From contig WFMF01000121.1 of assembly GCA_011033025.1 (NCBI GenBank), positions 186,001 to 250,000 on the forward strand: a stretch of DNA of 64,000 nucleotides, written 5' to 3'. The DNA is from Beroe forskalii (lineage: Eukaryota > Ctenophora > Nuda > Beroida > Beroidae). The position numbers were made by a program, and so were the translations under genes. Shown here piece by piece: positions 1 through 64,000 of this stretch (positions are counted from its first letter, which is position 1; each line of letters begins with the position of its first letter). A model generated the notes under the pieces. That model was given only the letters and a program-made list of their open reading frames with translations. It was not told the DNA's origin and ran no database searches.

Positions 1-179
1 ACCATGGTAACGGTTACTATGGTAACGATAGCGTTCTGAGTGTGTTTCGAGTTTGTGAAAAAGTTTCGTTTTTTATTCAGAATACTTGGCGGGAGACCAC
101 TGCTTGAGTTTTTTATTTGTCACGCTTTGCACTGTAATCTGTAATCCTGTGTGGTGGGGCTGGTGGTTGTAGTGGTGTT

Positions 180-1024
180 ACCATGGTTACATGGTGTTAT
201 CATGGTGATATGGTGTTACCATGGTGACATGGTGTTAACATGGTGTGAACATGGTAACATGGTGTTAACATGGTAATATGGTGTTACCATGGTAACATTG
301 TGTTACCATGGTAACATGGTGTTACCATGGTAACATGGTGTTACCATGGTAACATGGTGTTACCATGGTAACATGGTGTTACCATGGTAACATGGTGTTA
401 CCATGGTAACATGGTGTTAACATGGTAACATGGTGTTACCATGGTAACATGGTGTTAACATGGTAACATGGTGACATGGTAACATGGTGACATGGTAACA
501 TGGTAACATGGTAACATGGTGACATGGTAACATGGTAACATGGTAACATGGTGACATGGTAACATGGTGACATGGTAACATGGTGTAACCATGGTAAAAT
601 GGTGTTAACATGGTAACATGGTGGTAACATGGTGGTAACATGGTGGTAACATGGTGGTAACATGGTGGTAACATGGTGTTACCATGGTAACATGGTGTTA
701 CCATGGTAGCATGGTGTTAACTTGGTAACATGGTAGCATTGTGTGAACATGGTAACATGGTGTTAACATGGTAGCATGGTGTGAACATGGTAACATGGTG
801 TTACCATGGTAACATGGTGTTACCATGGTAACATGGTGTTTACATGGTAGCATGGTGTGAACATGGTAACATGGTGTTTCCACTTACCATGATAACATGG
901 TGTTACCATGGTAATATGGTGTTATCATGGTAACATGGTGTTATCATGGTGATATGGTGTTACTATGGTAGCATGGTGTTAACATGGTAACATGGTGTTA
1001 CCATGGTAATATGGTGTTACCATG
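180..1024. repeat. Minisatellite built on a TTACCATGGTAAC palindrome
   Basis: About 845 bp of tandem units of roughly 16-20 bp, mostly GTTACCATGGTAACATGGT with variants. The core is the perfect palindrome GTTACCATGGTAAC. Open frames on the minus strand here are repeat translations (Y-H-x-V-T-M periodicity), not genes. The first 179 bases hold two partial copies at the very start and otherwise nothing I recognise. Confidence 0.95.
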
Positions 1025-1597
1025 CTCGTTACATTACAATTACAACATCCCTTCCTACTGCACTTGATTGGCATCTTACTACGTGGTGTGGTAAAAACCT
1101 TGCATAAAAGTACGGAGTTTTTGTTTGATATTCTTTTCAAGCTATTCAGATTTATCTAAACTTCTTACTTTTGTGCCATGTTTTTGGTGCACTATGTAAT
1201 TAGCAGGATCTTTGTCTTTAAATCGGAGTGATGTTGATAATGTATGTTTGGAAGTATTTACAGTTTGGATATTTTAGTGAATTCAAAAAGAGGTGTAACA
1301 TTTTCATCCAAATCCACACATAATATGCAATACAATTTATGTATTTTATAATATTACAGATTTATTTTATATTTATATCACTGAATCAAAGAATTGTAGA
1401 CATCTCAAGCGCTATAGCACGAAGCATTTGTTGTAACCAGATCATAAAACTTCTAGCACATTGTGGTTTATTTCGACCTTTGAGTGCAGATAACGTTTCT
1501 TGGTATATATTTGTGAGTATTGAATGTGAATGGTTACTTTATCGCAGTTTATGTTGATGTATGAGTGCTCACGATATGGAGGACTGTATAAGCTCGT
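1025..1597. other. AT-rich spacer, no gene seen
   Basis: Unique AT-rich sequence between two minisatellites built on the same palindrome. A 72-codon plus-strand frame (1339-1557) has no recognisable domain, no splice context and AT-driven composition, so it is not called. Confidence 0.5.
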
Positions 1598-1972
1598 TAC
1601 CATGGTAACTGCGTGTTACCATGGTAACTGCGTGTTACCATGGTGACTGCCTGTTACCATGGTAACTGCCTGTTACCATGGTAACTGCCTGTTGCCATGG
1701 TAACTGCTTGTTACCATGGTAACTGCGTATTACCATGGTAACTGCGTGTTACCATGGTAACTGCCTGTTACCATGGTAACTGCCTGTTACCACGGTAACT
1801 GCATGTTACCGCGGTAACTGAATGTTACCACGGTAACCGCATGTAACCACGGTAACTGCATGTTACCACGGTAACTGCATGTTACCACGGTAACTGCATG
1901 TTACCACGGTAACTGCATGTTACCACGGTAACTGCATGTTACCATGGTAAGTTCATGTTACCATGGTAACTC
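1598..1972. repeat. Minisatellite, TTACCATGGTAACTGC units
   Basis: About twenty tandem units of 19-20 bp (GTTACCATGGTAACTGCCT and variants). The central CATG drifts to CACG or CGCG in the later copies. It shares the palindromic core of the first minisatellite but has a different spacer, which suggests independent expansion from a common seed. Confidence 0.95.
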
Positions 1973-2637
1973 TCTTTTAGGCATAGCACTCTACTGGAAT
2001 ATTGATCCGGTTTGAATTTTCTTGTGAACTGTACAGATCTAACCGTTCTATTCCATTATTTCAATAGATATGCTGCTAGCTCAGGAAATCTGGTTCATTT
2101 TTCAGTTTCTCCCATGAGCACTCATACCAACATTTGTTTGAGTCACTAACATCTCGAGTTCAAAAGGGTTGAAGTAGATGCTTTGAATTTATAGTACGAT
2201 TAGCAGTGGATATTTATATGTTGATGAGTTTGAAGGTTGAATTAAGTTTACTCTGTCCTCAGTTTCCGTGGTGTCACCTCCTTATCTGTGTGCACATGGC
2301 TGAATAGCTAAACCACTGCGTTGCGATGTTAACCAATCAGCATCCAGTATTGCAATTATCCTGTACGCTGATTGGGTTAGCCAAAGAGCGTTGTGGGTAA
2401 ACTATTGAGCTGTTTTCACCCGAATAAGAGCGAGGCGGTTAAGTGAATCGTTAAGTTTTACCGCTTAGTTTTGTGTTCGGAATTAGGCGGACCCCAACGG
2501 AGATCGATAGAACGTATTACTTGGTGTATTGATGAGACGGGAAGAGGATTTATGTAAATTTAAGTTTTAAGTAACTGTTATCTTCCAATTAAGTCCTATG
2601 GATTTGTAGAAAAAAGTGTTTCATTTGTTTCCTTAGC
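1973..2637. other. Spacer with CCAAT-like boxes, no gene seen
   Basis: No supported gene. CCAAT elements occur at about 2331-2339 (ACCAATCAG) and inverted at about 2361-2366 (GATTGG), which would suit a promoter. The recognisable PI4KB coding block begins about 3 kb downstream, so upstream exons may be unrecognised here. Confidence 0.3.
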
Positions 2638-3034
2638 TAAGGGGCCATCCATATTGATATTAATGACGTCCGCAAAATTTTGGCTATTTTTGACCCCTCC
2701 CTTGTCCGTAAACGTCCACAACCTGAAATATCCCCCTCCTTCCGGACGTCCGCATTTTCATTCAAAATCTTTTGTGTTATCATTTTCATGTTTGTTTTGT
2801 GATGATCAAATATGGTGACAAAATCAACTTAAATTGTTTGACTCAATGTTTAAAATCTAAGTCGAAATTCTGATAAATTGACAATTTTCTAGTCAAAAAC
2901 TAGTCAAATCGGCCAAAATTTTCATAAATGTGGACGTGTGCATTTATTTTGCCAAACACCCCCTCCCCCTACGTCAACATTGGTCAGACTCCCCCGCCCC
3001 CTCTTTGCGGACGATCTTTACGGATGGCCCCTTA
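2638..3034. mobile_element. MITE-like element with TAAGGGGCCATCC ends
   Basis: The ends are inverted repeats: TAAGGGGCCATCC at the left, and its reverse complement GGATGGCCCCTTA ending at 3034. A second inner pair (GACGTCCGCAAA left, TTTGCGGAC right) sits inside. About 397 bp with no coding capacity. No clear target-site duplication is visible. A degenerate single end (ATGGCCCCTAAAAA) lies near 4531-4545. Confidence 0.7.
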
Positions 3035-3845
3035 GAGTTTAAATTTAATGATATGCAACTTAAGCCCGTATACTTATAGGATTAGGTGTGCAATGTGCAT
3101 ACGCTCGCAGCGCTTCTCTACAGTGAAGTACGTTTCTAAACACCAAACACGTTTGCGCGTACACAGTCACACCTATAGCTATGCGGGCTTAGGAACAAAC
3201 ACGTATATCCTCGTAGGATGTTACTTTGCTAAACACGTATATCCCTGCGTGTGGGTTGAGCGCTTCCCGTAGCTGCACGTAGGGAAGCGCCCTGCGCGTA
3301 CACACTTTTGCGGGCTTAGGAAGCGCGCAGGGTCCCAGGCAACGAGTTGCTAAACACGTATATCCCTGATCCGTAGGGAAGCGCGCGGCGCGTACACACA
3401 CCTATGCACGAGCTTAGGAATTGGAAAGGCAACGAGAGCCCAGACAACGTCTGACTTGTCCGATCCTACGATGAATTGTCTGATCCGTTGACATCCCCTA
3501 ACCAGTTGTTATCGTCGCGCGTGCACACACCTATGCGGGCTTAGGAACTTAACCAGGGGCTTGCCGCGCACTCCGCGTGCGCGAAACCAGGGCGCTGGTT
3601 AGGGCAATCTGACAAGGGACACATATCATGTGGCAAATATATCATGGAACAATTTTTTTCATTTTTTCAATGGGACATCTGAATTCAATATCCAGGGCTA
3701 ATAAGGGTATTAGCCCAAAATGGGTTACAAGTTCTCCTAATCAGGGGTGTCGATACGACACCCCCTTGGTTTAGCGCTTGCCGCGCCGCGCACTCTGTGC
3801 GCGTAACCAGGGCCCTGGTTAGGGCAAGGTTACAAGTGGTCTAAA
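3035..3845. repeat. GC-rich repeat cluster with long palindromes
   Basis: Contains direct copies of GCTAAACACGTATATCCCTG (about 3229 and 3351), repeats of GCGGGCTTAGGAA, and the palindromic blocks AACCAGGGCGCTGGTT (3585-3600) and AACCAGGGCCCTGGTT (3805-3820). The same modules reappear at 20.43-21.43 kb, so this is a dispersed non-coding element family. Its limits are unclear. Confidence 0.6.
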
Positions 3846-5297
3846 TTGTCTTTTTGCGTCACACAGCATGTAATTTGGAATTTGGTCCTTTTGAGGATAT
3901 TGGTGCGATACACTTAGATTTGACTGTTCTTATATAGTATTTTTAAAGTTTCATTACAATTCTCACAGCTTTTCCAGTGCAGTCGTTTTTCATAGTATGT
4001 TAACCTGTTTCAGTTTTAATCTAGTACTATTAAAGTTCATGGTGATTTCTAATCAGATTTCGTTGAAGAAAGTGCCATGCAGATACAATTTAGTTCTTGT
4101 TACAAGACAGCACTTTCTGATATCGAATTCTCTATTTTTTTAAAAATTTTCTGAGAATTTTCATTATGTTTTCTGAGAAAAACATTATGTTGTTTATTTG
4201 AATCATGTTTTAGTTCAAGTCCAGAGTTGAAGAAAAGCCTTGCAGATTGTTCTGTTTTAAAGGATTCATTCTTTAATTGTTGATATATACACATGTCAAT
4301 AATGAGACATTCAAAAAAAATTAATACTCCTCCCCTTTGGTCTATCTATGTAGCCCACAAATGAAGTTCATGTTGGCTGATTATTTGCAAGATCGGGCAT
4401 TAAAATGATGACACAAATTAAGACTTAGAATGAAAATGTGGCATCCAGAGGAGGGTTCCTCCTTTTCAAGACAAGGAGGAAAAAGGGGGAGGAGGGGCTG
4501 AAAAATCCAAAATTTTGCTGATGTCCTTCATGAATGGCCCCTAAAAATTTATTGCAAACTGTACCTATTTCCTCAAATTGTTAATTTGATTTCCATATTA
4601 TTGTTGTACCAAAGGTGGTACCCAAGTTACCACAAGTATTTCCTGTAGCCGCAACACAACTCAGTTTTCGGCAGAAATTAAATTAATTATGTTATTATCT
4701 GCTGTCTTTTTCAGTTTATCTGTATATCTTTGCAGTCATTATAAAGTTGACAGTTGTTTTATATTAACATTAGTTATAGGAAGGTAAGTTTATCCACTCA
4801 GCACTATAGGCTGTTTTGCTATAGGCTATAGGTACCTGTGGTTTTTTAAGTGTCCAGTTTGCTACATTCCTAGTACTATTCCATAATCACTATAGCTGGC
4901 ATGTTAATGTGCTATTAGATATCTTGACCTTATTAATATTTCTTTACTTATTTGTAGGCAATTAATCTAATCACAATGTTTGTTATGTTCAAATTATGGT
5001 AATGCTTAAATGTAAAACTAGATTGTGTTTATTATTAAACTTATTTGTTTTATTATCTACCCCCTTTATTATTTTTTTGACATGAAATTTAGGCATTTTC
5101 AATATTGACCAGCACTGTTATAACTCCAATGCTCGGACTTCAAAAGTTTGTAACTTATGTTCTTTATTTACCCGTTAAAATGTTTTTAATGCAAAACTAA
5201 TCTGTAGAACATTCACAGGTCTCAAAGTATGTAGCTAGATTCTCTGATGAAAGGAAAGATCCACCCTTGAAACACATTCCAGCATCCCTGACAGCAC
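3846..5297. other. AT-rich sequence upstream of PI4KB coding block
   Basis: No recognisable gene. The frame at 5218-5303 (beginning V-S-K-Y-V-A-R-F) abuts the PI4KB block but is in another frame. It could be the 3' end of an upstream PI4KB exon separated by a one-base indel, or chance. Confidence 0.3.
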
Positions 5298-5707
5298 ATG
5301 TCACAGGATGGATTGTTCAGACTTCTTAAATCAGAGTTTTGTGATGCCTACTTAACCACATATTACCTTTTTCATTCAAAAAGCAAGGATGTCAGAGACT
5401 ACCTTGGCAAAAAGCTATTTGAACTCCCCGATGATGAAATCGAGTTTTTTCTGCCCCAACTCATCCACCTGGCATATATAAACTATGCTTTTGTGGCTGA
5501 AAGAACTACATAAGTATGTCTTGTGTCGGTGTGTCACTGATGATATATTTTGCCCTGAAAACACTGTAGGTGGCTGGAAATCTTGCAATATTTATTGATG
5601 ACTGGATGAACCCAGATGCAAAGAGATCTAGGCATTGAGGCTCCTTGACATTATCATTGCAAATGATGCTGCCTCGAAGAAGAATTCGTTGCATAACAAT
5701 CCCCCTG
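5298..5707 (+). other. PI4KB: PI4KB helical (LKU) block with broken frames
   Basis: Frame 1 reads DGLFRLLKSEF through FFLPQLIHLAY, clearly the PI4K beta helical repeat region. Homology then moves to another frame (KELHKYVLCRCVTDD, about 5493-5550), to a third at 5568 (VAGNLAIFIDDWMNP), and to a fourth near 5630 (LRLLDIIIANDAASKK, ending at donor G|GTAAAT after 5707). Laid end to end these pieces cover the family sequence without a gap, which suggests about three one-base indels in 150 bp rather than introns. Either the assembly is poor here or the copy is decaying. The intact downstream kinase exon argues mildly for assembly error. Confidence 0.6.
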
Positions 5708-8700
5708 GTAAATTACTAATATCAGCTGTTTGTGTTATGGTATGTTCTATTGAGGCTACTAAAACAGTTAGGGATCAGGCATGGATCCACGGGGGCGTGC
5801 TGGGGGCGTGCGCACGCCCCCAAACGAAAATTTGGGGGCGTGCTCTGGGCGTGCAATTCAAAGATTTCAAACTAAAGCATCATTAGAATTTAAAAATACA
5901 GTCCGAAAAAGGACTAAAGAATTTATGAAAATTATTAGTTTTTAAACATATGAGACGTTATAAATTCCGATCCATGTATAGTCTTATTTGTCAACTGTCA
6001 AGTATCTAGAATAGCATTCGTCAGAAATCGATGGCCTTCCATTCAGTGTGTGGGCCTGAAGGATGCTTCAATGATGGATACCACTGAGAAAATCAGATGC
6101 TGCAGTAATTGTCTCCCACGGACAAGCTTTTATATGATCTGGAATTATTGGTTTGGAGACATAAAAAAAGTATCAATTGAATGGGAATACGCTATTGAGG
6201 TCACTTCTTCACTTGTTTCTTCCAAAACTGTTTCTTCCCAAACTCTGGCTTTCTGGGCTGCCTCCCCTCAGAGTCTGAGGCCTCAGACCCCTGCTGTTCA
6301 TTTGTTTTTGTATTAAATTTATTGAAATTGAGTGCGACATTATCGATCGTGCTGTTGAAAAACATTGCAAAAACCTATTGAGCTATTGAGGTGACAACAG
6401 ACATGTCTCTTTCCAGACATATGGCTTCTGGAGGCTGCCACCCCAGACCCTGCTGTTCTTTATTCCTGGTGATTGGTAATATATTTGAGTGAAATAATGT
6501 ACTGACAAAATCGAGCGGAGCTGTTGAAAATTGACATGAAAACAATGCAAAAACTCTATTGAGGTGACATCTTTAAATTCAAGACCTCTGGCTAGGGGCT
6601 GCCGCCCCAGACCCCCCAGCTTGTTTTTTTCTTTCTTTGATTGTAGAAAAATTGCGAAGTGAGTACGACTACAACGATGAAACTGTTAGATGAAAACAAT
6701 GCAAAACTTTATTGATTTGACATTTCTTTCAATTCCAGACCTCCTGGCTTCTGGGGCTGCCGCCCAGACCCCCTGCTGTTCTTTCTTTCTTTTGATTGTG
6801 AATATAATAAGTGAAAATTGAGTTCGACTACAACGATGAAGCTGTTGAGATGAAAACAATGCAAAAAACCCTATTGAGATGACATTTCTTTACATTCCAG
6901 ACCTTTGACTCTGGGGCTGCACCAGGCCCCTGCTGTTCTTTCTTTCTTTTGATTGTGAATATAATAAGTGAAATTGAGTTCGACTACAACGATGATGCTG
7001 TTGAGATGAAAACAATGCAAAAACCCTATTGAGATGACATTTCTTTACATTCCAGACCTCACTGGCTTCTGAGGGCTGCCTTCAAACTCTATAGATGCTA
7101 ATACAAACTTGGAATTATCTTTTATTTTCGAAAACGCACTTACTGAGGCGCCCTTGGCGCTTTTCGATAAACTCAAATTTGCACGCCCCCAAAAATTCTG
7201 GGCTGGATCCATGCCTGTTAGGGATCCTTCACATATTATGTTATCAGCCCATGGGGAGGGGGTTTTCAAATGATAATGTTTAATTACAGGGAAAGGGGGT
7301 TTGGCAGATGATTAAGTAATCAAAATAATATCTTAATTTTCATGAAAATTTTCAGGGATTGGGCCATGATCACCTAAAATTTGCCCGAAGAGAGGGGGGT
7401 TTGGTCATGATTACAGAGGGGGGTAGAAAAGGCCCAAAAATTGATTAAATAAAATGTGAGTGATCCCTTATAAGAGTAGTAACATGATTGACTAAAATAA
7501 TCAATAATTTATGTCAATTAATCAATTACATCTCATCAGGTTCCCCTGGGTTAAGCAGTCCTGAGGATGGACTGAAACGCAGTGGTTCCTCTCAATCCCT
7601 CAAGACCATGCCTAGTCAGGCTCATCAAGAGCCCGAATCTAAAGCTAGATTTGTCAAATCTCACTCTAGATCGAGATCAGATGGGACTGGGCTTATCAAT
7701 CACAATAGTATTACAGCAAATGGTCAATACCTCTCTGAACTAACATTGGCATCAGGTATTTAATCATTTATCAAATTATTCAAATTTTGTCTTAGTGAGT
7801 TTAATTCACTCACTCTCAAGGTGACATAATCCTTCAACATCCTCATTTATCCTTCAGCAAATAGGTATTATAATCCAGGATATTGCATTAGCTAAATTCA
7901 GTGTTTTCAGGAAGTGCATTTGATTGTTCAAACTGTCTTAACAACTCTACATTTTGGCGATGTCAAAGTCACATCCCCCGACTCACAGTTCTCCAAAACT
8001 TCGTACAATCGTTCCTCAACATATGTGACAAACTGGGGCCTTTACCCACTAAAGAGGATAAAATGAACAAGCTACATGCAGAGCTGGGTATAATCAATCT
8101 CAATCTGCCTGCTCGTGTGAAGATCCCAACTATTGGAGCTAAGTATTATGATGTAGTGCGGATCCCACCTAACCAGGGGATTGTCCTGAACTCCAAGGAA
8201 AGGATCCCCTACATGGTCCATATTGAGTATGTGGAACACAGCACTGCCGACTCACCTCTTCCAGTAAGGTGCTCCAGAAGTGACAAGCCAATGACACCTC
8301 TCAAGAAGTGTGAGGATCCCATCCAGACAGTGTCTGCTGCTTCAATCCGCAGTAACTTATCTGCTCAGTCTCAAAGTGAGTCTCCGAAGTTTTCCTATGA
8401 TAACAGTGATCCCTCCGCTAGTCGTCTGAAAGAACCCTGGGAGTCCACTGTGAGAAGAACCAAGCAATTCTCCCCCTATGGGGACTTGCCTGGTTGGAAC
8501 CTACACTCTTGTATTGTGAAGTGTGGGGATGACTTGAGGCAGGAGGTCCTGGCTTACCAGCTGCTGAAACAGTTCCAGCAGATCTGGAGGGAAGAGAAGT
8601 TAGAGCTGTGGCTGCACCCTTACTCTGTAGTTGTGGTGAGTGAGGACTGTGGGTTCATTGAGCTGATACCCAACACTGTCTCCATTCATCAGATCAAGAA

Positions 8701-9286
8701 ACAAAGCAAGTTATCCCTCCTGGGGTATTTTATCCAGGAATTCGGTTCTCTTTCCTCTGAATCTTTCCTGACAGCTCAGAAAAACTTCGTTCACAGTCTC
8801 GCTGCATACTCCCTCTTCTGCTACTTTATCCAAGTGAAAGACAGACACAATGGGAACATCCTGGTGGACAACGAGGGACACATAATCCACATAGACTATG
8901 GGTTCATGTTGTCCCACTCCCCAGGAAGGAACATTGGTTTTGAGAACTCTCCCTTCAAACTGACAGAAGAGCATGTTGAGGTGTTGGGAGGGCAGGCTAG
9001 TGACATGTTCGTTTACTTCAAGTGTCTCCTGCTCAAGGGTTTCCTAGCTGCCAGGAAGCACTTTGAGAGGGTTAAGTTACTGGTGGAAGTGATGCAGTTA
9101 GGATCGCAGTGGCCGTGTTTCAATAGGAGGGCAGCGACAGTCCATGATCTGGAGAATAGGTTCTTCCTGCATCTTACTGAAGAACAGCTGGGAAAGCAGA
9201 TAGAGGGGATGATATACCAGGCAATGAGATCCCTCACAACCAAACTGTATGATAACTACCAGTACTTCACTGGCGGCATTCTGTGA
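5298..9286 (+). CDS. PI4KB: Phosphatidylinositol 4-kinase beta (gene, partial 5')
   Basis: A type III PI 4-kinase that makes PI4P from phosphatidylinositol and ATP, acting mainly at the Golgi in the known family. Three parts are visible: an N-terminal helical block (5298-5707, broken), a serine-rich linker exon (7540-7755), and the catalytic exon with the stop codon (7911-9286). Phases join correctly: the block ends in phase 1 at 5707, the linker starts with two completing bases, and it again ends in phase 1 before 7911. Order and content match the family: helical LKU domain, then a Ser-rich linker (H-S-R-S-R-S-D-G), then the kinase. The first exons are not identified. An ATG at 5298 exists, but a splice acceptor (CACAG) at 5303 is equally possible. 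The 1.8 kb intron holds a hAT-like element. Confidence 0.85.
5776..7217. mobile_element. Non-autonomous hAT-like element in PI4KB intron
   Basis: The terminal inverted repeats are perfect over 14 bp: CAGGCATGGATCCA at the left and TGGATCCATGCCTG at the right. They are flanked by an identical 8-bp target-site duplication, TTAGGGAT (5768-5775 and 7218-7225). CAG...CTG ends with an 8-bp duplication are the hAT signature. Sub-terminal GGGGGCGTGC motifs are inverted at the two ends. The interior is a roughly 150-bp tandem repeat (about five units, about 6330-7080; each with a CAAAAACCCTATTGA-type block and a GGGGCTGCC-type block). No transposase is encoded, so it depends on an element elsewhere. 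Confidence 0.85.
7540..7755 (+). CDS. PI4KB: PI4KB serine-rich linker exon
   Basis: Bounded by a CATCAG acceptor and a G|GTATTT donor; 216 nt (2 + 213 + 1), keeping phase with both neighbours. It encodes a Ser/Arg-rich stretch with S-H-S-R-S-R-S-D-G, matching the linker between helical and kinase parts. In vertebrates this linker carries regulatory phosphorylation and 14-3-3 binding; whether that holds here is inference. Confidence 0.7.
7911..9286 (+). CDS. PI4KB: PI4KB catalytic exon with stop codon
   Basis: Acceptor TTTTCAG at 7904-7910; 1376 nt, 457 codons plus TGA. An in-frame ATG lies just upstream at 7901, but family similarity and phase make 7911 an internal exon start. Visible motifs: LPTKEDKMNKLHAEL and LPARVKIPT before the kinase; N-lobe IVKCGDDLRQEVLAYQ; catalytic loop VKDRHNGNILVD; metal-binding HIDYGFML; activation segment RNIGFENSPFKL; C-terminus RSLTTKLYDNYQYFTGGIL. 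The metal-binding motif is DYG instead of the usual DFG. The frame is fully open, so this part looks functional. Confidence 0.95.
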
Positions 9287-10207
9287 AGGGATCACTTCAT
9301 TTTGTGAGGGGATGCTGTTCTGAGATGAAACGGAAGATGATAGGAAATGAAATGAAGGATGGTTGACTGTTGAGAAAATTATCACAAAATTGTCGTTGTT
9401 TATCTAGTCAATCTGTAAGTGTTAAAATGAAACCAAAGTTCATAGAATTGGCTAGTGTGACATAATAGTTTGTTGATTCATTTATTTGAGTTTTATTTTA
9501 GATAACCCTAAAATTTTAAGAGATGAAAGTTGCAGTGATTGCCATAAAGTTGATTTAAAATGAAATTTTATTTGCTGGGTCACAAATTGATTGATTTTTA
9601 TACGTGTTGATAATTTTATGATCTATGTTGGATGTTTGTTGTTAATCGTTATATGTGTTTACATTGGCTACTATACAATATGCAAAATACATTCCTGTAT
9701 TTCTGTGGATTGGTGTTTTGACTGCTTGCAGATGCTTGATGAACATTGATAGATGAGAATTCTCCTCGCCTTGTAGTCCAACAAGTAATCCCACATCATC
9801 CTTAAGTTTGAATACAACTAAGTGAGATAAGTTCCCTCAATCAGAGCTACTCTGATCACCCTGTAACCTAAATGTCACCCCTTTCTCTGCTATGTCTGCT
9901 GAAGGCACATTTACACTATAATTTAACTGATCTCAACCGCTATCACTAACTCTCAATAACAATATTATCCCTTATCCTAGCCATGTCTGCTGAAGTGCTG
10001 AAGGCACAGGAGCAGTTTGTTAACCACTACACCACCCCCTATACCTATATCTATACCTATAGTAATTCTCTTTTAGCCCCCCTCCCCCTTATATCAGAGG
10101 CCCCTTTTCAACAAGGTGGCCGCAACGGTACGAAAATAAAACGTCTAGTACATAATATAATACGATTCTAAAGAAAATGAACGCATTCTTAGAGAATAAA
10201 CGCAAAT
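9287..10207 (+). other. PI4KB 3' flank and PNN 5' flank
   Basis: AT-rich sequence after the PI4KB stop, probably 3' UTR, with no clear AATAAA seen. Two ATGTCTGCTGAAG strings (9891 and 9983) occur. The second opens a frame starting MSAEVLKAQEQF, which weakly resembles the start of pinin and could be its first exon; this is low confidence because no phase-2 donor fitting the next PNN exon was found. Confidence 0.3.
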
Positions 10208-13200
10208 TCAATTAGGCGCAGCGTTTTTATTTTCTATCCTTGCGTCCATTACTAGTATAAATGGACGCCTCACTCTGCAACTTAACACTGTGTAAACGCA
10301 TTGGTGAGTGACTCTTATTGAAACAAACGCACAGACACGAATTTGAACGCAGTAGGAATGAGGCAGAGCTTTTACAGAAACGAACGCGACTTAACACCTG
10401 GTAAACGCATCTATGTGTAACACTTACAGAAATAAACGCACAGACAGGAATTTAAACGCAGTAGGTATGAGGAGAGGCTTCAACAAAAACAAACGCAACT
10501 TAACACTGTGTAAACGCATTGGTGTGTGGCTCTTATTTAAATAAACGCACCGACAGGAATTTGAACGCAGTAGGTATGAGGCGTGGCTCTTAACAATAAT
10601 AAACGCAACTTAACACTGAGTGAACGCATTTCTTTGCCTTCTTATTAAGATGAACGCACTGAAACAAATTTGGACGCAGTCATCATAAATACGATATACA
10701 CACAATGTAACTGTATTACTTATTATGGAATAAATGGAACTGGAGTGTAAGAGTTATTAAATTACACACTGTGTGCTATAGTAAATGTTTACATGGACCC
10801 TCGCATTAGCTGAAACTTTGAGTAAGACACATCTGAAGGATTTCTGAATTAAGAATTTACTCAAAAGCTCAAATATAGGAAGATATAGTCGTATGCTTCC
10901 ATGAAGAGTACCTACTTACTTTTAGTTTTTCTGTGGACGCACACTTGTTCACCAATAGCGGACCAAAACACTGTTGGGTGGAGAGTAAAGGTTTGTCACG
11001 GTTAGTATTTTGGCGGAGATTCAAAGGTAGTTTTATGACCTAGGGTCTGAAGACCCTAGCAGCAAACATTTTGTGAGGGAAAGAAAAAAGTTATGCGCTA
11101 ATCTGCTTGGCTCAGTCTACTGTGCATTTGTACAGCAGAGTAAAATATTGCTTGTTATCTGCTTGGTGAAGTCGGCAGGACTCCATGGCGGTCTATTCTG
11201 CTGACTGATGAGATTTACAATGCGCTGCAAACAAGCCCACTCAAATTGAACAGGCGAACTATAGTTCACTGCAAACGAGTCCCCTCGGAGTATACTGTAA
11301 ACTAGTCCGCTCAAAGTGCTCTGCAAACTACATTATCGGACTTTATCACGGAGATTACTGTCACGTGAAAATCATGTCCATGATATTTATGTCCGTGATT
11401 TTCAGACACGGACTAGATTGCAGAGCACTCTGAGCGGACTAGATTGCAGTACACTCTGAGCAGACTAGATTGCTGTGCACTCTGAGTGGACTAGATTGCA
11501 GTGCACTCTGAGTGGACTAGATTGCAGTGCACTCTGAGCGGACTAGATTGCAGTATACTCTGACCGAACTTGTTTACATTGCAATCCGTGGACTCCAAGC
11601 GGACTATTTCGCCAGTGTACTCCGATTGGACTTGCTCACCAGTGTACTCCAAGTGGACTCATCTACACTTTCAGTTTTCACGATTTGAATAGGTACCTGA
11701 ATTTAAGATTTCAATATTTTTCGTTTCGCAGTATATATATACATTATACATGAGAAATAAGTATAATGTCCGGAAAAGTTTTATTATTCGAACGTTTGAA
11801 GGGATAAAGTTAGAAAATTTTTGACTATATCCTAGAAATTTTAAGGAGAAATACTGGACTTAAATTTCACGGACCTGAAAATCACGGACATAAATATCAT
11901 GGACATGATTTTCGCGTGACAGTGATCTCCGTGATGGTGTCCGATAATGTAGTTTGCAGAGCACTTTGAGCGGACTAGTTTACAGTATACTCCGAGGGGA
12001 CTCGTTTGCAGTGAACTATAGTTCGCCTGTTCAATTTGAGTGGGCTTGTTTGCAGCGCATTGTAAATCTCATCAGTCAGCAGAATAGACCGCCATGGAGT
12101 CCTGCCGACTTCACCAAGCAGATAACAAGCAATATTTTACTCTGCTGTACAAATGCACAGTAGACTGAGCCAAGCAGATTAGCGCATAACTTTTTTCTTT
12201 CCCTCACAAAATGTTTGCTGCTAGGGTCTTCAGACCCTAGGTCATAAAACTACCTTTGAATCCCCGCCAAAATACTAACCGTGACAAACCCTTACTCTCC
12301 ACCCAACAGTGTTTTTGTCCGCTATTGGTGAACAAGTGTGCGTCCACAGACAAACTAAAGGTAAGTAGGTACTCTTCATGGAAGCATACGACTATATCTT
12401 CCTATATTTGAGCTTTTGAGTAAATTCAGAAATCCTTCAGATGTGTCTTACTCAAAGTTTCAGCTAATGCGAGGGTCCATGTAAACATTTACTATAGCAC
12501 ACAGTGTGTAATTTAATAACTCTTACACTCCAGTTCCATTTATTCCATAATAAGTAATACAGTTACATTGTGTGTATATCGTATTTATGATGACTGCGTC
12601 CAAATTTGTTTCAGTGCGTTCATCTTAATAAACTAATAAGAAGGCAGAGAAATGCGTTCACTCAGTGTTAAGTTGCGTTTATTATTGTTAAGAGCCACGC
12701 CTCATACCTTCTGCGTTCAAATTCGTGTCTGTGCGTTTGTTTCGATAAGAGCCACACACCAATGCGTTTACACAGTGTTAAGTTGCGTTTGTTTTTGTTG
12801 AAGCCTCTCACACCTACTGCGTTTAAATTCCTGTCTGTGCGTTTATTTCTGTAAGTGTTACACATAGATGCGTTTACCAGGTGTTAAGTCGCGTTCGTTT
12901 CTGTAAAAGCTCTGCCTCATTCCTACTGCGTTCAAATTCGTGTCTGTGCGTTTGTTTCAATAAGAGTCACTCACCAATGCGTTTACACAGTGTTAAGTTG
13001 CGTTTGTTTTTGTTTAGGCCATTCCTCATACCTTCTGCGTTCAAATTCGTGCCTGTGCGTTTGTTTCGATAAGAGCCACACACCAATGCGTTTACACAGT
13101 GTTAAGTTGCGTTTGTTTTTGTTTAAGCCATTCCTCATACCTTCTGCGTTCAAATTCGTGTCTGTGCGTTTATTTCAATAAGAGTCAAACAGAAATGCGT

Positions 13201-13277
13201 TTATTGTGTGAGTGAGGCGTCCATTTATACTAGTAATGGACGCAAGGATAGAAAATAAAAACGCTGCGCCTAATTGA
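10208..13277. mobile_element. Foldback element, about 3.07 kb palindrome
   Basis: The outer ends are inverted: TTCAATTAGGCGCAGCG at about 10209 matches CGCTGCGCCTAATTGAA ending at about 13277. The arms (about 10208-11410 and 11870-13277) run as inverted copies through their length, differing by small substitutions and repeat number. Each arm has outer tandem units of roughly 110 bp rich in AACGCA/TGCGTT and an inner unique part. The same 69-codon frame appears at 11117-11326 (minus) and 11954-12163 (plus), purely from arm identity. The loop is about 460 bp with repeated GAGCGGACTAGATTGCAGT units. No transposase and no convincing target-site duplication. It lies just upstream of the first recognised PNN exon. 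Confidence 0.85.
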
Positions 13278-13313
13278 AATGATTTTGATTTGACTATAAC
13301 CCTTCCTTTTCAG

Positions 13314-16300
13314 GAGAGATGTTGGGGGAGTGAGAGGGGGGAGGGAGGGCCGGGGCCGCCTTGCCGGAAGAATCGCTGGCGTGCCCAGGTGAATTACATA
13401 CTGTTTCTTTGACTGTTTATATTATTATGTTGTGTCTAATGTACTCGTGAATAATGTACTCGTGTATAGGTATACTGTATAAATGTATACGTACCTATGT
13501 ACTAATGTATATTGTTTACCGTATACGTATCTAATGTATTTGTGTATTCCCAGGTTCAGGGAAGAGACAGAAGACACAGAGGACGAACCCCCCTTCAAAA
13601 AATCACTCTCCTCCGTGGCTAGGTTGGTTACCATGGTGAATTCTGTTACTATTTAGTTACCATGATAACTACTACTGTTACCATGTAGTAACCATGGTTG
13701 CTACTACTGTTACCATTCAGTTACCATGGTAATTTCTGTTACTATTTAATTACCATGTTAGTTACTCCTGTTACCATGATAACTTCTACAGTTACCAGTG
13801 GCTCTATTATGCGATTTGAAGATCCATAAAATCAAAACCCATGTTTTAAATTTGTTGTTGTAAATCCCGTTTCTAACCCCTTTCTCCCTACAGCAGGTTG
13901 GGTCCCCTCAACACCAGTGAAGAGAAGAGCAAGGAAAACGATCCTGACGAGTTCTCGGTAAATTTTCTCACTTTCGCTAAGGGAGCTTTTCTCACTGCCG
14001 CAAAGAGTACTTTTCTCACAATCCCAAATTGCTCTATTTTCGTTAATTAAAATTTCAATTCTTGCTATCTAAGAAATCAATTACTCCTGATAAGATTTAC
14101 GTTTCAGCCGGCCCTCAAGTCAACTGTTACTCTGAGTATGGCACAGGACAGGGAGACAGCGAGCTCAGTGGTAAATGATACCACAAACCTGAACAGGTAT
14201 CTAAACACATTTATTATCACATTGAACCCCGCGCACGAGAAATAGGCGGATATGATGACGTCATTATCTAAGCTCAATGTTGTGAGTTTGATGACGTTGA
14301 CCCGTCTATTTCTCGTGCGTGAACTATAATTGGGGGAGGTATCTCCGGAAAATAGGGATGTTTTGTGAATCTGAAAAGCAACATCAACTGTAGACAATAT
14401 CAAGCTCAAGTAAATTATGACATCATAATTTTGCAAGTGTTATATTGTAAGAAACGCCAGATTTCTTGACAAGTCATCGACTTTTATGTTTAGAGGATGG
14501 GCGATGTGAATGTAAATTATAATTCATAATAAAATGAATTATTTATTTTATTTATTTATTTATTTTATTCTGTTCTCAGGTCTAAGCGTCTGTTCGGTAG
14601 CTTGCTGATGGGTACACTGCGTCAGTTCAAACAGGACAAAGAGAAGAACAAGAGTGTTGTGAGTCATTGAGTCACGGCGAAATTTTGCAATGATTTATTC
14701 AGATGTTATTCCGTCGTAGTGCTGTGTGATATAACTTTATAAGACAATTGGCACGACTTTCAAGTTTTAGTCTCTAATCCAAAGTTTAACCTAAGTTCCA
14801 ATCGTGACCCACTTCTGCACCTAAGACGTCTAAGGGAAAGAACGTCTAAGGGAAAGAACTGTTATTATCATTATATGAACCTAGGACTATTAAACACGAC
14901 GAGAAACACAATACACGAAAGAACTGGCGGAAATGGACAATTATATGTCAGATTTCATGGCTGAGAACAAAATTTCGTCGCAAGAAAATTTGAAAAGATA
15001 AGGTAGGATGAATAAAGTGGGACCTAGCATTCTAGCAAATAAGAATTTTCAGATATTATTAAGAAAAGAGATTCCAAAAATCGGCACATACCTTGTTAGA
15101 CACGGAAAGTGGAACTTCTGACTTCACGAAGAGTAAATGACTAGGGGCTTCCAATCTCCCAAATTGTGTTTCTGCAGATCCATCTTCTACTGACCATCAT
15201 CGTATCGGTATATGAAACAGGTGATATGAATGGTTAAAGAGAATGCTGATATCGGAAAAAGAATGGATTAAAAACTCAGTCGTAACGGCCAACGCGACGA
15301 AAAACACAACACACGAACGAACAGGTTTAAATGAAAAAGTATTTATGATTTCAGGGCTGAGATCTTCAGACTATCAATGTGATTCATTTTACAGCAGCCA
15401 ACGCTGTTACTGTATCCCTAACTCATGAGACAGAGGTTTTGGCTAAATCCTTCTAACAGACCCGTCACTGCTAGACATACAGCGACCCTAATGTTTCAAA
15501 TTGATAGTCTGAAGACCCCGACCAAATGCGAACTAGGTTTTACTTCCAATAACAAAATATTACCAAATTCCGTCGCACGAAAATTTCAGAAGATAAGGTA
15601 GGACAAATTTCAGAAAAATTAACGTGAGAACTAAAATATGAGAAAAAGAAAAAATTCCAAAAATTGGCACATACCTTGTTAGACACGGAAGGTGGAACTT
15701 CTGACTTCACGAAGAGTAAGGGAGTTATTGATTCCGAACTACCAAACTGTGTCTCTGCAGTCCATTCTCCATCTCCCACTGACCATCATCGTATCGGTAT
15801 ATGAAACAGGTTATGTGAATGGTTACCGATAATTCAGATATTGAGAAAAATGATGGCTTAAGAAACCAAAGTCGTAACGGCCAACACGACGAAAAACACA
15901 ACGAATGAACGAACAGGCGTGAATGAATAATATTGATGATTTCATGACTGAGATCCTCAGACTATCAATGTGATCCATTTTACAGCAGCCAACGCTGTTA
16001 CTGTATCCCTAACTCATGAGACAGAGGTTTTGGCTAGCTTTCTTCTGACAGACGTCGTGTGCAAGTACATAATTGACCCTAATGTTTCATTGATATGTCC
16101 AGAACAGCTTGATGCGAACTCCTTGTAAGAAAAATAGTAACAAAATTCCAAATCACGAACATTTCATATGTTATTATAAATTTCATGAAATAAGTTGGGG
16201 AAATTTTAAATAAGAAACAGAAAAAATCCAAAAATGGGCACATACCTGAATTGACACGTGAAATATCCAACTTCTGACCTATCATTCTCGGGAGCTTATT

Positions 16301-19300
16301 TGAGATTTACCCCTTCTAAAAGGTGTGTTGAAAGTTTATTCTAAATCTTGAAAGAATTTTAAAAACCAACAGAAAGTATATTGAAGCAAAATACAACGAC
16401 TATTCAATGCAAGAGCGAGGTTCGAGAAATTTAGAGGATTATTATATCATCACTATTAAAATATTGAAATACGGAGCTCGACTTAAAATCGTTAAATTGG
16501 AACAAGACGTGTATTTATTTAATTGATGACCTGGGCAGCTTAGTACAAGAAAGGAAATTAGGGTAGCTCGTTAATGATATGTATCTTCATAAATCATAGG
16601 TCAAGAAAAATTGTAAAATAAGTTGAAAGGCTAACGCGACGAAAAACACAAGGCACGAACGAAAACATGTAAATGATCAATATTCATGATTTTATGGCTG
16701 AGACCTTCAGACTATCAAAGTGATCCATTTTACAGCAGCCAACGCTGTTACTGTACCCCTAACTCATGAGACAGAGGCTTTGGCTACATCCTTCTTACAC
16801 CTGTCACTGTTGTGGATGCCATACAGCGAGAATTGTCGCTTCAAATTGATAGTCTGGAAGACTGACCAGATGCGGATGACAAAATTCCGGCGCACGTAAG
16901 TTCAGGTACGTTGTCGAGAATATAAATTTGAAAATGAATAGACAGATACGTAAAAATTTTCCGTGTGACGCTTGCAAAACTGATTAGGCTTAGAGATAGA
17001 CGAGAACTTGCTTCAAAAATGAACGATTCTATTGTTTGGTAAGGGGACGAAGCCCCCGGAAAATTTTTCAAAAAAAGGGGTGCTCTAGACTGTGTTTTAT
17101 AATAAAGGAATGAACAGGAAAGCAAAAAATGGATTAAGATAAATCAAGCACTCGCGCAAATCTGGAAGTCACAATAACGAAGAAGAATAGCAAAGAATAG
17201 ACCGCTGTTAGGATGGGGTTGTGAGAGCAACTGTCTTGTCGGGAAACCCCGGGGATTCAGGGGGGGAGCCCAAAAGTGGATAATAAGGTTTTTTTAATTC
17301 AAAAAAAGCTGAAAAAAACAAAGTATATCTATAAAAAACTAGCAACCCCAAGTTAAAATAACAGCAATTGCCCAGCTAGATTCTCGCCCCGACTGCCTCA
17401 GCATCTGAATAATATTAAAAGGATGAAAAACATTAAAAAAACGGAAAAATATATTTAAAGAGCATGGGTCGGAATAAAAAATGTTTTGGGGGCCCCTATT
17501 TTGGGGTTTCCCTTTTGTTTTGGCCTGGCTTAAGGTTAAACAAAAAAGAAGAAAAAGAATAGAAAGGGAAAAAAGGAACTAAAAAGTGGCACATACCTTA
17601 ATTAGACACAGTCCGAAAGTGGAACAGGGAACTTCTCACTTCACGAAAAGTCAAGAGTAAGGGTTCCCTGATTACAAGAAATAAGGTCGGAACAACAATT
17701 GAAAATCAAGAAAAATGAAAAAACGATCAAGTACCAACGGCGAGACGGAAAAACACAACGCACGAAAAAACGGTCGAAAAGAAATGAAGCAGGTAAAGCA
17801 GAACTTACACGTGCGCGCGCGCTCCCTTATCTTGTCTCTGACTCTCTTTCTCCTCTCTGATTGGTCCAGGGAATTGTCACGTGACGCGCACATTGTCACG
17901 TGACACTGTCACATGACCATGCGCGCGTCACGTGACTCTAACTGGTACAGCCTGGCGTAACACAGAGATACGAGCGGGTAAAATCACAGCACTTCTATAC
18001 TGCGGTTTGTAGATTGAAGGTTAGAGTCACGTTTTTATGTTCATTAAGGTTCATTTGAGATTTCATGTGGTCACCTAAAATTGACATTTGAACACCTCAG
18101 GAAAGCAAGCAAGCCGGCATGTGGGATAAGATAGACAAGAAGGAAGCAGAACAAGAAGCTATGACTGCCGCTGACAGGAGAAAACTGGAAGCTGCGAAGG
18201 AGGAAGTTAATAACGAGATAAAACTCTTGGAGGAGAAGATAGAACTTGCAGAGATGGTGGGTTCATTCTGTTCATTCTGTTCCCAAAAACATGGCTAATA
18301 TTCGGCCGGTCGCAAGGAAAATGTTGTGTTTGCGTAACCCGCGAAGCATCTCCCGTCATGTCAATTTTCATTTACAGTATTTTGACTGCTGCGCGCGATC
18401 GTTAATTACGCCGCGCATGAATGGAGATTGAAGGTGGAATGCCAAAATTGCTGTCTGTATCATTGGCTTCAAATTTACCATCCTAACCGTAACTTCTTCT
18501 CAGAAAGTCCGGGCTAAAGAAGAGTGCGACATGTACAAAGGTTTCATCAGAACAAAGACCAACCCTCCAATTTACTACCTTCCCAAGGAACATTGCGACC
18601 AGACCAATCGTTCACTCAAAGAATCTCAGGATAGAGTGAAAAGTAAGTGTGAATCATGCGGGATTTTTAACCTTTTTCTCTCGGAAATTATTAATTTCAT
18701 TAAGAACAATTCAAGTCTTGCTAAAGACTTTTCCCAGCTCAATTCCAAAGGGAAAACCCCATACCATTTCCTTTGTCAGGATTGTATCAACAAAGAATCG
18801 AGAACTGCGACAAGAAAATCTCCGAGATCGAGCAAAAGATCGGTAAATCTGATGGCGGGATAGAGAAGCACTTGGGAGAGTTGAACACGATAAAACTGGG
18901 TGGTATCACTATTGGAAAAGAGACTGAAGAGAAGGAGGAGAAAAAAGAGGAGGGGGAGAAACCTTCACACAACCCTGAAACTGGTGAGTCTTGAACTTCA
19001 GTTATATTGAGCGAACTGTTCTTTAACTGTTGAATCTTAACTCAATTTTCTAAAGAGTTGCCTTTTTTCAATAATTCTTTATGACCAGGTCGGGTCTGTA
19101 CATGATTCACTGATTTAAACTAGAAATTAAATTAAACATAACTCCTCTAATTTTGCAGGTATCATAGTGGAAGTGCAGCTACGTCACCCTGTATACTCTT
19201 CCGACGACGAGAAAGAAAAGAAACCAAATGTTGTGAAAAACGAGGAGGATTCTCTCACCATCACCATCAACAAATCTCCCAAGAAATCATCTGATCATGT

Positions 19301-19850
19301 AGTGAAGGAGGGAAAGGCAGAAAAGGAGAGATCAAAGCTGCCGATCCTTGTCAAGGAGGAGAAGTTAAGTCAGGAGGAGAAACCTTCCAAAGATGAGAAA
19401 CAAAGCAGCTCTCCTAAGAAAGCGAGTAGATCCCCTGAGAGAAAGCGGTCCCCAGAGAAACGGAGTGACAGGAAGAGATCGAATGAGAAGAGAACTTCTG
19501 GTTCTAAGAGAAGTCGATCCTCTCCTGCGAGAAAGAGAAAAGATTCGAGCCGATCTCCAAGGCGGAGATCTCGGAGAAAAGAATCCAAATCACCGAGGAG
19601 GAAATCAAACTCGAAGGGAAGATCACCGCCCAGAAAGAAATCCAAATCCCCGAAAAGACGCTCTCGATCTCGGAGTTCTTCAGTGAAAGAGAACGGTAAA
19701 TCAGCGAATAGCAAGCCCAAAAACCCGGCAAAATCTGAGTCCAATGTCTCTGCAAGTTCTAAACCCGCCTCCAAGAGTCGTTCAAGAAGCAGTTCCAGTG
19801 ATGGCAGCAGTGGGAGCTCCAGTGGCTCAGAATCAGATGAGTCAACTTAG
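13314..19850 (+). CDS. PNN: Pinin (PNN), eight or more exons
   Basis: Pinin is a nuclear, RS-domain, exon-junction/splicing-associated protein, also reported at desmosomes in vertebrates. Exons with compatible phases: 13314-13388, 13554-13622, 13894-13957, 14108-14196, 14580-14658, 18101-18256, 18504-18642, 18780-18983 and 19159-19850. Family landmarks: SRLGPLNTSEE; KRLFGSLLMGTLRQFKQDKEK (split over 14580-14658, matching the conserved R-x-F-G-x-L-M-G-T-L-x-x-F block); the coiled, acidic exon EVNNEIKLLEEKIELAEM; YKGFIRTKTNPPIYYLP (matching K-Y-I-R-T-K-T-K-P); then a 230-residue tail rich in K, E and RS/SR with a terminal Ser-Gly run. The first coding exon is missing, possibly at 9983. The 3.4 kb intron (14659-18100) is full of repeats. 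Confidence 0.92.
13620..13800. repeat. Degenerate GTTACCATGGTAAC units in PNN intron
   Basis: Eight or so diverged copies of the GTTACCATGGTAAC-type palindrome directly abut the donor of the PNN exon ending at 13622, giving an intron that starts with GTTGGTTACCATGG. Confidence 0.7.
14214..14330. mobile_element. Palindromic MITE, copy 1 (about 100 bp)
   Basis: Inverted ends CGCACGAGAAATAGGCGG and its complement (GTCTATTTCTCGTGCG), with TGATGACGTCAT inside. The same palindrome occurs at 25073-25176, 36330-36437, 40316-40412 and 48800-48903, with partial relics at 41935-42000 and 47537. It is non-coding. Confidence 0.8.
14870..17690. repeat. Tandem segmental repeats in the large PNN intron
   Basis: Units of roughly 590 bp, diverged, repeated about three to four times. 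Shared blocks: ACGACGAAAAACACAA (14897, 15294, 15887, 16636); TTTTACAGCAGCCAACGCTG (15388, 15980, 16729); and GGCACATACCT (15083, 15666, 16237, 17588). Read on the minus strand, the last block is a splice-donor context (AG|GTATGTGCC). It is preceded in two units by a similar open frame: LLFVKSEVPLSVSNK and LLFVKSEVPPSVSNK. This could be a repeated antisense exon or the relic of an inserted gene fragment. Between 17140 and 17580 the sequence is AT-rich with nothing recognised. Confidence 0.6.
17870..17940. promoter_or_regulatory. Cluster of GTCACGTGAC palindromes
   Basis: Three perfect GTCACGTGAC E-box palindromes in about 60 bp inside the large PNN intron, next to an inverted CCAAT (GATTGGTCC). 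The motif matches the CLEAR/USF/MITF-type consensus. Function is inferred only from the motif. Confidence 0.4.
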
Positions 19851-19994
19851 GTAAGTATACATAAGTGCTGGGTATGCAGTGCTATCATGTTTTGTGTCAA
19901 TTCAATCAGCTGTGTGAAAAGTTCGTTTCAATTCATACCTGTTCACCAATTCTGATTATATTTATCTGCATTAATATTTATACCCCAAACTCAG

Positions 19995-20000
19995 AATAAA
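19995..20000 (+). terminator. PNN: PNN polyadenylation signal AATAAA
   Basis: Canonical AATAAA about 145 bp downstream of the PNN stop codon, on the same strand. It is the first such hexamer seen after the coding end. Confidence 0.55.
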
Positions 20001-20509
20001 ATCGCAAATTCCTTTCAAGGTCTTCTTCACTGTAATAGAAGGCTCGCATCAAATTCAATGCTGAAGAACTTGTGATACTTTCCTAAATCACAAATGCCGT
20101 TTAAATTATTTTGTGGATTACTGCAGTCTTTTATTAGATGTCTTGTGAAGTTTTTTGACGTTTTAACTTTTAAATCTGCAATTACATCTTGTTTTAGTTT
20201 TCAATTTATAACATGGAATTGAATCCTTGCGCGGCGTATTACATATTACATTGCACGTCGTGCTTTTTGCTGCGCACAAATGTGCTTTTTTCATTGTCAT
20301 GTACTTTCCTGCGAAAACCGCACATTTGCGCGCAGGTAAATCACAACGCGCGTCGTAATACTATCAATACTAATACGCCGCGCAAAAATGTGGAATTGGA
20401 AAAAATCGGGGCACCTCGTCTCGGAACACGGTTAGGGAACCTGGGAACCGCTTGCTAAAACACGTATATCCCTGCGTGGCGCACGCTTCCCCAGTAGGGA
20501 AGCGGTAGG

Positions 20510-20746
20510 TCTCCCATATAAACGGGAGCCTTCATTATCTATGACAATGACGTCACTCAGAAAAATATAATTAAGCGCACTTAGCGCTTCAAGGACTAGG
20601 GTTAGGGTCAGGATTAGGGTCAAGATTTGTTAGGGTTAGGGTTAGGATTAAGGTTTGGGTTTTGGTTAGGGTTATGGTTAGGTTTAGGATACAGAAAAAT
20701 TGACGTTTAGATCTGTGACGTCACTCAGAGCCGTTTATATGGGAGA
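20510..20746. mobile_element. MITE with telomere-like interior, copy A
   Basis: Inverted ends TCTCCCATATAAACGG and CCGTTTATATGGGAGA. Inside both ends is a GTGACGTCACTCAG-type motif, and the centre is about 100 bp of variant telomere repeats (TTAGGG, TTAGGGTTAGGGTTAGGATT and so on). Non-coding. Confidence 0.7.
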
Positions 20747-20923
20747 GATACCAGGGAAGCGCACGGCGCGTTCACACCTAACGCATATGTGTGCAGATTC
20801 CTCTAACCAGGGGCGTTGCGCTTGAATTGCCGCGCCCTCCGTGCGCACTGCGCGTAACCAGGGTCCTGGTTAGGGCAAGTGTGCAGACCGCTCGATTGTC
20901 AGAGGCAGCTCGATAAAGGGCTA

Positions 20924-21145
20924 GTGTCCCGTATAACTCTGAGCTCTTCATTATCTATGATAATGACGTCACTCAGAAAATTACATTTAAGCGCACCTAG
21001 CGCTTTAAGGGTTAGAGTTAGGGCCAGGATTTGTTAGGGTTAGGGTAAGGATTATGGTTAGGGTTTTGGTTAGGGTCATGGTTAGGTTTAGGATGTAGAA
21101 AAAATTGACGTTTGGCGTCACTCAGCGGCCGGCGTTATGGGACAC
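20924..21145. mobile_element. MITE with telomere-like interior, copy B
   Basis: Ends GTGTCCCGTATAAC and GTTATGGGACAC. Same internal order as copy A: TTCATTATCTATGATAATG, TGACGTCACTCAG, GCGCACCTAGCGCTT, TTAGGG-variant run, then inverted sub-terminal motifs. Only the outermost bases differ from copy A, so the two are subfamilies. Confidence 0.7.
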
Positions 21146-21709
21146 ATACCCGATAAAGACGCGCGGATTTTCTCTGTGCGCTTCAACTTTCTAATTCTAT
21201 ATAAATTCCCTCATGTCAATAACACTTGTCTGACGTCGTCAGACCCATTATTTCGCGCGCGAGGGGGTCAGACAACGCCTGACAAAAAACAAAATTGTCA
21301 ATTTTGCTCGTCTTCATCGAGGCCTTTTTCAATCGAGCGGTTCCTAAGCCCGCATAGGTTTGTGTACGCGCCGCTCGCTTCCCTGTTCTGAGGAAGCGCA
21401 ACGCGAACAGGGGTATACGTGTTTATTTAGCAATGTTCCCGGGCACCATCGATTAAAGAATTGAAAATTAAACACTGGATGTATGACTGGCAATATAAGT
21501 ACAAATTCTATATTACAAACATTTTACATTTCAAAACAACAGACTAAGAATAAAGCAAGCGACTTACAAAACAATAAATTAATCAGTTCTCAAATTGAGC
21601 AGCGTTTATTGTGCGGTATTCACACCATCTTAGCTTCCTCAAATATATTTAAGTGTGACACACGAGTGACTTGAGCTTAAAAAGGGAAGTCCCCTGGTTG
21701 TAAAAATCT

Positions 21710-22100
21710 GATGCCATTCGTGTGGCACTCCTGATGCCATGTGGCACTGCTGATGCCATGTGGCACTGCTGATGCCATGTGGCACTCCTGATGCCATGTG
21801 GCACTGCTGATGCCATGTGGCACTCCTGATGCCATGTGGCACTACCGATGCCGTGTGGAACTCCTGATGCCATGTGGCACTACCGATGCCGTGTGGAACT
21901 CCTGATGCCATGTGGCACTCCTGATGTCATGTGGCACTCCTGATGCCATGTGGCACTCCTGATGCCATGTGGCACTACCGATGCCGTGTGGAACTCCTGA
22001 TGCCATGTGGCACTCCTGATGTCAAGTGGCACTCCTGATGCCGTGTGGAATCCCTGATGCCATGTGGCACTCCTGATGCCATGTGGCACCTCTGATGCCA
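21710..22100. repeat. Minisatellite, GATGCCATGTGGCACTCCT units
   Basis: About twenty tandem units of 19-20 bp just downstream of the TOGARAM1-like gene's stop codon. Minus-strand frames through it (periodic A-T-W-H-Q) are repeat translations. Confidence 0.9.
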
Positions 22101-22539
22101 CTTACTTGGCACAGTCAGGGTTACCGAATACCGAAATATGCAACTTTGGCATTCTTACATCTTTTATCTCACAGTTTTGAGAAAATGTCCCTTCAGTCCT
22201 CCAGGCGTGTATTTACCGTACACAAATAAATCCCTCCGGCTTGAACTTCGTAGATTTTCCTGAGTAGAGAAAAGAGAAAAAGGGACTGCACTATCTACGA
22301 GAAAATTAGTGTTTCCGAGGAAGTGTTTGTTCACTAGGTGAACATCCGTTGAACATCTGTCCAGTAGTTGAACATCCGCCTGCCATCTAACATCGCATAT
22401 GATTCGGTAACCCTGGGAACAGCACGCAAGGAACCAGCACGTGCTGAGAATGTTGCAGAGCGCACGTGTCACGCCGCGCGCGCGTGACCCTGTCACGTGT
22501 CACGCCACACACACACGTGACCCGTAACGCGTGATGTTG

Positions 22540-24554
22540 TCACGTGTTCGAGGCGATGTACTCGCGTATCGTGGAGACCACCGCCGGACGAGTCCGTGCT
22601 ATTTCCGTGTACAGTCTGTCGCTCATGCACTGGTGAAGGATCTTAGCGAGGCGTCCGACGTACGCGGCGCTGGTTGCGCCACCTTGCTGGAGGAGTTGCT
22701 CTGCGTTGTCTATGAGAACGGAGACTACCATCTGCTCGACTAGCTTAGGACGGCTCTCGTGGACTGTTACTACCTGGAGGAGAAGAGGGATGTAGGGGGA
22801 GTTCGACAAGAGGAATTCAAAGTGGGGAATTCTAAGAGAGTGCCGGGTTTGAAGGGGGATGTTTAGGCTGGAAAGGGAGGGTGAAGGGGGGAGTTCGAAA
22901 AGGCGTATTATTTTCATCTTAGGGAGCAAGTTAAAACGTTCAATGATACGATTAAGTTTAAAATCAGGAGCTTTCGAAAATCATGTGATTATTGTCGTCA
23001 GCTGAAAATGGAAGGTGAGGATTTTCAATTTTCAAGATAGTTGATGAAAAGGCATGCATCCAAAAGATTAGAGTGAACTACATCCACCGTCTACATTAGA
23101 CTTTAGAGCATTGCAAGTCGAATTGAGACGAAGTAGTTAGTAATCATTAAAGTTAGCTAAATAAATATTATCCGATGAATTCCTGCCACGTACCAGGTCT
23201 GATATCTTGTCTAGGATGATGGGTTTGATTCTGGGGTTTCCTTGACTCTTCAGGACTCTGCAGTACTCACACAACAACAGCGGGTTATCTGCGGGAAATA
23301 GTGGCGGGTTGAAATTCGCAGGTGTTTTTGTTTTTTGTTTTTTTGCTGCAATATCTGGAACTGACCAGACCATCACATCCCCTTTCAGGGATGGATGGCA
23401 ACTCTCAATCACCAGAGGTCCACTGGGATTTGCGGGTTGCGAATTAACTCAAATAACATCAGTTCATCAATTGAAAAGGCGGCCAGTGGCCACATATTAT
23501 TGTTTTTCCCTGCGTTCATCGGATAATGAAAGATTCAAAAACCCCACAAAGCACCCCAGTCCACTCACCGACGTGTGTCCTGAAGCCGTCCAGTATCTGG
23601 CTGGTCAGTGTGACGATGTTAGCTCTCTGGGAGGCGAGGTTGGGGATGAGTTGCTCTGTGAATGGGGTCAGGACGTGCTCTACTGAGGATTCCAAGTGGG
23701 GCAGCATGCGGACCAAGCATTGCAACGCGTACAGGTTCACCTGGGAATAATAGTAATTCATACATCCTGGATGAAAAAATAGGATCAAAATGGGTTGTAG
23801 CTAATAACTGCTGGAAGAAAGCAACAGTCCACTGTAAAAGGACAAGACGTTATGTTCCCGGATCCTCCAGAAATAAACAGAAAGAGCCGAAAACAGGCAT
23901 AAAACGGACAGAAGCTCATAAGCAGCAGACCCCAATACTTGCTGTTTTGGAGGTATGAACAGACAGAAATAAACAGACATGACAACAGACATGACAACAG
24001 ACATGACAACAGACATGACAACAGACATGACAACAGACATGACAACAGACATGACAACAGACATGACAACAGCCCAATACCTTGCTGTTTGGATCCTTGA
24101 GTCGGGGAGTGAAAGCGTCACTAATCCTCAGGATACACTGCCTCACATCGGATGTCTGCTTCACACACAGCTCCAACAGCTCAGCTATACCAGCGTACCT
24201 GAAGAGAGGGTGAGTGAAGGTCATGTTACAGGTAAAACAGGGGTCAAGTCTGGAAATTGTGGAACCCTTTTTTTACTGGTGAAAGGTGATTCTTCATGGA
24301 ACAAAGAGAAGAAACAGAACGATGCCATCATTCAATAAGTGAAACAGCCATTTTCTGAGCCTATAACATATTATCAACAGATAGAGAGTGAGAGATAGCA
24401 TCTTAATTCTTACCTGTCCTGCCAGTTGTTAGAGTTGAGGTTCTCGTAAAGTGACGACGGCATTTTGTCCGCCGCTACGCTCTCTCTGACGTCTCTGCGC
24501 GGCCCCGCACGCCGCGCGACACGTGGAGATTCTCCTGTGTCACCAGCTTCCGTG
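22540..24554 (-). CDS. TOGARAM1: TOGARAM1-like TOG4 block (five exons, C-terminus)
   Basis: Exons 24414-24554, 24081-24198, 23569-23740, 23194-23288 and 22540-22773; phases 2, 0, 1, 0 join exactly. Starts with an Arg-rich stretch, then SSLYENLNSNNWQDRYAG, where the N-W-x-x-R motif is the usual opening of a TOG helix pair. Then SDAFTPRLKDPNSKVNLYAL, VDNPLLLCEYC, and a last HEAT segment ending REYIASNT-stop. This matches the final TOG domain of TOGARAM1, which ends the protein in vertebrates too. A 12-bp tandem repeat (TGACAACAGACA) lies in the intron at 23957-24073. Confidence 0.88.
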
Positions 24555-27500
24555 CTGTGGAGATAAGGGTTGTTAAGTTGCCATAAGGGTTGTTAAGTGG
24601 AGATTAGGGTTGTTAACGTTGCCATAGTTACATAGTTATGCAGGTGTCGCTACCTCGAGAAATGAGAATCATTCTGAAATTTCCGATCGCGCGGCGAAAT
24701 GTACGTTCGTTGATACACTGTTAAATCAGTATCACTCACGTACAAACGGCGGGTTTGTGGAAATTGCAGAGCTAGGTGGCGATACCTCAGTTACCATAGT
24801 TACAGGTTTCATATGCACATTGCACAGCCTTGTCTTGGAAACAGATTGTCTTTAGGTTGCTATGGTAACCAGGAATCAGTAACCATAACATTAAACTCCC
24901 AGACTCTGGTCTGAGTCTCAGTGCGGTTACAGACTTGGAAGTAGAGTCTATAGTAGAAACAAAGCGGGTCAATATATTTGCCTAGAAACATACCGGAATA
25001 TTGGGTTGTCATGGCAGTCCACCCGTTCAGACAGGATTTAGAGTAGGTATTTATATATTCATCATATAGTAAACTCCGTACACGAGAAATAGGCGGGTAG
25101 GATGACGTCATTATCATATCATAATGTAGTGAGTTGATGACGTTGAACCGCCTATTTCTCTTACGCGGCGTTTAGTACTATATAGTTACTATAGCAACTA
25201 TACTAGTTGTTACAAGGCAATATATACGAATAATATGAAATGATGAGCCCCGATGTTGTCATGATCTGCAAAAACGTAAAACTATAATACAGTACAGACT
25301 CAGGTTACAGAGGAGAAGGATATATTACTTGGGATCTTCTAAAAGTTACTCGGATAAATCGTATGGTAAATAATCTCTCTAAATCTGTGGTTCGCTAAAG
25401 ACGGGAATTAAAATTACTAGAGCGCCAATAAACTCTGACTAAATGATGATAATGATAAATCAGCAAAAAATCTTAGGGACTTTCCTGGTTTTAAAATTTA
25501 AATTGTTCAATTTTAACGAAAATGATAAGCTTATTTACAGTTATTAATGGTAGCATAAATTCACATTTGTCGAAATACAGACTGTACAGTTGAGCAGTGA
25601 ACTTGAAATGTCATTGACAATGATGAATGATTTTGTCATAACAACGCGTGAGGTTACAACAGCAACGCGTGAGGTTACAATAGCAACGCGTGAAGTTACA
25701 ATAGCAACGCGTGAAGTTACAATAGCAACGCGTGAGTTAACCAATGTAACGCGTGATAATACCACACTAGTTCACAATTTCAAGTAATTGGGAGATGAGT
25801 GAGCGTGTGAGAATGATGATTCTTGTTCAGCCACGGGTTTTTCTGGTGACAGTCCTTTCTTAGTGTTATTACTGAAAATGAAATGAATGAGATGCTGTGA
25901 GGAATGGAAATAATTATTCAATCAAGTTGCTGGTGTTTATAATGTTTGGGTGAGAATAGAGTTAAATTTATATTTCAAGTCATGAGTCAAACTTTGGCTA
26001 TCAGTTTCTCGTGTCAGTTCTAATGACCTGATTTTGCAGCTTAAAACTTGAAGAGGCATTAAATGATTTTGCGGGCTGAACTGGAACTAACCTGATTTTG
26101 CGGGCTGAGGTAGAACTAACCTGATTTTGGGGCTGAACTGGAACTAACCTGATTTTGCGGGCTGAGGTGGAACTAACCTGATTTTGCGGGCTGAGGTAGA
26201 GGCAGGGTAGGTTGCAGAGAGGTTGGAGGGGGCTCGAGATACGGGCTGAGATCGGAACCTGCAACGAGTTCAATCCGGTAAATTGCTACTGATAAACACA
26301 GAATTCCAAAGCAACAAAGAAACTTCCCACATCCTTTTAAGAATGCGAGATTACTTGCACAGACTCAGCAACGCATGATATATCGATAGAAACACGTGAA
26401 ATCACCATGCAAATAACTTCAATATCTCCCTAATGTCGGCGGCAAATGAAAATACACTTGACTGGAAAAATTCGGATCTTCCATGGCCAAAATAAAAAGA
26501 ATTGATCCAGGGTGGTCCAGCATATCATTTTATGATAAGTTCGACCGTTCTCAGTCGGCCCAAATGATAAATATTCTAATATTTATTATTTTGTGGATAG
26601 AAGACACTCGAATTTTCAGTCAAGTGTATTTTCATCTGCCGTCAACATTAGTCTCTCCCCACCTGCCGCTAGTCCTATCTGAAGCTGCTGGCAGGGTGCC
26701 CACTCCCTTAGTGGTGATCTTATCACACATGTTCCTGATGTTCCGAGCTGAGGCAGCTGACAGGTGACGGTGACACAGACTGTCGAAGTTAGGACTATCC
26801 AGACACCAGGACAGGATCAGACGACCGTAGTACCTGGGAAGGGGTGGGTTAGAGAACATAGGGGTGGGTTAAGAGTGGAAATAGGAGTGGGTTGGAGGGG
26901 TGGAGGTGATGGGGTGGGTGGGGTTGGGTTAGAGGGGAGTGGGGGGTACAGGTGACACAGACTGTCGAAGTTAGGACTATCCAGACACCAGGACAGGATT
27001 AAACGACCGTAGTATCTGGGAGGGGAGGGGTGGGTTAGAGAACATAGGGGTGGGTTAAGAGTGGAAATAGGAGTGGGTAGGAGTGGTATGTGATGTGATG
27101 GGGTTGGGTTAGAGGGGAGTGGGGGGTACAGGTGACACAGACTGTCGAAGTTAGGACTATCCAGACACCAGGATAGGATTAAACGACCGTAGTACCTGAG
27201 GAGGGGTGAGTTAACATAGGGGTGGGTTAAGAGTGGAGATAGGAGTGGGTTGGAGGGGTGGAGGTGATGGGGTGGGTGGGGTTGGGTTAGAGGGGAGTGG
27301 GGGTACAGGTGACACAAACTGTCGAAGTTAGGACTATCCAGACACCAGGACAGGATTAAACGACCGTAGTACCTGGGAGGGGAGGGGGTGGGTTAGAGAA
27401 CATAGGGGTGGGTTAAGAGTGGAAATAGGAGTGGGTTGGAGGGGTGGATGTGATGGGGTGGGTGGGGTTTGGTTATAGGGGAGAGGGGGTACAGGTGACA

Positions 27501-30500
27501 CAGACTGTCGAAGTTAGGACTATCCAGACACCAGGATAGGATTAAACGACCGTAGTACCTGGGAGGGGAGGGGGTGGGTTAGAGAACATTGGGGTGGATT
27601 AAGAGTGGAAATAGGAGTGGGTTGGAGGGGTGGAGGTGATGGGGTGGGTGGGGTTGGGTTAGAGGGGAGTGGGGGTACAGGTGACACAAACTGTCGAAGT
27701 TAGGACTATCCAGACACCAGGACAGGATTAAACGACCGTAGTACCTGGGAGGGGGTGGGTTAGAGAACATAGGGGTGGGTTAAGAGTGGAAATAGGAGTG
27801 GGTTGGAGGGGTGGAGGTGATGGGGTGGGTTGAGTTAGAGGGGAGTGGGGGTACAGGTGACACAGACTGTCGAAGTTAGCACTATCCAAACACCAGGACA
27901 GGATTAAACGACCGTTGTACCTAGGAGGTGGGTTAGAGAACATAGGGGTGGGTTAAGAGTGGAAATAGGAGTGGGGTGGAGGGGTAGAGGTGATGGGGTG
28001 ATAGGTGATAGGTTAAGTAGGTTTCAATTTTGGAGAGATGAAATTTCAGGGGAGTTAATCGGAATAAGAGAGAGTCGGAATTAGAGGAGTTGAAAGGTCA
28101 AACGCATTAGGTATTTGGGTATAAAGGCAAGAACTGCGAAAAAGCTCCTTAGAGTAAAAGCAAAACACAAGGAAATATTTTACCTGGTTTCCTGATTTCC
28201 GTCGTGACTAAGTTTATCCAGGGCAGCTAGGAACTTGGGAACTATCTCCTTGGTGTTGAGACACTTATTAACCCCCATCCTGCCCACCACGTCTTTGAAA
28301 CAGAGGGCACTGACTGCACGAACTGTGGCGTTCTTGTGGTACCTACAGGGGGGGAATTGTGGGTAGATGTAGAGTGGCGGAATTTCCATAATTCAGAGAA
28401 GACATTTTTGCTTAAGAAAAGTCGTAGTCTAGGTCCAGATTTGACATATCACATTCCGAATTTGACACAATAATGATTTGGCATATCCTTTTCAGAATTT
28501 GGAACCAATCTGGGTTGTGTTGAGAAACACACTTTGTATAAAAATCGCCTTAAATCTCTCCAATACATATTTCATGAATTTTCTTACGTTCCGGAGTTGA
28601 GTAGAGCGGATAGCACTCGGACGGGGGTGCCGTGTTCCACGATTTTACTGAGGGTCACCACTATGTCATTCCTGATGAATTGGTTGTGTTCCCCGGCCTT
28701 GGCAAGCAGACACTCACACGTCCTGTCCAGATCTGAGGGAAAAGTAGGATAAAAAGCTCAAGTTCGCCTTTGGCATTGAGTCAAAATTTCGAATATGAAA
28801 TATTTCGCCTTTAATGCAATCTCAGAGCAATTAGCCATCGAGTGCATTAACTACACATTCCACTTTGACACAATTTCCCTCTGACACCACTTCACCCTGA
28901 CACCACTCCACTCTGACACCACTTCACTCTGACACCACCTCCCTCTGAGACCACTCCACTCTGACACCACTTCACTCTGACACCACCTCCCTCTGAGACC
29001 ACTTCACTCTGACACCACTCCACTTTGACACCACTTCACTCTGACACCACTCCACTTTGACACCACTTCATCTTGACACCACCTCTCTGACACCACTCTA
29101 CTCTGACACCACTCCACTCTGACACCACTTCCCCCTGACACCACTCCACCCTGACACCACTTCACTTTGACACCACTCCTCTCTGACACCCTTCTCACCT
29201 GAGTCCATTCCCCCCTTGAAGATGTTGAAGTAGTCCCCGATGATCTGTATCGCTAGGCGTGACACCTGAGACCTGAGGTAGGAAACGACCGGTTAACCGA
29301 ACCGAAACCGAAATACCGGTTAACAGGGCGTTTTCAGCCAACCGAAACCGAAACCGTAACCAAATATTTTGATTTCGCAATTAACCGTTTAGGGAGATCG
29401 CTCGGTTAACCGAACCCTCGCCGAAATACCGGTTAACCGGGCGTTTTCAGCCAACCGAAACCGAAACCGTAACCAAATATTTTGATTTCGCAATTAACCG
29501 TTTAGGGAGATCGGTCGGTTAACCGAACCGAAATCGAAATACCGGTTAACCGGCGTTTTTAGCCAACCGAAACCGAAACCGTAACCAAATATTTTGATTT
29601 CGCAATTAACCGTTTAGGGAGATCGGTCGGTTAACCGAACCGAAATCGAAATACCGGTTAACCGGCGTTTTTAGCGAACCGAAACCGAAACCGTAACCGG
29701 ATTTATTGAGAAATAATAACCGGTCGTTTGGTAACCTGAGGTTTGACACCTCCGCACAGGTGAGTCTAACGTATGTCACCAGGTCGTTCTGGAAGGTGTC
29801 AGGGTGGTGCTTGGCGAGACGACGGAGAAGATGCAACCCGTGCACCTGCGGGAGAGAGGGGGAAGTTAGTTAGCAAATTGTTAAATTATTTAGTTTAATT
29901 ATTTTGTTTAATTATTTAGTTAGCAGATTGTTTGATTATTATCCTATAGAGGAGACTTAAATTAGTGAATTTAGTTAGCAAATTGTTATATTATCATCCA
30001 ATAGAGGAGACTTAAATTAGTGAATTTAGTTAGCAAATTGTAAAATAATTATCCTATAGAGGAGACTTAAATTAGTGATGCTCATACTTTTATTTGTAGA
30101 ATAGTGAACAATGATTGGATGGAAGGAGGATTGAGTGGGGAGGGAAGGAAGGTGCTAGGGCTTGGTAGGGTATTAAGGAGAAATGGAGGGGTACTAAGCG
30201 ATAATAAGAGAAACTGATGATGAGAATCAGAGAATTAGCACTGCCTGTGAGTTGCGGCTAGCAAAATTCCTATCTAAATGAGTAAATGCTAGACCACATT
30301 CCTATCTAAATGAGTAATTGCTAGACCACATTCCTATCTAAATGTTAAACTACCTTCCAATCTAAATGTTAAACTGCCTTCTAATCTAAAAGTTAAATTC
30401 CGATCTATACGTCAGACTACCTTCTACTCTTATAATTCTACCTTATAATTCCACTCCTCGCCTCCTATCTTGAGATCTTTGACAGCCTCGTTAGCGGCAG

Positions 30501-33500
30501 CATCAGGGTTAACCAGAGGAACCTCTTCTTTGTCATCTATCAGCGAAGAGTTCTGCACTTCAGGGTCAGTGTTGTCATGGGGACGCAGGGAACTCCTGTG
30601 AAGTGACAACGTGGTGTCAGGGTGACAACAGGAACGTGGTGTCAGGGTGACAACAGGGACAGAGGGACAACGTGTTGTCAGGGAGAAAAATGTTGGGATA
30701 GGAACATAATATTTGCTTGAAATTCACTGTTATGGGAGGATACATCTTTTTGCTTTAAGCACTGAACTTCATGATTACACGGCACTTACGTCATGAGTGA
30801 CGAAATTCGAAAAACTGTTACATCATGAACTCAATTCATGAACTAAAGTCATTGAGGGAGGAGCAAAAATCAATGGATTTTATGTGAGACTTAGTTTTTT
30901 CATAAGAAACTGCTATCATTCAGATCTTAATGTTATCTACTGCTCATAAAAAACCTTTTAACCATTCCAAAATTAACTTGCGTCTTCTTAAAAACCTACA
31001 GATCCAATGCATCTCAATACTCAAGAGTTCTGACCAAATTCCACTGTTGTTACTTACAATATTGAATATTCATTTTATGCTCCGTTTATTCTGATTGATT
31101 GCAAGTGAAAAGGTCTACGGGTTATCCATTACTGAACGTAATCATCAAGCACGTAATCAACGTGCAACGTAAAAACATACTTAACTTTAGTCCATCCATT
31201 ATACTCCGGAAAAAAGCTAGATGATTTGTAGTTTTAAAATATTTGATCATTTAAAATTACGTAATACTTAAAGAGAGGTCCATGAATTGATGAATATTAA
31301 GAAGTTTGTTGCGATCCAGAAGCTTTTAAGCTTACTTAAAGTGGATAATAGACTAGACATAGGAAATTATTTTAAAAAACAATCTCAGTGAACTTTTAAA
31401 TTTGATCTTTGTCTTCATTGTTAAATTAAGAGAGTTGTCTACACTGTGACGACATGATGTATTGTTTAATGATTGGTTGATTACAGGACTGTAACCACAG
31501 TAACAAACAAGTGATTGAATAGGGGGGGGGGGGGACAAAAACCATGAACCATTTCGGAAAAGGCCGAAGATTGAACTGGACCATTTCGAAATTTCCCAAA
31601 ATTTTCCCACAAAATGATACCGGTGGGCGGTAAAATAATTATCGGTTATCACCGTGAAAATGTTGGAACAATAACGAAAACTCACGCTCTAAGAGTAGAT
31701 TTGGAGTTAGACTTCTTGACTCCCAGAGTAGGCCCTTGTCTGGATTCAACTGGGGCAGACACAGGCTTTCCTGAAAAATAACAATATGCTTATCCGAATT
31801 TCAAGAGTAATATGATTAAGAAATCCAGTCCGTAACAATTAAAATCAGGAACTGAGCAGCATACAAAACAGCATCCAATCCCTACGCTCCCTGCTTTTTG
31901 TCTGTCCTGAGGTCAGGATGACTTTAGAACTAACCGTATTCTTCCTCTGAATTATAAAATACTAATTTAGAACTAACTTATTAATTTAGAACTAATTTAG
32001 AACATCCTTTGGAAGTCCTCTCTAATCTCCTCGTTGCTTCTGGTGGAGTCCTCATCTCCTCCCCTTCATCCTCATCTCCTCCTCTGATAACAATAACTAA
32101 TTAATGATTTATAATTACAGATTTAATTATCCCCTGATAAGTGATAACATCCTCATCTCCTCCTCTGAAAACAGACACACTTTAGCATTTGGGAGGAATG
32201 TAACTGCTTCAAACAAATTTGGTAGAAAATGCACGCAAAACTGATACATATTCTGCTAATTTTATCCAATGTGTTTCCTCCTATTTGGTGAATGACTACA
32301 CCTGTTTATATAGAAAACTTTAAGAACCCCTTTTACCATGGTAACTGGTGTTGTTACCATGGTAACTGGGGTTTACGAACCTGCCTCCCCGGCGCGGGTT
32401 GAGCTCCCCTCTCCTGTGCTCCGCACCTTAGCGATACCATGGTAACTGGTGTTGTTACCATGGTAACTGGTGTTGTTACCATGGTAACTGGTGTTGTTAC
32501 CATGGTAACTGGTGTTGTTACCATGGTAACTGGTGTTGTTACCATGGTAACTGGGGTTTACAAACCTGCCTCCCCGGCGCGGGTTGAGCTCCCCTCTCCT
32601 GTGCTCCGCGCTCTGTCTCTCCACGTACTGCGCGCGCTTCTTCTCAAAGCGCATGCGGGTAGCCGCGCTCAGCCCGGAGCCCGCAGGGTGCCCGTCCCGC
32701 GGGTTTCCCCTGTCCTCGTCCTTGTCAGAGGAGTCGTCCTCCGAGTTGTCAGAGAGACTACCTGGAGAGAGGTTAATATGGCGTTAAGGGTAAATGGAGA
32801 GGGCTTAATATGGGGTTAGGGGATTAAGGGTAATTCTAAAGTGAGGGAGGGGCAAGAGTTGTCAGAGACTTCCTGATGATAAGTTCATTGCGTAAAGAAT
32901 AATATTATACCAAGTTTCAAATTATATATAAACAGTTAAACACCTCGCTTTGCCTCATTTTTCACCCACCATACTCCAACCTCAATTCTCTCAACTCACA
33001 AATTATGACTAATAATGATAAATTTTAATATTAAGATTTAAATTCCTAATGGATCCTCTAAATTATTCAGTAAAAGAGAAATTTCAGTATAAGAGGTGTT
33101 CTCGCGTACAATTGTTTTAATACCGAGGTAACTGGTGCTGTTAACATTGCAACTGGTGTTGTTACCATGGTAACTGGTGCTGTTACCATGGTAACCAGTG
33201 TTACTCATACCGTCATCAGGCGAGTAGGTAGGGTGGACACGTTGTCCGTAGACTCCACTAGGGGCCCTCAGAGGTTCCTTTTCATCATGGAGATGTCTCT
33301 TGTCAGGAACAGACTCCTGGGATTATTACGTTTATTACGTATTTATTACGTATTTATTACGTATTTATTACGTATTTCAATATTTTCAGGATATAAGAGA
33401 ACTTGAAGTGACGGGGGAAATGCTGTTATCAAGATGATATCATCACGCTGACAAAATATAATGAAACTTCATGTTTTTATCACTCAATCTGTCCCACCGC

Positions 33501-36500
33501 CAACCCAAGGGTGGATCCAGGGTGAGACAATTTGGGGGTTGCAACCCCTCCAAAACCCCATTGTAGATTCACCCCTGCACCAATCTTCTGATGGTTTCTC
33601 TATCTCGATGTGGTAATACAGCCCTTTCCCCACGATGTCAATTTCAACATTGGTTACCATGGTAACAATACCAGTTACCATGGTAACTGGTAAATTGGTA
33701 CCATGGTAACCATCAAACTACCAACCTTCTGATGGTTCTCTATCTCGATGTGATTTGAAGACAACCCTTTCCCCACGATGTCAATTCCCACATTGGTGTC
33801 GTTTGGAGATGGTATCACCCCGCGGCTTAGCTTTGATCAGCTTAGGTCGGGGCTTCTTTGCATCCTCAGCGGCTTGCTTCAGCTTCTTCTTGGCGACGTT
33901 CTGAGGATTCTGAGTTGAGTTTAGGGACGCAAATCTCTGAATGATTGATAGACAGCCCAAATAATTGTGGTTTCTTGCCAACTTGAGTCAGAATTCAAAA
34001 ACTGAAAAACGCTAAAAGATAGCTCACCATTTCAACGTATCCGTTCCCTATATGATACGCGTCCACTTTCATCTCGTCTTTGTCAAACTCTGCAGGGTCC
34101 CTCGGCTGTTGGCTCCCGTCCCTCCTCGCGTCCTTTTGTAGCCGTGTCCTTCTTCTGTCCTCTTTGGCGAGTTCTTCTAGTCGGACCTTGTCTAGTTTAG
34201 CCTGGAGCATTGCAAGGTTTAGCGTGAGATTTCGAAATACAGTCTCAGATACCTCTAGGATGGGGAAAATTTTTAAATTTATCGGTCATAATTTTTGTAG
34301 TAACCAAGAAGCCTGAAGCAGAAATTTGTCTTGGGCATATAAAATTTTTACAAAGATTTACAAAATAAAAGGTTTAAAATTACTTATTATAGATTAACTG
34401 ACATATGTTTCATTTTCGACCCTCACCCACCTGTTCTAGTCGCTGGGATCCCCGGACTGGTTCCTCCGGTGGGGAGGCACCCCTGGAACCCGGGGCTCTG
34501 CTGCAAGCCTGCTCCTTCGCTGGGGTGCAGCTCTGGTTCCGAGATCTGGGGAAAAAGAGAAACTTGACATCAGTTCACCTTGACACTAGTTCACCTTAGA
34601 ATCACTTTGCATTGAGACCACTTTACATTGACACCACTTTACCAAAACAGTAGACAACACTAAATTCTGATACTACTTCGCATTGACATTTGACATCAAT
34701 CCACCTTGACACCACTCCACCTTGAGACCACTCCACCTTGAGACCACTTTATCTTGACACCACTTCACTAACCTGTTTGTGTGTTTGCAAGTCTGTTCGT
34801 CAGCAGTGGCAGCTGCCGTGGTGTGGTGAAGAGAATTGGGTCGAGTGTCGTCTGCTGTGAAGGGGCTGGATCGCTGGAAAAGAGAAACTGTTGAAAAATA
34901 CGCCCACCAAGAATCTTTAATATCAATGAATCAGTTAAATTAAATTGAATGGACTGAGGAAATGAATGATTGAGAGAACTGGTGTGATTTTGTGAATTTT
35001 GAATGGTAATTTATGAGAATAATATCACCTCTGACTGCTTTATCTCCGGCAGTTTCCCTCCAAACATTCCCTTATCCTTTACACGGTAAGTCTTCCCACC
35101 ATTCCGTATCTTCTTCTTAACTCCCTCCAAATCTTTGGGATTGCACTCCCTTATTCCCTCACGGCACTCCCTAATTTCCTCATTGCACTCCCTAATCCCC
35201 GCATTCTGTTCCCCCGAACTCTCCCCTAAACCCCTCCCATCCTCCTTCCTCTCTTTACCCCTTTCTGTTCCCCAATCTTCCTTCCTCTCTTTACCCCCAT
35301 CTGGTCCCTTCACCCCTCCAGCTCTCTGAATTGCAGGGAGTTTCACCCCATCACCTATCCTCTGCGGAACATTGCTCGGTCTTTGGAAACTCTTCTTAGC
35401 TCTCAGAGCAGCAGTTGCTTTCTGAGCTTCAGAGATCGGCACCGGACACTTCTCAACAGATTGGATGGGTTTTGTAGAATGGTTGGCAGGGGTTAATTGG
35501 CTGGTATTTGTAGAATGGTTGGCAGGAAGGTCAGGAGACTGAACAGGACTTGGGGGAGGCTTGGAAGGATGCCTGGTAATTCTCTTTCTGCCGTTCTTGA
35601 AGGATCTAGTTGTGGTACTGGTAGAATGGGGGATAATACCCTCAGCATGATCACTCTCCGGACAGAGATTTTGAGTGCTCTTTTTCAACTGTTTCCGGCT
35701 TTTACTGCTTGACAAAGTGATAGTTTTAGCTCTACCAAATGCTAAGTCCCAGTCTACAGGCACATCGCAAGACTTCTTGAGGATGGAGCGAGGGGTGACG
35801 GGCGTGGCTTTTGATTGGTTGGTTCGGTCACGTGACTTCCTTGTCAGGCGGTGAGTGGGGAATGTGGTGTGGGTGCGCTGGAGTTGGGACTGTGAGAAAT
35901 GAGGGAGTTTAGGGAGTTGCAAAATAGAAATCAGTAAATCTTTAGTTAGAATTTTCTTAAATCAATAACTTACAGTTCCACAAATGTTTTTTTTTTGACA
36001 AAAATAAAGATTGGCGGCAAGTCAGTTCAACGAATGAAGGTATTTAAATAGCTAATTTGACCTACTTTTGAGGTGGTAAAGTTGACTATGTTGACTTCGT
36101 TTTGAGGCTGTGTATTTGACTAAGTTGACTAACTGACTAACTTTTGAGGTGGTGAAGGAGCTCTCCTCGAATATCCCGCTATCATGGAGAGTGGAGGGCG
36201 GAGAGAACTGAGAGTTCTGCGGAGGTTGGGTTGCTTGCGGAGTGGCGCGCGGCGGCAGCGCGGAACCGTTGGGAGTGTTGCTGGTGAGCGTGCCTACGCC
36301 GCTACTCTCACCTGTCAGGGGAGGGGGTGGATTATACGCCGCGCACGAGAAATAGGCGGGTAGGATGACGTCATTATCATACAATGATGTGGTGAGTTGA
36401 TGACACTGAACCGCCTATTTCTCGTGCGTGGCATTTAGTCAAGCTTTGGAGTAGTCATCTTCTGAACTCTCAGAGTAAGCTGTCTTCAAGAATTCAGAGC

Positions 36501-39500
36501 TAAAAACTCTGGTTTTCAAACTCTCAAATTTCAATAATGGGTCAAAACTGCGAGACAATTCAAGTTGAACAATGAAGCGTGCCTACTGCCTAGTAGGTAA
36601 ATCGTTAAGCTACCGTTGCAAACCTGAGTTGATGCGATAGCTTGCGTACATACTGGAGGTCTGTACACCGTACGAGTCATTGGAGAAAGAATTGGACTTG
36701 GTGGGCGGACACGATCCACTCCCGTTACCCTGAGGGAGTGGAGTTAGAATATCAGGGGAGAGGGGGAGTTAGAGTATCAGGGGAGAGTGGGGTTAGAGTA
36801 TCAGAGGAGGAGAGTTAGGGGGTACGAGTCATTGGAGAAAGAATTGGACTTGGTGGGCGGACACGATCCACTTCCGTTACCCTGAGGGAAGAGGAGTTAG
36901 GGAATATTTATTACCTGGGGGAGGGCAATTAGGGAATATGTATTAGGGAATACGTATCTTGAAGGAGGGATATCAAGGAGAAAGAAAGGGAGAGTCATTT
37001 TTGAGGGGTAAGGTAAGAACTAAACAGATGAAGAGGAAATGTTTTCTCGTGGAAAGATCTGAAACTAATTCAAACCACTTTACAGCTAATTTAAACCAGA
37101 TTACAGGTGGTATTTATTAACGGCCAATGCCATCCAAAAAGGCCCCAGTTTGTCTAATTTTATGTATTCATCCCAAGGATTCCCATATTTAACCATGACT
37201 TATGTTTAAATATGCAGTATACATACTACAAACTTGAAATTCCATATCAAATTTCGGCCGTGAAAATCGGGCTTCCACAGTGATCATTCTAGAACGAAGA
37301 GTAAAGCCATTTGTAAAGAATGTGAACTGTAAAATGGGGAATGATGTTACCTCTTCTCGAACAATATCAAGGTATTCTTTCGTAATTTGTACAGTTCCAG
37401 AGAATGCTTCTGGAAATTTTATTGGTTCTTCAATTAAAGTTAAAACTGGGATGATCCCAGGGATCTAGATTTCCGAGAAGCATGGGTCATTTTAGAACGA
37501 TCAGTTCTCCACACTACGTATAAATCAGAAAATTTCCCAATTCCGTCTCGGATAAATTCCCCACCTCTCAGAAAATTCCCTAATTCCGTCTCGGATAAAT
37601 TCCCCCTCCTCCCCACTTACCTCCTCATCATTACTCCTGGTGGAGACTGTAGGCCAGCTCCTTTTAGGGTCCGGGGAGCCCTGCACCGTGGGGAAATACT
37701 TCTTGAGAGAGCCCAGAGCGTTAGATCTGAAACACAAACTGGGGTGGAAGTTCAAAAACTTGGATTTAAACTGGGCGGGAGAGTTCAAAAACTTGGAATT
37801 TATTCTTATAAAACATCAATAACATGGCAGAAGTAACTACGTTTGCTCATATAACCAAAAACAGTAATTTTTCGTGCCCCACTGCCCCATAGCACCTCTG
37901 CATGGTAAGTGGTAACCCTGGTCACTCTGCTTGGTTACCCTGGTAACCCTGCATGGTAACCCTGGCACCACCCTATATTACCTTGGAGAAGGAGGCCTAG
38001 CTGTCTCCGGTTCCCCATTCTCCAGCTGAATCTTCTTCAGGTGCATCTGAGCGTAGCTTCCCCCGTCAGTGCGTGCCCCTCCACCCTGAATGGTAAACAC
38101 GTGGTTAGAAACACGTGGGATGACGTCATTATCAGGGGTTAGAATGGGGTGTTATGAGGGCTTTATCGTAGCTACCCCCGTCAGTGCGTGCCCCACCACC
38201 CTGAATGGTAAACACGTGGTTAGAAACACGTGGGATGACGTCATTATCAGGGGTTAGAATGGGGTGTTATGAGGGCTTTATCGTAGCTACCCCCGTCAGT
38301 GCGTGCCCCGCCTCCCTGGATGGTAAACACGTGGTTAGAAACACGTGGGATGACGTCATTATCAGGGGTTAGAATGGGGTGTTATGAGGGCTTTATCGTA
38401 GCTACCCCCGTCAGTGCGTGCCCCGCCACCCTGCATGGTAAACACATGGTTAGAAACACGTGGGATGACGTCATTATCAGGGGTTAGAATGGGGTGTTAT
38501 GGAGGCTTTATCGTAGCTACCCCCGTCAGTGCGTGCCCCGCCACCCTGCATGGTAAACACATGGTTAGAAACACGTGGGATGACGTCATTATCAGGGGTT
38601 AGAATGGGGTGTTATGGAGGCTTTATCGTAGCTACCCCCGTCAGTGCGCGCCCCTCCACCCTGGATAGGAGGTTCATAAAACAATTTTTTCGTCAAATAA
38701 TTACGAGTATGTGTTTAAAAGTTGACCTAGGGGGTCGATAACTCCCAGAAAAATCAGTCACTACTTTAATACTTAAATACTTAACTTCTAGGAACTACAG
38801 CTCAAGAAATACTAGATATAACCGTGATATCTTACCTTGATGAAGACATGGCTCCGGTCGGTGGGTACCCGCGTGTTTCCGAACACCGCGCCGCCGGAAG
38901 TGCGCTCCGTACCGCGACCTCCCGCCGCGTACTGCTCATCTGCGCCCTGAAATATGTGATGATATTTATACAAAACGATAATCAAATATCTGAGAATTCT
39001 CATGATATTATGAAACATTTCCATTATCTTTCCAAGTGCTGAAGTGGTCTCCCATTGTGTGGAAACAGTCTCATTTTGGTTTTAAAAAGTTTTTCTATGA
39101 CGTCATTGTCATTGATTAGTCTGGTTAGTTAGTGAAGTAGCGACCACTATCAGCGATCACCCCCAAGGAAATTGTCAAATGATCGATTTTTTGGGCTTTA
39201 GCCATTCACGAGTCACGTGACCCTTAGTGACCACGTAACATCAGACATGTCACGTGACCAACTTGGCACTCACCCAGATCACTACTTCCGGGTTTTCAGG
39301 AGCATCGGGTTTGGTGTATCGGAAGAATTTGGTGGAAGCCAAGGGAACAGGAATCTTTGATTTGGACTGTGGAGCAGCAATGGTGGATGGAAGGAAGGTG
39401 TGGTCTCAGAGAAGGTGCTAGGTTACATACTGAATGCGGGTGGGATTATAAAGGAGTAAGCGCCGGAGAATTCTAGAATTCTGTCAAATAGTTAACAGAG

Positions 39501-42500
39501 ATGCCTTCAAAGATATCTTAATGATTTGTCTATGGCGTTCAAACGAAATCTCTGATGGTGTGTCAAGGGCAATGCATGAATCTAATAGGCAGAACTTAAA
39601 GAACTAGAAATTAAAACACTTCTTTTCAAGATACGTGCAATAAAACGAACAACAAATGACAGGAAAGCTCGAACTATCTGTAGAGATACTGTCCAAACGA
39701 ATAAGGGATTACCTCAAAAACAACCAGAACATTCTAGGGGAATTCTTGAGAATCCAAGAGATTATAGGTCTATGTTACAATCTTACAGGAAATCACGAAA
39801 GTTCAAAGTGATATCAGCAGGCCTCTTATAACGTCAATTGTAATACAAACTGTTTACAAACTAATACGTCACCATGATCTGAGCAAAGAATGGGATGGGT
39901 AGAATTTTCGGAGAAAATCGAAGAGTAGGAACGTCTCCAGTCTCCACAATATGTTACGGGTCGCAATAAACTTTGAAGTGAGGAAATACTTTAAAGTGAC
40001 ATCAGAAGGTCAATACATATATACCGTCCAGTAAAGTAATATTTATCAACAACTGAGCAAAGAATGAGATCGAGGAAACCCTGATTATATAAGAGGATAT
40101 AGTACCAGGGTATATAATTATCAGAAAATTCGGAACTCTACTGCCCTGAAAACGCCGTGAAATGATCACGGAGACATAAAATCATGCACTTGCCATCCTT
40201 TGGAGCCAATAATATGACGTCATCAACGCTCTATTGTAAACCCTGATAATGACGTCATTACCAGTTTCCTATTGTTCTTGCGCGCGGTCTAATCAAGCAC
40301 GTGTGAGAGGGAGAGTTAAACGCCGCGCATGAGAAATAGGCGGTTCAACGTCATCAACTCACTACATTGAGCTATGATAATGACGTCATCCTACCCGCCT
40401 ATTTCTCAATGTATTTCACTTTCTCAGAATGATGCTCATGACTTACAATATTAAGGAGTTATTGTAAGAAGTTAGCAGAACTATGCCAATTTTCTGAGTA
40501 TTGATATCGGTGGAATTTTAAAGCAAACAATTGCAGATATTAAGCAGATATTCTTTCTCATTGCTATTGCAACGTATGTGATTATACAGCCAAGATTGAG
40601 ATTGCACCAGTGCGACAGTGCGTCGCAGAAGTACAGTGCACTGTTTTTGACTTTTTGATGATTTATACTTCAAACTTTTGAGTTATTTCTGAGAAGACTA
40701 AAAAAGAAGCTATTCTAAAAGTAATGACAATTAGCGGAAATAGAAAACTTTAAACTTCCCATTATTATGCCAAGATGTACTTTTAATAAATGAAGACATG
40801 GAATACAATGAAATTTCTGATAAAACTCAGACATTCAGAGAAGAAAGGCAATGATAAAGTAAGAATTGGACAGGCTTAAATCAAACTTAGAAATTCAGAA
40901 CAAGATGATAAGATACGATATCAAATATTAGAGTTGAGATCAAGACTTACTAATTAAGGAATTCAGGGAAGAAAGATGTTGAGAAAATAAGAATTGAACA
41001 GGCTTAAATCTGTAAATCAAACTTAGGACTCCAGAACGAGATGATAAGAAGCTAAGAAGTGGTCTGACTTCAGAAGGAGATGATAAGAAGCTAAGAAGTG
41101 GACTGATTTCTGCGCACATCGTGTGTAAATCTTGGAATCTAAGGGGAATCAACCTATGGGGATCGAGGATATATCCTACTCACATACCTAAACACACCAA
41201 ACTAAAGACTTGAAAACACCAAATTCGAGGAATCTTCATATGAGGATATGAGAAATATGTTAAAATGATATACTAGTTGTAGCTTAGACAGGGTCTAAGA
41301 AGCTTAGACAGGGTCTAAACTGTAGAAGCTAAGATCCAGTAGAGTGGCTTATCAAATACAGTTGGGCTGGACAGGTTTAATCCCTAACTATACGTTGGGA
41401 TATACAGGCCTAAACTCTACGAACTTGTTTTAGGTAAATAGTTAAAAAGTTAAATAGTATTTTAGGTGAATAGTTAAAAAGTGAGCGCCCTAGATGCAAA
41501 ATTCGGCAGAATAAGAAGGGTTTGAAACATCAGCAAAGGAATTATCATCGCAATGGCAAGATTGAAATACTGCCAAAAATAAACCCTTTCGTTCTAATAG
41601 ATGAGTTGCACGCAGTTCTTAAGAATTCTAAGAATTAAGATATCTTTTATCTAAATTAAATGCTAAGTGGTTTATTGACTATTTGACCTTGGCTATAACA
41701 CAATTTCAACTGAAACAAATTCTAGACTAGACTATCAATTTAATCTCAAAAGCTATGGAAATAAACAAAAAACAGAACCAAATGGGAAAGGTTATATCGA
41801 ATAACACTTATTCTAGCTCTCCAGAGGAATATATTAAATAATAGCTATAAAACGTGTAAAACAATCCTTGAAACCCTCCAGAAAGAAGGCTAATAACGAA
41901 CTTAAACAGCGCATGCTCGGACTTTAGAACCTTCGAGAGGAAAATAGGCGGTGTGACGTCATTAGAATACTATGTTAAACTGTGATAATGACGTCATAGA
42001 ATCTGCCAGGTAATGTGGGTAAGCAGCAGCATGGGTTTTAGAGCTGGCAGAGGAATGGTTGGCGGGGAATGACTTGGGAATTACGCCATATATGGTCATA
42101 AGCTGTAGTGTATGGGAAATGGGAATCATGACGAATAAGGTAATGGACAGTAAAGGAATTACACTAAATACGGTAATAGACTGAAGTGTTAGCTTTTGGC
42201 ACTGCATAATTTAGCACTGCGCCTACAAACACTGCTACTGAGTTAGATAGAGCTGTCATTGAAAAGTAACAGCGAAAAAAGTGGATGAATAAAATATAAG
42301 ATATCGTTAGATGAAATTTCCAACATTATCCAACAAAATTCGGCAGAAGACCACGTAATTTTTCAGCAAAGTTATTCGCAAAAATAACTTTGCGAAGTAA
42401 CATTGTGAGAACCGCAAATCCGCACACTGGCAGAGTACCGTACTGTGTGAGTTACAGAAAAGCAGGGCAGGTTACCATGGTTACGGTATATATAGAGTAT

Positions 42501-45500
42501 AATATCACACAATCCAGTTAAAGTACACTGGTAAATCATCAGAAGTTACAAATTTATTGAAATATTTGATGGTTATTAAATATTAGGGTATATTATTTGG
42601 ACAGTATATATGTATTATGTAATGCACTACCCAATGACAGGATAATAAGTCTGACGATTTGATTTGTAAGTTTCGAATCTGCAAAAAATTGAAAAATTTT
42701 AGAACAAATCTTCAAAAACAATGATTTAAGTCCGGACAGACGATTGTAATTAGTGTAATAGGGACTAACTCTAATATTGTGTTACTTGAATTAGATAACT
42801 GGTACAGTGACTGATTGGATGGCCTTAAAGTCGATGAACTGGAAATAAAGTAGGATCCATTAATCAGTGTAATGTAATCACGGAACAAACATAGACTGGA
42901 GTAATCTGGACAGTAAGTGAACTTTACTAATTGGGAGAAGTTACGATAGAGATCTTAACTTTAATTTACTAGAAAATAGAATTTGCACAAAGATGATCTG
43001 AGTTAAGGATTTCTGATTAAATCCGATGTTGGGAGTCGTTTTATAGCAGTAATGATTGGAGATTTTAAACCATGTTTAAATTAATGATAACTAAGCATGT
43101 TCTTTTTTTTCAAGGAAAAGTAGAAACAAGAAATCAAATACGAAAGCGCAATTACCTGTATTTTAATTAAGACAATCGATGGCTTGAACTTCGCTAATTC
43201 TAAGTTGTACTAATTCAAAGCAAATTTAACAAGCATCGGGACATATTAAACGTGGAGAAATAAGAAAACAATAAATTACAAAACCGCGTGGTTTGAAATT
43301 GAAAATTTGAATAATGTGTTTAATTGAATGGGAGCCAAACGTTCACTGAACATTTGGCTCCCATTCAATTGTTCAGGAACATTGTTCAGGAACATGGTAT
43401 AAGGTATGAAATGATGATTAATGATGATTATAGCCTCTGCGACAAAATAAAAGAAGCTGATTTTAATAAATACCTAATTCTGATTTCAATAAACTGACAT
43501 CGGTATCAGTATGCAACTAATGAACAGTCATCCGATCATTCAGTTAAGCATGAAATGGAAATCTTAAGAAAGCGTCCTAACCACAGAAATAAAATACCAG
43601 ATCTGATCACGGTGATAATCTGGTGCTGTTACCATGGTAACAGCACTGTAATTTGCAGACAATTCTAGATTACAGACACTAGTGTATGGAGAAGAGGAGT
43701 GATGTAATAAACAAAAGTCGAAACTGCATATATTGATTAGAATTCTACATTTCATTGAAGCAATTTAAAAGCACTTAAGTACTTAGGTGATTGCGAAGAT
43801 ATCGTCTAATCAAGTAGACCATCTGAATCTTTTAAATATGCATATCGAAAATACTGAGCAATACCCTGAGTTTCGTCTCCAAATTGATCAAAATAAGTCA
43901 TTTTGGGAATTACCAACTTGGAGCTTATCTGAAAATTGCCTCTTTTGATATTATCTAGAATAAAGAACTGCCGTTGAGTCATTCGAATCAAGCCGGTCTG
44001 CCGTCTGGTAGCAAAATGATAAGAATTCCAGATGAAGGATCGAGAAAATGATATGTCAAGAACAAACATTTCAATGAAATAAAATTACCAAAATAATGAT
44101 TAATTCGGTCTAAAAAATTTAAGAAAATGTTAATTATATTTTGATGATAATGATTTCTAATGATCGACGAATGACAATAATCTGACTTCACGACGCACGT
44201 GCAGCCTGAAATCTATTTCCGGCTCAAAAAACAAAAACACTCCCAAAACACACTCCTAACTCTCAAATCTAACTCTCCGTTATCTTCGTGACACACAAGC
44301 TATTCTCTAATTGGTTAGCGCAGGAAAACTGTGGCCGTTGATTGGTTACTCCACCGGAAAAGTCGAGTTCGCTGATTGGTCAGCGTCATGTAATGCTGCT
44401 CGCTGATTGGTCAGCGCCATGGAATGCTGCTCGCTGATTGGCTAACGTAGTTCAGCAATTGGTTACGCCAGCAAGGTACAGTGGTATGAAGAGGGGATGA
44501 AGTCAGGGCAATCAGAACAAGCAAACTGGTATCAGGCAGCACAAACCGTACATTTAACCGATATATTTATATTTATATATAGTCCACCCTATGTGCTGGT
44601 ACATATTAAACCGAAAAAACACACATTATCATCACTTCTCATAAACTTCATAGCTCGCAGAGGTATATAGAAGACATTAACCAATCAGAGCGCGAGTTTA
44701 CCCTGAACTCGGATGCTGATTGGTCAGTGTCGGAGAGGTATAGGAGAGGGATGCCGGGGATGGTTTATTTATTTGACCGGCAATATTCAAGAAAACAACC
44801 AGTTTTCTGGTATAATAGTGTGACGTCATCATGTAGATTTGAGTTAGCAACCGATAGCGTCAATATTTGTATAAATCCAGCTATATTGGAAGGAATATGT
44901 AGAGTAAGTTATTATCGTAAATTTCTATTTATTTATGTTTCTCCGTAGATGCAAAAAGATGAAAACAGAAAAAGTTTGCTTGCATCAAATTCAAATAACA
45001 ATGCCTATCATATTTGACGTCAAGGAACATCGATGTATGTTATTAAAAGTTTAAAAAGGGTAATTTCGTTCCGTATTTTTGAAATATCGCCGGGAAGAGC
45101 CATCCCCAAGCAATAACCGGGCATTTTCCAGCTGACATTTCAACTTTTCATCACTGGATTCCCTGGCTCGAATCCACTGGATTCGAGCCAAGGAGCGTTT
45201 TTATTTAGACATAATTGCAGTGATACGACTATATGATGACCATACTATCAAAACAAGTCTTAACTTTGTAAGACCAAAACATAGAGATATTGATAAGGTA
45301 CAAGATAAAGACGCAGAAATGGCTATTTATGATGTCTTATCCAAATGCTAAAATAAAGTGATTGAGCGACGAGAAAAATCACAACAAATGATAACCCAGC
45401 GACTTGAAATACTAAAACGATTTAGCAAAAATGTGGAGTGACCACACATGAAAGTAGAAAAAACATATCATGCAGCTACAATTATGAACAAGAAATCGAT

Positions 45501-48500
45501 GACGACATCAGTATAACGTCATTCTTACACGGACACCACCTCTAAAATCTGATAAGAAAGAAGAAACAAAATGAGAATTCCACCTGAGATCATTCCATAT
45601 ACGGAAATACATTATTAGATATTTAAATAGGATATTTATGCTCTTTGAAGTTTGATGTACCTATATATCAAGTATACCGGCAACAATAAACAGAATGTCT
45701 TGAAAAAGACATTTTAAAGACAGCCACTATGTACGGCTTATAGGCGTTATATATACGGCATAGGTATATAGGAGGATATTGACCAATCAGCGCGCGAGTT
45801 TACCATGAACTCGCACGCTGATTGGTCAATGTACGGCATGTTTTAGCTCCGTTTAAATCGCGCAAGACAGGGCCATTAAAAAGGTGCCGGTATGCACTCT
45901 GAGAAGTCCTTAAGATGATGAGAATGACAAGCAGAGCAGGATAGCTCCAATTTGCTCAAATCTCAGGGAGCACAAAGTCTGAAGTGGATTTGGAGGTATG
46001 CAAGTACATCAAATGTATGAATGTATATCGAATGTATGAAATGTATATCTCCATGTGGGAAATGTATTTCATGTATCTTTCCTTTGAAAGGTGGGATGTA
46101 TAATGGGCTTTTTGACAGAATCAACAAAAACAACACTTATTTAACACTGTCAACTTAATTCTGTCAAGAGAGATGTGGCAGATGTGGAGATCTGGCAGTA
46201 CAATAAGCTTAGACCTTTGGATCGATGCCAACAGATATAAAACCATGGAATTCTTGAAGATCATCCAAGGGTGGGTTTCCTTTTGGCTCATGCTTTGCTG
46301 ACGCAAGTAGACGATATAGTCTACCAGGGTCGCCAATTAAATGGCTACCATCACAAATGTTAATGAATATTTCTGTGGCAAATGTTATGATCAGTGATCA
46401 CGACTAAAAATAAACTTTATTTGTTGCTTTAATGAAGACTATCAGAGACATATGTAATGATGCCCATTAAAATCTGCTGTGGGGGAATGGCCGGATATCC
46501 CAAACAGGGAGAATGGATGGATGCTTTGTAGATCTATCTCCTCATTTCAGTAGTAGTGAGGCAGTAATTTGCCGTCTCTGAGTGATAAAAAATATCCTAG
46601 AGCGCTCAGCGCAAGATTAAGCGATGATAATTTGGATATACTCAAATGATATTCCTTACCTTGGCATAAGTTGTTGCAATGTGGTTGCAATTCACACTGA
46701 CCTGAAAAGGAAGGAATTGTTTATTTGAATACGGTTAAAGAAATAACATTTTGAACGAGCGAATGAAATCATCATTAAGGAAATAATGATGTAAAACCCT
46801 GTAACAGTACAAACAGAAACTGACAGACAGAAATTGAAACATACAGACAGAAATCGAAACAGACATGGGAACAGACGGACATAGAAGCAGATAAACAGAG
46901 ACATAAAAGCAGACAGAGAAACAGAAACAGAAAACGGACAGACAGGACCCACCGTGCAGACCCAACACGAGCAATGAGGGGATGAGGTTGTCATAACAAC
47001 GCCATGGAAAAACTACGAAAGTGAAGGGTCAGGTTTTCCGGTCGCAACTTTTGTCAAAAACCGTGGGAAAATGCACTGATTACGCCGCACGCGCGGACAA
47101 AAATCAAATTTACATGCTTACATGCGCGCGTTCCGTTGTTAACATCTACTCTTATTTAATTAATTAATTAGTTAATTACGATGACGCCATTATTCCACAT
47201 GGGACCAAAGTATCGAGGACTGAGTGGTTTAAAAGGGACTTGATGCAACTCACTCACAAAAATATAAAATACGAAAAGTAGAGACATTTTGCCGGAAAAT
47301 CAACATCTGAATCAAAGAATTACTGAATTAGGACTTTTAGAGAAAACAAAAAAAGACAACAAGAGGAAACACGGCAGTTGAGATATGTGGGCTGTTTATT
47401 CTTTCATCTGCTCAACTGAAGCTCGGATATCAGTTGTCACGTAATGCAGGCAGGTAATGCAAGCAGAATCATGGTTGCCATGGTAGCAAATGGGAAGGCA
47501 GTTGAATTCCCCATCTAGGAAGGCTGAACTTACGAGCCAAACAGAGAAAATAGGCGGCTGAGAATCACGCAATTATCACAGATAAGAACGATGCAAAGAT
47601 AACGCCATATCTCCTGTATTTTCAAAGAGTTTTGTTGAAACAGGTGGGGTGATGTAAGATTTAGGGGGTAATGCAGATTAATGGATGAGATGCAGTGGAG
47701 AAGTACTAATTGCATGGGTAGAATAGGAAGAGTAAGGGAATGATAATATAGTGGGATTAAATTTAAATACAAATACTGGTAGATCAAACAGGGCAGAGAT
47801 TCTTTAAAATACCGATAATAGAAAGGGTGAAGGGTGGTGCTTTGATTGAAATGAATGTGAGAATGAACTAATGAATGTGAGAAGGAATCTGGCTGCTATA
47901 ACCAATTGAAATTCATGAGACGATTTCAGCAACACTATCTTTTAATTCTTGAAACTTTTGTTGATAAAACGAAAATACAAATATGCAAAATTCAAATCCG
48001 TAGTATGATTTTCTCTTGGAAAAACGGACCAAACACGCAAAAGCATAAGAACCCCACATAAAAGCATAAATATGAGCACATCCGTACTCGCGTAAATGTT
48101 AAGATAATCAACTAAAAAACGAGAGAAAGTGTTTTTGCAATTACAGCCCAGGGGGTATCGCTCAGAAATTCATTCGACCAATCAGGAGAGAGTTATTCGT
48201 CACGTGATCAGCCATTTGACCAATCAGAGAAGAGTATGGGGGGCTGGAAAAGCTAAGCTGTCATTTCAAATATCATCATTACGGTGCGTCCGCAATGTGC
48301 GGTGAAAACTAGCGGATTTAAAAGACTCACGTGACTTTGAAAGTGTCACGTGACTTTGAAAAGTCATAATGATGTCACGTGACATGGATGGCACCACGTG
48401 ACTTCAATGTAACGCGGATCAGGGTACCGGGTACAGGCCACATGGCTACCACGTGGAATACAGAAAACTGTAAGCAGGGAACCAATCAAAATGCTTATCA

Positions 48501-51500
48501 CGGTCATGTGATATCAAGCGAAGCCTAAAATCACGCAAGAGAAATTGCACACGGTGACTCATTCAAAGTTGTTGCTGGATACATATTTCGTTTTGATCGC
48601 AAAAATTAGCTCAGTTTCTTCTTAGAATTTGCCACTTCATAACGCTGGCACCATTCGAACAACTCTTGACTCGGGCATTGCTCCATCTTACTATCTTAAA
48701 CTTAACGAGCCCTGGTTAGCTAGTTATAACTGGAAACATTATCATCTGCGTTTCACTATTGTCCTGATACTACCTTACCGGACTTAACTACCTGTACTAT
48801 TTGCCGCGCACGAGAAATAGGCGGTTGAAAGTCATCAACTCACTACACTGAGTTATGATAATGACGTCATCCTACCTGCCTATTTCTCGTGTGCGGGGTT
48901 TAGTCACATATTACGTCAAAGAAAACAGGAAATGCAGCACGAAAACAAAGCTACAATAAAGTAAACCAGTTATAGAAGAATGAAATTTAGTCCTCAATAT
49001 TGCGTTCTCCGCAGAACAATTGAGGACTAAAGTTATATATCGAATGTGTAGAAAAGGATTGGACCCCAAGCGGTTTATAAAAACTAATGATAATCGAGAG
49101 AAATATATAATACTTGGAAATGTTCGCGTATTAGGAAAAGTTTTGAGTCTAGAGGAGAACACACTTAAGCATAATTAGGCATACTTAAGCATACTCACGG
49201 ATCTTACATTACAGACCAGATGGCAGAGAAATTACACTATTATAGTCTATACCTTAGGAGGTTTATTTATGGAGGTTGTAATTTTGGGATTTTAAGAAAA
49301 ATCCCCATTTTTCACACACCATGAGAGTTCAAAATGATGTCATTATGATATTTTTACTAGAGCAATGACTAGAGAAAGATCCCTAAATTGCACCCTAAAG
49401 CCCTAACAAATTTGTAAATACCAAAATTTTACTCCACATAAATATACCTCCTAAGGAATACTGTTATAGTCTATCTGATCTAGGTAGGGAGTGTGGACGA
49501 ATTTATGTATTGGTTCCTCGTAATATAAAACTATAACAAGCAAAGAGTGCATGAGTCGGGGGCCAAAGGGATTTACTTCTAAGGCTGTCCAAACCAGACG
49601 TCCAGACGAGGGCGAATGAATTGAACTTCATGATTTTTGATAACTTAAGCATACTGCACCGCAACTTGTATTTTCTTTCGATGAACGGATTATGAATATT
49701 GATAATCTAGCCTGTAAGCCTGCGTAAACATTCATCCATTGATTCATGATTGACAATCCAAACACATTGAAATTGCAATGTTTATCGCAAATGCGCTGCG
49801 CGCGTTGAAAAATTTGACACTAACTGCTGTCGTTATGACTCTCATCCCTTGATTTCACTTCAGCGCGCGCGGTAAAATACAACTTTAGTATGCTACCGCG
49901 CGTAAACCTTCTACGTTGGGGTTTACCTGACCTTAGACCTACTTAGCTGTTTGAGAAAAGAGGTCTGGTAACTCTTGAGTGTGTACAGTAATTATTTCAC
50001 TGTTTCAAAAGGCCATAGGTACTTTGATAATCTGCGTTGTATCAGGAACACACTTTGTACAAATAAGGAATACTGAAACAGCGACAGAAACAAACCTTAT
50101 AATAATTGCTGACTTACGGACGGACAGAAAAACAAAATCATTAAAACAACCAGAAGCAAACAAACCCCACAAACCTGAGTATTATCGGACAGAAAAACAA
50201 AAAAATTAAACAACCAGACACAAACGAAACCCCACAAACCTGAGTATTATCGAGGATGGTATTCTGTCTGCTCGGTCTCTCCCACGGCAGCCTATTCCTA
50301 CCCGCACTGAAGTACCTCCTAGGTACTGACATGGGGGTAGGAGGCGGGAGATTACCTTCTGCTGCCCTCTCCTGAGCCGTGGTGGGAACGGAAATACTCC
50401 TGAAATACCTTCCCAGTTATGTCAGAGTTTAGATGGTAGGGAATGCATGGGATATCGACTCAGCTTTATGAGCAACAATTTGAACAATAAAAGGTTATTG
50501 ACTTAACCAAGCTTTGTTATTGAACTTTGCTTTTCACTGCTCAAGGGCTGTTTTTATCAATCAATTTGATTAACAAGCTAAGAAAGAAAACTTAAATCGG
50601 GTTTTAACATACTGCTGAGTATGAATTTACCCTATTCTGTGGACACCAGTAAGAGTGGTTGAGTTCCGAGTAAAGCACCCTTCTCCGTGTGTAATCAGCC
50701 CATCCGCTACTCCCACATTACCTGGGTGTCAGTGTGGTGTCAATATGGTGCCAGTGTGGTGTCAATGTGGTGTCAATAATATGGTGTCAATGTGGTGTCA
50801 ATATGGTGCCAATGTGGTGTCAATGTGGCGTCAGAGGCTGTGACAGCAGACGGGGTAAGTGGTGTTTAAGTGGTTTCAGGGTGAAGTGGTGTCAAGGTAA
50901 TGTGGTGTCAGAGTGATGCAGTGTCAGACTAAAGTGTTATCAGGCTAAAGTGGTATCAGAGCAAAGTGGTGTAAGAGCAAAGTGTTGTAAGAATGAAGTG
51001 GTGTCAGAATGAAGTGGTGCCAGAGTGAAGTGGTGTCAAAGCAAAGTGGTGTCAGTATAAAGTGGTGTCACACAACATTACCTCTTTGCAGCCTCTCCTT
51101 GATAGCAGCTAAGAACCTCTTATTCTCGCTGTCCACCTTCTCCACAGCCTGGTAGACGATGTGACTTTCTCGAGGTGACAAACATCGTGTCAGAGTGGAG
51201 TGGTGTCATGGTGAAATGTGGTGTCAGTGTCAAGTGGTGTCAGAATGAAGTGGTGTCAGAATGAAGTGGTGTCAGTACGAAGCAGTGTCACACAACATTA
51301 CCTCTTTGCAGCCTCTCCTTGATAGCAGCTAAGAACCTCTTATTCTCGCTGTCCACCTTCTCCACCGCCTGGTAGACAATGTGACTCTCTCGAGGAGACA
51401 GACATTGTGTCAGAGTGGAGTGGTGTCATGGTGAAATGGTGTTAGTGTCAAGTGTTGTCAGAGTGGAGTGGTGTCAGAATGATGTGGTGTCAGAGCAAAG

Positions 51501-54500
51501 TGGTGTCAGTACGAAGCAGTGTCACACTAAACAATATAACCTCTTTGCAGCCTCTCCTTGATAGAAGCTAAGAACCTCTTATTCTCGCTGTCCACCTTCT
51601 CCACCGCCTGGTAGACAATGTGACTTTCCCGGGGAGACAGACATTGTGTCAGAGTGGAGTGGTGTCATGGTGAAATGGTGTCAGTGTCAAGTGTTGTCAG
51701 AGTGGAGTGGTGTCAGAGTGAAGTGGTGTCACACTAAACCTCTTTGTAGCCTCTCCTTGATAGCAGCTAAGAACCTCTTATTCTCGCTGTCCACCTTCTC
51801 CACAGCCTGGTAGACGATGTGACTCTCTCGAGGAGACAGACATTGTGTCAGAGTGGAGTGGTGTCATGGTGAAATGGTGTCAATGTCAAGTGTTGTCAGA
51901 GTGGAGTGGTGTCAGTACGAAGCAGTGTCACACTAAACCTCTTTGCAGCCTCTCCTTGATAGCAGCTAAGAACCTCTTATTCTCACTGTCCACCTTCTCC
52001 ACCGCCTGGTAGACAATGTGGCTCTCCCGGGGAGACAAACATTGTGTCAGAGTGGAGTGGTGTCATGGTGAAATGGTGTCAGTGTCAAGTGTTGTCAGAG
52101 TGGAGTGGTGTCAGAATGAAGTGGTGTCACACTAAACCTCTTTGTAGCCTCTCCTTGATAGCAGCTAAGAACCTCTTATTCTCGCTGTCCACCTTCTCCA
52201 CAGCCTGGTAGACAATGTGACTTTCCCGGGGAGACAGACATTGTGTCAGAGTGGAGTGGTGTCATGGTGAAATGGTGTCAGTGTCAAGTGTTGTCAGAGT
52301 GGAGTGGTGTCAGAGTGAAGTGGTGTCACACTATATTACCTCTTTGCAGCCTCTCCTTGATAGCAGCTAAGAACCTCTTATTCTCGCTGTCCACCTTCTC
52401 CACCGCCTGGTAGACAATGTGACTTTCCCGGGGAGACAGACACTGACTTAGCACTGTTAGTCCTTCTAACGCAGTGTTAGCGACCTGTTAGAGAGTTGTA
52501 GAAGATTAAAATAGTCAGGGAGTTATAGAAGGTTATTAGATAGTCAGTGACGTAAAATAACCTTGATAAGTAGTTAATGCTCGGTTTGCTGATCATGCGT
52601 AAATTCTTAAAATGCACCAATTTGTAAGATCCCCCCCCCTACTCACCATTTCCTTCACCCAACTTTCCCCACAAACCTTCACCCTCCCTTCCTTCCTTGA
52701 AACTTCCTCCTCCGCCCACTCACCCGCTGCCTATGGTCGTTGAGTCCCACAGCGAAGTAGTCAGCTATGACAGCCACATTGAGGTCCTGTACCCCATCAC
52801 CCACTCACCCCACTCCCTCCCCCACTCAACCCCTCCTTTCCTCACCCCTCCCCCGCTCACCAACTCCCTCTCCCTCCTTCCCCCCTCTACTCACCCTTTG
52901 CCTATGGTCGTTGAGTCCCACAGCGAAGTAATCAGCTATGACTGCCACATTGAGGTCCTGTACCGGGAAGGTGAGCAGGGTTTTAATAACCACATTCATT
53001 GCCTCCTCTCTGATACGGGGGTTCCTGTCTCGGAAACTGAGGGGTTGGTGAGGAGTTAATAAAACTAAATTCGCTTGAAAATCTAAGTTCGGTAAATCGA
53101 GGGAGTGGTTTGAATGCTGTAAGGAGTTAAAACTTTAACTAATTCTGTGCTAATTCTGATTAAGAATTTTGTTGAAAGTTGTCCTTATAAGTTGGGAAAA
53201 TCAAAATTATTTACCTACTGAGATCGTCGAAAAATTTTCATTGAAATTAAAAACTTTCAGAATTAATTTCACCGAAAAATTCGACGAAAAACACCTGTTG
53301 GGTAGGTTCGTGTAAAATTAATCCAAGGCTTTAAATAATTGAGGATGCTAAACATTCTAACATTGGCTAGTTTCCAGATATGGATAAGCCCAGATTTGGC
53401 TACCTTATAGTCCAGTTCATTAGCTGAAACTCCATTTAACAATTATAAATAATCATTAATTTTCTTTCATCCATTTAAAGAATATTCGTAAAATATTGAA
53501 ACTATGAACTTTATATTATCTTACTTGACTAGGACCACATCAATAACAGGTCGAGGACCACAGACTTTCATGAGTTGAATGAGGCACTTCATCGTTCCTT
53601 CTCTGACTGCAATCTTGTTGTCACCTGACAACAAGGAGTGTTGTAATGTTTGTTGCCATGACAGCGGGTTGTCAACATGACGTGTTACTGTGCCAAATTG
53701 ACTATTTTATCAAGGAATATAAGAATACGAGAAAACCTGTTGGGTTTCCTCATTTATTGGACGTAGAGTCAGTTGGACGTACTATAAATTGAACGAAGTT
53801 ATTGATGCAATTTTTCGTTACTGGGGGTAGGGGTGCAACGTAACGAAATTAAAAAAATATTTACAAATGAAACTCAGGTTAGAACAGTAAAAACTAAACC
53901 CCTACCTATCTTGTGACACAACGCCTTGGTCAGTGGAAAAACACAGTCCCCGATAACTTCTCTGAAAACCTCCACAAACGTTGATACCAGGACCTACGGA
54001 AAAGGTTTAATTTGCTTAGCTGTATCAGCTTTGAACCCACGGAAAAAGTTAATTTAACTCAGCTTGAAAACAACACACTACAGTCTACACAGATATGGTT
54101 TGTCTATAAAATTGGTTGTCAGACAAAAATAACATTTTTGTCCTGGACACTTTGTTATTTGAGAATACAGAGTAAGTTTCACCCTGAAGACTCTTACCGT
54201 GCTGGCTTTGAAGACCCTGAAGTTGTTGATGGGAATGACTTTGATGATCGCCTCGCAGATCTCCTCAATACAGATCAGGAAGTCAGCTGGGTTACTCACT
54301 CTCCTAATAGCGCTCTGCCGAGAGGAAGGAAGTTTACAATTTGACACAAATCTCAGAGCAGATCATTAACTAAACATATTGATAAAAAGCTCTTGTTTTT
54401 ACAGAAACAACAAAACCTAAAAACCTCTGGACGATAATCACAAGATTTTCGAAAGCTTCTGAAAATTAAAAACACCTATCTATAAAAAATCAAAACACAC

Positions 54501-56588
54501 TATATCGAGTATAACCAAACTATACAAACCTCCAGCTCGGCAATAGCTTTGATTTGTTCCACGATGTCCTCCCCATGCAATCGAGTGAGTGTCGCATCAG
54601 GGATCAGGTCCCATAACAGCTTACCCTCCAGCGAGATAGCGCTATCAGCCTGCGCAGATACGGGGGTAGAAGGGCAGTCAGTGGGGCAGTCAGGGATCGG
54701 AGAAATGTCAGCTATGTCAGCAGGAATTTCAGGGATTTCAGCGGGGATTTGAGCAGGAATTTGAGCAGGAATTTGAGCAGGAATTTCCTGAAATGAATCA
54801 GCCTGCGCCGAGTCGGTGAGACAGTCAGGTGAAATGTCACTTTACACGAAAATATCAATTTCAATCTTTCCGATAAGCGTTTAGGTAATAGTTTTTAAAT
54901 TTCTAAGCAGTTGTTAATTATTAAAATTCGTTCCGAATCACACCAATTCGACGTGAGATAACCTCAAGTTTGTTGATGTTGACATGACTCAGCCCGGAGG
55001 ACTTGTAGAACACAGCTTTGGGCTTCTCCGTGCTTTTAAACGTCGACATCAGCTCTTTTCCGGAGCTCAGTGCGGAGGTGGGGAGCTGTGTGATAACTTC
55101 CTGTAATATCCGCCAATCAGAGTGCAGGAAATATTAGAATGATAGCCAATCAGAATGGCAGAAAATTAGAATGCTAGCCAATCACAGGACAGAAAATTAG
55201 AATGCTAGCCAATCAGAGTGCAGGAAATTAGAATTATAGCCAATCAGAGCGGCCAATCAGCGGAAGAAGAGTTGTATTCAAAGAATTTTCTTGAAAATTA
55301 AATGTTTAAATATTAAATATGATGTTTTCCGATGAATTCCTGTAAAAACCTCCATTTTGTTGGGTGAAATGACAGCAGTGATGGAACTGAAACTGTCTTT
55401 GATGGCTTTCTTCACTTTCTTATTGTCCTCGAGGTAATGTCTTTTGCAGAGGGCCGTAACGATGTTGTAACAGTCTTCTGTCCTGCGTGGGGGGTAACGT
55501 GACGTCACGGTAGATGCCATAGTAACGCGTTATTTCACAGATAAGAGTCATAGTAACGCGTTATATCACTGATAACAACGCATTTAAACCCGTTGTAATA
55601 GCAACCATGTCTAGATTATTCTACTCACTGTAGTATGTTGAGAATGAGTTTGTCCACAGTCAGTATTACTTCCCGTGCTATGGCCGGGTCCTTGTTATCA
55701 ATCCCCTCCCAAATGATTGAACGAGCCAGGGAGTTCTTATCGCTTGTGATCTGGGAGTAGAAATATTAGTTACAGTTAGGTTTCGACTATCACGATTCAT
55801 TTGCTTAGAAATTATTCTGTTACATCGCAAAAACTTCAAAACAAATTCCTACCATTTTTCAAATTCCTTAATAAATTTTGCGATTAGCGATTGCTCACCT
55901 CAGAAAAGCATCGTATAAGTTTTATGCTCTCTCGTTTGAGCACGAGGTTGTTAGCGGCCATGTTTCCGAGGAGGTTGAGTACGAGGTGTCCATGTCAGCT
56001 CCCAACTTTCCGAGGAGAGTTTGGCATTTCGTTCGACAAATCCTCATCTTGAAGGATTCTCTGAGGGGAGGGGGAGTGAGGAGGGGCTGAGGAGTGAGTG
56101 GGAGTGGGGAGTGAGGAGGGGTGAGAGTGAGTGGGAGTTCGAGGGAATAGGGAGCATGAGATCCTCATCTTGGAGGATTCTCTGAGGGAGGAGAGTGGGT
56201 GAGAAGGGGGTGAGGAGGGGAGTGAGGAGGAAGGGGTGGGAGTGGGGAGGGGTGGGGGAGTGGGGGTGAGAGGGAGTTAGAGAGAATAGGGAGTATGAGG
56301 TTCTCATCTTGGAGGATTCTCTGAGGGGGGAGTGAGTGGGAGTTAGAGGGAATAGGGAGCATGATACCCTCATCTGGGACGATTCTCTGAGAGAAGAGTG
56401 GGGGAATAAGGGGGAGTTAGTGGGAGTGAGTGGGGTGAGGGATTGAGGGGTAAAAGGTAGGGAAAGTGAGCGGTAAGAGGGGGAATAAAGGCGTTGAGGA
56501 GGAGGGGTTATTCGATACGAACTACAAGACAGACAAACAGACAGACAGACAGCTAGACAGACAGACAGACAGACAGACATACAGACAT

Positions 56589-56635
<47 letters not shown>

Positions 56636-59001
56636 GCCATCTCACCTTGAAGGAGGAGAAAAGAGAAAGCTTGTTGTTGAACTGGAGACGGCCAGTCACC
56701 TTCACTATCCCCGTCAACTCATCTATAGCCTGCACCTTCTGACCCGGTAGTCTACTTTCTAATCTGAGGAGGAGGGGGGTTTAAAAAAATAACAAAATTT
56801 ACAAAAAATAACAAAAAATAACAAAAGATAACAAAATATCAAAAAATAAAACTTGAAAACAAAAAAATAAGCAAAAATAACAAATTTTAACAAATTTATT
56901 ATAAATGCTAACAAGAATGATAGATTGTCATTCTAAATCATGATAACGGCATCATCTTCAAGAACCCATTCTCAAACATTGCCCAGTATTCGTCTGCTTT
57001 TTGTGACAGATGGTTTATAATTCAAAATTTCTAGAAATATTTGATTGAAGAGGATCAAATTTTGAAGGCGAAAAAAGGCTTCTCGGTTAAAAAGGTTTAG
57101 ATTTGAAGGGGAAAGGGGGCGATATAGTGAGCATATCAGGTGCACTGTCCATTTTGGTACTTGGTTGATATGCTTGGTTTGTGGTACTTGGTTGATATGC
57201 TTGGTTTGTGGTACTTGGTTGATATGCTTGGTTGATATGCTTGGTTTGTGGTACTTGGTTGATATGCTTGGTTTGTGGTACTTGTACACATCTGAGAACG
57301 TGATCACGAGATATAATGTGTTACACCCCTCCATATTGCACTACGAGAATACAGCTATTCTACCCCCTGCTGAGCTGAACACTGCGAAATAACAAAGAAC
57401 CAGTGAGATGACGTCATTATCAGGGGTTATAATGGAGAACTGATGATGTCACACTGCATGTTATTCAGTGTTCACGCTTACTATTCAGTAGTGAGTTGAG
57501 TAAAAAGTTGCGTGTGTATGAGTGCTAAGTGTGAATATCGTGAATAAAATGTAGTCAAAACTTGGAGTTCGTCAGAACGCTTCAAATCGTTTTCTGAGGG
57601 TTGGTTTTATCAGGTTTTCCTTTAACCTGAGGATTCGGTTTATCTTTTTGAAGCGATAAATTAAACCTGACTACAACTAATCACAGAGGAATACTGTACA
57701 TTGAATAGTAGCTATAAAATACATAGGGGGGGCAACCCCAAAATTAAGCCCCTATTGGAAATTTGTTATATCTGTGGGGGTTAAATTAAACCCCCAAAAT
57801 TAAACCCCCTATCGACAGCAAAAATTAAACCCCCAAAATTAAAAACCCCCTATCGACAGCAAAATTATTCTAGTATGATTCAAAAAGCACCAAAATGAAG
57901 AAACAAAATGGTACCATTTGAAAAAGTTGCCAAAATCACGAATAAAAAGGTACCATTTCGAAAAGGCAAAAAATCGGACACAAATTTGGTACCATTTGAA
58001 AAATATGCTGAAAATCAGAAACAAAAATGGTACCATTTCATAAAAGTTCCAAAAATTATAAACAAAAATGGTACCAAAAACCGGAAACAAAAATGGTACC
58101 AATTCCAAAAATCGCCAAAAATCACGACCAAAAATGGTACCATTTCAAATGGTGCAAAAAATCAGGAACAAAAATGGTACCATTTCGAAAGGGTGCAAAA
58201 AATCAGAAACTAAATGGTACCATTTGAAAAGATGTTGAAAATCAGAAACAAAAATGGTACCATTTCATAAAAGTTCCAAAATTCTAAACAAAAATGGTAC
58301 CAAAACCGGAAACAAAAATGGTACCATTTCTAAAAAATCGCTTCAAATCGTGGTTCATTTTGAAAAGGTGCAAAAATCGCGACCAAAATTTACCATTTTT
58401 TTGTGGTGCAAAAATCAGAACAAAAATGGTACCATTTCGAATGGGTGCAAAATCAGAAACAAAATGGTACCATTTGAAAAAAGATGCTGAAAATCAGAAT
58501 CGAAAATGGTACCATTTCATAAAAGTTCCAAAATTATAAACAAAAATGGTACCAAAACCTGAAACAAAAATGGTACCATTTAAAAAACGCCAAAAATCAC
58601 GACCAAAAAGGTACCATTTTGAAATAGTGCAAAAATCAGGAACAAAATGGTACCATTTGAGAAATAAATTCCCCTTTTTCTCTAAGAATTAAGCCCCTAA
58701 AACCCCCAAAACCCCCCAAAATTAAACCCCTATTGGCGATTTTGATATCCACCAAAATTTGCCCCCCCCTACATAGATACGCACCTATCGGGTCCATTTT
58801 GGGATACTGCCCGAGGGCGTAAGTCCGAGGGATGTATCCGGTTTTGGCCCGAGCCCGTAGGACGAGGGTCTAAACCAATATGCACCCGATCAGGCAAGTG
58901 TCTATATATTATAGACCCGCATGAAAACGTCAGAGGGTTCTATAATACTTCGAATGGTCTTACTTCTGGATCGCCTCAAGAGCTTCTGCTGGGTTGTGCA
59001 T
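22540..59001 (-). CDS. TOGARAM1: TOGARAM1/crescerin-like TOG array gene
   Basis: A ciliary microtubule regulator with four tubulin-binding TOG (HEAT-type) domains in the known family. The start codon at 58999-59001 has an in-frame TAG twelve bases upstream, and the stop is TGA at 22540-22542. I trace about 43 exons with compatible phases, about 2000 codons (human is near 1700). Order: N-terminal TOG pair (52340-59001), low-complexity linker (30.6-50.7 kb), TOG3 (26663-30595), short linker, TOG4 (22540-24554). TOG3 and TOG4 align along their whole length with remembered human TOGARAM1, for example NLRSQVSRLAIQIIGDYF and NSKVNLYALQCLVRMLP. Two joins are unresolved in phase (50647 to 50399, and 32566 to 31770), implying one missed exon at each. 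One exon has an in-frame TGA and one a one-base insertion. Introns are 70 bp to 7.3 kb, many filled by minisatellites. Confidence 0.88.
24595..25775. other. Intron before TOG4: MITE and small repeats
   Basis: Holds scattered GTTACCATAG/GGTAACC-type relics, a palindromic MITE copy (25073-25176), and a run of about six 18-bp units, CAACGCGTGAGGTTACAAT-like, at 25640-25755. No exon is supported. Confidence 0.6.
25073..25176. mobile_element. Palindromic MITE, copy 2
   Basis: TAAACTCCGTACACGAGAAA at the left and the inverted TTTCTC...GCGGCGTTTA at the right, with GATGACGTCATTATCA inside. Intronic in the TOGARAM1-like gene. Confidence 0.8.
25776..26258 (-). CDS. TOGARAM1: TOGARAM1-like TOG3-TOG4 linker exons
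   Basis: Exons 26178-26258 (81 nt) and 25776-25871 (96 nt). Both start with one completing base and end in phase 2, in register with TOG3 and TOG4. They encode a Ser/Pro/Ala-rich, probably disordered linker (RFRSQPVSRAPSNLSATY; KKGLSPEKPVAEQESS). The donor edge of the first exon is copied several times downstream (26029-26170). Confidence 0.7.
26029..26170 (-). repeat. Copies of exon 26178-26258 donor edge
   Basis: Three to four tandem copies of the exon's last bases plus donor (minus strand CAGCCCGCAAAATCAG|GTTAGTTCC), each about 28-30 bp, run into the downstream intron. Every copy retains an AG|GTTAGT context except the last. Confidence 0.75.
26663..30595 (-). CDS. TOGARAM1: TOGARAM1-like TOG3 block (six exons)
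   Basis: Exons 30442-30595, 29736-29845, 29199-29272, 28588-28732, 28184-28342 and 26663-26833; exon lengths and phases join without a gap. Landmarks: EEWNYKVHGLHLLRRLAKHH (helix 1 with Trp), EVSNLRSQVSRLAIQIIGDY, AGEHNQFIRNDI, TPVRVLSALLNSGTYHKNAT, DGNQETRYYGRLILSWCLD. The N-L-R-S-x-V-S-R and Q-E-T-R-Y-Y-G-R motifs are the ones conserved in TOGARAM family TOG3. The introns contain minisatellites described separately. Confidence 0.9.
26940..27935 (-). repeat. Six tandem copies of an exon's 5' edge (TOG3 last exon)
   Basis: Period about 180 bp. Each unit carries a CCCAG|GTACTACGG acceptor and about 60 nt of the exon 26663-26833, reading YYGRLILSWCLDSPNFDSLC, followed by G+T-rich (plus strand) intronic filler. 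Copies lie at about 26952-27017, 27131-27197, 27307-27374, 27496-27562, 27677-27745 and 27854-27922, all upstream of the real exon in transcript orientation. All copies have TTA for the exon's CTG (Leu). Other differences are mainly synonymous; only the most distal copy has replacements. Confidence 0.9.
28850..29195. repeat. Minisatellite of CTGACACCACTT units in intron
   Basis: About 26 units of roughly 12-13 bp (TCTGACACCACTTCAC). The same motif, in the other orientation (GTGGTGTCAGAG), forms the filler of the 50.7-52.4 kb array and recurs at 34570-34770, so one seed has expanded in at least three introns of this gene. Confidence 0.85.
29275..29712. repeat. Four units of about 117 bp, CCGGTTAACCGAACCGAAA
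   Basis: Tandem units filling the intron between exons 29736-29845 and 29199-29272. Each has palindromic CCGGTTAACCGG blocks and a GTAACCAAATATTTTG block. The outermost bases resemble the flanking splice regions. Confidence 0.85.
29860..30425. repeat. Two short tandem arrays in the intron after exon 30442
   Basis: At 29870-30080, three units of about 62 bp sharing GGAGACTTAAATTAGTGA. At 30265-30400, units of ATTCCTATCTAAATGAGTAA type. Non-coding. Confidence 0.7.
30442..50721 (-). CDS. TOGARAM1: TOGARAM1-like central linker exons
   Basis: Exons, in order of translation: 50647-50721 (3' end uncertain), 50356-50399, 50240-50318, 46660-46701, 39274-39366, 38836-38946, 37982-38085, 37621-37726, 36624-36729, 36142-36311, 35029-35889, 34773-34873, 34431-34545, 34028-34201, 33726-33909, 33211-33316, 32566-32761, 31686-31770, then 30442-30595 (start of TOG3). 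Composition is Ser, Pro, Lys and Arg rich, as in the long disordered middle of TOGARAM1. Recognisable pieces: VDWDLAFGRAK (35 kb), RLEQAKLDKVRLEELAKEDR (coiled coil across 34431 and 34201) and RMRFEKKRAQYVERQ. Assignment rests on phase continuity and placement between TOG blocks, since this region is poorly conserved. Confidence 0.7.
32340..32565. repeat. Palindromic minisatellite plus copy of an exon's 3' edge
   Basis: Seven or more units of GTTACCATGGTAACTGGTGTT. At about 32378-32429 there is a copy of the last 48-50 nt of exon 32566-32761 with its donor (minus strand GGGGAGGCAG|GTTCGTAAACC; true exon GGGGAGGCAG|GTTTGTAAACC). The coding overlap is identical. The copy lies downstream of the real exon. 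Confidence 0.85.
33585..33715 (-). repeat. Diverged copy of exon 33726-33909 3' edge, with palindromes
   Basis: The minus strand reads IDIVGKGLYYHIEIEKPSED against IDIVGKGLSSNHIEIENHQK in the exon. The donor GTTGGT has become ATTGGT, so this copy cannot splice as the original does. GTTACCATGGTAAC palindromes separate the copy from the exon. Confidence 0.75.
35029..35889 (-). CDS. TOGARAM1: TOGARAM1-like largest exon (287 codons)
   Basis: Acceptor TTTCTCACAG, donor GAG|GTGATA; 861 nt, phase 0 at both ends. Rich in Ser, Lys, Thr and Pro. Contains RSILKKSCDVPVDWDLAFGR and internal near-repeats: N-H-S-T-x-x-S/P-Q (twice) and I-R-E-C-N/R-E (three). Probably disordered linker. An upstream ATG frame extends the apparent ORF to 35922, but the acceptor marks the true edge. 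Confidence 0.75.
36330..36437. mobile_element. Palindromic MITE, copy 3, abutting an exon
   Basis: CGCCGCGCACGAGAAATAGG and the inverted CCTATTTCTCGTGCGTGGC. It lies only about 20 bp upstream of exon 36142-36311, so it forms part of that exon's branch-point region. Confidence 0.8.
36809..36885 (-). repeat. Single copy of exon 36624-36729 5' edge
   Basis: About 57 nt including the CTCAG|GGTAACGG acceptor are repeated upstream of the exon. One difference in the coding overlap, GGG to GGA (Gly), is synonymous. Confidence 0.85.
38085..38665 (-). repeat. Five tandem copies of exon 37982-38085 5' edge
   Basis: Period about 115-116 bp. Each has a CAG acceptor and about 35 nt of coding sequence (GGGARTDGGSY), then TGACGTCATTATCAGGGGTT and AAACACGTGG filler. 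Copies lie upstream of the exon. Differences within the coding overlap fall at Gly and Ala third positions. Confidence 0.9.
40316..40412. mobile_element. Palindromic MITE, copy 4
   Basis: TTAAACGCCGCGCATGAGAA at the left, CCCGCCTATTTCTCAATG at the right, with TGATAATGACGTCATCC inside. Inserted in the opposite orientation to copy 3 judging by the internal motif. Confidence 0.75.
43322..43372. other. Long perfect hairpin
   Basis: AATTGAATGGGAGCCAAA pairs with TTTGGCTCCCATTCAATT, and the inner arms GTTC/GAAC extend the stem. About 22 bp of stem with one mismatch and a three-base loop. The loop is too short for a normal pre-miRNA; a young inverted duplication is as likely. Confidence 0.6.
44310..44735. 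promoter_or_regulatory. Cluster of inverted CCAAT boxes (ATTGG)
   Basis: At least seven ATTGG sites, several as CGCTGATTGGTCAGCG in near-tandem units (44340-44465), plus a palindrome AACCAATCAGAGCGCGAG...ATGCTGATTGGTCAGT at about 44678-44732. Such density suits an NF-Y-bound internal promoter or enhancer, or a satellite seed. No transcript is evident. Confidence 0.4.
46702..50239. other. 3.5 kb intron with E-box and CCAAT sites
   Basis: Apart from MITE copy 5 and an ACAGACAGAAA-rich run (46805-46950) there are several CACGTGAC sites (48198-48400), CCAATCAG boxes (48178, 48218) and a hairpin at about 48988-49031 (TTAGTCCTCAAT/ATTGAGGACTAA). A single duplicated donor edge of exon 50240-50318 lies at about 50170-50188. 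No gene is supported. Confidence 0.5.
48800..48903. mobile_element. Palindromic MITE, copy 5
   Basis: GCCGCGCACGAGAAATAGG at the left and CCTATTTCTCGTGTGCGG at the right, with TGATAATGACGTCATCC inside. Intronic. Confidence 0.8.
50725..51080. repeat. TGGTGTCAATG/TGGTGTCAGAG minisatellite
   Basis: About 28 units of 10-15 bp. It passes directly into the pseudo-exon array to its right, whose filler is the same repeat. Confidence 0.85.
51083..52335 (-). repeat. Six tandem copies of exon 52340-52484 3' edge
   Basis: Period about 200-235 bp. Each unit holds about 105 nt of the exon 3' part (S-P-R-E-S-H-I-V-Y-Q-A-V-E-K-V-D through ERLQR) with a donor-like GTAATG or GTTTAG edge, followed by CTGACACCACT filler. 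Copies begin at about 51083, 51302, 51542, 51738, 51939 and 52138. The exon's own 5' third and acceptor are not copied, and no AG acceptor precedes the copies. Across the copies about ten synonymous and only one replacement (Ala to Ser, third copy) differences are seen by eye. Confidence 0.92.
52340..56763 (-). CDS. TOGARAM1: TOGARAM1-like N-terminal TOG pair (eleven exons)
   Basis: With the start exon 58964-59001 (MHNPAEALEAIQ), exons are 56646-56763, 55899-56060, 55629-55750, 55350-55482, 54963-55100, 54530-54787, 54198-54314, 53906-53993, 53525-53624, 52895-53036 and 52340-52484. All lengths fit continuous phase. HEAT-type helices throughout: KLESRLPGQKVQAIDELTGI, HLVLNLLGNMAANN, ARSIIWEGIDNKDPAIAREV, EVFREVIGDCVFPLTKALC, REGTMKCLIQLMKVCG, RNPRIREEAMNVVIKTLL. 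An I-P-A-Q repeat (about four) in exon 54530-54787 separates the two halves. About 520 codons suits TOG1 plus TOG2. Exon 55899-56060 contains an in-frame TGA at 55995-55997. Confidence 0.82.
52722..52793 (-). repeat. Copy of exon 52895-53036 3' edge, possible mini-exon
   Basis: 63 nt (21 codons, DLNVAVIADYFAVGLNDHRQ plus R) with its GTGAGT donor. By chance or selection it is preceded by TACAG, which could act as acceptor and would give an in-frame 21-codon cassette. The four differing codons are all synonymous. Confidence 0.85.
55105..55265. promoter_or_regulatory. Tandem CCAATCA boxes in intron
   Basis: Six CCAATCA sites within 160 bp, in units GCCAATCAGAGTGCAGGAAA spaced about 30 bp apart. 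NF-Y-type binding is inferred only from the motif. It sits just upstream of exon 54963-55100. Confidence 0.4.
56060..56460 (-). repeat. Three copies of exon 55899-56060 5' edge in G-rich array
   Basis: The CTCAG|AGAATCCTTCAAGATG edge recurs at about 56161-56185, 56301-56325 and 56367-56391, upstream of the exon, embedded in GGGAGTGAGTGGGAGT filler. The closest copies read CTC for CTT (Leu in the R-I-L-Q-D-E-D frame), a synonymous change; the farthest is degraded. Confidence 0.8.
56525..56640. repeat. ACAG microsatellite
   Basis: About 28 ACAG/ACAGAC units in the intron directly beside the donor of exon 56646-56763. Frames through it are repeat translations. Confidence 0.95.
57150..57290. repeat. 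TTGATATGCTTGGTTTGTGG tandem units
   Basis: About five units of roughly 27 bp in the first intron. Confidence 0.85.
57900..58680. repeat. Array of TGGTACCATTT palindromic units
   Basis: About twenty copies of AAAATGGTACCATTT separated by 20-40 bp of A-rich sequence, organised as a higher-order repeat of about 230 bp. The flanks (57720-57860 and 58685-58770) carry CCCCCAAAATTAAACCCCCTA runs of both arms. Wholly within the first intron. Confidence 0.85.
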
Positions 59002-59417
59002 ATCATTCTTCTATACTAGATGAAATCGACAGAGGGAAAATAGATAATATTCATCAGATTTAAATTTTAATTTTCCTCTGATTGTGACTGAATGAAGTGA
59101 TATCGATAAAGGGAAAAACTTGACACAATCTCCCAAAGGATACTCAGTTTGACTAAAAATCTCGTTTTTGAATGATCAGATATCCTGTTTTCGTCAGCCC
59201 CGGATATGAGTCATTAAATCTAATCCAAGTCTATTATTTCTAATCCATGGGTCCCAGCCAGAAGGCAATGTCAGCGTGATTACAAAACGGAAGAGACTAC
59301 AATTACAATGAATTATTAAAACTCCGCTCTATCCGACCAATGAAAAGCCTCCATTGCTGCCACGTGGTCAATCAATCAGCCAATCAAAAGTGGTTTTAGT
59401 TGTCATGTGCTCTCACA
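59002..59417. promoter_or_regulatory. Probable bidirectional promoter
   Basis: The 416 bp between divergent start codons (59001 minus, 59418 plus). Contains CCAAT boxes at about 59337 (ACCAATG) and 59379 (GCCAATCAAAAG) and an E-box CCACGTGG at about 59361. Head-to-head spacing under 1 kb with CCAAT boxes is typical of shared promoters in animals. Confidence 0.5.
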
Positions 59418-59950
59418 ATGGCAGCAAAGCTTGCTTTCGTCAATCGCTGTTTTAAAAACTCTTTGAAAACAGTTGCTCTTAATGTTGAATACAATCGGTG
59501 TATACATTTGACACTGTGTATTACTTGTAGACTTCAATTGCAATTCAGATAAAACTTTTTTCTTTAAAAAGATCAAAAAGACCAAAGTTTGGAATTCAAA
59601 CGTTACGGAGTTGCTTAGAAAAAAGGCAGAAAATCAACAGAAATGGCATAACAAAACAAAAGTTTCGCCGATTCAAAACAAAAAGATTGACATTGCCTCC
59701 TGATATCAAACCCTCAAGTATCAAGGAATGAGGTATTAATACGTCATGCATGAATAATACTCGCTGGAGATTGACACCATCATTAGGGTTTAAAAGAATA
59801 AATATCAAGTCGTCAATATCACACACAAAACGATATGAATTAATGACTTCATTATATCAGCCCAGTCTAACACTACGAACTGAAGAAACTGGTCTATATT
59901 GCCCACTGCATGACAACACAATATACGTTAGAGAAGTTAGGAAAGCATGA
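59418..59950 (+). CDS. Possible small basic protein, three exons
   Basis: Exons 59418-59497, 59572-59717 and 59787-59950 give 129 codons plus TGA with compatible phases (80, 146 and 164 nt) and introns of 74 and 69 bp. The start CACAATGG is a good Kozak context. The first 27 residues (MAAKLAFVNRCFKNSLKTVA) are basic and hydroxylated with no acidic residue until position 24, like a mitochondrial presequence. The body is Lys/Arg rich (KQKFRRFKTKRLTLPPDIKP) and ends HDNTIYVREVRKA. I do not recognise the family; a mitochondrial ribosomal or assembly protein is a guess. Acceptor AAAAAG of intron 1 is weak. Confidence 0.4.
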
Positions 59951-60765
59951 AGTAAATGTGTATAACTGAGGAGAATAGAGATGTTGTACGTGTGTGTAAT
60001 GTCCGTTTCCATGGCAACAGACTCGACTTACACCAGCAGAAGGCTGAGTGTATTATGATGAGGTTTGTAAATTAGCGTATTAGCGTATTAGAGAGTACTT
60101 AGTATGATACTTGCAAACTCTCACCTGGTACCTATTAGAGGCAAGAGGTGTTCTAAAAGAAGTAGCTGGTTCTAATTTAGTAATTAAGGGAATTTTATAA
60201 GAGGGATTCGAGAAAAATACGCTTATCATTAAAAAACGGTCCTGAATAAAGTTCAGGTTTTAAATCATCGTGAAGCTAAGGATCTCCTCAAGCAGTTTTG
60301 GTGCGTCTGATTCACTGATTTCCAGAATTCAGATTCTGCTCAGTAAAGTTGTAAGTAGATCGAGATATGATGATGGGTGGTATGCGGTGACGTCATTGTG
60401 ACGTATTGATATGGTGAGTTGAGGACTCTTAACAGCCTACAGCGCTCCTGTAGCTTCTTCTCTCGGAGACTAATGGAGTGAGGAGGTATTTGGAAGTTAG
60501 GGAAGATTGTTATCAGCTCGCTATTACTTACGAAAGTCGTTGTAGGATCCACTATTTCCCCGCAGACTCACACACGAAGAGACGAACGAACAGACACAGA
60601 GAAACAGACGCACAAACGAACAGACAGCCACAAACCGACATACTGACACAAAGACGGACCAACATATACCATGGACCAACGCAATATCTATTCTTCAGAA
60701 ATTGGAGACAACCAGAAAAAACACGAAATAGGTCCCAAGCAAGTAAAAGAAACAAAATATTTCCT
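59951..60765. other. Spacer before satellite, no gene seen
   Basis: Mostly unique AT-rich sequence. A 60.57-60.66 kb run of ACAGACAGA/AACAGACGCAC character is simple repeat. No gene is supported. Confidence 0.4.
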
Positions 60766-62880
60766 TGTGTTTGGCTAACCTATGATAAGATATTTCCTTT
60801 GCGTTTCGACAACCTATGATAAAGATATTTTCCTCAGAAATTGACCAACCTATGATAAGATATTTCCTTGTGTTTGACTAACCTATGATAAGATATTTCC
60901 TTGTGTTTGACTAACCTATGATAAGATATTTCCTTGTGTTTGACTAACCTATGATAAGATATTTCCTTGTGTTTGACCAACCTATGATAAGATATTTCCT
61001 TGTGTTTGACTAACCTATGATATTTCCTTGTGTTTGACTAACCTATGATAAGATATTTCCTTGTGTTTGACTAACCTATGATAAGATATTTCCTTTGTGT
61101 TTGACTAACCTATGATAAGATATTTCCTTGTGTTTGACTAACCTATGATAAGATATTTCCTTGTGTTTGACTAACCTATGATAAGATATTTCCTTGTGTT
61201 TGACTAACCTATGATAAGATATTTCCTTGTGTTTGACTAACCTATGATAAGATATTTCCTTGTGTTTGACTAACCTATGATAAGATATTTCCTTGTGTTT
61301 GACTAACCTATGATAAGATATTTCCTTGTGTTTGACTAACCTATGATAAGATATTTCCTTGTGTTTGACTAACCTATGATAAGATATTTCCTTGTGTTTG
61401 ACCAACCTATGATAAGATATTTCCTTGTGTTTGACTAACCTTGTGTTTGACTAACCTATGATAAGATATTTCCTTGTGTTTGACTAACCTATGATAAGAT
61501 ATTTCCTTTGTGTTTGACTAACCTATGATAAGATATTTCCTTGTGTTTGACTAACCTATGATAAGATATTTCACACTAATCTATGATAAGATATTTCCTT
61601 GTGTTTGACTAACCTTTGATAAGATATTTCCTTGTGTTTGAGATAAGATATTTCCTTGACTAACCTATGATAAGATATTTCCTTGTGTTTGACTAACCTA
61701 TGATAAGATATTTCCTTGTGTTTGACTAACCTATGATAAGATATTTCCTTGTGTTTGACTAACCTATGATAAGATATTTCCTTGTGTTTGACTAACCTAT
61801 GATAAGATATTTCCTTGTGTTTGACTAACCTATGATAAAACATTTCCTTGCGTTTGACTAACCTATGATAAGATATTTCCTTGTGTTTGACTAACCTATG
61901 ATAAGATATTTCCTTGTGTTTGACTAAGGACTAACCTATGATAAGATATTTCCTTGCGTTTGACTAACCTATGATAAGATATTTCCTTGTGTTTGACTAA
62001 CCTATGATAAGATATTTCCTTGTGTTTGACTAACCTATGATAAGATATTTCCTTGTGTTTGACTAACCTATGATAAGATAAGATATTTCCTTTCCTGTGT
62101 TTGACTAAGGACTAACCTATGATAAGATATTTCCTTGTGTTTGACTAACCTATGATAAGATATTTCCTTGTGTTTGACTAACCTATGATAAAGAGCTAAC
62201 CTATGATAAGATATTTCCTTGTGTTTGACTAACCTATGATAAGATATTTCCTTGTGTTTGACTAACCTATGATAAGATATTTCCTTGTGTTTGACTAACC
62301 TATGATAAGATATTTCCTTGTGTTTGACTAACCCATGATAAGATATTTCCTTGTGTTTGACTAACCTATGATAAGATATTTCCTTGTGTTTGACTAACCT
62401 ATGATAAGATATTTCCTTGTGTTTGACTAACCTATGATAAGATATTTCCTTGTGTTTGACTAAGGACTAATCTATGATAAGATATTTCCTTGTGTTTGAC
62501 TAACCTATGATAAGATATTTCCTTGTGTTTGACTAACCTATGATAAGATATTTCCTTGTGTTTGACTAACCTATGATAAGATATTTCCTTGTGTTTGACT
62601 AACCTATGATAAGATATTTCCTTGTGTTTGACTAAGGACTAACCTATGATAAGATATTTCCTTGTGTTTGACTAACCTATGATAAGATATTTCCTTGTGT
62701 TTGACTAACCTATGATAAGATATTTCCTTGTGTTTGACTAACCTATGATAAAACATTTCCTTGCGTTTGACAATGACACTAAACTATGATAAAATGTTTG
62801 ACTAACCTATGATAAAACATTTCCTTGCGTTTGACAATGACACTAAACTATGATAAAATGTTTGACTAACCTATGAAGGA
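60766..62880. repeat. 33-bp satellite array, about 60 units
   Basis: Unit ACCTATGATAAGATATTTCC plus TTGTGTTTGACTA, 33 bp and highly homogeneous. Insertions such as GGACTA and truncated units break register a few times; the last units change to ATAAAACATTTCCTTGCG. Because 33 is a multiple of three, minus-strand frames stay open (VKHKEISYHRL repeated), but no gene is implied. Confidence 0.95.
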
Positions 62881-62924
62881 TGACGCTCTCTTCCATGAGG
62901 GAGGGTGTTTAGCCCGGCACATTT

Positions 62925-64000
62925 ATCAGCAGGCATCCAACGTAAACCATAAACCCTGCATAGAACTTGGAGTTATGAACAGTCAACAATAAACCCTGCA
63001 TAGAACTTGGAGTAGGGGAAGTCACTGTCAAATGGGATACCTTGGCTAAGTAAAAAATTTAAATTGAATCTTAAGCTTTTATACTCAAATAGTCCAATAA
63101 AAGTTACTTATTATAGTTGTCTTGATCATATAATCAGTGGTTTAATCGCTCATAGTGGTTTCTTTGTGGTTGTAGACGAATCAATTTTGACCCCAAAAAT
63201 TTGGTCAAATGGGAATGTATGGTCAAATGGGATAGTGTGCCCTAATCAGACAAAAAGCTATACATCTTGATTTCCGTATTTATATGTTCTTCAGAAAGAT
63301 GTAAACTCTAGGGATAATATGGTTTGATTGTATCAAACTGTAGGATATTGATGCTATTGCATCCATTATTTTCTGGTATCCCATTTGACCAAATATACAA
63401 ATATACAGTAAAATGTAATCCCATTTGACCAAAATCCCATTTGACCAAAATCCCATTTTAAATGATGACTGGAGGAAAAACTCAAAAATTTCGCATTATA
63501 ATTACTCCAGGTACAAGACAGGGTAGTATACATAGAGAGTAGATACTCCAGAACACGAATAACCATAGAATGAACTGAACTGATGCACTGAAACAAATTT
63601 ATAGACAGTTTTTTTCAGTGGTTGATTCAAAAATATTTTAATTTGATGCATTTTTTTGAAAACATCAAAAATATCTTAAATCCAAATAAAGTGAATCCAT
63701 TTATTTCTTTCTAAAATGGGTCCTAAGGGAAATCTTAATGATAAAATGGGGTTGAAATATGCTGAAATAGTGCCCTTCTTCGATTTCCCATTTAACCAAA
63801 TTTCCCATTTGACCGTGATACCAAGAAATGAACAGTCAACAATAAACCATGCATAGAACTTGGAGTTACGCCAAGAAATGAACAGTCAACAATAAACCCT
63901 TCAAGAAATGAACAGTAAACCATAAACCCTGCATAGAACTTGGAATAATGCCAAGTACCAAACCCAGAATAGAACTTGGAATAATGCCAAGTAATGAACA
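62925..64000. repeat. AACAATAAACCCTGCATAGA array, interrupted and running off the window
   Basis: Units of about 50 bp (GAACAGTCAACAATAAACCC then TGCATAGAACTTGGAGT) at 62940-63015 and 63825-64000. The block 63029-63822 interrupts the array. Confidence 0.8.
63029..63822. mobile_element. Probable inserted element within the tandem array
   Basis: Ends are partly inverted: TCACTGTCAAATGGGATACC at the left, and at the right CCCATTTGACCGTGATACC, whose complement is GGTATCACGGTCAAATGGG. Internal TCCCATTTGACCAAA motifs repeat several times (63380-63455, 63790). About 0.8 kb with no transposase. Confidence 0.5.

Follow-up and report, generated by a model that had tools for sequence, protein, structure and literature searches.

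Exon-edge copies in the introns of a TOGARAM1-like gene, a probable case of mirage-type minisatellites

A TOG-array gene in the DNA window analyzed here (the window being the whole stretch of 64,000 nucleotides) carries in its introns copies of the edges of its own exons, splice sites included. The question raised by this locus is whether exon borders are specifically prone to duplication or are caught in tandem repeats as any other sequence would be.

Exon-edge copies in the TOGARAM1-like gene

The gene, with Pfam matches to CLASP_N and CEP104-like_TOG, was modelled from exon borders that, as throughout this work, are ab initio predictions (Table 1). The gene finder, when untrained for duplicates, labelled array copies as exons, which biased its own splice matrices; the models used here come from the finder retrained after duplicate removal. 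The exons, all hand-checked for the counts given below, are preceded by AG and followed by GT at their edges, with the sole exception of edge 55987 inside exon 55899-56060, which has a broken reading frame and was treated as a single exon. Weak ab initio predictions were excluded, namely 34431-34545, 37351-37409, 46660-46701 and 22164-22443 together with the predictions upstream of 56763 and further ones within arrays.

At nine of the 11 exon edges named in the earlier note (four 5' and five 3' edges, all on the minus strand), the edge and its splice site are duplicated in the adjoining intron, which confirms that, as claimed, edges of both kinds are copied across exon-intron boundaries at many exons of one gene. 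The copies at these nine edges are 78-99% identical, and the length of exon sequence copied differs between edges, from about 13 to 106 bp. When the full set of 34 modelled exons was searched against the window with BLAST, 23 copies were obtained, derived from 8 exons; all 23 are in the sense orientation, in the adjoining intron and on the predicted side, in full agreement with the strict polarity proposed earlier. The same search (E up to 0.01) detected no antisense copies and no copies in the window outside the adjoining intron, and dispersed copying of exon edges was ruled out on this basis. The BLAST copy of exon 52895-53036 is 66 bp long and stops four bases short of the exon end, and the copies of the edge of exon 32566-32761 are separated by a 21-bp palindromic array.

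The two remaining cases stand in part. The duplication near 33726 is present (33579-33654 and 33720-33797), but its assignment to an exon edge is not supported: the reading frame stops before the claimed edge and the modelled exon ends at 33819. In the case near 32150, put forward only tentatively, 32148-32173 is indeed a copy of 32067-32092, at 96% identity and preceded by an AG, but the reading frames there are short and no exon was modelled.

Table 1. The TOG-array gene and the duplications at or near its exon edges (window positions)
Feature	Position	Strand	Remark
TOG-array (TOGARAM1/crescerin-like) gene	22540..56763	-	34 modelled exons; further extension possible at 5' end
29-bp array; 3' edge of exon 26178-26258 and donor, downstream	26064..26200	-	2 BLAST copies (23 and 16 bp of exon)
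186-bp array, 6.8 copies; acceptor and 5' edge of exon 26663-26833, upstream	26769..28000	-	6 BLAST copies, 64-65 bp of exon
16-bp minisatellite entering 3' edge of exon 29199-29272 by about 12 bp	28856..29211	-	marginal
26-bp direct copy with AG in front	32067..32173	-	tentative case near 32150; no modelled exon
3' edge of exon 32566-32761 (44 bp) and donor, downstream	32333..32609	-	1 BLAST copy
Duplication 33579-33654 / 33720-33797, claimed 3' edge of exon at 33726	33579..33797	-	duplication real, exon edge unsupported
Acceptor and 60 bp of 5' edge of exon 36624-36729, upstream	36670..36907	-	1 BLAST copy
115-bp array, 5.3 copies; acceptor and 34 bp of 5' edge of exon 37982-38085, upstream	38052..38666	-	5 BLAST copies
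65-bp unit, twice; donor and only about 13 bp of 3' edge of exon 50240-50318	50121..50252	-	
199-bp array; 3' edge of exon 52340-52484 (103-106 bp), donor and 16-bp minisatellite, downstream	50857..52445	-	6 BLAST copies
3' edge of exon 52895-53036 (about 66-70 bp) and donor, downstream	52703..52964	-	1 BLAST copy
Acceptor and at least 21 bp of 5' edge of exon 55899-56060, upstream, CT-rich array	56040..56430	-	1 BLAST copy

Local repeats at exon boundaries

Local direct repeats make up 25.6% of the window; in 200 kb of another contig (C247) their share is 18%. These shares come from self-BLAST, which misses periods below about 50 bp (judged by a missed 33-bp array in a TOLLIP-like gene), so TRF was added to the map for the boundary counts; very short copies, such as that near 32150, escape these maps. 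The number of exon boundaries that fall inside local repeats was compared with the expectation from rotation. Over all gene sets, 21 of the 221 boundaries lie inside repeats, vs 35.7±5.7 expected, that is, in this sample, exon edges are not enriched but mildly depleted in local repeats, and repeats cover 20.2% of the positions outside exons vs 2.4% of exon interiors, which are thus protected. The TOGARAM1-like gene itself accounts for 11/67 boundaries (two of the 11, at 29199 and 30442, are marginal matches) vs 14.4±3.6 expected. The respective values are 3/58 vs 9.8±3.0 for the C247 genes (1/58 vs 8.6±2.9 with the BLAST map alone), 7/84 vs 8.6±2.4 for the kinesin loci (6/84 vs 6.8±2.2 with the BLAST map alone) and 0/12 vs 3.0±2.1 for the other genes of the window. 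The C247 and kinesin sets, which were unselected for exon-edge repeats, jointly yield 10/142 vs 18.5±3.9, a lower share of straddled boundaries than in the TOGARAM1-like gene. The copies themselves exceed chance; their concentration at exon edges does not.

The C247 set comprises six genes picked by eye; of the five scanned, three had a Pfam match (C2, Aldedh and RRM) and two had none. The set excludes a sugar transporter with a single exon as well as predictions that resemble retroelements or are of low complexity. For the kinesins, boundaries were taken from gene-finder exons overlapping kinesin HMM rows, at 20 loci of the 120 matches reported. For the putative PI4KB-like and SR-rich genes, 7 of the 12 predicted exons were used. 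The first exon of a coiled-coil-like gene was placed by hand inside its array, a choice that favors the view of the earlier note, and one kinesin exon (L037) was also set by hand.

The best explanation of these observations, which we hold with a probability of about 85%, is that the arrays are ordinary mirage-type minisatellites, some of which cross exon-intron boundaries by chance. Arbitrary segments of roughly 30-200 bp would be tandemly duplicated, about a fifth of the sampled sequence being in such repeats, and we infer that the resulting arrays grow through slippage or unequal exchange. Some of the duplicated segments would happen to cross an exon-intron boundary, in which case one complete copy of the edge would stay joined to the exon body and the spare copies would land in the neighboring intron. 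Selection would then act as a filter, removing duplications that fall within exons or destroy the exon. The strict polarity is no clue to mechanism; it is forced by geometry, since the intron side is the only place where spares can remain when a tandem duplication crosses a boundary.

The alternative put forward in the earlier note is that splice sites or transcribed exon borders act as seeds for duplication, through slippage or break repair. The nine confirmed edges in a single gene are compatible with such seeding, and so is the count per array: in the TOGARAM1-like gene, 10 of the 19 repeat clusters straddle a boundary vs 7.2±2.0 expected (P=0.12), a weak hint toward edge preference. However, none of the gene sets contains an excess of boundaries inside repeats, and the length of exon copied varies between edges. 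In the genes sampled, exon edges are duplicated no more often than the background, the very outcome that the note itself had set against its proposal. A mechanism seeded at splice sites is therefore unneeded, and we consider it improbable.

Arrays in other genes and conservation within the copies

Exon-edge arrays are not confined to the TOGARAM1-like gene: they were found also in an ALDH-family gene (a 69-bp unit with 47 aligned copies), the TOLLIP-like and coiled-coil-like genes and several kinesins (L037, L042 and L046). Arrays built in this way are present at several loci and on several contigs, and both the 5' and the 3' kinds occur outside the TOGARAM1-like gene too. The unit lengths are 28, 29, 33, 36, 56, 58, 65, 69, 115, 186 and 199 bp.

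The spare copies might be functional, with splice-site arrays that tune splicing by acting as decoys or by offering alternative acceptors or donors. In line with this possibility, the AG is intact in 111 of the 112 copies of five acceptor arrays, and a minisatellite in a human interferon-induced gene reportedly provides multiple splice donor sites (Turri 1995, by title). Nevertheless, dinucleotides conserved as well as the splice site make up a third to half of all positions in the three larger acceptor arrays. Donor arrays have lost the GT in part of the aligned copies (GT is kept in 4/10 copies in L046, 3/5 in the TOLLIP-like gene, 7/8 in the coiled-coil-like gene and 3/4 in the array at exon 26178-26258). 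Furthermore, 7 of the 11 unit lengths cannot be divided evenly by three, so that splicing at spare sites would often shift the frame, and the comparable arrays of amphioxus are reported to leave regular splicing unaffected (PMC3087553). Tuning of splicing by the spares thus appears quite unlikely, and the mirage-type arrays in the TOGARAM1-like and other genes would be expected, by analogy, to be harmless to splicing.

Conservation within the copies does not single out the exon parts either. A gapped comparison with fixed windows and an exon anchor gave a more conserved exon part in 10 of 10 arrays, clearly so in eight, but with a wrong exon limit for ALDH. In the four arrays that were redone with intron anchors too, the two parts were near-equal in L037 (0.973 and 0.971 with either anchor), conservation was lower in the exon part of ALDH (corrected limit), and the sign of the difference reversed with the anchor in L042 and in the array at exon 37982-38085 (W38085). 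In an ungapped comparison, the mismatch rates of the exon and intron parts were nearly the same in W38085, L042 and L037. Hence, the arrays rechecked show no consistently higher conservation of the exon parts of the copies over the intron parts.

An assembly artefact, that is, false repeat expansion or unmerged haplotypes, is a highly improbable source of the copies: tandem arrays are the usual site of assembly error, and the frame of exon 55899-56060 is broken, but the copies at the nine edges fall short of 100% identity and are therefore not identical assembly echoes, their anatomy is repeated at several loci on several contigs, and single-copy duplications also occur.

Mirages and related systems

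The earlier note knew of no named system for this pattern, but the structure is published under the name of mirages, minisatellites that span exon-intron boundaries in amphioxus (PMC3087553, PMC3902484). In these reports, mirages are described in Adh3 and in the globins BflGb6 and BflGb9, with troponin C and PGBD5 cited as further cases, and the units are 10-72 bp long in Adh3 and 150-160 bp in the globins. The arrays described here resemble mirages in that tandem repeats lie over the boundary, many units carry the splice site, a single authentic copy is joined to the exon, and the 5' and 3' boundaries are both affected. The units, 28-199 bp in the present sample, are of mirage size, with 115 bp between the published values and the 186- and 199-bp units a little longer than these. 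Unlike the published cases, the arrays here involve several genes in a small sample, nine confirmed edges in one gene and up to 47 aligned copies, and the host appears not to be a cephalochordate, the lineage in which mirages were described (although not necessarily a defining one).

The likeness to the human interferon-induced gene, to judge by the title of that report, lies in a minisatellite with repeated donor sites. Under the Rogers model, for which Drosophila cases are described (PMC2891723) and a potato case is listed (PMC4974935), introns are gained by tandem duplication of proto-splice sites; a segment bearing splice-site sequence is tandemly duplicated there as here, but in that model the duplication arises within coding sequence and makes an intron, whereas here an existing boundary is crossed. 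Human internal tandem repeats within segmental duplications also sit at exon-intron boundaries and vary in unit number; they are RNA-supported and tied to new introns, whereas here existing introns appear to receive the copies (PMC2812944).

The edge copies of the TOGARAM1-like gene are thus probably a widespread instance of the known mirage structure in another lineage, which would extend mirages from amphioxus to a probable ctenophore. Dense tandem repeats alone predict strictly polar exon-edge copies, with no special mechanism, and provide a null model for such observations. The small sample also offers an estimate of the rate at which tandem arrays catch exon edges; we know of no earlier one. 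Gene finders may call spare copies extra exons, as the finder used here did, a hazard for annotation, and such genomes would be a good setting in which to observe intron lengthening or gain. More tentatively, and with considerable doubt, mirage-type arrays might be pervasive in a whole non-bilaterian genome (10/142, about 7%, of the boundaries in the unselected sets), with an origin independent of amphioxus, and might form a lasting reserve of spare splice sites for intron lengthening, sliding or gain, possibly varying between individuals and cells.

With respect to the host, a weak search of this genome gave no GFP-family match, and the control query likewise had no match. The mitochondrial COX1 is divergent, requires TGA to be read as Trp and probably has AGA as Arg (the AGA codons occupy what we take to be conserved Arg sites); amphioxus was rejected as the host on these grounds, and a ctenophore appears to fit best.

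Exon-edge copies in the TOGARAM1-like gene

The window, positions 186001-250000 of contig C161 in an assembly of 216 Mb and 1,134 contigs, contains numerous tandem arrays, mapped by self-BLAST and TRF, and a TOG-array (TOGARAM1/crescerin-like) gene modelled with 34 exons. AG/GT is present at the edges of the modelled exons, except for one edge inside exon 55899-56060, and the joined exon pieces match Pfam CLASP_N and CEP104-like_TOG, which appears compatible with a member of the TOG-array genes, for example TOGARAM1. The exceptional exon comprises TOG-like sequence in two pieces split by an in-frame stop, which could be explained by an indel in the assembly, an additional intron or a disrupted allele. 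The length of an internal 12-bp repeat (IPAQ) in another coding exon, a multiple of three, is consistent with selection on exon-internal repeats.

Searching the window by BLAST with the 34 exons yielded 23 copies outside exons, derived from 8 exons. The earlier note had described exon edges, with their splice sites, as copied into adjoining introns with strict polarity, and the polarity holds throughout: 23 of the 23 copies are in the sense orientation, inside the adjoining intron, on the predicted side, although the copy of exon 52895 ends four bases short of the exon end (labelled inner by the script). Nine of the eleven edges named in that note were recovered, eight by BLAST and that of exon 50240 through a 65-bp unit (two repeats) in which ~13 bp of the exon are visible, too short a part for the exon search. 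At 33726, taken for an exon 3' edge, the duplication is present, but the frame stops before the edge and the model ends at 33819. Near 32150, a case that the note gave as tentative, 26 bp including an acceptor-like AG recur once at 96% identity (32148-32173 / 32067-32092), along with an additional 17-bp match, short frames and no modelled exons.

Exon-edge copies and other repeats (window positions)
Feature	Position	Strand	Evidence
TOGARAM1-like gene model	22540-56763	minus	
5'-edge copies, upstream	exons 26663, 36624, 37982, 55899	minus	BLAST
3'-edge copies, downstream	exons 26178, 32566, 52340, 52895	minus	BLAST
Exon with internal 12-bp repeat	54530-54802		
Related palindromic minisatellites built on TTACCATGGTAAC	173-1024, 1596-1971, 13627-13778, 32333-32558, 33130-33195, 33651-33712		
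Similar 16-bp minisatellite units (CACTCTGACACCACTT and variants)	28861-29194, 34563-34771, 50868-52328		
Interspersed repeat	26508-26654		
Inverted partner of interspersed repeat	26430-26498		
Telomere-like TTAGGG tracts	20592-21092		
2-kb array, 33-bp unit	60754-62876		

The same anatomy in other genes

Because this gene had been picked as striking, other genes were sampled, including 20 kinesin-domain loci chosen by HMM score, independently of repeats. The same edge and polarity rule applies to arrays in an ALDH-family gene (Pfam Aldedh), which we take to be ALDH16A1-like, where each 69-bp unit of an array upstream of an exon (47 aligned copies) includes the 3' splice site and ~55 bp of the exon 5' edge; in a gene with a Pfam C2 match, presumably TOLLIP-like (33-bp unit at the 3' edge); in a coiled-coil-like gene that produced no match in the Pfam scan, where the array includes the first coding exon and the donor; and in the kinesin loci L037 (56-bp unit, ~28 copies) and L042 (58-bp unit, 27 aligned copies), both with the acceptor and 5' edge, and L046 (28- and 36-bp units), with the donor and 3' edge. 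The boundary-straddling repeat structure is real and widespread in this sample. On a larger scale, two kinesin exons at G000:C291:171201-174881 are apparently tandemly repeated several times, a whole-exon duplication.

Canestro 2002 is reportedly the founding paper on mirages, and Turri 1995, by its title, is said to be a related case. Mirages are tandem repeats across exon-intron boundaries, named from amphioxus Adh3 (PMC3087553), and the structure described here belongs to this known kind, so that the view in the earlier note of a pattern matching no named system does not stand. The amphioxus source also describes mirages in the globin genes of that animal: 5' and 3' boundaries are both affected, the units measure 10-72 and 150-160 bp, and the arrays are unstable in length and somatically, and leave regular splicing unaffected. 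It further proposes an intron-gain model (PMC3087553). Other sources cite lancelet PGBD5 and troponin C (PMC3902484) and describe, as related cases, human repeats at exon-intron boundaries (PMC2812944) and Drosophila intron gain by tandem duplication (PMC2891723); among the literature matches listed, which cover the literature only in part, none is a ctenophore case of exon-boundary repeats.

Repeat density at exon boundaries and origin of the copies

Local direct repeats, with copies no more than 2.5 kb from each other, make up 25.6% of the window and, on a second contig (C247), 18% of a 200-kb stretch. In a ctenophore genome, the share marked by TRF is 13% (PMC8527503). A boundary was scored as lying in a repeat when at least 12 bp inside, with TRF added to the BLAST map, and expected counts were obtained by rotating the repeat map against the boundaries. 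In the TOGARAM1-like gene, where repeat cover is 23.9% outside the exons and 8.4% in exon interiors, 11 of the 67 boundaries lie in repeats, two of them marginally (29199, 30442), against 14.4±3.6 expected (BLAST alone, 10/67 against 11.9±3.4). Duplication targeted to exon edges, as the earlier note envisaged, finds its best figure in the count per array, with 10 of 19 clusters straddling a boundary against 7.2±2.0 (P=0.12). The other sets gave 3/58 (9.8±3.0) for the C247 genes, 0/12 (3.0±2.1) for the other genes of the window and 7/84 (8.6±2.4) for the kinesin loci, with 10/142 (18.5±3.9) for C247 and kinesins pooled. Across all sets, with ab initio exon borders from one assembly, a moderate number of arrays and repeat maps that miss very short copies, 21 of the 221 boundaries lie in repeats, where 35.7±5.7 would be expected (P(at most observed)=0.007); in this sample, then, exon edges are not duplicated above background, the result that the earlier note had named as refuting its view. 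Pooled repeat cover is 20.2% for non-exonic positions and 2.4% for exon interiors, with exon edges in between, the outcome that purifying selection acting on a random process would give.

In an exon-anchored comparison, the exon part was more alike among copies in 10 of 10 arrays, clearly in 8; exon anchoring is biased, and four arrays were realigned with either anchor. Exon and intron similarities were 0.973 and 0.971 with both anchors in L037, 0.921/0.988 and 0.906/1.000 in the ALDH array, 0.949/0.883 and 0.939/0.974 in L042, and 0.967/0.883 and 0.973/0.986 in the array at exon 37982-38085, so the exon part is without consistent constraint. Five acceptor arrays keep AG in 111 of their 112 copies, but in the three larger ones 20/60, 22/49 and 24/47 dinucleotide positions are conserved at least as well; donor arrays lack GT in some copies (kept in 4/10 in L046 and 3/5 in the TOLLIP-like gene). 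Judged from sequence, a function of the spare copies does not appear to stand out in any of these comparisons.

Most likely, with a probability of about 0.85, the copies belong to minisatellites that were born and grew in the ordinary way, with selection on exons acting as the filter. Tandem duplication of a boundary-crossing segment would yield intron-[i e][i e]-exon body, or the mirror image; since the exon body is continuous with the final copy alone, the spare ones necessarily all lie on the intron side, and strict polarity would follow from this geometry, by reasoning rather than as a test. Dispersed copying of exon edges is disfavoured, given that BLAST of the 34 exons found no exon-derived copies in the window beyond adjoining introns, which fits tandem duplication.

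Mitochondrial COX1 and other repeats

COX1, on the mitochondrial contig (C1134, 13,339 bp; L049), has four in-frame TGA codons and was read with code 4 (TGA = Trp), which is also used by sponges and cnidarians; the protein looks divergent. AGA, which we take to coincide with conserved arginine sites, probably encodes Arg. ARAGORN with bacterial settings, a weak search, found no tRNA genes in the first 2,844 bases of the mitochondrial sequence; ctenophore mitochondria are described as fast-evolving, without tRNA genes and thought to use code 4 (PMC6991124). The host is thus probably a ctenophore. Amphioxus is an unlikely host, given how AGA reads and given a search for the GFP family that gave no match, weak evidence since its control was silent too.

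Two of the palindromic minisatellites lie within or beside exon-edge duplications. The similar 16-bp units occupy separate introns of one gene and thus seem to spread between loci besides in tandem. The interspersed repeat accounts for 56 of the 60 genome matches listed (69-87% identity). The telomere-like tracts are interstitial and degenerate, and the minus strand of the 2-kb array holds several open frames, 119-132 aa in length.
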